Shown here one piece after another: positions 1 to 64,000 of a stretch of 64,000 nucleotides of DNA. Each line of letters begins with the position of its first letter. Within the stretch, counting starts at the first letter, position 1. A model generated the notes under the pieces. The model ran no database searches, was not told the DNA's origin, and was given only the letters and a program-made list of their open reading frames with translations. The DNA lies in contig JAFCMP010000029.1 of NCBI GenBank assembly GCA_017506865.1, forward strand, positions 248,001 through 312,000. The letters run 5' to 3'. Both the position numbers and the translations under genes were made by a program. The stretch comes from Tribonema minus. Lineage: Eukaryota > Sar > Xanthophyceae > Tribonematales > Tribonemataceae.

Positions 1-552
1 CGCGCATGATTGAGAATCGTGCAAACTTTCGTGCCCGTATGCAAATGGTGTCCTGCTGGTAGTACACACACTGCAGGACAAGGCGAATCGCCTGCCGTGC
101 CCGCATAGAAACGGTGGTTTCGACGCTGACGCTGCGGGCACTGCAGCGGCAGTGGCTCGGCCGGCGCGACACTTATGAAGCGTAAAAGCAAACTTGCAGC
201 AAGATCCTCTTCCATACTGCACAAAGCCCTGTCCACGGGTCTCATGCACCAGACAGTTGGTCTCGCTGTGTGCGCCTTTGAGAAGGAGCTGCAGCAGCAC
301 TTGTCAACCGCAGCTTTGAGGCCGTACTTGGAAGTGGTGCGCACCAAACCCGCTGCCACACACGCCTGTGGAGCGCCTCAAGCGATGTTTGACGTGGGCA
401 CAAAGCATGCATATTTGCGGCACACGTTGCTTTCAGAGTGTGGAGCATTCCTGGTAGTCTGGGACGAGCTCAGGATCTTTTGCGAGTTGCTCTTTGAGTG
501 CACTGGTTGATAATGGTTTTCAACTTCACTTCGCGTGTGCCTGGCGCTGCAG

Positions 553-1367
553 ATCGATGTGTGGAGCCTGGGCGTCATCTTCTACCAGATGCTTTACGGG
601 GTGCGCCCCTTTGGCGAGGGCCAGACGCAGGTGAGGTCGCACATACATACCCTACCCTTGCACCATTTTATAAATATTGTTGTCGTCCTTGCCGACGTCG
701 GCGCTCTCTGTGAACTTGTTGTTGCCGAGATGGAGGATCGTGACGACGACTCTCCGGTCGTCGCACTCTCTGTGTCGTCACACGTGTGTCGCAAACCTCA
801 GGTTACTTGTACGAGGTGACGTGCCACTTTGACAATTCAAGTTGAGGGCGCACTTCATTTGACAACCAGATCGGGTTGTGTACAGATCTGCGACAAGCCA
901 GCACTCTCCGCATGCCGCCCTGCCCCTCTCGGTCTGCTCCTTGGATACTCGAAACGGACAGCGTGGGACGGCACACCTGAGCGCAAGCGCGTTGGCAGGG
1001 CTGCGAGTGATCGCGGTTTCACGTGCGCGTTCACGCCAGGCACACTCCCGTTTTCCGCACAGCTCGACGTCACTTCAGCTCTTGAAAACTTCAACACAGC
1101 TCACCCCCCCACCGGCCTACCACCTGACCCCTCCCACACCCCACCCCCCCCCGAATTCCGCCACCCCGTGCGCAGGAAGCCATCCTACGCGAGGGCACCA
1201 TGCTGCGCGCGACGTCCGTCGCCTTCCCCGCTGCCGGCGCCGCCGCGGCCGTCTCCGAGGAGGCCAAGGCGTTCATCATTGCGTGCCTTACGCACAGCCA
1301 GGCGGAGCGCCCCGATGTGCAGCAGCTGTGCGACCACCCATACCTGAGCCGCGGCGCCGGGAGATGA
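553..1367 (+). CDS. TLK: Tousled-like protein kinase, C-terminal part (5' end outside window)
   Basis: Serine/threonine kinase of the Tousled-like family, known in other eukaryotes to phosphorylate the histone chaperone Asf1 during chromatin assembly. Two exons are visible: 553-630 and 1176-1367. The first encodes kinase subdomain IX (DVWSLGVIFYQMLYG, then RPFGEGQTQ) and ends at CAG|GTGAGG. The second starts after CGCAG in the same phase with EAILREGTMLRATSVAFP, continues SEEAKAFIIACLTHSQAERPD and DHPYLS, and stops at TGA 1365-1367. The order 'PFGxxQxQ, ILxExTxLxATxVxFP, SxEAKAFIxxCLxxxxxxRxDVxQLxxxPYL' is characteristic of TLKs. Positions 1-552 hold no recognisable earlier kinase exon and are read as intron; the catalytic loop and N-terminus lie upstream of the window. 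The end of the last exon is duplicated just downstream (see repeat at 1300-1525). Confidence 0.85.
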
Positions 1368-1525
1368 CACAGATGACCATCGTGCTACTTCAACTTGAAG
1401 TACGGGGTCATGCTTGAAGTATCATGTCAGGAGAAGCGCCCCGGCGTGCCAGCAGCTGTGCGACCACCCGTACCTGAGCCGCTGCGCCGGGAGATGACAC
1501 GGTCGTGCTACTTCAACTTGAAGTT
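1300..1525 (+). repeat. Exon-edge echo at the TLK 3' end
   Basis: The end of the last TLK exon, with its stop codon and following bases (about 1303-1402), is repeated about 130 bp downstream (about 1431-1525). Both copies share CAGCAGCTGTGCGACCACCC, then TACCTGAGCCGC and CGCCGGGAGATGACAC, and then CGTGCTACTTCAACTTGAAG. Each copy therefore includes the palindrome TACTTCAACTTGAAGT (1386-1402 and 1509-1525). The second copy lies after the stop, so the duplication is not tied to splicing. Confidence 0.9.
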
Positions 1526-2878
1526 TCTATTTGAATGTGCGCGTCCCCGGGGGTCGGCGTTCACCGCGGCGCGTACGGGTGACAGAGCATGGCCCGACAA
1601 AACTATCAGTTGGTGGAGCATCACATTTTGGCCACAGAACTTGTGCAAGTCTCAGACTTCAAGTTCAACTCGCGTGTCCGTGAGCTTGAGGCGCAGAGCC
1701 CTGCAGCTCTGCGCGCCACATCAAAGTGTGATTCTAACGGACTGGGTCTGGCGGTGTTGAGGACGAAGGGGGCAGTGCTGGCAATGGCGGTCGCCACATC
1801 ATTGTTGCCCTGCAGGTGCCCTCCCCTTTCCATCATGCTCCCCTTGAATGCGGACAACAGTGTAGAAGGGGGGGAGGGCGGGGGGGTGGTGAATGACCCC
1901 TCGTCCGCCGGCATTGCCGCTGCACACTGCCGATGTGTTAACGCAGTGATCCAGCACGACGCAGCATGCGGGCATCTGTATGTCAGCTGCGCATGCGCAC
2001 AGAAAACAGCACTTGTGCAAAAGGACTGGAAACTGTACAGGCAGAGGCATCATTGAGTGATCACAGATGAGCTGAACAGAAGGAATGTCGTAACTTGAAA
2101 AAGGGCTGACACAGGGGGGGCACCCTGAATGAACGAGAGATGTGCTCTTGCTGGCATACACGTGTATCCCTTTTTTCTGTGCTGTGCCATTGATATTCTG
2201 TGCGTGCAGCACTTTTGTTTGTGTTTGTGCGCCACACATTCGAAGCACAGCCGCCTGTGAGCGACGGGATCGCTCTGAGATGGGCTCACTGCATGGTGCA
2301 CCTGGGGCCCCGAGACACAGTTTGCTATAACAATATCAATGCACAATATGCATCTAGCACCACCTCACTACGTACAAACAAGGTGTGCCACATAGACTAA
2401 ACGTGATTTAAGGGAAAGGCCTCTGGGTTGCTCCAGTGAGCAGGTAAAGGTGTGCCATAGGCTATATGCTGCAGAAGACATAGTAAGGCGACACACCTAC
2501 AACATGGCATTTCCACACCCACAAGTGGAATATAATAAAAGTACATGTAAATTTAATTCAATTAATAAAGCGTACATGGGGGGTTCGATGCGCATCAAGG
2601 AATAGGGTCGTACAGTATGAGTACAATGCATACAACGTGATGCAAGGCTTACCATTTACCACTGCCACCCACCACCCCTTCCCTGAGGAGTTGACAGTCG
2701 TGAACTTCAAATGGGGACGCGCTCTGATCCAAACTGTGTGTGCTACTATGTGCTACTATTTATAACGGAACTATCAGCTCGTCGCACAAGAAGCGCATGC
2801 GCCTTGTCTAATCACTTTTCTGGTAGTTGCTAATCTGGTGCAGCCACAAGTGTGAAGGCTGGCCTGCTCCGAAGCGCA
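1526..2878. other. Intergenic region, no supported gene
   Basis: Between the TLK echo and the methyltransferase start I see no ORF with recognisable protein features. There is an AT-rich patch around 2528-2572 containing AATAATAAAAGT and AATTAATAAAG, which could serve as a polyadenylation region. Nothing else stands out. Confidence 0.5.
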
Positions 2879-5664
2879 ATGCTGAACGCCATGGGCACGG
2901 CTGCACGCCATGGGCACGGCAAAGCTGCTGCCAAGGCGGCAGTCCTGCTGGTGCTGTTCACTATAGTGTCGCTCGAAGTGCGACGCCAGCAGCAATTCTC
3001 AGAGATGACAGGCCCTGAGAGTGTAGGGCAACCTTCAAATACTGCTGCACAGAGCAACCCGGCCACTTGCAGCGCTCTTTACGAAGAGGACATACAGCGA
3101 TGGCGCAGGAGAGCTTGTCTGCGCCGCCAGCGCACGAAGGAGCTGAAACTAGGCATGTCAGCCACCATATGGAGCTGGGATAGTTGGGAGCCGGAGGGGG
3201 GTTGCCGCTTGGAAGACAGGGTTGGGGAGGTGTATTGGGGGGATGGGCCCAAATTTGTTTGCGGCACGGAATACCTACGGGACAAGCCCGACTGCCTGGT
3301 CTACAGCATTGGCAGTAGCACGACCGACTCCTTTGAGCTTGGGCTGCTGGCGGTGGCCCCCAACTGCGAGGTGAGATTAAATCTAGATAGTTTGTTGCTA
3401 TCGCTGCAACAATCAATAGTGATAGACGTTGTGGATGTTGTGGGCTTATACATTCCCATGTACGCTGGGCACGATCCCTCAGACCTTGTTCTGACAAGTG
3501 CACATGTTCAACGAGCTCCCTTATTGGTGCCGGCAGACTGGGCTGACTGCACTGCCGCAGCTGTTTAACAGTGGCAGACACCGTTTCAGCTATACGTGGA
3601 CATCCCCGGCATTGTGCCTCAACACGTCGAAGTTCTTGGTTACGATGATATTGCAGCCGCCAGGCAAGACACAACATGTCAGCCTCTTGTGTACCACTGT
3701 GGCTTGTCTCGACATGACACCGGGTGACGAGTTCGTTGATGATCCTGGGTCTGCTGAAGGCCAGGCGAAGGCCATCACACCCTGCAACATTGCCTTACAC
3801 AAGCCTGAATAGCTGAAAACCGTCAAAACCTACAAGTAACTGACGTTCCGCCCGTGTCTGGTCACCAATTTGTGGTGCTCATCAATCAATCGTTCTGTCA
3901 TGATCATCCCCTGTCATCATTGCCGTCAGGTGCACACCTTCGACCCCACGGTTAGCGCGGAGGTCATGGCGGAAAAGAGCGCCGCCGGACACTACCAGTT
4001 TCACCTCATGGGCCTCGGGTCTCAGCAGCAGAGCGACGCCAACGTCATGCTAGACAGAGGTCCGCTGAAGACGCTCCAGGAGATGATGCAGGAGCTGGGC
4101 CACGTGGGACGGACGATTGACGTCTTCAAGGTCAGAGTGCACGGCACCGTGTTCTGTGCAACGCATCCAGGATCCATGCGCAGTAGGAGTTTTTTACACA
4201 TCACACGGTGCCGCCACTCTGCCTTGCACAAAATGGTTGCAATAGGCAACCCATCAACGCGCTGAACGTTGCGCACACGGGAAGTATACCTCCACTAACA
4301 GTACATGCAATCTCGTGAAAATTGCTGAGTCATGACCACTCTGGACCCTCCTCTTGGTGCATGGTTTGCCTCGTTGGTGCTGTGTGACTGCAAGAACTGC
4401 AGTGAGGTGACTGTCCAGCACAGAGCGCATGCGTCTCAGGTTGAGGCTGCAGATGCAAGCGCTGCTGCTGTGACTAATCAGCCGGTCAGTGCCTCATGTT
4501 GGCTGCTTGCAGTTCCTAAATGCTCTGTTACATTGACCCGGAGTCATCACCAGGAGTTGGAGTCTCTGATGGATCCCTCTACAAGGGGGGGCAGCAGCGG
4601 CATCAGGTGAAGCCTGTGTCAAGTTCGATTTCTTGCAGGACAACAATCATAACCGTGAGCCACAACAAAGCCGCTACATATGGGCACTGCAGCACCTGCG
4701 ACAGCACTTGAAGACGACCAGTCTTGCCAATCGTGTCTCTGCTTGCCTCAACTGCTGCGACAATTGCTGCGCCTGCAGATAGACTGCGAGGGCTGCGAGT
4801 GGTCCACTTTACAGGACCAGCTCATGAAGCCCATGCGCCACGGGGACTTGAAGATCGGGCAGATGCAAATTGAAGTTCATCTGGCGCCACTGGGCAAGAA
4901 GCCACTGCCTGGCATCATCAGCTTCTTTGAAGACGCAGATGCCGCGGGGCTTCGCGTCTTCCACAAGGAGCGGAATCACTGGGGCTGCGACGGCTACAGG
5001 GTGCGTGTCCGACCAGGAAGTGACTCATCATCAGACGCAAGTCAGCAGACTATCAGTATTGGCTGTGTGCAGCAAGGAAGTAGTATAAATATCATCATTT
5101 TTCAACAGAAAAAAACGATCAGCCACAGTGCAGATGCAGAAGCCGCAGCTGGCCCGCAGTGTCTGGGAGCTGGCTGAGGACAGTGTATTGCCACTGAAAA
5201 CATTGTCCGCGATTGGCGTAAGCAAATTTGCTTGTTGTATGCGTACTGCCGTGTTCGTTTTCACGAGCTACGCTTGTTGTGGCCACTTGCGTCTTTGACT
5301 GCTCTGAAGGCTGGTCGCTTGATCTTGTGAAACAATAACTGACGTTCATAACTTCTACAGGACGCATATATAAAAATCAATCAAGTTCAAAGCTTCATGT
5401 CATAGTTGTCATCCTCCGCTTTTTTGCGGCGACAGCCGCACCTGCAGAGCTTGAGAGCGCTCTGAGGCTAAAAGCGCATTCCCTCTCACCCTCCCCCCAA
5501 CGCACTACGCGCGCACGCAGTGCCTGGAGTACGCCTTCGTTTCGGCGGAGTGGTCGCGGCACGTCTTCCACAAGACGACATGCCCTTACAGCGTCAAGGA
5601 TGCCTCACAGCTGGGCGCGCTGCACGCGACGCTGGACTGCACAGGCCTCGATGGTGCGAGATGA
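2879..5664 (+). CDS. FkbM / METTL24-like methyltransferase, type II membrane protein
   Basis: Putative SAM-dependent methyltransferase of the FkbM/METTL24-like group; the substrate is unknown. Four phase-0 exons fit: 2879-3370, 3930-4130, 4779-5000 and 5521-5664 (TGA). The start ATG at 2879 precedes a hydrophobic segment (AAVLLVLFTIVSLEV, about residues 18-32), which suggests a signal anchor and a luminal domain. Exon 1 ends in CLVYSIGSSTTDSFELGLL plus APNCE, matching the family's SAM-binding start. Exon 2 continues VHTFDPTV and ends IDVFK. Exon 3 opens IDCEGCEW, the family's conserved acidic motif, followed by MQIEVHL. Exon 4 ends CTGLDGAR. The second donor (GTCAGA) is weak. The last exon's 3' end is duplicated downstream. 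The domain is clear from the ordered motifs; the exact N-terminus and substrate are not. Confidence 0.8.
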
Positions 5665-5965
5665 CAAGCGCCGATCGTGTGCTCAGGTAATGCATTGCAG
5701 CGTGGCGGTGCAGGGTGCGATGCTGGTATCGCAGAAGCGTTGTCGGATCGCCAGCCGCTGATGTGCCAGCACATCACACACGCAGATCCATACCTGGTGC
5801 CATTGGTGGACTGCACAGGCCTCTACATGGCGCAACATGACAAGCGCTGGACGTATGCTCAGGTAACGCACTGCAGCGTGGCGGCGGAGGATGCGATGCT
5901 GATCATTGTGAAAGCGTCGGCCGCCAATGCGCCAGCTCACCACATGCGTACCTGGCGATATCGTG
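5632..5965 (+). repeat. Tandem echo of the methyltransferase 3' end (period about 173 bp)
   Basis: Two diverged tandem copies, about 5632-5804 and 5805-5965. Both contain GGACTGCACAGGCCTC, ATGACAAGCGC, GTGCTCAGGTAA or ATGCTCAGGTAA, and GCANTGCAGCGTGGCGG. The first copy includes the last codons and stop of the methyltransferase; the second lies downstream of it. Confidence 0.85.
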
Positions 5966-8958
5966 AATTTCGCCACGACGGGCGTTGCGTGGCGCCTGTG
6001 AGTCGCACATCATGTGCAGGGCAAGAGGCGTCTGCACTACCAGTAGTATGGCGTCGGCATGTTCGGCTTCAAGAGCGACGTGCGCCACTAGGGGCAGCGG
6101 CAGTGTCTTCCCATGCCTGTCTTCAGATGGTTTTCGCGCGCGAATGCGCCAAACACGTTGCACCGAAACGAAAACGTGAAGCAGATTCAGCCTCGCCGCC
6201 GCTCAGTCAAGATTGAGTCGTCGAGTCGAAGATTTGAGTCACTGGCCTCCATGCCCCCCGAGCACATGTGGTGTATCACATTTACGGCAGGCCTGGTGCT
6301 GGTTGAGTTAGGTTACTGTAGCAGACCCAGAAGTCAAGAGCTTTCATGACATCAAATATACACGTGAAGGGTGCCGGCACGCAGGCACAAATAATGCAAG
6401 TGCAACAACGGGGTAGGGTGGGGGGGTGGGGCAACAGAGGATTACCCCCTTGTTAGTAGAAGTACTTGCTTCGATAGTATCTTGCTGGCGGTTACAGGCA
6501 AGCACTTTGGAGCACGTGCGACACATGCGCTCCATAAAATCCCACACAACATGCGCCCCTTTCTCAAGATCCCTTGTGTGATCCACGTTAAACTTTCAGC
6601 TTTGATGTTTGCTGCTGCTGCTGCTGCTGCTGTAAGGTTTTTGTTCTATGCTGAATTTCACTTGCCTGGCATGCTTCCGTGGTGAATGCACCTCCAGCTT
6701 TTTCAAACTGAGGTCAATACCAATGCTGTCCTGACTCATCAGCACCACCAAACCCCTGTTCTGAGAGTCGAGCTGGCCCAGGGTGATCGCATGCAAGTGT
6801 CCTCCCAACTGCGCATGAGTGCAGCAAGAAAAGGCAGGTTGATGTGCCAATCCTTCTTACATTAATCAATTGCCGGTTTGACGTAGGCGGCCCTGAGGCT
6901 CGTACACATCGGTGTATGACTTGTCAGCCGTATGCAACTCTGTCGACCGCGCATGAACTGGAGTCATTCTGTTGCAAATTTTTGGAAGCAGCAGCGTCCT
7001 GCTCACACACGGCTCAGCAGGTACAGATTGCGGAGCTCACGCTCTGGCAGCAACGCTACACGGCAGAGACTCCTCCTGCCGCTGCGGCAGTGCCAACTCT
7101 GACGCAGGCTTCATGGTGCATGGGCAGCAGCGCTCCGCCAGAGGCCGCACGGCGCGTGGCAGCGGCGACAGCGTCGTGCCGCCAAGCAACTCGACGTTAA
7201 ACTTTGAGGTGCTGCGGGATCACCCAGCCCTGTGAACCGGCCATCGGCTCTAACGCCAACGACGACATGTCGGCAGCACGCGGTGGAGCCCTGCCTATTG
7301 CCGCTGCAGCCAACAAAGTACCGGCAGCAAGCGGAGGAGCACTGCCTCACGCAGCTTTCAGCAATGCACTGGTGGCACACGGCAGTACACGCGCCGCGGC
7401 AGCCAGCAACGCGGCGGTGGAGTGCTATCACCCGCCACTGCAGCCAACAAGTCGCCACCGCCGACACCAACTCTGAGAGTCTGAGTCACCTCAAGGACGA
7501 CGCCTTCTTGGGAGACAGCTACGAGTTCTACGACGACGGCGACAACGAATTAGATGACGTTGCGCCTTGCACCCCAACTCTTCCCTCGCAGCAGCAGCGC
7601 TCACGCCGAGTGCCAGCGAATTGCGGGACAACATAACACGCCGCGCGGCGTGCAACCGGCACCTCGAGCTCCAGGCACTCAAGCTGGAAGCAACAAAGGA
7701 GCTGCTGGCTTGCGCAGTGCCGGAGTGCCGCGCTGGCGCGTCGTTGATGCTGCCAAGCGGCTCTGCGCCTGAACGTTGCACCGCTACATTTGCCAATGGT
7801 GCCGCTGGCCTGCGCAACGTCGGAGCGCCGCGCCGCCGCGTCACCTACCGCCTTGAGCTTGCCATGGCTACAGCAGCCATGCCCGCTCCTGCCGCTGCAG
7901 AAGCGCTGTAGCTGCCATCATGGCAATGGGAGCCTCCGCCCCCCGTGTTGCACCATGCTACATCACCCTTTTACTCACAGCGGCATCGAAGCTGCTTGCT
8001 GCTGCAGCGCAAGGGTGTGCCGCTGTGACAGTCGTTGACTTGGCAGCTGCTGCTGCGCCGAGAGCTGCTGCGGCAGCGTTGTCTGTTTGCTTGGCAGCCA
8101 TGGCGGGTGCAGCATTTTCATGCCGCGCCACTTCGAAAACTCGAATCAAATCAAATCAGTGCAGTGGAGTGTGCCACAACGCGCTATAATGCGTTTTGCC
8201 GATGTGTGGAGAATGCACTATAGCGCGCTGTAACGCACTGTAACGCGCCCGTGTGTGGAGAATGCACTATAGCGCTATAACGCGCACAGAGCGCGTTTGA
8301 GTGCGCTTTAACGTGTGGTGGGTTTTCGCAGTGGTGCCGCGCTGTTGCGCATTTACTGCAAGTGTAGAAAGAGTCAAAGGCACGTGCCTGGAAGGCACAA
8401 GCCAGAGACCACAGACTGTACAGGTACGCCACTCAGGTGCACATGGCCAACTGAACACGAGTCAAATTCAAAGGTACACATGCTGTATAGAGCATGGCGC
8501 AGGATCGCCAGTGAGCCTAGCGCAGGATTGGCTGTGCACACAACATGTTTCCAGGCAAAAGTACACTGCAGTCTAGCAACATCCTACCAACCGCGGCTGG
8601 CAGTCCGCTGCAGCATCCCAGGACAGCACACTGGTTGCAGAGGGCCGGCTCAAGTGCAGACTGTCTGATGGGCCATGTGTGATGCTGATTCAGAAGTGCA
8701 CAATAAGCAGGAGCGGGTAGTGCTGGCAACCACATGCGTATTCAATAAGTTAGTAAGCCGCATGCTGCACACTGCTGCTGCGCCTTGAAGTTCATGACAA
8801 TAGTGGACCAGGCAACGCAGACCGATCAAGAACAGCGAAACCCAGTGTAACAGCGGACCAGGTGTGTAATATTGGTGCGATGTCAACCAGCTTACACATA
8901 CACAACTAAATGATGATGATACGATTGCGGCAATATTCAAGCTACTGTTGCCGAGTTG
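5966..8958. other. Intergenic/low-complexity stretch without a supported gene
   Basis: There is a CTG-type trinucleotide run at 6611-6634. From about 6900 to 7910 the sequence is GC-rich and Ala-coding in several frames. Short segments look protein-like (PPSNSTLNFEVLRDHP near 7180-7230; HLKDDAFLGDSYEFYDDGDN near 7488-7550; AACNRHLELQALKLEATKE near 7645-7705), but they lie in different frames and no single product can be built. This could be a decayed gene or transposon protein, and I do not assign a family. A short tandem palindromic repeat follows at 8165-8300. The remainder to 8958 shows nothing recognisable. Confidence 0.4.
8165..8300. repeat. Tandem repeats around GCGCTATAATGCG-type palindromes
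   Basis: Repeated units of the form CACTATAGCGC, CTGTAACGC and GTGTGGAGAATGCACTATAG. The block GTGTGGAGAATGCACTATAGCGC occurs twice, near 8203 and 8253. The units are partly self-complementary. No function is evident. Confidence 0.7.
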
Positions 8959-10669
8959 TTAATACTCCACAAGCCTTAAGGCGCGCGCCTGAGCGGCCCT
9001 CACCCTGCGCCGCAGTCTCCTGTACTTCGACCTTTCATCGACGCTGCACGGACAACCGTTTGCTACTGCCCACTCTGCCGCCGCCAACATGTTGATATCG
9101 CAATGCTTGACAGCGTCAGGATCGCCAGCCACAGACCGCCCTAGAACGAGAAGCGCTAGGGTCCCGAGGGGCAGCCACGGGCAGCCATTGGCCCAAAGCC
9201 ACTGCAGCAACTCCAAGTGACCCTCCAGGACCGCCATCGTGCACACGCACACGTCCCACGGGCACCCGCGTGCCCGCAGCCACTGCAGGATGTCGAGGCG
9301 ACCGTGCATGGCGGCGGTCGCGCACTCACCTGCGCCCCAGGGCGCCCTTGCGTCGTGCAGCCAATGGAGCACGTGTAGATGGCCTCCATCAACGGCCGCC
9401 GTGTAGATCTCGTCGTCGAGAGGGCAGCCGTTCGCGTGCGCCCACTGCAGGAGCTGCAGGTGGCCGTGCTGCGCTGCAGCGTCGGTCGTCGTGGTGCTCC
9501 ATGGGCAGCCGTTGCGCTGCAGGTGCTGGACGATGCCGAGGTGGCCGCCCGCCGCGGCGCGTTCGCATGTCTCCTCGTCCCACGCGCATCCGGCATCGCG
9601 TCGCGCCCACTCCAGCACCTCCAGGTGGCCGCCGTATGCCGCTGCAGCACAGGCGCTCTCGTCCACGGGGCACCCGTTGGCATGCGCCCACTGCAGCACC
9701 TCCAGGTGCCCGTTGCCTGCCGCTGCTGCGGTCGTGCCCGCGTCCCAAGGAAACCTGCGGGCGCGCGTCCACTGCAGCATCTCGAGGCTCCCGCGCGCAG
9801 CCGCTGCCCTGCAGGCAAGACTGTTGTAGCGAGCGACCCCGGGCCGAGCGCGCGCGAGCGCGCGAGGAGGGGTTAGCGAGAGAGGAGTTGCCCCCCCCCA
9901 CCCCTACCCCCCCCCCACACACACACCCCCCAAGGGCGTCCACCAAATCGGAAATTTCTGCTTAAAACTCGAATTTTACCCGACCAATGAAAGGGCCCAG
10001 AACCTCAGGGCGGCGATGGCCTGAGGGGGATGCAGTACATTCGGACGCCGGAGTGACTGATTTATGCTGCAGAGGTGTTATTGATGCTGGCAGTGAGGCG
10101 ATGTGCGTCTGTCGCAAGTCTGCGCGCTGTCGGAGAAACGGTGGAACCTGAGGTGTGATGCAGCGTCGTGCTTCGAGGCGGAGCGCTCGGAGGTGGGTGC
10201 CATACCCACAATGGGAGTCGGAGCAGCGGCGACAGCGTCCTCCTCAACATGATCGTCAGTCACAGGAGCAATCGGAGCCGCCGCCTCTGTGGGCTTTGAA
10301 TGCAGATTAACCCCCGGCTGCTGAAGGGTCGCGAGCCCCCCCTTGCGGGACTTGTAGGGTAGGTACCTGTCGACGATCCCTCTCACGCTGTTTGCGTGCA
10401 CATATCGTTACAACTTCGAATGTGCCGCATTTGGTGGCCTGCCAGAGCAGCCACGCGGTCATTCTGCATCCGTTCGCAGACGCCCACTGAATGAGGGGCA
10501 TAGATGCAACCATGGCCTGCCCATTTGTTTTTTTGTGTGACTGGGCCCGCCTCCTCTGCTGCACGCCAGTGGCATACAGTGCGCGCCAGACCGTGCTGAC
10601 AGATGAAATCTGGAGGTAGCGCCCGTGTGGCAGGAATTCGAATATTTTCGTCCACAAATCTGGGGGCAT
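8959..10669 (-). CDS. F-box / ankyrin-like 'LQWAHANGCPW' repeat protein (left copy, broken frame)
   Basis: Read on the minus strand. An F-box-like N-terminus starts at ATG 10669 (PPDLWTKIFEFLPHGRYLQI), followed by the first repeat (PLIQWASANGC). Frame continuity is lost near 10400; the neighbouring frame continues EYVHANSVRGIVDRYLPY, which aligns with QYMHETGTEFDKYLYF in the right copy. After an anomalous GC-rich/low-complexity stretch (about 9830-10300) the repeat domain runs uninterrupted from about 9808 (possible acceptor CTGCAG|) to 8959. It has about seven repeats of the type GHLEVLQWAHANGCPV and ends ALRLVEY. Such proteins are usually taken as substrate adaptors of SCF ubiquitin ligases with ankyrin-like binding repeats. 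The frame break and spacer mean this copy may be a pseudogene or need an intron I cannot place. Confidence 0.6.
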
Positions 10670-11447
10670 AGGAAGAATGGAAGTGCTTGAAGGTTACTGA
10701 TAAGCCGTCGGCGTCGTGAGAGCAGCAACCCACATGCTTTTAAGCCTAGGCGCCCAGTATGTGTATGCGGCGTGTGAGTCATTCAAAGAGGCAACCCAGC
10801 AGCTCCAGTTATTGCGAGGCACGTTCGCAACGAGAGCTTAACATGCTGCACACCGTGGTGCCCATCCAATGCAGAGGAAAAGGAAGATGATCACTTACCG
10901 CGTTGCTGTTGGCTCGCTGCAGCTTTGGCGTCACAAGAGGCAGCGAGAGCGAGGGCACGAGCCCTCTTCCTTGTCGCCACCATCCTCTGCACACGCCTGC
11001 CGTCTAAGAGAGTTAGGCAGCGCAAATGTTTTTTTCAAAAGCTGCAGCTCAAAAAAAGCTTGAACTCGAAAAAGCTCGAAAAAGCTTCAACTCAAAAAAG
11101 CTTAAACTTTGCGAGTGAAAAAAAAAAAATCCTCCTTTCCTCTTCAAGTTCTTCAGATCCAGTGAAGGATGGTGGCCACCCGGAAGAGGGCCTGTTCCCT
11201 CGCTCTTGCTTCTGCTTTGTGACGCCAAAGCTGAAGCAAGCCAACAGCAACGCGGGAAGTGGCTCACGCCCATGACCTGGATTTCTGTTGGCGCAAAGGT
11301 GTGATGTAGCATCTTCGTTGCACGCGCGGCTTTTGCATGAAGTTGTTGTTGCTACGTCAAAGGATCGAAAATTTTGCACATGGCGCGGGACGACCTCTCA
11401 AACACAGGCTTTCGAAAGCACGTGGCTGCTTGTCTCCCTGTTGCTCG
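10670..11447. repeat. Inverted-repeat centre between the two F-box/ankyrin-like genes
   Basis: The segment at about 10870-10990 is the diverged reverse complement of about 11165-11290. Left reads CGCGTTGCTGTTGGCTCGCT, then GCAGCTTTGGCGTCACA; right reads TGTGACGCCAAAGCTGAAGC, then AAGCCAACAGCAACGCG. Between them lie short AAAAAAGCTTGAACTCGAAA-type repeats (11046-11105), centred near 11080. With the flanking genes in opposite orientation, this marks an inverted duplication covering about 9.0-12.6 kb. The region may also act as a shared promoter. Confidence 0.75.
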
Positions 11448-12640
11448 ATGTGCATGACTGACTCTGAAGCGCTTGCATTTTCTGCCCCCATGGCCTCAGA
11501 TATGTGGATGAAGGTTTTCGAATTCGTGTCAGACGGACGTTACCTCCAAATCTCATCCGTCAGCACTGGGTGGCGCTCGCTATATGCAAGGAGCATGCAG
11601 CAGAGGGAGCAGGCGCAGTCACTCAAAGCAAGTGCCCAAGCCATGGTTTCATCCAGGCCCATGATACAGTGGGCGGTTGCAAACGGGTGCAAACACACCA
11701 TGCTGATCCGGCACGCCGCCGCATGCGGCATACTAGCAGTGGTGCAGTACATGCACGAAACCGGCACAGAATTCGACAAGTACTTGTACTTTAAAACGCT
11801 CGTTGCAAGGCGGCAGCATCACGCGGAGATATCGAGATGCTGCAGTGGGCGCACGCAAACGGGTTTGTCTGGGACGCCCGCACAGCCCGGGCAGCGGCAG
11901 CCAAGGGGCATTTGAAGGTACTGCAGTGGGCGCACGCCAATGGGTGCCCCCTGAATAAGACCGCATACGCCGCGGCGGCATATGGGGGGCATATGGAGGT
12001 GCTGGAGTGGGCGCGGCCCGACACGGGATGTGCGTGGAACAAGGAGGCTTGCGAAGGTGCTGCAGCAGCCGGACGCCTCGACGTGCTCCAATACCTGCGG
12101 CGCAATGGCTGCCCATGGGACACGATGACGTCCTACGCTGCGGCGCGGCACGGCCACCTTCAGCTCCTGCAGTGGGCGCACGCGAATGGCTGCTCCCTCA
12201 GTGACGAACCCTACGCGGCAGCTTTGCAGGGAGGCCATCTACACGTGCTCCAGTGGCTGCACAACATAGGTGCGCCCTGGGACATAGGTGAGTGCACACT
12301 AGTTGCTACAAACGGGCGTCTCGACATCCTGCAGTGGCTGCGCGCACGCGGGTGCCCATGGGATGCGTCCGTGTGCACAATGGCGGTTCAGCACGGTCGC
12401 TTGCAGTTGCTGCAGTGGGCACGCGCTAACGGCTGCCCATGGGAGCCAAGCGGAACCCTTCGCTTTTTTCAGTGGAGCGTGTCGGGCATGGCCGGATTAC
12501 CCGTTGAGCGCCGCCACGTCAACATGCTGTCAGCGGTGGAGTGGGCGCTAGCAAACGGCTGTCCGTGCAATGACGATGATAGATCTGCGTACAGGAAGCT
12601 GCTGCGCAGGTTAGGGCTGCAGAGGCGCGCGGCCTTGTAG
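11448..12640 (+). CDS. F-box / ankyrin-like 'LQWAHANGCPW' repeat protein (right copy, one frame shift)
   Basis: Start at ATG 11448 or 11454. The N-terminal F-box-like stretch MASDMWMKVFEFVSDGRYL plus QISSVSTGWRSLY is followed by IQWAVANGC, AAACGILAVVQYMH and FDKYLYFKTL. Near 11809 the frame changes by what looks like one missing base; the other frame continues AASRGDIEMLQWAHANG and runs through about eight repeats (GHLKVLQWAHANGCPL, GHMEVLEWAR, GRLDVLQYLRRNGCPW and others) to TAG at 12638-12640. It is closely related along its whole length to the minus-strand gene at 8959-10669. It is probably a substrate-binding F-box protein by family analogy. Whether the discontinuity is a real mutation, a very small intron or a sequencing error cannot be decided here. 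Confidence 0.65.
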
Positions 12641-14645
12641 AGTAGTAGCTAGTAGTAACAACCCGGCGGCAGCAGTCGCTTGAACCGCTGCAGTAGCATC
12701 ATCATCACCGCGTCTGCTTGCGCGTGCAAGCTTGGTGGCGTTGCACCAATACCATACACAGCCACGTTTCGCTGATTGTTGTCATCTCCAGTTGTGAAGC
12801 TGTGCTGCCTGATATGCATTATCATGAAGGTGCAGCAGCTTGCGTTCATGAGGTTGTCGAAACCATCCACTTGTGCTTGCTGTGCATTCCAGCATTGCGC
12901 GTGTCGCGTCGAAATTGGTAGCCGACGGTGTTGCAGACCATGCTCTGCCTGGCAGGATAAGACTGCCAGCCCATGGGTCGCGGGGTGCCTGCTCTGCTGC
13001 AGTGCATGCAGTGGTATACTACAATGACAGATCATCCGTGTTATGCTGCATCAGACATGTGTGTATCATAGACTAGGATGTGAGCCCTTGCCCTCAATCA
13101 CCTGCGCAACTAGGCCGATTGCACAGCATTATGGCTTGCAGGATTGCTTGTGCCTTCCAAACGACCGTCTTGACTGTTCGCGTCTCTCATTCTCTTGGCC
13201 TCTTCTTGACATACCCACAAGCTCTGTCAGCAAATCAGCACCTCAACTTGGAGGTGCGTGACAGCAACCGATCATACCGGTGCCATGTACTTTCAAAGAA
13301 GTTCGCTTGCCAATAGGGCGCGAACAGCCCATTTCATCTTGAATATTCATATGCGCTTGATGCAATGCACTGGCAGCAGCACTCCCTCTCCGCAGAGAGA
13401 CTCAAACGCAAACAGGCTTCCCCCTCTTCACACTACCACCAACACCCCACAATCAAGTTCTACTTAGGGTTGCCCACTGGCAGCCAAAAGGTACACTTGT
13501 CCTGTCTTGGAAAAGATTTATGCAGGCTGGGTCGCCTTTGATAGCGCCCAGAACTGAGGACCATGCTGACACGTCTGAATCACGCCTTTTAGGCAAAGTA
13601 CTCACTGAGCACCAGTCACCAGTGCTAAGGGTATCAATGCTGTTGCTACGAAGGGTCCAACCCAACCCCAACAAACCCCGCCCACACCCTAAGTGGCCCC
13701 CACTATGATGCTGCACAAAATTGCTCAAGCTACCGCCGCTGCACAACCAGACCAATTTTGATGTCGTCCATGTCTCTGCGACAATGGTTCCGACTGTGAA
13801 CAGTTTTGCGCAGGCCTGGGATACTTGTAACTGTCACAGTGTTACAGCACCCAGAACTGAGGACAATGGTCATGGAACACTGGGTACCAGGTACTGGTAC
13901 TGGATAGGCTGACGTTGTCACTGAAGGAAGCATATCTACCAGAGCTTCCCATTCTAATAGCTACTCCCACCCCCCACGGTGTCTCCGGCCGCACACGGAA
14001 CCCTCGCTGCGAACTCCTAGCGCCTGCTGCTCCCGCTCCTCCGCGCCGCTGCCGACATGTAGGTGTCGCCACCTGCCCTGTTGCCGCGCGCAGGTGCCGC
14101 CTTCTAACCACATTCATTGGACAACACTCCGCAGAGTTGTACGACTAACAATCAAGGGTGCCGCGAGGCCTTAAGATAGTGTCCTTGTGTCGGTTGTGGG
14201 TTGAAGGCGTGCGCCATCGCCGGCGGCAGGGGCGGCGGCGGAGAGGCTCCGGTGTTCAACGTTGTGGCTGGTGCTGGCGTTCGCGTTGATGATCTTGGCG
14301 CAGCAGGCAGCAGGCTTGACACTCGGCCGCTGCGGCGGCGTCGGGCATCAAGCAGGCGAAGCCGCCACCTGCCTGCGCCGATGCCGCATCGCTGACCCTC
14401 CCCTCGGACAAAACTTTGAAAAAGTGTGTACAGCAACAATCAAGGGTACGCAAGGCCCTTGGGTGCAGCTAGCCATTGCGTGTCGTGCAGTTACCTGCGG
14501 AGACCGTCTCCGTTAGAAGTTGCGACCAGCTCTCTAGTCCCAGCGTGTTACAGAGCTCCCACCCAGCACATCAAAAGCGGCAGCAGCAGCAGCAGAAGAA
14601 GCAGCAGGAGCAGCAGCAGCAGGAGACAGCAACAGCAGCGGCACC
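12641..14645. other. Intergenic region, no supported gene
   Basis: I find no convincing coding exon. A segment at 13392-13432 (GAGAGACTCAAACGCAAACA followed by GGCTTCCCCCTCTTC) recurs at 38433-38471 and is a short dispersed repeat. A phrase CCCAGAACTGAGGAC occurs at about 13548 and 13850. Just upstream of the next gene (14577-14640) there is an AGC/CAG-rich tract. Confidence 0.5.
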
Positions 14646-15065
14646 ATGCCGCTTGACGCGTACGGATCCTTCTACCCCGCCCGCCGCGTCGGGACCGTGA
14701 CTAGCGGCCGCTACGATGCCTCCAACGCCCTCGCATCTTTCAGAACCAGGGACGCGAACGCGACTGCTCGCCTCAAGGTGCACAGGTGGGTGAGAGAGAA
14801 CCCGCCCCCGCAGTGGGCGCAGAGCGGCTCGCCGGCGGACCTGCTCAGCAGCTATGGCGACAACGTCGGGAGGGACGGGTGCAACTACGCCGCCGAGCAG
14901 CAGGCGCGGGAGCGGCAGCAGCGGCACGAGCTGTACCAGCCGAGCGCCGCGTCGCCGCGGCCAGGTGGCCAACAGCAGGCTGCAGTGCAGAAGGAGAACG
15001 ATGGACTGCTGGGCTATCTGGTTGTTCTGGCTGGTGTATTCTGGGTCATGTACACTTTCTGCTGA
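14646..15065 (+). CDS. Small tail-anchored membrane protein of unknown function (139 aa)
   Basis: Single-exon gene with a favourable start context (GGCACCATGCC), preceded by a CAG/AGC-rich leader. The N-terminal half is polar and soluble (MPLDAYGSFYPARRVGTV; KVHRWVRENPPPQWAQS), followed by a Gln/Arg-rich stretch (EQQARERQQRHELYQ). The C-terminus is one hydrophobic helix (LLGYLVVLAGVFWVMYTFC, about residues 121-139) running to the stop, which is the topology of a tail-anchored protein facing the cytosol. I do not recognise a family. Coding use is consistent: the hydrophobic end sits exactly at the stop and the composition changes sharply at both ends. Confidence 0.65.
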   Translation: MPLDAYGSFYPARRVGTVTSGRYDASNALASFRTRDANATARLKVHRWVRENPPPQWAQSGSPADLLSSYGDNVGRDGCNYAAEQQARERQQRHELYQPSAASPRPGGQQQAAVQKENDGLLGYLVVLAGVFWVMYTFC

Positions 15066-16603
15066 TGGCAGGATGGTGCGGCGGCGACTGTCACAGCAGC
15101 GTGACAGTCATCGTTGCGCACGCACAGAATGAAGCAAGACTTTAGCATGCGTTGTGCGGCATAGTGGGACGTTAGCGGGCATACCATCTGCTGCACGCTG
15201 GTAGGCGCACAGCGCTTGTAACTTTTTCGGCTAAGCAAGCTTGAGATTTGCAAAAGGTGCACATGATCACAAGTGGAACCGGGTGGGGGGAAGGGGGGGG
15301 GGTAGCTAGGGGGGTTTCACAGGGTTGAGGGGGGGGGGGCTTATGGGGGCTGTAGGGTCTGAGGTGGCACAACGCCCAGCACGGCGGAGCCTCTGGAAGG
15401 TGTATATGGTTGTGTAGGGTCTGCAATAAAGCGCATTGAGAACGTTTACAAGCACGCACTGCTTGATGCCAACCGCATGACACCTTGTGGCAATCCGCAC
15501 AGGGCCCGTCCGTGTACACAAGCAAAGCAGTGGAGACCGTGTACAATTCGACTTGGCCGCAGAGCGCGCAGTATATGTGCATGAACACCAACAAGCCATG
15601 AGAACGCGCACACGTACTCAAGCAGGTGCATGCATGCGTGCTTGCAGATATGCCATGAATGCGATGAATTTGCACATACTTTTGGGTGTTTTGTTGTGAT
15701 GCCCGCACTGCTCTCTTGCTTGCTCGCACGCTCAACGCATGCTTGTGCCGCACGTGCGTCTAAACAAAGTCTTGCATCTGCGCATATGACTTCCATATGC
15801 ACATCGGTTGTATGAATATTTGACTCGTCGGAAACGGCGCACTTGAATGTCAGAATTTGCTGCATGACACTACACCACGACAAGAACTTCAATGGCAACA
15901 AAAGAGGATGCATGCAAGACGCAATGTAAGCTGACCCACAACTTAAAACTGGCACACTAATAGTGACGCTGTTGATAAGATCACGTGCGCCAGCTGGGTG
16001 TGCGATGACCCCAACATCACATGCAGTGATGAAGTCAGCGCCCCCCCCCCCTTGCTGATCACTTCACCGCAACCACGCTGACAAGAGGCAGCGACCTTAA
16101 CTTGGCCCAAGTCAGGGGGGGCAAGTTGTGCTGTGGCGCATGCACGCAAGTGCAGGGGTGCGGCGTCGTTTGAGTGTGGTTGTCATTGAGACACTTTCAG
16201 ACTGTCACACGGCATGTAGATTCCGTACAGCAAGCTTAGATACCATTCATCTGGGCTTTTTCGTGCCCGGAGTGAGAATTAATAAAAAGTACAGGAGTGC
16301 GGCGGCTCTCCACCAAGCAAAGGCATTCAGCCGCAGTATTGTGCGCAAGTATATTTGTACTGACAACAAGCGTTCGATGATTCGTTGTCGCATTGGATAA
16401 TCAATTCAACTTTTGATTGTGATTTGGCAACCGTCGCGCCAGCAGCTCAACTGCAGTCCCGCCTTGACGCATGCGGTGGGGCAGTGCTGACAGACCCTGT
16501 GCATCAGACCGCGGGGAGAGCCCCTGAACAGAGAGCTCTCCATGGACGAGAACAACAGTGGCTCTGCATGTGGGTGATCACCGCTCGAGAAGAGGAGAAA
16601 ATT
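15066..16603. other. Intergenic region with G-rich tracts and a retroelement tail
   Basis: No supported gene. G-run clusters at 15283-15353 (several runs of 5-11 G) could form G-quadruplex DNA. A copy of the dispersed 3'-tail repeat lies at about 16155-16290. The rest shows nothing recognisable. Confidence 0.5.
16155..16290 (+). mobile_element. Retroelement 3'-tail fragment (dispersed repeat A)
   Basis: It matches the sequence that follows the retroelement-like ORF at 48704-48985. It shares GGCGTCGTTTGAGTGTGGTT (here diverged from the ORF end), GATTCCGTACAGCA, CATCTGGGCTTTTTCG and GAGAATTAATAAAAAGTAC. It contains only the extreme 3' end, as expected of a 5'-truncated non-LTR copy. Other copies are at about 24068-24165, 49005-49092 and 56650-56705. 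Confidence 0.6.
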
Positions 16604-28830
<12,227 letters not shown>

Positions 28831-28831
<1 letters not shown>

Positions 28832-29340
28832 CTGTCACGGCGAGGACACATGAGAACGCGATTTGTTAGGCATAAAATGTGTTTCGCCGGGGTGTGAGTA
28901 TAGGAGCAGAAGGCGCGGCGAGGGGTAGGTAGGTACAGAGAACGTGTCAGCACTCAGCGTCTGCGTGAGCTGTTGCGGGCACGCACACATGAGAGCGCGA
29001 TTTGTTTCAAAAGCGTTTGTTTTGGTTTGCGGGGGTGTGTGAGCACTCACAGGCGCGGTGAGGGGTAGGTATGTACTGAGGACGTGTCAGCACTCCGCGT
29101 CTTCGTGAGCTGGCGCGGCAAGGACACATAAGAACGCAATTTGTTTTGATAGCATGCATTTTGGTTCGCCGTTCATCCCCCTAGTCACTGCTTCCACTGC
29201 ACTGTGCGATTCTCTTCTGTTGGAGCCTGAAGTTTTCGGAGCCGAAGAAACTACTGCAGAACTGGGGTGTGAGCACTCGCAGGTGCGGTAAGGGGTAGGT
29301 AGGTACGGAGAGCGTGTCAGCGCTCAGCGTGTTGACGGTC
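28831..29340 (-). repeat. Tandem units upstream of ADSS exon 28584-28831
   Basis: About 140-bp units share GAGGGGTAGGTAGGTACAGA, ACGTGTCAGCACTCAGCGTC, TGCGTGAGCTG and CACACATGAGAGCGCGATTT. They occur near 28822-28880 (exon edge), 28890-29000, 29030-29145 and 29262-29335. The GTGAGCT part resembles the exon start at 28815-28831 (GAGCTTCACG complement), so this looks like another acceptor-edge array, though the exon part is short and weak. Confidence 0.65.
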
Positions 29341-31320
29341 GCGAGGCGCGCCGTGCGTGCGCGCGGAACGCGCAACCTTCAGGGCCTTGCACCCACGTGC
29401 CGGTACACAAGTCATCAACAATCAGAGGGAGGGTGAAGGCTCAGCAACTGCCTTAAGGCCATCTGGAGCTCTGTCAGACTGGCAGTGTTTGCACGAGCGG
29501 GCTGCAGTCTTCTGGGACTCAGCAGCAGCGGCGGCGGCGCATGCAGTTTGCGCAGCACGCCATTCGCTCGGCGCCTGGCTCAGCACTTGCGCGTAGACAC
29601 GTCAGCGGGCACGCCAACTACTTCAATGTTGAAGTATTCATTCCACCTTCGCGGCGCCGTTGCGAGTACTTGGCCTCCGCCGGCTGTTCGCCGCTCGCCA
29701 CCGCAAAGCACACGCCTGCCGCCACGAGCGCTGCCGCCGTGAGTGACGCTCCGCTGTTGATTGCTGCTGCGGCCCGCTCCGGGCCTGCCGACGATGACGC
29801 CAGGCCTGCGCACGACCGGCGACGCGTTTGGGCACTTTGAGAGCTGCTGAGGCATGCATGTGAGTACTCGCGGGCTCGTCATTGATGGAGGAATCGGGCC
29901 CATTACTGGCAGAATTAGGCCCATTGATGGCAGTATTAGGGCCGATATGCTGCAAGCCTTTCCGCTTCTGCGGATGCGGGTGTCAGGTTTCAAGATGGGG
30001 AAGTGTTGGCAGGAGTTGGGGTGGCGGCGTGCACCCAAATTTACCCACGGTGCATATCTTGCACACTGCTCCTGTCAAGCCGGTGACGCAACTGCTGCAC
30101 TATGTGCGTGTGTGTTCGTGTGTGTGTGATGATCGATGCCGGCAACCCGCAAGGTGCGAACTGACGAGGGTGCACAACATCGTCGCATCGATTTTGCTGC
30201 GTGTGGGCAGAGGCAAAGACCAGCAGTGCGAGTCGAGCGGGTGCATCCACTCGGCATTTGCGAGGGGCAAAGTGCACCCATGGTTGGCTGCCACTGCTAC
30301 TGGTCCTCCTCAACACAAGCACAGCTAGCATATACTTCATTGAGAGTGTGTGCATGGCGATGGCATGCAGGTCCTCCGCTCACTACTGGCCCTTTCCTTT
30401 CACCGTGGCTCGGCTGACGTTAAAGGCATGCGCACCATGCAGAGCAGTTGATCAGTGCCTGGACCAGGCGCGCTGAGCATTGCTTTGATGCAGTGGCAAG
30501 AGTGCTGATGTTGCGACAGGTATCCAACTGAATCGTTCCAAGGACGTCAATAGCGAACTGCACGTTTCGGGGTGCTGGCGGAAGTTCAGTGGGAGGTGGG
30601 CGTGACTGCGGTAGTTCGTGCTTCTTATCAAGCGTCGCGCTACTTGTCGGCTCTACCGCGGTGCCATGGCAGCCCAGACCTAACAGATGTGAATCTCAGC
30701 TAACACATGTCCTGCCTTTTCAAGCAACTGAACCAGCAGTATGGTGTCACCAACGGTTTCAGAGAAGGCTGGAGGTTGCGTAGGCAGCGCATAACTGCAT
30801 CTGTGATTGCGACGCGGAAAAGCGCAGGGCTGACGGTTCATGGAAAGGTATTGGATTACTCGCAGCTGACAGCCTGTTCTGCCATGAGCAGGGCATGACC
30901 AAAAAAACTCGTTGCCGCTCCGAATCCTCACCGGATTCGCCGGCGTCTGCGTGCACGGATGGCGCGTGTCATGTATCAATCCAAGCACAACATGGTGTTT
31001 TTTAACGGCCAAGTCGCTGCTTTGCCAAGCCGGCGTCACCAACACAACGTGTGCATGTTTCGCTAAACGTCATCGCGGGCTGAGAAATGCAGTGATCGCC
31101 GCCGTGCAGTGCTTACCTCTGCGCGCGTGCAGGGCACTGCGCCTCACCGCCGCTCTGAACGCCTGCGACACCACCATAGCGCGTCACGCCAGCCACCGCA
31201 CGTGATGAACACACCCCTCAAATACTGAACTTCAATTTCCAAAGTTGAATTTGCGAACTTGAAAAGGTATGCAAGACACACGCTGAGCAAGTGGCACAGG
31301 TGTTGGGGGATAGTCTTGCT
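29341..31320. other. Region between ADSS and the METTL gene; ADSS 5' exon probably here
   Basis: ADSS needs an upstream exon with its start codon, which I could not identify. Positions 29541-29840 are open on both strands and Ala/Arg-rich; neither frame gives a recognisable protein. A palindrome ACTTCAATGTTGAAGT is at about 29619-29634. Positions 29890-29945 hold about 2.5 units of GGGCCCATTACTGGCAGAAT-like sequence. The rest is unremarkable. The METTL and ADSS genes are divergent, so both promoters should lie here. Confidence 0.45.
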
Positions 31321-34300
31321 ATGGCGCGTTTATCGACGGAGAAGTACAGCCACTGGGAGCTCTCAGGGCAGCGAATGACGTCCGCTATCGCCTCTGAATA
31401 CCACTGCTCTGACTTCAATTGGGAGGACCTCAGAGAGCGTGTGCAAGCCTTGGTTGAGGCCAAGCCTGTATTGACAAAAGTGAGAACCACACATCATCTG
31501 CATTTGCAGTTGCTCAGCTGTTTCGGATCAAACCGTCACACACGCAGCTGCAAGTCGCGTCGGTGCTGTTGTCGAGTTGATCTGCGAGGACTCCTGTGAG
31601 CAGCAAAGGCTTTCAAAGCCAAGTTAAAATATATGGAGGGTGTACAAAAGTTTAATGGCAATGCGCACTTCGCTGTAAGTAAAAACGCTGCAGTGTCATT
31701 GGCAGCGACTGATGGCGTCTACACCGCACTTGAAGCTTTGGGCGATCAACAATGTCTGAATGATCAATCCGTGTGCATGTCCTGCTAGAACAAGTTTGCA
31801 GCAGCAGTAACAGCATCTCCACACACCATGTCACACACGCGGTGTCCATATACATTGCTTCACACAGGCAGGCATTGGCAGCAAATGGTGTCATACCGCA
31901 CTAGAGTGTTCAGGCGATTTACGAGTAAATTAATATGATCACACAGGCCTGCTGGAACAGGTTTGTAGCAGCAGTAGCAACAACATCTCCAGAAATCATG
32001 TCAGACAATGCAATATCCATGACCATCGCTTAACGTAGGCAGGTCGAGTCATCAGTCACCGCCACAAATGTGCTCACACGGCGGTGCCAGCAGCCACCTG
32101 ACGGCTACATGCAGAACCTTCCATGTCACGCGAACTCAACCAAATCCAGAGGCGGTGCACCAGACAAGCAGAGGCATCATCTGTCCTACTCAGACGTACC
32201 TAATGGTGATAATGTAGCGTAGACATCGACCAGGTGTCATTACTAAACCTGCTCTGGTTGATTGATCTTGTTTGTAAATTATGAATCAGTAAACAATGTT
32301 CTGTACAGCTCTGACGCACATTATTCGGTCTTAGCGATGAAGCCTGTTGACTGCTCAGCGCAAGGGCAGGTTTGCCGATCTGGTGGAGCGCTGCTGCTCA
32401 ATGCAATGCGAACCGAGCCAAAATTGAGCGCCGCTGCTTACTGGCCATGCTGCCCCCGCCACATCAGCGCCCCTCACTCTCTCTGTTGTGTGCGCTGTGT
32501 GGGCCTTGCTGTGCAGGCGCAGGCCGAGCGGGTCCTGCGCGGCAGACGACGAAAGGGATCCGACGGCTGCGACTGCAACTGGGAGGCGTTTTACAGAATG
32601 TGAGCCGCGGCGAAGGTCCATTGCAATAGATCCCTCTTGCTGCAAATAGGGGTTGCACGAAAACGTGTTTGGCCACACAAATTCGGCGCAGTTTGGGCGT
32701 ATTTGGCAACCAGGACTACGTCTAGAGCAAACCTCAACATGATAACATGCTGCGCGAAAGGCATATTTGTGGGGCATGTGGTGAGTCTGCTCGATTCCAA
32801 GCATACAGTCCACAACAAAAGGGGCTCTTGAACTCAGAAATAAACTTCAGAATACGTTCTTTTGCAACCCTCCTCTTGCTCCAAGCGCAGCACCGTCCAC
32901 GTTGCAGGCTTCATACCATCCAATACATGAAGCACAGTGGTGCCAGAATCTGCTCTGTGGGGGCGAATGCAGCACGCCGGAAGTGTATGTCTGCCGCAAC
33001 TGTGCGGCAAGTGCGCATTGCCGTAGGGTAAAGGTTGAGGCTACCCTGAGGCATTGTGCCGTGCCGTCTGCGGGGACGTGCGCGAACTTCGCGCATTGCG
33101 CATCGCAGCGGTAGCTCTTGCGCACGCAGCAGCAGCGCTCGCGCGACTGGCAGCGGCGCGGATACCCTCAGCAGCAGCGCTCAAGCATTCAGTAGCAGTG
33201 CTCAAGCACTTGGCAGCAATGCAGTGACCGCTCTGCCCTCTGTCCACCCATGTCGGGAAATCATCATGTGCTGCGGACGCGTGCCATATGCCTTGCTGAG
33301 CAACCTGCACGCTTTCGAGCGAGCACCGAAGATGTAAACCTGCCCATTGCGCGCTGCACGCTGAGGTTTCACGTGCGTGCCGACGGTCGTGCGCCCGCAT
33401 GCGCCGCTTCACAGGCGTCTCGCATCACATGCACAAGTACATTTACAAACAGCCGCTTCGCATGCGCTACCAGCTGTGCCACACGCCGCGTGCACGCGCG
33501 GATGAGCATCTACATGTCATGCATAGATGCACACACACGCATAAAAAATATCGCATGTACACACATGCACACATACATATACTCACACGCGTCTTGCTGG
33601 CCCCAGTGGATGGCCAGCGCACGCTCCACCTTCTGCACTATCAAGTGCAGGACATCGATCGTGAAACAGCGACTGTAGCAACTACTAGCCTACTGAGAAG
33701 TGCATTGTGCTGTCGACTGTATTCATTTCCGTTGCCCCCCGTACTTGCCAGGCATGACAACGCAAACGTCTACAAGCCCAGGCGCTATGTCGCCAAGGTG
33801 TGGCCACAGCTCGTGGATCCGCGCGCTGGCATTGCGCGCATCCTGGAGCTTGGCTGCGGCTATGGGTGAGTTGAGTGCTTGTGTCGGCTTTGGTCGCCAC
33901 GATTGAAGTTCAGTCTTCATTATTTAAAGTTTCATGAAGACAAATCAAAAGATCTTAGAGCTCTAGGTGACAAGGAGTGGTTAGCCGCAAGTGCCTTCCA
34001 GCAACAATTTTATATCGCGACTTGATTTCGAGCCGTAGCTTCCCATTCTAGCCTCGTGTGTCGTGTCACTACGGATGTGTTTTCGACGTTGATGATGATA
34101 AGACATGTGTGGATGTACGTACATGGATCTGGATGCATTACTTTACAGAAATGCAGTCCATGCATCGCTTGCATCACAGCTTAGGTTAACAATGCTCAGG
34201 CACAGGAATATTGTCCCTCAAGAGACTCAGTTCAAAGCCTCGATGTGCAGTCAACTTGTCTGGACACAACGCCAGACATACCATCTGCCACTGCACGCAG

Positions 34301-37300
34301 TGCCAAAATCCGGCTATGCTCAGCAGTAGACGTCAATGCAGGCAGTCTTGACTCGAAGTCTGTCAGTATGTGAACTTGAGCCACTGGCAGGGTGGGGTTG
34401 AGAGTAAAGGAGAGGTTCCTGACCCTCAGCTAGCACTAACGCTTATTGCAGACAACATGTGGAAACGCAACCAAGCATTTGGAAACGCAACCAAGCGTTT
34501 GGAAATGCAACCGCATTTGGAGATGGAACCACAGCACACTTGAAATGCAACCACACCAGGGCAGTCGGATTTCGTATTGGGCTAGGTTTAGGTATACTCG
34601 CCCTCACTATCATTCCCGGCCATTACCGCCTACCACCCACAGGTCAACACTACTGCCGCTGCTGCAGCTGGCGCCGCACCTGTCAGCCGTGGGCAGCGAC
34701 GTCAGTCCGCTGGTGGTAGAGAGGCTGCGGCGGCACCCGCTGTTCGACGCTGAGCGCTGCCATGCTGTCGTGCACGACGCCGCTGCCGCTCCCATCGATG
34801 CCGCGGTACAGCCGGGGTGCGTGCGTTGCATACAACTAGATGAGGAGCAGTATTGCACACGCATGTGGGGCAGAGCACAAAGCAGTCACGTGATGTGGTG
34901 GCACTGTTTGACTCGTCGCCAATTGCCGCAGCAGCGGCGACCATGGTGATTGGTGGAAGGCAGTTGCGGCTAACCACGCCTTGTCACCAAGAGCCCTGCG
35001 ATCTCTTGATTCGTTTCCATGCACTAGATGAGGAGCGGTATTGTGCGCGCATGTGGGGCAGAGCACAAAGCAATTATGTGCGAACTTGACGACACGAGGC
35101 GATATGCTCATGGGCATTGCGCCCCTCAGCCACCACCAATATTAGCAACCCAGCACTCTGCGGCGAAGCGCGGCGACTGACCGGGGTGGCCATCGCTGCA
35201 CGCCACGCCGCACCTGTTGCGTGTACATACGCACACATTTGCTGCAGCACCTGTCAACAGTGGTCAATGTCCACAGGGGCAGTGGTATATTCTGCATCAA
35301 GGGGGCTTGCACAGCACAGCGCAACTGATCTAACGACGCACTATGCCACCGCATGCACAGGGAGGACCACCATAGGCCCCTGCTTTGGCAGCAAGGCCAC
35401 AATCCGTTTCTAGGCCTTTGCGCGTTGCAAGCACCAAACGAACCATGTATACTTAGTACGCGTTACCTGCTGTCAGAATGATGCTTGTAATGGGGTCTTG
35501 CAGCACAGGTGAGTGGCGAGGCCATGGCGTGGCACTTCAACCCGCAAATGACCTATATACTACTTGAAGCATGTCGACGCTGACTTCCGTGCTGCTGTAC
35601 TCGCAGGACAATGGATGCGGTTCTGCTGGTATTTGCTGTGTCAGCGATGCCGCCGGCGCGTCACGCGTGGGTACTGCAACAGGTGCGTTCGCGCTCTTTT
35701 CAAGCCGCTGCTGCCTTGGCCGCTGAGTGGTCACTGCACCCACTTTTTGTGACAAAATACACAATCAACAAAATCAACTCCTCACTTCACAGTTACGTGT
35801 TGATGTACGTGTAGGCACAATATGCGCGTCATCGCATCATGACCGGCCTGGAAGCCAGGTTTGCTCAGTGCGCGCATGGCGGTGTACTGGCGGTATCACC
35901 TGATGCCTGCGAGGCCAACACTACTAATGTGAAGCACGCTCGCCGAGCGTTGCTGCGCTGCGCATGCGAGGTCATGTCAATGCATGAATTCGGTCATGCG
36001 GATGGGGCCGCAGCTCTTGGTCCTAGCGACCATCAGGGCTTTCATAAGTGCGGCTGTGCTTCTACATGTAGGCGTTGGGGCAAACGCATTTACCATGGAG
36101 CGGGGGGGGGGGGGGGGGCAGCTGATGAGTCGGCGGCCTCTTGAACATTATAGCCTGTTGTTGGAATCCGCAGTCTCACCTGCACTGCCGAAATATTCAT
36201 CTGCTTTCGAACGATGCAGCCCCGTCTGCACTTCCGTGCCGTGCTGATGTGTCACAGGCAGCGGCGGCGCTCCGCGGCGGCGGCTGCATCCTGCTGCGTG
36301 ACATTATCATGCTCAACGTGTGTCGCCACACCCTGTGAGCTCCGAAAGCTACACGATTCAGTTTCTGAAGGAATGCACAGCTTGTCATAAACTGCCAAAC
36401 TGCGAACATGGCGGTCTGCTTCTGAACAATGCAGTCTCGTCTGCACTTCCGTGCCGTGGTGATGTGTAACAGGCAGCGGCGGCGCTCCGCGGCGGCGGCT
36501 GCATCCTGCTGCGCGACTACGGCCTGTACGACCTCAGCCAGCTGCGGTCTGCGAACCGCATTGAGGGGAACTTGTATGCGCGAGAGGTGCGGGTGTAAAT
36601 TTGTTCAATGTTCACGAGCGCATACGCTGCATGTACTCAGCAGTACTGCGTGAAGAACTAGCTTTTGGCTTGCGATGAGTGAATGGCTCAGCCATTTAGG
36701 GCAAATTGTATGCATTGGACACGCACAAGTCACAAAGTGTGATGCATTTATTATTGCCACAGTCACGGAAACCAATAGTTTAGAATGATCAGTACACTTC
36801 TATAGTTGGAAACTTTACTGCCTCATCAAGGAAAATGCAACTCAGACTGCTCAAGTAGGCTAAATTGTACATCGCATAAGCTCCGCAATGTCGCTTCATG
36901 GCTCACACCACCGTGTGGCTCCGAGGCACTGGTCATGATGGCGTGGCTTACTGGCTGACTCATGGCATGTTGTACTGACTCGTTGTTGAGGGTGCCGAGG
37001 CGCAGGTACATGCAATTGCCCAACTGCCTGACAATTGCGCAACCTGCGTCTGTTGAAGTCTCCATGCCTGCTCTTGAACATGCTCTTCCGCTCTGTTGCT
37101 TCCCTGTCAGGCAGCCCTCTCTATACCCCGCGGTTGCTTGCGTGAGGCTCCATGTCAAGAGCATCAGGATTGCCATAATGATCGTTAAGACATCAGCATC
37201 GCCACATTGTCGTGCTCCTCTCACTTTGCAGGATGGTATGCCATAATAATTGTCAAGAACATCATGATTGCCATATTGCCATGCTCCCCCTCGCTTTGCA

Positions 37301-37616
37301 GGACGGTACTCTCACGTATTTCTTCAGCGTGGAGGGCGTTGCAACGCTCGCTGCTCAGGCCGGAGTTGAAGTAGAGGCGTGCGCCTACCACACCGTCGCC
37401 AACGTCAACCGCAAGCACCAGCTGAAGCTGGAGCGCGTATACCTCACTGCGACATTGCGAAAACCCGCAATACCCATATGTGCTGAGGAGGGCACGACGG
37501 TTGATGCACCGTGTCAGGCAGCGCCGGTAGCACGCGCTGGGATTGATGATCCTGCGCTAGCGTGCAAAGACAGCATCACAACTTCATCAAGTGGCAAAAG
37601 CGATAAATGTACATGA
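31321..37616 (+). CDS. METTL6: METTL2/6/8-family tRNA 3-methylcytidine methyltransferase
   Basis: SAM-dependent methyltransferase of the family that makes m3C at position 32 of tRNAs. Exons: 31321-31479, 32517-32599, 33752-33865, 34643-34816, 35607-35682, 36473-36586 and 37303-37616 (TGA); all phases match. The product shows ASEYHCSDFNWEDLRERVQAL, then NWEAFYRMHDNANVYKPRRY, the SAM motif RILELGCGYGSTLLPLL, SAVGSDVSPLVVERL, DAVLLVFAVSAMPPARH, the family-specific GGGCILLRDYGLYDLSQL, and DGTLTYFFSVEG followed by NRKHQLKLERVYLTATLRKP. These agree in order with METTL6/ABP140-type enzymes. After the domain there is an extra Ser/Ala-rich tail of about 45 residues. The first exon is the least certain: it is assigned by phase and its position before the NWxxFY motif. 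Two acceptor edges carry echoes. Which paralogue (2, 6 or 8) it is cannot be told. Confidence 0.85.
33938..34006 (+). repeat. Dispersed repeat B copy 3 (partial)
   Basis: Contains AAATCAAAAGATCTTAGAGC, TCTAGGTGACAAGG and GTGGTTAGCCGCAAGTGCCT, and ends after CTTCCAGCAAC. Located in the METTL intron after exon 33752-33865. Confidence 0.75.
34836..35085 (-). repeat. Dispersed repeat B copy 4 (reverse) between direct repeats
   Basis: About 34890-35025 is the reverse complement of repeat B (GGCACTGTTTGACTCGTCGC; GGAAGGCAGTTGCGGCTAAC; CTTGATTCGTTTCCATG). It is bracketed by two about 55-bp direct repeats, 34838-34888 and 35026-35078 (CTAGATGAGGAGC, then CGCATGTGGGGCAGAGCACA and AAGCA), with a period of about 190 bp. 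Either a unit containing the element was tandemly duplicated, or the element inserted between existing repeats. Confidence 0.75.
36195..36473 (+). repeat. Acceptor-edge echo of METTL exon 36473-36586
   Basis: The intron end and first about 45 exon bases (CGTCTGCACTTCCGTGCCGT, GATGTGTAACAGGCAGCGGC, GGCGCTCCGCGGCGGCGGCT, GCATCCTGCTGCG) occur first at about 36226-36300 and again at 36438-36515, where the exon continues correctly into CGACTACGGCCTG. The upstream copy keeps a perfect CACAG|GCAGCGG acceptor but then runs into non-coding sequence (TGACATTATCATGC). Confidence 0.95.
37171..37310 (+). repeat. Acceptor-edge tandem duplication before the last METTL exon
   Basis: Two about 70-bp units, 37171-37240 and 37241-37310. 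Each starts GCCATAAT, contains CATNNTCATGATTGCCATATTG-like sequence and ends CTTTGCAG followed by GATGGTAT (first) or GACGGTAC (second, true exon). Both retain a polypyrimidine-AG acceptor. Confidence 0.85.
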
Positions 37617-39121
37617 AAGAAAAGCCTCATGCTCTTTTTGCACAATGAACTCCTCTCATTTCTGGTCTCACAGCGCATATTGTGTGTGTGTGTACGTGCC
37701 TCCGTTGCATTATTCTTGCACTGTCACACGGTCCTGTGTAAAAACCTGGCACGTTGCCTTCCCATGATGAACACAGCTGTTTCAGGCTGGCACACATCAT
37801 GATGGCGGCGCGTGTCACAAGACAGCGCCAGTGCTTTGGCAGTTCAATGCAGTTCCCAGCCTGAGCATTTACACGCACACGGTGAGCCCAACACACCACG
37901 TGGCAGTCACTGTTGCAGAGCACTGCGCTTGCTCTCAACCTACATACTGCTCATCACACTCGAATGCCACGCATCTCAGTAATTGTCGCTGAAAAGTTGA
38001 GCCGCGACAGCGCGCGTGAATGGCACCAGCCCCTGCCGGGACCATGCCTACTGGTGCAACAGCTTCGTTACACACGCAGACGCACAGCCACCCACATCAA
38101 CTTGAACGCTTGGCGGTGTGTTCTGCAAACACTATGCAAGTGAATGGCAGCGACAAAAAAGCACTCAGGTCAACACACTTTCGCTGCTACAGGTAGTGTG
38201 AAGCAAGCTGTCTGTGCTGGCAGTTCAGAATGTCTGGAGCTGTGTGCACAGTGGTTCAAATGGATTCCACCTGGCACCACCACCAACCTGGCACCACAAC
38301 ATGGTGGCCAAGGCGGCCTTGAATCTACTGCGGTGCGCTGGTGCGCGCTGGCTGTACTTTTATTAATTTCGCTTCGCAAGGGGCGCGAAAAGCCCTCTCT
38401 TTGGATGTGCACTCAATGCAACATTCCTTCTCCGAAGAGAGACTCAACCGCAAACAGGCTTCCCCCTCTTCTGGCTGTACTACTAGTAGAGTTGTTTCCC
38501 TGCACAGCATACATTCGGCAAAGGGCCAGTATGAATACAGAGGGTAGTATGCTGCCCCCACTACACTTGTGAGTGAGTCACGTCATGCATGCTCAGAGTA
38601 CTGTTGCTGGGGCAACAGCATCATTGCTCAGCATGATAACCCCTCACTGTCACTGACAGGCTTAAGTATATAGGTCCCCGCGGCCTACAAGTAGGTGCTG
38701 TACAAACATCTACTACTTTTACATTGATGCAGTTGTGGTCGGCACTGCACTGCTGATGCCGCTTGGCATGCACCACACCGCCATGGTGTTGTGTATGGTC
38801 ACCCCCCGGCACCCGGTCCGGTGCACTGCGCCCCCGTCGGGCCCGATTGGAGAGGGGGGGGGGGGGTCCTTCTGAACAAGATTTGCACTTTTCAAACAGC
38901 AACAAGAAGACCGTCACAGAGGAGTCACGCTACTGAAAGTGAAAGTGGATGTTCTGCTCTAAGCGCAGACTAGGTACACACACGCACCCACTCAACACTG
39001 ATGGCCAGCACGATCCAGCACTGCTTCTGCTGCACTAGTGACGCCTGCGGCGGAAGCCCCTGAAGCGCACAGCGTTCCTCAGCCACGTGTTGGTTTCCGT
39101 GCTTCCAACCAAGGGTCTGCA
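37617..39121. other. Intergenic region, no supported gene
   Basis: No coding exon recognised. A short repeat at 38433-38471 (AGAGAGACTCAACCGCAAAC, AGGCTTCCCCCTCTTC) is shared with 13392-13432. A G-run of about 13 lies near 38855. Confidence 0.5.
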
Positions 39122-42100
39122 ATGTCCGTGGCACTGGACCCCAACGGTGATGGTGGCGAGGCCATGGGTTGTAAGAAGAGGCGCAGGGCCAAGGACCAGG
39201 ACACCCTGCAGAGGGCCAGGGAGCGCAACAAGCTCCACGCCAGGCGCACGAGGGAGCGCAAGAAGGAGTTCATGTCGTCTCTGCAGGTGAGGAACAGAAG
39301 CAGTTATTGTTTGGATGTGCCAGCACACGTGCGTAGCTTTTCCGTACCACAGCATACTATCGTCGTTAGGTACACCTCGACAGCTCCATCCGCTTCGCTC
39401 TTGCACGTGCTGCTGCGTGCGTTCTTGGCGTGGCAGTATCCGGAGTTGAAGAAAACTGTCAGGTGTGGCCAGCGCACAGAATTGCTGTAAGACGCCCACC
39501 AGCAGCAGTTTTTTGTGGATGATTGTCCGGCATTGCCGATCGCCCTTCCATCTGCAATGCCTGGCTGATACCTCTCGTTTCTGGTTGCATGCGATGACGC
39601 GTCGACCAGTCATTGCAGGAGCTCTCCGACCGTTTGCTGACTGCCGTTTTGCTGCCCTGCTTGACTGTTCCACATCCTTGTGTTTCCCCATATGTAACAC
39701 GCGTAATGCTATTGATGCCTGCTTTCCCCATGCAGCAACGCCTCACGGAGGTGAGGGACGAGCTGCAGCGGCTGAGGGAGGGCCTTGGAGCGCCTTCGAA
39801 GGCAACCGCCCTCGAGGTTTTGGACGCAGCCGGCATCAGGCGCACGATCTGCCTGGACGCAATTTTGAGACAGTTCGACGCCTCCCCAGGCGGAGGCGTC
39901 TACCACTTCGACGAGAAGCTATTTGGCTGGATGCTCCCCAAGGCCGAGCAGCAGCATGACCCCGACAAGACGGGGTCCGTGGACGGCGATCTGGACCACG
40001 GCGATGCAATGGATGACGATGCTGCCGCTGACCTGGCAGCTGCGGACGCCGGCGGCGACGCGGCCGACCCTGGAGCTGCTGGTGGCGGAGATGCAGCAGC
40101 GGACGATGGTGGCAGCAGCGGCGGCAGCGCGGCGCCGCGCGGCAGGCGGCTGCAGGGGCTGAGCGCTGTGGAGAAGCAGCAGGAGAGGCGCGCGCGCAAC
40201 CGCATCCACGCGCGGCGCACGCGCGAGCGCAAGAAGCAGCTGCTTCAGGCAAGCCACCATGCCAATACTCCTCTGGTGTTTAGTTGGTTGTAGCAGTTGG
40301 TGAGAGCGTTTGACTGCTGTTCGACTGGAAGTGCTGGTGGTTGTTTCAAATCATTGTGCGGGGCTGGTGCACTGGGTTGTCAGGGTTGGTGTAATTATGT
40401 GTGATTCGGCTGTACCAGTTTGGGTGCAGGAGCAAAGCGGTATGTATGTACTTGACGTTGTACAGCAGTCATTATCACCACTGTTTATTTGCAAGTTGGC
40501 AAGTAGCAACATTGGCCTCTTTCAGCCAACCGCGATTCTTCAATAGTTGTATTGCAGACTACACAGGCACATTGACGCATGTGACAATATGTACCCATGT
40601 ACAAGTACTGTGCTCAAGAAATAAAACGTCTGGATGAAATTCACCAATATTCACTGTGCTCAAGGAATGTAGCGTCTGGATAAAATTCACCAATATTCCG
40701 GTAGATAGTGCGCTATCTGGTGCAAACCGGCCGCAACTTTTGTCATCAGTGATGCGCGCAACACTCGTTGGTAGTTATCACGTGTACATATCGCAGCACC
40801 AGTGGTGTGGTGAGGGGGGTGCACCCTCACCAGTCGACCTTGTAGACCTCGACATTTGTGTCTGGCGCGCTCTCACAACATCTGTAAACGTAGGTGATGA
40901 ACGAATGTGCAGTAGAGTAGGAAGTGTAGGTCGCATCAGACAGGTAGGTAGGTACAAGGTCATCTCAAGTGCGCGCTTCATGGCTTACCTCTGTCTGTCA
41001 TCTTGTGTTCAGCCAACCATGAGGAGCATAAGCTAGTGAGCTCTCAAGAGCGATGCTCGGTCATCGCGTGCCGCGATGGTCTAGGTCAGGTTTCAAACAC
41101 TTCAGATGCCATGACAGTGAGGTTTATTGACTGCCCATACCATCATCGTCTCTATTTCTATAGCAAGACTTCATTGCCTTCAAGCAGTATGGAAATGAGA
41201 AGCTGATATGAAATCCAATGATTTTGATGCCTGTTGTTGGCTCATCAATCCACCAACTGCCTTTATTTGCTGTTCTGGCTTCAAAACGGGCTGTTGTGGT
41301 CCTGGCATTTAACTAGTCTGGCGTGGTTGAAGGCTTTGAATGGAGAATGCAACATTTACACTCGCGTTCGGCCATAAGATATGGGGCAACAGTCAGGAAT
41401 GGGCTGCTGCCATTGCGCCTGTGCCGCCGTAACTCAGCCGCAAAGGACTGCAAACTTGTTTGGAGCAGTGCGAGACTATTATTCCTATTTGCAATCACAG
41501 AGGAGTAGCTGCTGCTTTGCCATCCTTGTAATTCAGATATGGGTTGCCTGCACACAGTCTGGCCTGGCCCCAGGTTTGTAGCCCAGGAGCGTGGCCCTGT
41601 GCAAAGAACCGTGAGCCGTGTTGCCCGATCCCCTGCATCAGCGCCGGACCCCCTTTTCATCCAATTCTAGACTCGCCCTTCTGACCTTGTACGACTCCAT
41701 TGCGTCGTCCCAATTGCATGCAGATCACGCAGACGGCGCTACACCTTGCCTCAGCTGAAATTGAGAGCCTGCAGCGCGGCGGGCACTCGCCCCCGCGGAC
41801 GCCCCCTCACTGGCCCGCCGACTTCAACTCCGACTTCAACTTCCCCGGCCACTCCACCACCAACAGCGACGGCAACAGCGGCAGCGACGGCGGCGGCAGC
41901 GGCGGCGGCAGCGGCGGCGGCAGCAGCGGCGCCGGCAGCAGTCGCCACCCCCGCGCCACGAAGCGCATCAAGCTGAGCCCCACGAAAACGGTGTCAACAG
42001 ACGGCAACAGCGACAGCGACAGCAGCGGCGTCGCCGGCCGCTGCGGCGATGACGCGCTGTCCATCGCGGAGACCGCGCTGCTGCTGCTGCGCTGCGGCGC

Positions 42101-42302
42101 TGTGAGCTCCGCCTCGTGGCGCGCGGACGACGGCGCCTGTGTCTTTGGCACTCGCTCCGCGCCAACGCAGACGCAGTGGGACTGGGGGGACGCGGTAGCG
42201 TTCGCAGGCGGAAGGGACGGCGTGCTGGTGCTCGATGGGCAGGGCAGCGGAGGCAGCAGCGGCGGCGGCGACGGCAATGGCGGCAAGTTGATGGCAGGAT
42301 AA
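39122..42302 (+). CDS. bZIP transcription factor with two bZIP basic regions
   Basis: Three phase-0 exons: 39122-39286, 39736-40248 and 41724-42302 (TAA), giving about 418 residues. The first basic region (about residues 36-50, RARERNKLHARRTRERKKEF) ends exactly at intron 1 and is followed in exon 2 by a zipper-like helix (QRLTEVRDELQRLREGL). After VLDAAGIRRTICLDAILRQF, which resembles neither zipper nor linker, and an acidic Ala/Gly stretch, a second basic region follows (ERRARNRIHARRTRERKK, about residues 205-222). It again ends at an intron, with helix ITQTALHLASAEIESLQ in exon 3 and then Ser/Gly-rich sequence and a KRIKLSPTK cluster that could be a nuclear signal. Intron 2 has a GC donor (CTTCAG|GCAAGC). 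The HARRTRERKK basic type is seen in stramenopile bZIPs. The in-frame start could lie upstream, but a stop at 38999-39001 limits it. Confidence 0.75.
40607..40697 (+). repeat. Tandem 43-45-bp repeat in bZIP intron 2
   Basis: Two units: ACTGTGCTCAAGAAATAAAA followed by CGTCTGGATGAAATTCACCA and ATATTC, then ACTGTGCTCAAGGAATGTAG followed by CGTCTGGATAAAATTCACCA and ATATTC. Confidence 0.9.
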
Positions 42303-43116
42303 TGGCTTTCGGGGCTAGGCGGCGGCGGCGGCGGCGGTTTTCACGCTCAGCGGTGGCGGCGGCGGCTATGCTTGCGGTTCGTGCTGAGGCTGTGCATCAC
42401 ACATGCGCACACGCAAGCATTGCCGGCGCGCCGGTGCTGCGGCAAATTCTGGCGGGGACAAACACGGCGGTTCTTTGGAGCGTTCCTCTCTTCACTCATG
42501 GCGCGGGGAGCAGCAACAGCAGCGCTCAGGCTCAGAGTTTTGCGCGGCGGCGGCATTTTCATGGGAGTTTTCCAGTGTCAGCGTCCACAAGGTGGCGCCT
42601 ATAACCACAATTTTGACAAACACCCGGGGGAGCTTTTGTAACTGTATAAACGCGGCGGGCGTGGCGGCAGCAGCGGCGGTCAGCGGACGGCGCTCGCATT
42701 TTCGATTCCCACTTCCTCTGTCCTAATAGTGCAGTTAAACTGGCTTGCACATATAAGATGGGCACTCCGTGTGTGTTGTGACCGACCGTGGGGTGCAGCA
42801 TGCGCGGGGGGGGTCAGGTACATAATTCGCACCGCCCTCAGCGCGCTGCACCCGTTTTTGACGGTTCACAGCATTGATTCAGATATCCGGTCTGCACTCG
42901 CCTCACCTCTAGCGGGGGTGTTTCGGACAGGTGTTTAAGAGGGGCCAGCGCCGTTTTTGAAACTTGCGTTTTGCGCGCATGCGCCCTTGAGGAGGGTAGT
43001 GTTCATAGCACAGCTTGATGGGTCTGAGTCTGGGTCTGAGTAAACGGATTTTTCTATGGGACCTGGCCGGGGTAACACAATGTTAGACAATCTCAGAAGA
43101 GGTGGGGAGCACACAC

Positions 43117-43533
43117 GCATGACTTCTACGGTGCAGCACCGGTTTCTTGGCCTCCATAATAAATCCGCGACCGTTTTTGCTGCACAATCTGGACCTGCTA
43201 CTTTTTGTCGTTGTCTGCTCCATGTATGGCATTGAGCTTTGCCACCTGCTTGATGCAGCTTCTGCTTTGAATGCCACTTGGCGAATGTGATGCTTGCCCT
43301 GACACAAAGCAATTGCACTCACAAGGCATGACTTCTATGGTGCAGCACCGGTTTCCTGGCCTCCATAATAAATCCGCGACCGTTTTTGCTGCACAATCTG
43401 GAGCTGCTACTTTTTGTCGTTGTCTGCTCCATGTATGGCATTGAGCTTTGCCACCTGCTTGATGCAGCTTCTCTTTGAATGCCACTTGGCGAATGTGATG
43501 CTTGCCCTGACACAAAGCAATTGCACTCACAAG
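43117..43533. repeat. 209-bp tandem duplication, two nearly identical copies
   Basis: Copy 1 is 43117-43325 and copy 2 is 43326-43533. Both run from GCATGACTTCTAYGGTGCAG through CCTCCATAATAAATCCGCGA to TTGCACTCACAA. They differ at only a few bases (TTCTTGG/TTCCTGG, GACCTGC/GAGCTGC, and CTGCTTT/CTCTTT with one base deleted), so the duplication is recent compared with the exon echoes. On the minus strand the sequence reads open in more than one frame but no family is recognised. Confidence 0.92.
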
Positions 43534-44479
43534 TGGCTTGATAAACAAGCAGTCTCACAAAGAAGGACAGACAGTGTAAGCACCATAACTGCAGTGCGCA
43601 GGTATCTGTGCTCAGGGTCAGCCACTGCTCACGTTTCCAGCATAGTACATTGCATTGGTAGCACGATCAGGGGTGGACCACCTGACAGCATAGGGGGCGC
43701 CAATGTCATTTACAACACGCTGCAGAGCACGAGAAGTTTCAAGCGCATGTTCTGTTGTTGGAAGGCAGTGGTGCCAGCATCATGTGTGTGCCCCTGAGCG
43801 CACAGATGCTGCAGTGTCATGTCCGCATGCGTCGTCGCGCGCTCATGGCTACACATAAATGGCAGCCTACCCACACTCGCTCATGTGCCCCCCCGGGCCG
43901 CCGTATGTATTTGCCAAGTTGCCTGCCTGCGTAGTGCATATCCACTCGTACATGCACAAACCAGCATGTGCAGGACACACAAGGATACTCAATGCATGTG
44001 CAATGCATGTGTAGTGCCTCGACGTCACTGAAGCATTGAATCCGCAAATTCGATAAAAGTTATCGCATTTTCTGGGGAAAATCCAGCCAAGCAATTTTTG
44101 GAATTCATTTTGCAAATGATCTTGTCGTATTCATCAGCTCCGTTGCTGCCTCACTCTGGTCAACTCTGGCGACTGCAGTGCCTGGAGCGCCTGCATACTT
44201 CACACTTGAAGTATACTTTCCTCCAGCGCAGCTACCGGGCAGGTAGAACTCTGAAGGTGACTGGATCTTGGCTGCGCAACAACAGCCTGTGACCGCGTTC
44301 AACTAGGTTGCGGAGGAATGTGTGTATAATCTATTCATGCAACCAGTACAGCATTCGGAGGTCATACTGGCATCACATATTGCAGCCTCCCTCAATATGG
44401 TATGCAAGTGTACATTCTGCAAAGGCCCTCCCTCCCCCTCAACCCTACCCCCCCCCCCTCCTGCCCACCTGTGCATATA

Positions 44480-44616
44480 CTTCTATGGAAACGAATCAAA
44501 AGATCGTAGAGCTCTAGGTGACAAAGGATGGTTAGCCGCAAGTGCCTTCCACCAATAACCGTGGTCGCCGCTGTTGCAGTCATTGGCCACGAGTCAAACA
44601 GTGCCATCATATCCAC
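44480..44616 (+). repeat. Dispersed repeat B copy 5 (most complete)
   Basis: Contains GGAAACGAATCAAAAGATCG, TAGAGCTCTAGGTGACAAAG, GATGGTTAGCCGCAAGTGCC, TTCCACCAATAACCGTGGTC and GGCCACGAGTCAAACAGTGC, followed by CATCATATCCACAG. Confidence 0.85.
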
Positions 44617-46134
44617 AGGTCAAAAGACTTCTGTGTGCGAGCTTTGTAGCGTTCGAGGTTCAGTATGGAAAGGTCTCACGTGTTTGGTAGGCCAGCTCCA
44701 GCTGGTAGCCCAAACACTTCTATATTTTATAATTGAACATGCCTCACAGGTATACGCATGAGCAAACCCCGCCGCAGCAGCAGTTGCTGTCACTGGTGCC
44801 TGCTGCACCACTTCGAAGTTGGCATGCATGTCCCCCACCTAATCCCCACGGTGTAGCAGCAGCCCTGAGTTACTCACGAGTGAGCCACCTTTACCATCTG
44901 TCACAACCAGACACATTGCCAGCGCTTTCCATTCCATAAGCAATGCGTGCCCCAGCTTGGCAGCACACGCGCTCACCAGTTCACTGTTCCTGCCAGTTGT
45001 CATGCGCAGCAGAATGGAAGCGAGGAAGCGGAGTGCCATTGGTGCACACTGGGCAAGCTGCTATTTGAGTAATTAATACATAAGCTGTATGTGCTTACTC
45101 CTCTGCTGCAGATATTGAATGCACCACTACAGACGGCACCACACACGCTCACAGCATGACTCTGTACCTGCCGAATAACATTTGGCCCAGTACCGTTAAG
45201 CGCCGCACCTGTGCTGAGCTGTGCGTCATATCGTTACCTCTGAGCCGTCAGAGGTATAATGAATGACGTTCGCATATATGTGCAGCGCCTTTAGCAGAAG
45301 CCCAGGTAATCAACACAGTGAAGGCCAGCTGTTCGCCATGAACTGCGCCAAGTCACGAAATGCAACACATGACGTTTTTTTTTTGCCTTTGCCTTTTGAG
45401 AAAGGACGCTGCCAAAGCTTACGTTTCCAGTTTTTGGGGGGCTACCTGTAGTGGCGCGTCGCCAGAGCACCGACATTTTCTGGCAAGTTCAGCACGGTGA
45501 CTGTCCACATTTGGATCCTCACAAAGTTGTACACACACACACACACTCGATTACGCCTCCCCCTCAGCGCAGTAGCGGGCAGACCAGTTGAGGTGAGACT
45601 CGATGGCCTGCCTGCCTGCGGGCAGAAACTGTACGTGAACCTACTGTGCACTTGACGACAACTTCATTCCCGATGCGCGATGCGTTCACAAGACGAGACG
45701 TAGTCACGTGGGGTCTGTACGGTCCATGACGCAGACCCGACAGCTTTGCGCAGTTTGCCGTAGACATGTCGAGATATCATATTTTATCGTGCTGCTGGCG
45801 ACGGTGTAAGCGGATATGTACGTCTTGCTGCGCGGCCTCTAATGCAGCAGCGGCATGTCAGTCGCAAGCTGACTGCAGCGATCTATCGTACGATTAGTAA
45901 CACCAGGCAGTGTCAATGCATGCGGTCACCACAGCCAATGAGTCTTGTGACACGAGAACGTAGAGTGCACATATCATTGTGGGCAAAACTTCTGTCACCA
46001 CAACGTGGCATCAGTACTTTCCACCAGCAGCATGCGACCATCGTGAAATATTTGCTCACCACGACTGCGCTCATTCTTTGTTGACCCAAGAGGCGTCAAC
46101 GTGAACCGGGGGCTAGCTGAAACCAGACGTCGCA

Positions 46135-47664
46135 ATGTCATCCACCAGCTCCGAAACAGAAGGGTCCATGATGGCATCGCCGGCGCGTGAGAAACACTTG
46201 CCTGAAGATAAATTGCCTCCATTATCACTGACAAGCCTGGCAGACACCTTGTCGACTTCCTGGCCGCCCAACCAAGTCCCCATGTGCCGAAAACTAAGAC
46301 TCGCCGCGAATGCGGTTTTTACGCTACTGCTGGCCGGCTTTGCCAGCTTCGCGGCGTGGGCGATCGTCACAGCGCTCAAGCAGCGGTCCCACCCCCCCGT
46401 GTTCTTCTACCGCAACACCAGCGCGACATCGTTCGCCATGCCGGTCGTGACCCTGTGCGTCGAGAAGCGGCACCTGTCGGAGGACCCCGCTGCGCAGTAC
46501 AGGTAGGATATTGCGCCCATCGACGGCGACCCCTGCAGCTCGCGAGACATCGATTCAGCAGGCCTCGACAGCGCGCTGCAGGTGGGCGCAGCCCACTGCG
46601 TCATCGTAGAGCCACGTGGAAGCTCCATGAGAATTTCGCCTACCAACTGCTTCCAGCTGCAGGCCACTTTTCGGCGAGTCGATCCGCATCTTGACGACCC
46701 TGGGCTAGGAGTCCATGCGCTACTTCAACCTGACACTCCCATCTGGTTCAACGTTCTCCTGACATCATCGGTGCCGGATGAGACATCGCCCTCGGGATAC
46801 TACATCAACGAGGGGCGATTTGGAACGTCCTATGATGCGCAGGTGAGGCTATGTACCATAGTTGACTGGTGGCTCTGAGTCAGCTCATTTGGTACCTACC
46901 GTAGTACTTATCCAATCGTGTGGAACCCAGTGCCCACAGTGGTTGTCAGTTGCGCATACTGTACTTCAACGCTTACTGTATAGTCACCATGTCACTAGCA
47001 GTTGACTGCCAAGTGGCTATGGCACTTTGCTACATGACCGCGTTTGCTTGTGCCGCCAACTGGCTCAAGAGATCTGCTGGTTCAGTGTGATGAACGTGCT
47101 CCAGCGAAGCACAAGTGGATGACTCCACTGCAATGGCGTGATGATCGTGCTTGGGCAGAGCATGAGTGAAGCAACATCATGTACTTCAATTTACCAACAG
47201 TTGCGTTTGGTTATGTATTGGGCACGCAGCACAAATATTGATTACCACTCCTGAACCAGATCCAAGCACCGGCATTCAGATACTTGAGAGGGTGCCACAA
47301 AATGCACACGTGCACGAGGATTTGCCCCCCTTGCTGATGTTACGCCTGCCTGGCTGTTGTGTGCCACGGTGCGCGCTTGCAGATCACCAAACAGATCCGC
47401 CACTCCTTCCGCCCTGCGCACGATGGCAAGACATCCTACAGCATGGCGACGAACTACGACGGCGACTCTGGGCTGGTGAACAAAGTCACCTTCAACTTCA
47501 GGGCCAGCGGCCTGGGGGTAGACGTGCTAGTGGAGCAAGACCCGCTGGATCTGGTCACCCTGCTCGGGTCCCTGGCGGGCTACTTTCCGAACGTGCTCAC
47601 GCTGTTCGGCCTGCTATTCGCGCCCTATATCGCGCGCAATCTGAGGCAGGCAGAAGAGCATTAG
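46135..47664 (+). CDS. Two-TM membrane protein, DEG/ENaC (ASC)-like, with in-frame TAG
   Basis: Two phase-0 exons, 46135-46842 and 47383-47664 (TAG), would give about 328 residues if an in-frame TAG at 46504-46506 is ignored. The N-terminus is cytosolic-like, then TM1 (LAANAVFTLLLAGFASFAAW, about residues 58-77). Next comes FFYRNTSATSFAMPVVTLC, which resembles the 'FPAVTIC' motif just after TM1 in degenerin/epithelial Na+ channels. An extracellular-like region with Cys follows (DGDPCSS, AHCVIVE, TNCFQL). Near the C-terminus VEQDPLDLVTLLGSLAGYF and PNVLTLFGLLFAPYIARNL form TM2, comparable to the 'LLSDIGGxLGLxLG' end of that family. It is shorter than animal channels. The family assignment is tentative, resting on topology and two motifs. 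Sequence before and after the TAG is equally protein-like and in one frame. This could be a pseudogene, a polymorphism, an error or readthrough. Confidence 0.5.
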
Positions 47665-48703
47665 AGCCGTAGTGTCTGCCGTACTGGCGGACAAGGTGAG
47701 TTAGCTGCACGCCGAAGCCGGTGCGTCGGTTCGTGATGGTCAGCCTTGCGCCGTGCAGCAGTGCTCCACCTGCCAGAACTGTTGTTGCGCATCAGTGAGC
47801 TCGGCGAAGATGGGGTCAGCGGTGTTTCATGTGGCATGTGTCGACCATGTCATGCGTTGTGACAGTGAAAAGCAGTGGCTTGGCTCTAAGAGCCTGTCAG
47901 CCTTTCAGCCTGTCAGCCTTTCAGGAACAAGTGGTGCCCTGTGTAGAGCAGTGATTGTTGTCAGTGTTCTCAGAGACTTTTTTTCCGGCAGCAGTTGACG
48001 CATGCGCACTATGGCACCCGTGCAACAGTGTGCACACAATTGGCATTTATAGCCCAGAAGCATCAGCGGTCGTGCTTTTGCTAGGGCATACGTGGTTGGG
48101 GATGTAGGTTACTCTCCCTCCTCAAAGTCTCTGCACAGTGCCACATCAGTGCACAGCCGGAGCAGCATCTGTCAAAAGTTGTACATTGGGTATGGGTACA
48201 TGTCTGGGGAGTGCACCTTAGTGGCTTGCTCAATTTGACGGTGCTTTTGAGTCCAGCATTGTAAATTTCCACGCAGGGGAAGGAGGGTTTTGCCCCCGCC
48301 CGTGCAAACGGCATTTTTGTCACTCCTTCGTATCAAATACATTCCAGGTCAATCCACCGTTCCACTACAGCGCACGTTGTGCTACCTGCAGTGTCGCTGC
48401 TGCCTCTGGTGCAATGCAATTGGTGGTTTGTGCCTGGTCATGGCTCCACTCAACGCCTGTGTACTCTGTTAATACATGTTGTTTCAAGTAAAATTGGTTC
48501 TCGCTGACGATGCAAAACAGCCCCGGATGCTTGATGTTAAGCTTGCCATTGCAGTCCACATGGACTGACGTTGTGTTTAAAGTATTTTGATTGGCGTTGA
48601 CTATCACTTCCAAAGGACATCATGGCACTGGAAAGATGCCATATTTCGAAGGAGTACATAGTATTCTGGTCATTATGACCAGAATTGCTACAAACTTGCC
48701 ACT
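47665..48703. other. Intergenic region, nothing recognised
   Basis: No coding exon, RNA gene or repeat could be supported here apart from a short direct repeat GCCTGTCAGCCTTTCA near 47891-47920. Confidence 0.5.
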
Positions 48704-49092
48704 TTGGCAATCGGGTCTTTTGGCAGCATCGGGGAGCAGGGGCAGAAGCTGCTGGAGGCTGTGGCGACAGAGTATGCCAGCAGGATGTCAGTGCCCGGAG
48801 GAGCGCGCCCTAAAGCTCTTATGGGCATCGCCCTGGCGCGCTTACGCTCGGCACTGTCGGCAGCGCTCCACATTGCGTACTCTGGCCGTGTCATGACACA
48901 CATGGCAGAATCCAGGGGGGGGGGGCACATGGAGGAGGACGTAGGGGAGGATCCCGAGATGCCATTTGGCGGCGGCGGCGTTTGAGTGGTTGTCGTTTCA
49001 CTTTCACACGACATGCAGATTCCGTACAGCAGCATCAAGTTAGACCATCATCTGGGCTTTTTCGCGCCCTGAGCGAGAATTAATAAAAAGTA
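48704..49092 (+). mobile_element. Non-LTR-like retrotransposon 3' fragment (ORF end plus tail)
   Basis: An open frame without an initiator at 48704-48985 encodes IGSFGSIGEQGQKLLEAV, then ALMGIALARLRSALSAALHI and AYSGRVM. This resembles the C-terminal 'xxGSFGxxGxxAxxxLxxL ... ALHxAxxRGNAxxM' segment I associate with reverse-transcriptase polyproteins in algal and other genomes; this is from memory of the pattern and not verified. The stop is followed directly by the 3' tail (49008-49092) with GATTCCGTACAGCA, CATCTGGGCTTTTTCGCGCC and GAGAATTAATAAAAAGTAC. The same tail occurs without the ORF at 16155, 24068 and 56650. That linkage is what makes a retroelement likely. Confidence 0.5.
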
Positions 49093-49730
49093 CATAGTTT
49101 TTAAAGCGAAGTGCACCTTTCAGAATGGTGATGCTGACAGTCTTCAACACACACGGCTTGCGCTGCCAGAGGACTGTTTCTTCTAGTTGGTCTCCCAGTT
49201 TTCACCAGGAACTACTTACATTCTAGTAGAAGTGATACTGCCACCCATAATCTACCAGGAAGACCTACACGCAAGAGCATTGCAGCCGTAGTTTGCAGCA
49301 GCCGGCATGCAGCTCATGGAAAACAGCGCAAGCAGGAACGCATTGTGAGCGCGGGGCAAGCGCAGAATGCGTCTCATGCAAGCAAAAGTTCCAGACGAGG
49401 ATTGCCTCAAGGGTGCCTTGACTATGCAATGATTGTTATTGAGACCTTGCTTGATGTGCTGTGGATGGCTGCAGCAGCAGCGCAGAGCGCGTGCGCAGCA
49501 GCAGCAGCGGCGGCGGCGCTGCGCGTGCGGCAGCAGACAGCGCTGCTCAGCACAGCTGCAGCCGAGCGCAGCTCACAGTGCGCTCCTGCTTGTGCAGCGG
49601 CAATGAGACTGTGCACAAGCGCACAGCAGCAGCGTCGTGCATCGGTTGCGCCGGCAGCAGACCCAAGAGATCGCGATGCTCGGATATGCACTCAAGCAAT
49701 GCACACGCAACTAGTGGCGGCTACCGTTCC

Positions 49731-49767
<37 letters not shown>

Positions 49768-50060
49768 AAGGTGGTGTTGTTGCTGCCGCCGCCGCGCGGC
49801 TCACGTTACAAGCGGGCTCACAGACGTGTGGCAGCAGCTCTGCCGGCGCCCTCCCCGCAAGCAGCGCTCCACAGCGAGCCTGCAGATGCGCCACTGCACC
49901 ACACATGGAAATATGGCAGGACTGTACAGATACCCTACCCAACAACAACAACTGGCCAGGAGCACACGGTGCCGCGCTGCTCCCGCTGCAGGCGCGTCGG
50001 GGGCCGCACGGCCGCGCTGAGCCATGCCGTGCGTCATCATTCATCATTCGTGGTTGAGCG
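49093..50060. other. Low-complexity GCA/CTG-rich region
   Basis: Includes a (CTG)n run at about 49732-49768 and several CAG/GCA clusters (49470-49560). Long frames here are Ala- or Leu-rich artefacts of the triplets, and one overlaps the L22 last exon on the opposite strand. No gene supported. Confidence 0.6.
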
Positions 50061-53000
50061 CTACCGCGCTGTCCCGCCTGCTGAGCGCTGCTCCCTGTCG
50101 TTCTCGCGCTCCACTAGCGCCTGCGTCTGCAGCTTGAGCTTCATCCAGTGGCGCGCCGCGCGCACGTCCTGCGCGCAGTGTGGGATTAGGGTTAGGGTTA
50201 GGTTTAGGGCGGTTTCAGGGAAGCGGTCACAGATTGTGTGTGAGAGCCTGGTGCAGTCACATTGCTCGTAAGAGCGGTCGCAACGCTGACAGGTGAGAGG
50301 CGGGCGCAGCCTGTTGCGTTTGAAGGCCTGGTGCAGTCACGGCGATCGTGAGAGGAGTTCGAAGTGCTGATGAAGTTGATGTACATGATGAAGTTCAAAA
50401 ACATCAACATTGAAGTTCTCACTGAGATAGATGAGAGGCGGGCGCAGCCTGCGGTGTACAACCGGGTCGGCACGCCAGAGGCGGACCGCATGTGCGCACC
50501 CGGCGACACTTCAGTTTTTGAGAGAGCTAGCTAACCCCAGCGCTTACCCTCACTTGAACCCTAACCCCGTCCCGCACACAGGCATGATACTTTGCGCGAC
50601 ATGTCCACTACTTCTGGCCCTGCTCAACTGCTTTAAACTACATGATTCCGACTTTTGACGCATGTTGATGCGCAGGTGCTTCAAGGCTGGTTCGCCGATC
50701 CGCAGCCCTCCTTCTCCGGTGGAGTGTTTATGTTTCTATAAATGTGTCGGCGCATTCTGCTTCTTGCCCTTCACAACAGCTCAGGCAGCCAGACAGCACC
50801 AGAAAAGGTCTTCTTCGAAGTATACGTTTTACGTACCGGCGCATTTTCCTTATTGCCCTTCAAGACAGCATCAGACAGCCAGACAGCGCCAACAACTCCT
50901 CACCCTGGACGATGATATCTTCCCAATTTATAGTACTTGAACGCTAGCTAGTGATGGCACCAGTCCCCCAAACAGACGCGACACTGTAAACAGTGAATGT
51001 ACTTGTCGGCACATATCCTTCTCGCCCTTCTCGACAGCGCTTACTCTGGACGATGAAATCTTCCCATCAAAGTCGATCTCCCGGAGGTGTACAGTGAGGT
51101 GCGCCCACCGCCGATAGCCGAGACCGGTACGGCCCTTGCCCATGATCTGCGCCAACGGAAGGTTCGACGATGCATGAAGTTGAAGTTGGTGTTGACATCA
51201 AGACTGTGACTTGTTTTGTCAACATTCCGGCCGTGAGTGCACATGCATGTAGACGCGCATATACAAAAGTCACGTGGGTCTGCATGAAGTTGCAGCCGCG
51301 CAAGTGAACCATACATTCAAAACAGCATACAAGTGACGTAACTTGCCACACCTAAAGAGCCCTTCTGGGGCCTTGCAGACAGCCATGAATGTGTGAGCAA
51401 GGGGTGCGGTCAAGGTTTGAGGTTTCCTAAACCTAAGGCTAACCCGCTGAGAAACGTAACACCGCCTTCCTTCACCTCGACAATAACTAGGTCAGGCGCT
51501 AGCCCAACCACCCTCCAGCATGGGCACTGCTGCACGAGTACATCAAGCCAGCATTACAACCAACCATGAACTTATTCACTGGGCTCTGCAGGATCCGAAT
51601 CAGTTGGAACTGCCAACACCTGGCTGTTGACGCATATGCTGTGTCACAACTGCCTGTTGAACCATCAACATCAAGTCTCATGATGAAACTGTGGCATTCG
51701 CGCATGCACCTGTGCTGGCTGCCCCCGCTGACACAGCATTCACGGCCATGTTCCAGCTATGTTACCCCCCCCTAACCCTAACCACCGCCCAAACCCTAAT
51801 TCAAACCCTCCTGCTGACTTGGCATACAGCAAGCCCCACCGTCAATTCCTATCTACTGTGGGATGCATGCATGCTCAGTGCTGGCCGTCTCTGTTGACAC
51901 AGCATTCATGGCCACGTTCCAGCTATGTTACCCCCCTAACCCTGACCCTGACCCAAACCGTAAACCCTCCTCCTGATTTTGCATACAGCAACCCCCCGTC
52001 CTGACTTTGCATACAGCAAGCCCAACCGCCGACTCCTCACCCTACGCACACACTGCACGCCATGCACCAAGGCCAAAACGCAAGCATCGCCCCCGAGGGT
52101 GCCGACTTCGAGCATGCCGCGGTCGCAAAGCAGTATGCCATACCCTACATACCCTACCCCCCTCGCGGCTCCATACATACCCGCTGGCGCTTCTGCTGCT
52201 CGCCCTTGCCCACGTAGATCTGGTCCAGCTCCAGCTGGTCGGGGATGAAGCCAAACTTCTCGCGCGCCTCGCGGCACGCGTCCGACAGCAGCTGCAGCGT
52301 CGTCTGCGCGGGCGCGCGCGATGCACAAAAGAATATGTAGCAAGATTCAAAATCCGAGAGATTTTCGTTCTTTCTCGTTGCTTTCGACTTCAACAAGTTT
52401 TATCTGGAGCAAACTTTCCCGGACAACAGGGCTTAAAGCTGCAGCGTCGTCTGCGCGGGCGCGCGCGATGCATGAAAGAGCAGCAAGATTCGTAATCCCA
52501 GAGATTTTCGTTCTGTCTTTGTTGCTTTCGACTTTCACAAGCTTTATCTGGAGCAAACTTTCCCGGACAACAGGGCTTGAAGCTGCAGCGTCGTGTGCGC
52601 GGGCGGCGCGCGGACGGAACAGAGAGACATGAGTGCGTGCGGTGACTGCTTCTGTCAGTGCGTTGCATGCTGCGCAGGAGTCAAACTCAGTACTGCAGCG
52701 TCGTCTGCGCGGGCGCGCACGGTGCACAAATGAACATGTAGCAAGATTTCAAAAATCGAGAGAAGTACTCCTGGGAGCAACTTTCCCACACAAAGGCTTT
52801 AAAAATTTGGAGAACACAGAGAGACAGAAGCGCGTCCGGTGGCTGCTTCTGCCAGTGTTTTGCATGCTACACAGGAGTCAAACTCAGTACTGCTGGCATC
52901 TCCAGTGCTGCAACAGAGTGGCGGTACTGCATACCGGAATACCGTACGAGAGTCCGTACTGATACACCTACCGTATAACAGTATACGGAACCGTAGTACA

Positions 53001-54909
53001 GTCTTTAATACCGTAGTACAGCGTGCAGTTTAGCTCCGTATGCATACCGCATGCAAGTACGCGCACCTTGGCGTGCTTCTTCCTCGAGAAGGTGAGCTGC
53101 GCGACGGCCTGGCGCACGGTGAGACTGCGCCGATATACCTACCGTATTGCAGAGTATGCAACACCCTATACAGTGTAAAGCTCAGGTCCATATGCAGACC
53201 GTAAGCGGAAACGCGCACCTTGGCGTGCTTCTTCTTGAGGAAGGTGAGCAGTACCCTGTAGTACACCTATGTAGTGTTGTTCTATCTGCATACTGCGAGC
53301 AGGAACGCGCACCTCGGCGTGCTTCTTCTTGGAGCAGGTGAGCAGTCTGAAAATATGCCTAAGTACATTATTTAGTTTAGTTCCACATGCAAACCGCATG
53401 CGGAAACGCGCACCTTGGCGTGCTTCTTCTTGGAGAAGGTGAGCTGCGCGACGACCTGGCGCACGCGCTGATGTACCTACCGCATTACAGGTATACGATA
53501 CCCATACATTATGTAGTTTAGTTCCATATGCAAACCGCATGCGGGAACGCGCACCTTGGCGTGCTTCTTCTTGGAGAAGGTGAGCTGCGCGACGGCCTGG
53601 CGCACGGTGAGGCCGCGCACGAGCTTCGCCACGAGGTTGAGCTTGAGCGGCGACACGCGTATGGCCAGCTCCTGACGCCGCACAATCTGCGCCGCGTCGT
53701 ACTGCTCCGCCGCCAGCGTCTTCCACCTGTCGCGCAGTCGTAGCAGCAGCAGCGGCAGTAAATAGTGATAGTGATTGATCAATGCATTGGTCGAATCACT
53801 TCGCGCGACCGCTGCTGCGACATGTCAGCAGCGACAGCACCGGTGTGATGGTCAATGGTAGAAGTATATGCGTAGGTGGAAGCGGTTCTGCTCTGCCGCC
53901 AGCGTCTTCCACCTGTCGCGCAGGCGCAGGCGCAGAGGCGTCATGTGCCTATCTAGGCCGAGCGGACCAACATTTGGAGCGTTCCGGGCAGCGATTCTAA
54001 TGATGCCTGGGTGTTTTTCTGGGCGTTCCCGATTAGGCCTGGTCGCACATTTTGCGTGTCGACCTTATTGTTGCCTGGCCCGATTGTGTGCATGGTGATG
54101 GTCAATGGTCAATGCATAAGTCGAAGCAGTTCGCACGACCGCTGCTGCGGGGTGTCATGAGTCGGGCGGCGCATGCACAAAAGAGATCAGCAGGGCAGTA
54201 ACCGCTGCGGAACATTCCTAGGGACATTTGCATCTCCATGAGACACAAGCTATTGAAGGGGGCAAGTCACAGGACGGGGGTGCTGTAGGTGTGATTCACT
54301 GCGGTATCGCAGACTTGCCTGCCTTTCCCTCTCATGAAATCGCGGTCGTCTTTGGCCATGAACAACCCTTCATCCTGCGCGGAACAGAGTGCAGCCGACG
54401 GGATGTGAACGATATGGCGCTAGTGGTGGTTGAAATTTCAGCTCGCCACTGCCCACAGGAGTCTGAGCAGCCCCATGGACCAGAGTGAGTTGGCTCCCCA
54501 TGGATTACTCTCAGGAATAATAAAATGCAGATAAAAGAGTTCATGTCAACTCTGTTGGCGTCAATACAATGCAATTCATGCCCTGGCATGCAACTCGCAC
54601 TCGCGCCAGCGTTGTGTCTGATCTTCCTCTGGGTGTCCCTATGAGGGACTGCGGGACCAGAAGCATGTGCAGTTGCAGCACAAGCATAAGAAACCACAGA
54701 CTTGCCTTCAGATGCTGATTGAACGCGTCATAGTAGTGCGTCTTGCCCTGCTTCCTGCCCACATAGGAGAAGTCTGCGGCTGTGTCCTCAGTGACGGTGG
54801 TGTCGTTTATGCTAGTGCTGGACATCGGTCGCAGCAGGGCTGCTGCTGCCGCATTTTGGCAGCATGGCAGCCGGCTGCGCAGCCCCGCCGACCACACGCT
54901 CCGCAGCAT
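50061..54909 (-). CDS. MRPL22: Mitochondrial ribosomal protein L22 (uL22m)
   Basis: Large-subunit ribosomal protein lining the exit tunnel, here the organellar form. Exons from 5' to 3': 54909-54706, 53726-53555, 52303-52181, 51146-51045 and 50168-50061 (TAG). The N-terminus is a typical mitochondrial presequence (MLRSVWSAGLRSRLPCC, Arg-rich without acidic residues), followed by FSYVGRKQGKTHYYDAF. Exon 2 encodes the uL22 core start (IRVSPLKLNLVAKLVRGLTV, then AQLTFSKKKHAK). Exon 3 has LLSDACREAREKFGF and LDQIYVGKGEQQKRQR. Exon 4 has GKGRTGLGYRRWAHLTVHLR, the conserved uL22 C-terminal signature. Exon 5 is a basic helical tail. Exon 1 ends at a GC donor (CTGAAG|GCAAGT). Its phase 0 does not match the acceptor chosen for exon 2 (1 base before the first full codon), so a small exon or another edge is missing there. 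All later joins are phase 0. Confidence 0.88.
50700..51045 (-). repeat. Donor-side echoes of L22 exon 51045-51146
   Basis: The edge CTTACTCTGGACGATGAAAT plus CTTCCCA (51040-51066) recurs as CTCACCCTGGACGATGATAT plus CTTCCCA (about 50900-50926). The preceding intron text (GCACATATCCTTCTCGCCCT, TCTCGACAGC) recurs at about 50838-50870 and 50746-50785 (GCGCATTCTGCTTCTTGCCC, TTCACAACAGC). Confidence 0.85.
51700..52030 (+). repeat. Tandem repeats with telomere-like CCCTAA in an L22 intron
   Basis: About 51718-51840 (GACACAGCATTCACGGCCAT, GTTCCAGCTATGTTACCCCC, CCTAACCCTAACC, CATACAGCAAGCCC) is repeated with changes at about 51895-52025. GCATACAGCAAnCCC occurs three times. Confidence 0.85.
52303..52730 (-). 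repeat. Acceptor-edge echo array of L22 exon 52181-52303 (3 copies)
   Basis: The exon start (plus-strand GCTGCAGCGTCGTCTGCGCG) recurs at about 52437, 52581 and 52687, with a period of about 110-150 bp. Each is followed by GGGCGCGCGCGATGCA-like sequence, and the intron parts share CGAGAGATTTTCGTTCTTTC and TTTATCTGGAGCAAACTTTC. CGCAG acceptors are retained. Confidence 0.95.
53030..53555 (-). repeat. Donor-edge echo array of L22 exon 53555-53726 (4 copies)
   Basis: Plus-strand copies of CGCGCACCTTGGCGTGCTTC followed by TTCTTGGAGAAGGTGAGC start at about 53060, 53213, 53308 and 53409; the intact edge is at 53550. They encode the end of exon 2 (TFSKKKHAK) plus its GTGCGCG donor, which all four copies keep. 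Each unit also carries TCCATATGCAAACCGCATGC-like intron sequence. Two copies extend further, covering GCTGCGCGACGGCCTGGCGC. Confidence 0.96.
53878..53935 (-). repeat. Acceptor-edge echo of L22 exon 53555-53726
   Basis: CTGCTCTGCCGCCAGCGTCT followed by TCCACCTGTCGCGCAG repeats the exon start at 53701-53735 (CTGCTCCGCCGCCAGCGTCT and TCCACCTGTCGCGCAG). Intron text TTCGCGCGACCGCTGCTGCG (about 53799) also recurs at about 54128. Confidence 0.9.
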
Positions 54910-55165
54910 CGCGCACACACACAACCTTCAGGTTTTGCCTCACGAATTTCCGTAGGAACTTCAACTATGTTCAGAGTTGTGTACAAGAGCTTTCACTCGT
55001 TCTTGGCGTGGCTTGTGAGCATCGTGGCAGCAGCGGAGATATAGGAGCGCACATCAGCAGCCGAGCGCACTTGGGTTCAGGGAGTGCTGTTGGCGGTGAA
55101 CATCATCCTGCTCTGGTTACCCCGGCCGCGCTCTGCGCAGCGCATCGCAGGAGGGAGCGGGAGCC
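54910..55165. promoter_or_regulatory. Divergent (shared) promoter region of MRPL22 and the PCF11-like gene
   Basis: The two start codons (54909 minus, 55166 plus) are only 256 bp apart, so both promoters must lie within or overlap this interval. No TATA box or known element is evident. The interval is defined by gene position, not by a recognised motif. Confidence 0.55.
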
Positions 55166-58100
55166 ATGGCTTCTGAGTTCATGCGGGGTTATGAGCGGGC
55201 TGTCGGTGACCTAGGCACCTTCCCAGACAAATACGTCATACAGAGGCTCACCCAGCAGGCGGAGCGCCATGCAGCGGAGCATGCACCAAGGTGCAGCAGA
55301 GTTGATCTTTGTATTTGCGCTGTGATCTTCTTGTTCGGCTGCACGGGCAGCCTTCAGCAGGGGAACACAATACACATCATGTGCACACAACACGCCGCCC
55401 ACATTCCGCTCGGTGTTGCTGCCTTGCAATGCCTTTCCGTGCTGTTGGCGGCGCTTGAGCCTGTTCGACCTCGCTTCCGATGCTGGCTTCGTTGTTCGGC
55501 ATCATGTCTTCATCGTGCTGTGCGTGCATGCAATCATGATGTCGTGAGGTGACAACATGTCTATGTCATCTATTGTGTTGTTTTCACCTAGCTAATTGGC
55601 GTTTGGGGGCTGCACAGGCAGTAGTGGTCGCGTTCATGCACGCGCGGACTGGTTTGGCGCGCACTGCTGTGCCACGGTGCACCATTGCCGGCGTCGTTCG
55701 TGAGCGGCTCGGCTATGACGGTGTGTGGACCATGACCATGAGCAGCTGGCTTGCGCTGCAGCCCACGGCACATGAGCGCAAAACGGCGTTTGGCGCGTGC
55801 AAGGAGGTGCCCAATATGCCGTTGCGATCAGCACCAGCCGTGGCCGGTTGCGCTTAGCCGATGCCCAGCTGCAGCCGTCGTCTCCGCCAGCATTTCCATA
55901 TAATGCGCTAGCTTCTTCCTTGCGCCAGCCCCTGTGCCGCAGTACGCGTACGAGCTGCTGCTGCTGCCGTGTGCGCTCGCGTCGCTCTGGTGCCGCACCG
56001 GCGCCCTTCACCGCTCCGCTGAGAGCTGCCGTAGGGACTGCCCGCTGATAGACTCCCTGCCCGTGTCTCGTACGTGTGCGCGCGCCTGCCCCCGTAGCAT
56101 CGTGGCGCTGCTGGAGGGGCTGATAGCGGACCGCGGCGTGCAGCCGCAGCGCAAGCTGCCCCTGTGCTACCTCATCGACTCCATCCTCAAGAACGTCCCG
56201 GTGAGTGCGTCGCCCGTTGAAGTACAGCTCGCCATGTCAGTTGAACTTGACTTGACTTTATTTACGTTTGAGCGTTGTGCGAGCGTGCGGCGGTCTACAC
56301 ATGACAGTGGAAGCTCAGTTGAAGTAGGGTATCATTGCAGACTGCGCAGTAGCCGGTTGTTATCATTAGCACTGCGGAGGTCCTGATGCACCGGTTTTTG
56401 AAGTTAACACTACAAGCAGGTACAGCAGTGCACGTTTTATGGACCAACTTTGGCACAGAGGCAGTGTTACTGTAGTTGCGTGGTCTGGTAACCCTAACCC
56501 TAACCCTAAGTGTTGCGGCTGAAGGCAGAGCGTTTACACAGGGCACCCGTGCTTAGAGCGTACATCAGGTGCACAGTGTCGGCGTATACATTAAGGTACA
56601 TTGCGAGCCACTTCGTCACACGGTACATGCATGTTCGGGCAGCAGGATGGACATGAGTCATCTGGGCTTTTGTGCGCCCTCAGCGAAGAAGTAATCAAAG
56701 CACAGCACATGCGACAAAGCGCTTTGACATCAGTGACAATCTGCCGTTGTGTCATGTGGCCCAGCGTTTCCTGGCGATGACGTCGCTGAGCAGTGTATCT
56801 GGCAACTGTTGAAATTGTGCACTTCAAGTTCAACAGTAGCCGTGCAAGGGATTCACATTCTGTCCGTCGTCCTTAAGTGTCCTGCAATGACGGCATTTGA
56901 ATCGCAAACGCCATGTGCCATGATTGTCTGTCACCATCACCTGCGCTGTGCTCGTTTGCATTCCATCACAGAGCCCCTATGTAAAGCTGTTTGGGAGGAA
57001 TGTGGGGCACTGGTATCTGGCGGCGTATGAAGCCGTGGACGCGAAGGTGAGAGCGAGTCAACTGCGAGTCACTCACTCACTCAAGTGCGAGTCATTGACT
57101 CTGTGGCATGCACGTATGTGAGTGCATGCAGAGTGTGGGTCACTCACTCCTTCACAAGCGAGTCGTCAACAACTTTGGGGCATGCAGGCAGTGCTGCTGC
57201 AAAGCTGCACTTTCATGCTCGTGCCTTCTGTCAATTTTAGCCCTGCTGTACTACTCGCCCCTGGACAGTTTGCCACTGCTGTCACTGAGGGTCCTCGGTA
57301 TTATTGCATGCGGCTGGTTGAGCGCTGCTTCAGACACTGACGCTGCAACTCCCACATATGATTCTTAGATGAAGATGCTCCCCTTACGACTGGGCATATA
57401 TGAATAGGGTGGGGGTTACAGTTTGGGTTAAAGAAAAGGGGCGCTCATAACCGCTTCTTCTTGCACTTGCTGTGCAGCGCCTGTGTGGGGGTTACTTCAC
57501 AGTGGCAGCTCCAAGGAGATTTGCAACCGGAACGACGCGCTTCGCTGATGGCCGTTGCCTGCTCGCATGTATGTGTGTGTGCTTTCAACAATAGTTGGCA
57601 GCACACTACGCAGCAGCTACACCATGCAGTGGGCACACGAAGCGGATAACTTTGAAATTCTACATGTCTTCAGCACCAGCTGTGTCCGACCATGGCCTTT
57701 TTACGCTACATGCAGTGGGCACACTAAGCAGATAATAATGCAATGGCTTATAGCTTGAATGCCAGTTGCGTCCAGCCATGGCCTCACCCAAACTACACTG
57801 CACTGCCTGTTTGTCCTGCAGGCCAAACATAGCATGTCGCGCGTGCTTGGAACGTGGGAGACGACCAGGTGCGCCGCTGTACCCTCTGTGAACTGCAAAG
57901 TACACCACAGGTGTACGTTTATGTACAGTTCCTTCAGGATGCGCGTGCATCGCACAATTGTATGCCACAGCAGCCACAAAATGAAAACAAACAACACCAA
58001 ATAAATGTACATCACAGTGGAGGTGTGCAGCTCAGAAAGATCGGATACTCGCCGCATCTGTTGGCTGTTGGCGTGTTTTCTGGTTCTAGTCGTCAGCGCT

Positions 58101-61100
58101 CGACACTGGTACACCGGCATTGCACTTTGTGCACGTGGACATGCGGGCACTTCAAAGGTATGCAGACGGACCTTACAGACCTGACAGTGGTTATGAGGTC
58201 ATCTCAAGGTCTTTCCGGCATACGTGCACAAACCAACACGACGCTCTGCCCCCCCCCGCCCCCCCCCACCCCCCCCCCCCCCCCCGCAGCATGTTCCCCC
58301 CTGACGTCCTCGCGGTAATGCGCGCGCACGTCTCAGGCGCCCCCACCCCCAAGCCCCTCCCCCTCGTACACCCCCCGCTGCCCCCGGCGCAGCGCCCCGC
58401 GCGCGCCGCAAGGGGGCCGTCCCCCGCCCCCCGCGCCCCCGCCCCCCCTACCGGCCCCCCCATCATCTCCAAATTCAGCCCCATATCAGAAGACGAGGAC
58501 ATGGACATGGACGAGGATGACGAAGGGGGGCCTCAGCACCCCCCGTTGCCTGCGCGCCCCCCCCCCTCAGGGGGGCGTGCCAGGGGGCCGCAAGAGCCCC
58601 CACACGGCGCCCGCGGCGACCCCCCCCCGCCCCCCCATGCAGGAGCCCCGCCCCCCAGGGGCGGGCCCGCACGGCCCCCCTCGCGAGGCCCCCCTGGGGA
58701 GGGGGCGTCTGCGGGGGGTCCTGGCAGGGGGGACGCGCGCCGCCCCCCTCGTGCGCGCTGGTCGCCTGCGAGCCCCGGTGACGGGAAGGGGGGGGGGGGG
58801 GCAGGGGGGCCTCTGCAGGGGGGTGTCGTGCTGCGGCCAGACATGCCTCACGGGCCGATCGTGAAGGCAGGGGGCGCGCCCCCTCCGGAGGTCAGGGCGG
58901 GGGATGCTGTCGGCGGGGGCAAGGGGGGAGCGGGGGGCGCGCCGGTGGACGGTTCCATTGAGTTCCAGCACCTCGTGGACGTGCGCATGCGCGAGCTGCT
59001 GGAGCTCAACATGCGGGACCTAGGTGGGTGGTATTGCTCAGTCGTTGTGTGCGAAGAGAGCGCGCAAATCGGCTGAGGTGTGCTGCAGCAATCTGCTGAA
59101 GTCCGTTTCGCTTGCACCCATCCTGCTTGTTGCCGTGTTCACTGCGCACGTTCTGAAGTTACATCACCTGCCTGCGCACTCGAGCTGCTGGAGCTCAATA
59201 TGCGGGACCTAGGTGGGTGATGGCGCTCAGTAGGTAGGTGTGTACGTCGAGTGTCAGCGCTCAGCTCACAGCTATCGCGGAAAGCCGAGGGAGGAAAGGA
59301 GGGCGAGGTGCCGCGAGGCGTATCGGAGCCAGTTGTTGAGGCTCCCCTCGCCTGCGCCCATGCTGCTTTTTGCCATTTCTCGGGGCAGATTTGAACGCTT
59401 ATCATACCCCCGGTGCCTTCAATCCTCGTTGCTGCTGTTGCAGGCGACGGCCGAGGCATGCTGCACCCAGTTGTTGAACTCCCCATCCGCTGCACCTACC
59501 CTGCTTGTCGCCATCTCACGGCGCACGTTCCAGACGCTCATCCCCCCCCTGTGCACTGAATCCTCGTCGTTGCTGCTGCTGCAGGCGCCGCCGGTGCGGA
59601 CACCATGACCGTGGAGGAGCTGTGGCGCACGGATCCAGACCTCGCCATGGAGTTCCGGACGCTCGCCGGCTCACAGGTACTACCTCAAATTTGAAGTGCA
59701 GTGTCCTTGTGGTGACTCTCCACGGATCCCGACCTCGCCATGGAGTTCCGGACGCTCGCCGGCTCACAGGTACTATAGTGGTTTCTTCAACTTGAACTAT
59801 CTACGATGACATATAGTTGTTTACAACATATTCAGATGTTGGTGATGGGGCTTCGTCGTCATGCTGTGCGCTGCTGCGGCTTCGCCATGGAGCTCACCGG
59901 CTCACAGGTACTACTTCAAAGGTGAAGTGAAGTGCCCTTGTAACGACTCCCCGCCAGCGCGCTGCACAACAGGTGTGGTTCTGCTACTCAAACATCCACT
60001 ACGATTTCTCATCACATGTTGCTGTTGTGCTCTGCTTTCACACACCCCATCACCATTATGTATGACTGGTCTTGGGTGTATCACTTCACGCGCACCCTTA
60101 ACATGCATGCCTTGGAGTGCACACTTCTGGAGCAGATACTTTGCAAGCATACATACACTATCGGTGGTGAGGTATGTACAACCACCTGCGTCGCGCTGGC
60201 CGCAGCGCTCAGCCTTAGGGCTAGGGTTAGGGTTAGGGTTTGTGCCCCACAGAAAACCCATCACCGCACTACTGTACTGGTCGCAGCGCTGCTCCGGAAT
60301 GAGGCCCCGACCTCATTCCACACACGCAACACACCTGCAAGTCTCCAACTACGTCGCCTCGTGCAGCGTGAACTGAATATTCACGCTACCCTACGCTGTG
60401 GCGCCAGCCAGGCCTCCGCGGCGGCTGCTGTGCGCCTGTCAGGACTACGGGCAGGGCGATGGTGAAGATCAAAACGAGGCTCGCTGTCTGCGCCTAACCC
60501 TAACTCCAACCCTCAGCGTCAAGCGCGGCGCGCACGCTGCTGCTGCCTCGCCCAAGCCATCGGGCTAGGGCTAGATCTAGGGTTAGGGTTAGGGCTACCC
60601 CTCACTCTCCACGCTTATCCCCCCTTTTACCCACGCACGTCACAGGTGCAATCCGACCTGAACATGTACGGCGCCGTGCAGCCGCTGGGGCGCACATCCC
60701 CCGCCCCCACCGCCCCCCACCTCCCAGTGTCCCCCGTGCCGCCCCCGGCAGAGGCGCCACGAATCCCCGCCGCCGCTGCCGCTGCCGCTGCCGCCGCACT
60801 GAAGGCGTCGCCGTCACCGGTGCCGCCAGCGCTGCCGCTGCCGCTGCTGCCAGCGCCGACGCCGGCGGCGGCAGCAGCAGCGGCGGCGGCGGCAGCGGCG
60901 GCCGCGGCAGCAGGCAGGCCGTCGCCGCCGCTGGTGCTGCCGCCCGGTGTGCCGCCGCCGCCGCCGCCGCCGCCGGCACTACAGCCGGATCAACTGCAGG
61001 TACGCTTTTGTTGCATGCCACAACAGCGATGGTTACTTAGGCCACAGTGTTTGAGATTGGGGTTGGGGTCAGCACGCGGACTGCTTTGTCTACACATTTA

Positions 61101-63727
61101 GCTCATTTGAGCGTAACTGACAAGGAGTGAGACGCATGCGTACGCCGGGCTAGGGTTAGGGTTAGGGTTAGGGGTAGGCGTGCCTCCGACACTCAAGTGG
61201 TGTGTGGCACTTTACAGCGTTGCGCGTGCACGGCCTGCTGAGTGGCCAGCTGAGTCGGGGTGTCAGTCAGGGTCTGAGCCAGGTTCAGGGTCAGCTACTT
61301 CTCGGGCACCTTGCAGTGGCAGTGGCACAGGCCCCTATTACTTTTGCGCACCGTTGCATAGCGCAAGCAACATCAAGCACTCTCATTTTATTGCCACGTG
61401 ACACACAACAATCACACAGGTGAACAATTTGAATAGGAGACAGTGACCCTACCCCTGCGATATCGAGAACCCTCACTGCAATGCCTTCAAGTTTGCAGGC
61501 TGGTCAGCCTCATTTCAAAATCGCCTTGCTCATCCATCTGCCCCCCCCCCCCCCCCCCCCTCCTCCCCCTTCGTCCTACAGCTGCTGCTGCAAGCCCAGC
61601 AGGCTCTGGCAGCGGCGATGCCCAAGCACAAGAAGCGGGCACGGGTGCTGCCGCCGGTAAGCAGTAATGCTTATATATCATTAATGTTCGTTAATCATCA
61701 ATGCTACCTCCGGTAAGCAGTGCTGCAAACACATGCAGGCATGATCAGGGATGTTGACCTCACACTTCAAAGGTACGCAGAATCAGAGTTATTTCTTGCT
61801 GTACAGCACGGCGGAACAAACTGGCTGTAAACTGCAGCAGTGAATGGGCGTTGCGTGCCAACAGGCATAATCATGTCCAATTTCTGCAGTGCATTTTTCC
61901 AAGTGCAATAGGCCGCATGGACGCACCAATGCAGCGCGGGCAGAGGTTTCATCAGCAACTTCAAAATGGTGCACCAGACACAGCACATGCATTGCGGATA
62001 TATACAACTTGGAAGTTTGCACTGTACCGTTTGTGAAATCTGAATACTATCAGGCACATGATCTGAGTATACTAGTACTTGCAGGGCATGTATACGTTGC
62101 GTCAAAGTGTATCCATGCTATAACCAGTTGAAGAGATGCGGAGTACTCAGCACTTTGACAGAACGCACACACAAACACACACAGGTCGAGAGCGGTGCCT
62201 GTGCTGCCTCCCCGTATTTTTCCGCCGGTGCCTCGCCGCTGCGTCTTGACACTGCGGCCCCTCTGCGTTATGAATTCAACTACAACTGTGACACTCCGCA
62301 CTCTGGTGCGCGGGCAAAACAGGACAAAACGAGTGTACTTCCTGCCTGTTCTGCCTTCCTGCATGTCCGCCTGTGCCTCGCCGCTGACTCGTGCTGCTGC
62401 TGCGGCCGTCTGCTGCATCATCAACTTCAACTTTGTTTCATTCAACTTCAACTGTGACACTCCTCGTTCTGGCGCGCAGGCAAAGCAGATAGACTACGAG
62501 CGCGCCAAGGCCGTGGCGCAGCGCCTGGTCATCGACATTGCGACGGTCATGTCAGCGCTCCACAAAAACGACCCCCAGGTGCCCAATGGCAGTACATAGT
62601 TTGCACGTAACATAATTGCACGCCTCCATTTCTCAACTACTCTGAGTACATCGCAGCGTTCGTGTCGGCGCTTTGCAAGGACGACCTTTGAGTGTCCGGC
62701 TGCCGTTGCAGCGGCAAGTCTCCCACCTCTTCAATCTAAAGTACCTCATGTGTGTTTGCAACTGTCATGTCAGTGTTCAAACAAGGATGTTCCCCAGGTA
62801 CATGGTAGTATTGGTAGGTAGATGGGTACCCGGTTGCCTTCCCAGCGGCACATCTACATTGCACCCAACCACCTTCAGTACACATTGAAACGAGGCTAGT
62901 TGGCGACGTGTTCTGTCATTGGACAGTGTGTTCGCAGTGCTCACACATTGTCGTCCGCATTGCAACAATTCAGTACTCGTTGAGCAAAATGACTGCCGGG
63001 GACTGGCGGAGCAAGGTTCATGGCAGAAGCGGCCGATGACAACACTTGAGCGGAGACGAGGTGCAACCACACACTCTGACGCTCAGATGTAGTACAGTGC
63101 GTTGCATTATAGTCTAATGATATACTGCCAGCGCATCGCGCACCACAGTGTCAGAGACGGTCGACGAAGCACTATTGCAGAGGCACCTCTGTGTATCGTG
63201 TTACTAGAATCGGATCGCACACAGCATGCGTCACTGCGCCTGTGGTGGCGCAGCGATGCTGACTCTGCGATGACCTCACCATGCGCTGAGCGCTGGATGA
63301 CACAAGTTGCACACATCACTTGAAGTTTTATGTCTTTTTCTTTGCATCAGCGCTGATGCTGCTGCATCACTGCTGACCTCCGCGGCAGCACCTGTCGCAT
63401 TCTTCCGGGCCGGCTGGTGTGCAGAAGTCCAAACAGTGCTCAGCGCCGCTGTCGCACTCGTAGGGGTGGCAGGTGTCCGGAACTTCAACGTCCACTGTGT
63501 GGATTGCGGAATGTTGAATAGGGCTGCACATGCTGCGCGTGATTCAAGTCTTGTGTCGCACTGCGTGCAGAGGTGCAATGCGTCGAATATTAAACCATGT
63601 CACCGATGACAACATCACGCAGGCACCGACACTGGCAGTCCAAGCTGCGGGCTCGGCAGCGGCGGTGGCGGAGGTATTCGGCGTCGGCGGTCTGGGCGGA
63701 CAGGCCTACGAGCTGGAATCGGATGAG
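55166..63727 (+). CDS. PCF11: PCF11-like CID protein (3'-end processing / transcription termination), 3' end outside window
   Basis: Binds the RNA polymerase II CTD through an N-terminal CID and acts in mRNA 3'-end formation. Exons: 55166-55290, 56098-56200, 56972-57046, 57822-57868, 58290-59023, 59585-59676, 60646-60999, 61582-61656, 62480-62578 and 63623-63727; all phases agree. CID motifs: DKYVIQRLTQQAERHA, SIVALLEGLI, KLPLCYLIDSILKNVP (matching KLPLLYLIDSIVKN), YVKLFGRNVGHWYLAAYEAV, VLGTWETTSMFPPDVLAVM. A long proline/glycine-rich low-complexity region follows, with acidic DEDMDMDEDDE. After it come QHLVDVRMRELLELNMRDLG, VEELWRTDPDLAM, poly-Ala and poly-Pro, then MPKHKKRAR and a helical stretch YERAKAVAQRLVIDIATVM. 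The last visible exon ends at GATGAG|GTATGT, so the gene continues. Echo arrays occur at exons 58290, 59585, 61582, 62480 and 63623. Confidence 0.85.
56489..56510 (+). repeat. Interstitial telomere-like tract (CCCTAA)n
   Basis: TAACCCTAACCCTAACCCTA in the PCF11 intron between exons 56200 and 56972. Confidence 0.85.
56650..56705 (+). mobile_element. Retroelement 3'-tail fragment (repeat A, short)
   Basis: GTCATCTGGGCTTTTGTGCG followed by CCCTCAGCGAAGAAGTAATC matches the end of the tail repeat but is shorter and more diverged than the copies at 16155, 24068 and 49008. Confidence 0.5.
58992..59225 (+). repeat. Donor-edge echo of PCF11 exon 58290-59023
   Basis: GAGCTGCTGGAGCTCAACAT followed by GCGGGACCTAGGTGGGTG at 58992-59030 recurs at about 59182-59220 (GAGCTGCTGGAGCTCAATAT and GCGGGACCTAGGTGGGTG), about 190 bp downstream. 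The donor is identical in both. Confidence 0.93.
59395..59585 (+). repeat. Acceptor-edge echo of PCF11 exon 59585-59676
   Basis: The intron end AATCCTCGTCGTTGCTGCTG CTGCAG|GCGCCGCCG (about 59560-59593) is preceded about 137 bp upstream by AATCCTCGTTGCTGCTGTTG CAG|GCGACGGCC (about 59426-59454). Further upstream units share TGCACCCATCCTGCTTGTTG-like text near 59112, 59352 and 59490. Confidence 0.85.
59676..59925 (+). repeat. Donor-edge echoes of PCF11 exon 59585-59676 (2 copies)
   Basis: GATCCAGACCTCGCCATGGA followed by GTTCCGGACGCTCGCCGGCT and CACAGGTACTA is repeated at about 59725-59775, almost unchanged, and partially at about 59880-59918 (TTCGCCATGGAGCTCACCGG, CTCACAGGTACTACTTC). Each unit has a CTTCAA...TTGAA palindrome-like element just after the donor. 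Confidence 0.95.
60214..60597 (+). repeat. Interstitial telomere-like tracts in a PCF11 intron
   Basis: Runs of TTAGGG (with CTAGGG variants) at 60214-60240 and 60563-60597, between exons 59676 and 60646. A third tract is at 61148-61180 in the next intron. Confidence 0.85.
61640..61725 (+). repeat. Short donor-edge echo of PCF11 exon 61582-61656
   Basis: GTGCTGCCGCCGGTAAGCAG (61645-61664) recurs as ATGCTACCTCCGGTAAGCAG (about 61700-61719), about 55 bp downstream, with an intact GTAAGC donor. Confidence 0.75.
62186..62480 (+). repeat. Acceptor-edge echo of PCF11 exon 62480-62578
   Basis: About 62225-62325 (GTGCCTCGCCGCTGCG, AACTGTGACACTCCGCACTC, TGGTGCGCGGGCAAAACAGG) is a diverged copy of about 62374-62490 (GTGCCTCGCCGCTGAC, AACTGTGACACTCCTCGTTC, TGGCGCGCAGGCAAAGCAG). 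The upstream copy has lost the AG (CGCGGG). Confidence 0.8.
62578..62805 (+). repeat. Donor-edge echoes of PCF11 exon 62480-62578 (2 copies)
   Basis: The exon end ATTGCGACGGTCATGTCAGC followed by GCTCCACAAAAACGACCCCC AG|GTGCCC is echoed, diverged, at about 62650-62692 (ATCGCAGCGTTCGTGTCGGC, GCTTTGCAAGGACGACC) and about 62758-62803 (AACTGTCATGTCAGTGTTCA, AACAAGGATGTTCCCCAGGT). The last keeps a CAG|GT donor. Confidence 0.75.
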
Positions 63728-64000
63728 GTATGTGTACTTGAACTTCCTGGTTGGTGTTGCGCTTGCACTCTTACTTGAAGTATGTACTTCGCGTTGCGAG
63801 GCCATGAGGTCCACGGCGGCGGTGGCGGAGGTATTCGGCGTCGGCGGTCTGGGCGGACAGGCCTACAAGCTGGAATCGGATGAGGTGCGTGCACTAGAAG
63901 TTCTTTGTTGATGTTGCGCTTGCACTTTGATTTGAAGCATGTACTTCATTGTCAATATTGCTTGAGTTCGTACTCGGTCTGGGGGGACAGGCCTACGACT
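63655..64000 (+). repeat. Donor-edge echoes of PCF11 exon 63623-63727 (2 copies, cut by window end)
   Basis: GCGGCGGTGGCGGAGGTATT, CGGCGTCGGCGGTCTGGGCG, GACAGGCCTACGAGCTGGAA and TCGGATGAGGT (63658-63729) are repeated at about 63818-63887 almost exactly. A further copy starts at about 63976 (TCGGTCTGGGGGGACAGGCC) and runs off the window. Intron parts share GTTGCGCTTGCACTnTnAnT and TGAAGNATGTACTTC. Confidence 0.96.

Follow-up and report, generated by a model that had tools for sequence, protein, structure and literature searches.

Local direct repeats cross coding edges more often than expected in a 64-kb window of the Tribonema minus genome

We analysed a 64,000-bp stretch of the Tribonema minus genome (hereafter the window; positions 248001-312000 of contig C29; the assembly has 554 contigs and a size of 158 Mb), in which 58 exon or CDS edges could be placed in a TLK-like kinase gene, an FkbM-type methyltransferase gene, ADSS, a METTL-like gene, a ribosomal L22 gene and a PCF11-like gene. 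The six gene spans together take up 35,630 bp. This edge set was hand-curated and is incomplete: the METTL-like and PCF11-like exon lists are probably short of exons, the last two PCF11-like exons were assigned by position only, two planned bZIP edges that could not be located were excluded, and the two edges of a small L22 exon are absent from the 58-edge tests and present in a 60-edge recount. Ten rough joined protein pieces were searched with Pfam; four of them had no match in that search, and the domains found in others were a kinase C-terminus (Pkinase), Methyltransf_22, Ribosomal_L22, CID and bZIP_2. For the FkbM-type gene, Methyltransf_22 scored over the cut-off and the FkbM model just below it; the methyltransferase match of the METTL-like piece was sub-threshold only. 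ADSS was modelled as ten minus-strand exons forming one open 428-aa frame, and a further exon was later placed in front of these on the basis of a codon-score scan and the Tribonema N-terminus. The best match of the ADSS protein was from Tribonema minus (85% identity), with Chrysoparadoxa (73%) and Ectocarpus (71%) as other named matches near the top. The L22 joint KKKHAK/T matches a transcript-derived homologue, and the CID joints agree with Phaeothamnion. GC donor sites of ADSS and L22 were noted at 19560, 54705 and 54318.

Other features of the window include an inverted pair of ankyrin-repeat genes (8862-12759; 74.5% identity over 966 bp), each with an F-box-like segment before it as judged by eye, and a 209-bp head-to-tail duplication outside any recognised gene (43117-43533; 98% identical). 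An interspersed repeat of about 120 bp occurs in both orientations (23391, 24708, 33934, 34905 and 44484), and internal telomere-like CCCTAA tracts lie at 56490, 60218 and 61147, with CTAACCC-type 7-mers roughly 6- to 12-fold above expectation. The heptamer ACTTCAA occurs 63 times in the window against 17.6 expected under a Markov model.

At many of the placed edges, the outermost coding bases and the adjacent non-coding DNA recur outward from the exon as direct copies, which we call echoes. In the TLK-like kinase gene, which has a Pkinase match, the last coding bases, the stop codon and the 3' flank are repeated once downstream at an offset of 129 bp (1299-1524, plus strand), and in the FkbM-type gene the CDS end, stop codon and 3' flank are repeated once at an offset of 174 bp (5633-5901, plus strand). 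ADSS, on the minus strand, carries an exon 8 donor array of the exon and three echoes (17621-18091), an exon 8 acceptor array with three echoes (18122-18655), an exon 7 donor array whose three echoes all keep the GC donor (19221-19600), and an exon 7 acceptor array with three echoes (19612-20134). Further along lie an exon 5 donor echo (21177-21436), an exon 4 donor array (22743-23280), an exon 3 donor array (23912-24304) and an exon 3 acceptor echo (24379-24652). The start of exon 1 (26297-26420) is the source copy of an acceptor array whose four echoes (27770-28240) lie 1.4 kb from the exon because an inserted element (26391-27740), ending in perfect 30-bp inverted repeats (26391-26420 and 27711-27740), sits between them. 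The element lies inside an ADSS intron, is probably a DNA transposon and, since it parts the array from exon 1, the array probably came first. One more minus-strand array (28832-29333) abuts the acceptor of the ADSS first exon; its copies end at the edge and it was counted as non-crossing.

The METTL-like gene (plus strand) has an exon acceptor echo that is 92% identical (36200-36517) and an acceptor echo at its last exon, with a head-to-tail unit of about 69 bp (37171-37308). In L22 (minus strand), the exon 'TTLQLL', whose joint is confirmed, bears an acceptor array of three echoes (52290-52763), the exon '...KKKHAK' a donor array of four echoes (53007-53618) and the exon 'RWKTL' an acceptor echo (53699-53943). 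In the PCF11-like gene (plus strand), we found a donor echo at exon '...NMRDLG' (58982-59231), acceptor echoes at exon 'AAGADTM' that reach 6 bp into the exon and were counted as non-crossing (59070-59590), and a donor array of two echoes at exon '...RTLAGSQ' whose best pair is 98% identical (59628-59952). Also on the plus strand, the predicted exons 'AKQIDYERAK' and '...YELESDE' have an acceptor echo (62196-62488) and a 90% identical donor echo (63659-63998), respectively.

Self-comparison of the window (E<=0.01, offset below 2500 bp) gave 93 local repeat pairs, 88 direct and 5 inverted, and 59 of the 88 direct pairs had offsets of 60-260 bp. Before counting, we removed low-complexity pairs, the interspersed-repeat pair 23391/24709 and, except for the ADSS exon 1 array, all pairs offset by 1000 bp or more. 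This left 33 local direct-repeat families in the six gene spans, including one telomere-like and one interspersed-repeat family, neither of which crosses an edge. Scoring a family as crossing when it extends 6 bp or more past an edge, we found that 20 of the 33 (61%) cross one of the 58 edges, compared with 9.4±2.4 when rigid arrays were placed at random, a null that reached 20 in 0 of 5000 placements, and with 3.8±1.8 when single units were placed. The edges hit numbered 20 of 58 (34%) against 10.9±2.9 (P 0.002). In the 60-edge recount the figures were 20 of 33 families against 10.1±2.5 (0/5000), and 20 edges hit against 11.8±2.9 (26/5000). ADSS alone showed a weaker excess, with 9 of 13 families crossing against 3.9 expected (P 0.002) and 9 of 19 edges hit against 4.7 (P 0.026; 0.04 by circular shift). 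Within the six gene spans, tandem units thus overlap exon edges beyond chance, as the original prediction had it, and its gene-by-gene counts roughly hold: one crossing family each in the TLK-like and FkbM-type genes, nine in ADSS and two in the METTL-like gene, as predicted, with three in L22 and four plus one borderline in the PCF11-like gene. In the genes said to lack the pattern, this search likewise found no edge echo. The ENaC-like and 139-aa genes had no local repeat pair in the self-comparison, and the bZIP gene, without an edge echo, had only a 46-bp direct pair of 80% identity (39223-39268 and 40194-40239, 971 bp apart) and a low-complexity pair.

A family-free test, in which the coding 60 bp at each edge was compared with its own outward non-coding DNA, was calibrated on 1047 control comparisons. 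At the 99th percentile, 22 of 58 edges had a copy against 1 of 58 for the reverse complement; at the 95th percentile the numbers were 25 and 9 of 58, and weak matches are not clean. By edge type, copies were found at 13 of 27 donors, 7 of 28 acceptors and 2 of 3 stops (donors versus acceptors, Fisher P 0.10), so that the echoes do occur at donors, acceptors and final exons alike, with one edge per unit, as first described. Exon 60-mers with a copy numbered 15, 7, 5, 1 and 0 of 42 at offsets of 0, 20, 40, 60 and 80 bp, a signal that falls off with greater depth into the exon, and 5 of 74 interior exon 60-mers matched. The observation of edge echoes is thereby confirmed.

The evidence covers this one window and one outside region, C1:825-828 kb, which was chosen because of a palindrome and looks histidine-kinase-like by eye. 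The two main coding segments predicted there have ends overlapped by four repeat families, as read from coordinates with the exact edges not placed, and further families are tied to no coding segment. At two other loci (L004 and L005) repeats were present and none could be tied to exon edges; at L005, a 319-bp duplication that is 96% identical (337-985) contains an exon-like segment. The palindrome TACTTCAASTTGAAGTA, considered as a general driver of the arrays, was rejected: the window holds four exact copies, one at TLK (1386) and three in ADSS arrays (19349, 19915 and 20031, the last two in the exon 7 acceptor array), and most arrays have none. Genome-wide, there are 186 exact copies against 0 for the reversed control.

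How the copies have diverged reveals which of them are live. In exon-echo pairs, mismatches were most frequent at third codon positions (57/511, compared with 38/501 and 28/503), and mismatches between echoes were spread over codon positions without bias (61/374, 48/373 and 59/382; p=0.45). In addition, 11 of 12 gaps in exon-derived echo parts shift the frame. As the third-position excess is confined to exon-echo pairs and the gaps break the frame, one member of each pair is the exon under constraint and its partner is dead, drifting neutrally. The frameshifts and the single edge per copy also speak against the copies being full functional exons. Nevertheless, with curated edges, exon parts of exon-echo pairs were 6.7% divergent and non-exon parts 16.2%, figures that come from 27 of 38 hand-chosen pairs with at least 12 bp on both sides. 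Given that this ratio of 2.4 lies above the 1.1-1.3 obtained in neutral simulations allowing 25% exon change, exon-derived echo sequence may decay more slowly.

Selection might keep or favour the echoes as redundant splice sites, an idea already raised in the original prediction, or as alternative mini-exons. The splice dinucleotide (AG or GY) is kept in 25 of 30 echoes, some exon-derived parts remain in frame, and in echo-echo comparisons exon-derived parts were 18.9% divergent against 33.5% for intron-derived parts, although this contrast is unreliable and the second figure too high because the alignments include non-homologous flank. By a rough estimate, though, the dinucleotide retention is not clearly above drift, and selection of this kind is at odds with the missing codon-position bias, with the frameshifting gaps, with echoes that span a stop codon and hold no splice site, and with the Tribonema ADSS protein, which by reading has no inserted echo. 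We therefore regard selection on spare splice sites as very unlikely.

The TLK-like and FkbM-type echoes were rightly predicted to exist, but the units span the stop codon and contain no splice site. Since some echoes span stop codons, splicing does not define the units. Where the edge falls within a unit appeared uniform when units of matched length were compared (P 0.63; extents entered by hand), and against units drawn from U(60,220) the exonic and non-exonic extents were short (P 0.06 and 0.02, respectively). The uniform position means that the edge carries no breakpoint signature and no sign of splice-site cleavage, and by-eye inspection revealed no common breakpoint motif. RNA-mediated copying, by which reverse splicing or cDNA repair from pre-mRNA would write exon-edge fragments into introns, would account for the involvement of exon edges. 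It sits badly with units that run across the edge without ending at the splice site, include only a portion of the intron and also occur at stop codons, and of the explanations considered here it seems to us the least probable.

The echoes directly show outward polarity and decay with distance, and they are found both at splice sites and at stop codons. The predicted decay was borne out in all nine arrays with at least two echoes measured, in which the nearest echo was the best by exon-part identity (tied in two), as would be expected if the live edge was copied again and again. The single edge and the outward polarity need no special mechanism, because a two-edge unit would double the exon, and an inward copy would be disfavoured because it would usually break the frame. 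Short tandem duplication falling uniformly, with selection purging units inside exons or doubling them, would accordingly yield outward polarity, one-edge units, stop-codon echoes, neutral drift and an edge position that looks uniform for matched lengths; its edge pairs would also stay visible longer, as the exon copy is conserved.

What uniform placement does not readily give is the number of families at edges. Our simulations started from the layout of ADSS and let sequence duplicate, change by substitution and indel, be deleted and pass purifying selection; the detector was unchanged, and the unit lengths, the indel rates and a steady state were assumed. When duplications fell uniformly and selection was purifying, 21-25% of families lay at edges, or 24-28% once large-block turnover was added, against the 61% observed; at a rate of 0.28, finding 20 of 33 has a binomial P of 9e-5. 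The steady-state uniform model had 24% of its families crossing an edge, hit 13% of the edges and placed 25% of the repeated intron sequence in edge families, whereas a 6-fold edge bias gave 54%, 29% and 61%, to be compared with the observed 61%, 34% and 79%. A copy was found for 15 of 42 exon-edge 60-mers, where the uniform model predicts 17% and the biased one 35%.

Intronic 60-mers provided a comparison in which exon conservation cannot create copies, because intron is compared with intron. With growing distance from the edge, 16/40, 13/40, 13/41, 24/71 and 26/74 had a local copy (reverse control: 3, 2, 0, 2 and 1). Uniform duplication should give a rise with distance, from 19% next to the edge to 43%, and a 6-fold bias a flat profile of 22-29%; the flat profile observed therefore favours bias, although its level of 32-40% exceeds the 6-fold prediction and the contrast between edge and deep tiles is by itself not significant (P 0.58). 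Taken together, the simulations suggest that the data are better fitted when boundary-spanning units are favoured about 6-fold or more than when placement is uniform, and we consider duplication without edge preference unlikely.

A variant that comes closer supposes that the introns lengthened only recently, from a short state, through uniform duplication, such that tolerated units mostly had to span an edge and the present arrays are a relic of that time. Growth from introns of 150-400 bp, the most favourable uniform model, made 30-43% of families cross an edge and hit 20-35% of the edges, a range that reaches the observed 34%, and at 43% the finding of 20 of 33 families has a P of only 0.03. 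The same growth should leave 63-68% of intron sequence in recognisable repeats, where we observed 30%, and 22-26% of recent pairs at an edge, where we observed 9 of 17. Recent growth from short introns thus appears to us rather improbable, more so than steady uniform duplication.

Several known processes resemble parts of this pattern. Exon duplication, as in mutually exclusive exons, also repeats coding sequence in tandem within a gene, but there the unit is a whole exon with both splice sites and an open frame, unlike the one-edged, frameshifted and decaying echoes. Introner elements are single families spread over many genes, and like the echoes they are intronic repeats near splice sites; within the window, by contrast, echo units match their own exon edge only. 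The distant repeats of the window (offset at least 2500 bp, length at least 60 bp) comprise ankyrin genes, low-complexity sequence and interspersed repeats, and no echo unit is among them. Intron gain by proto-splice-site duplication, in the outline of it used here, likewise duplicates part of an exon in tandem and hides the extra copy by splicing. There, the unit lies inside the exon, carries AG/GT and itself becomes the new intron, whereas echo units span an existing edge, carry existing intron and lengthen that intron or the 3' flank. Tandem partial-exon duplication that makes an intron goes by the name of the Rogers model. Our search for edge-anchored duplication arrays, confined to an open library, chosen terms, titles and the start of abstracts, returned none.

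The closest likeness is to patch-mediated double-strand-break repair, described in rice as leaving 10-1000 bp of inserted sequence, either copied wholly or partly in tandem or copied from within 200 bp of a break (Vaughn and Bennetzen 2014, via PMC7407515). The arrays described here are similarly direct, local and tens to hundreds of bp in size. The account of patch repair in the part of PMC7407515 drawn on here mentions no coding-edge preference, unlike our finding that most local families in the gene spans cross an edge; on our assumption that patch repair should act independently of coding boundaries, the 20 of 33 families set against 9.4±2.4 depart from it. The type of event is known and its distribution is unusual.

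We lean, on balance, towards neutral, repair-like short tandem duplication with a preference for coding edges as the full explanation. On this account, short direct duplications, in tandem or close to it, arise often in the genome, probably through error-prone patch repair of breaks, and boundary-spanning units would arise or become fixed about 6 or more times as readily as intron-only units. Judging from the gene models, an edge-spanning unit would spare the gene, with the outer splice site or stop codon still used and the second copy lying outward, in the intron or 3' flank, where it drifts as dead sequence. Repeated events at one edge would re-copy the live edge and push older copies outward, and such serial re-copying would yield one-edge, outward arrays that decay with distance. 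What draws duplications to the boundary can be guessed at: a step in base composition, perhaps, or chromatin at GC-rich exons. Of the mutational process first proposed, the edge preference is thus favoured, and nothing in our data is specific to re-replication or template switching.

To our knowledge, there are few explanations of how introns become longer where transposons are not involved. Here, copies from edge-crossing families make up 4120 of 17336 bp (24%) of clear intron. More tentatively, and with slightly less than even confidence, we propose a lineage-specific mutational process in which short tandem duplications favour coding/non-coding boundaries at about 6 times or more the intron-interior rate, such that introns lengthen from exon edges inward and much intronic DNA is decayed edge copy. 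Annotators should beware that some echo copies score as exon-like in a codon-usage scan. Should the edge preference extend to the whole genome, the sites of DNA breakage or repair would be shaped by coding boundaries, and this alga would lend itself to testing how introns grow and how splicing tolerates duplicated sites.
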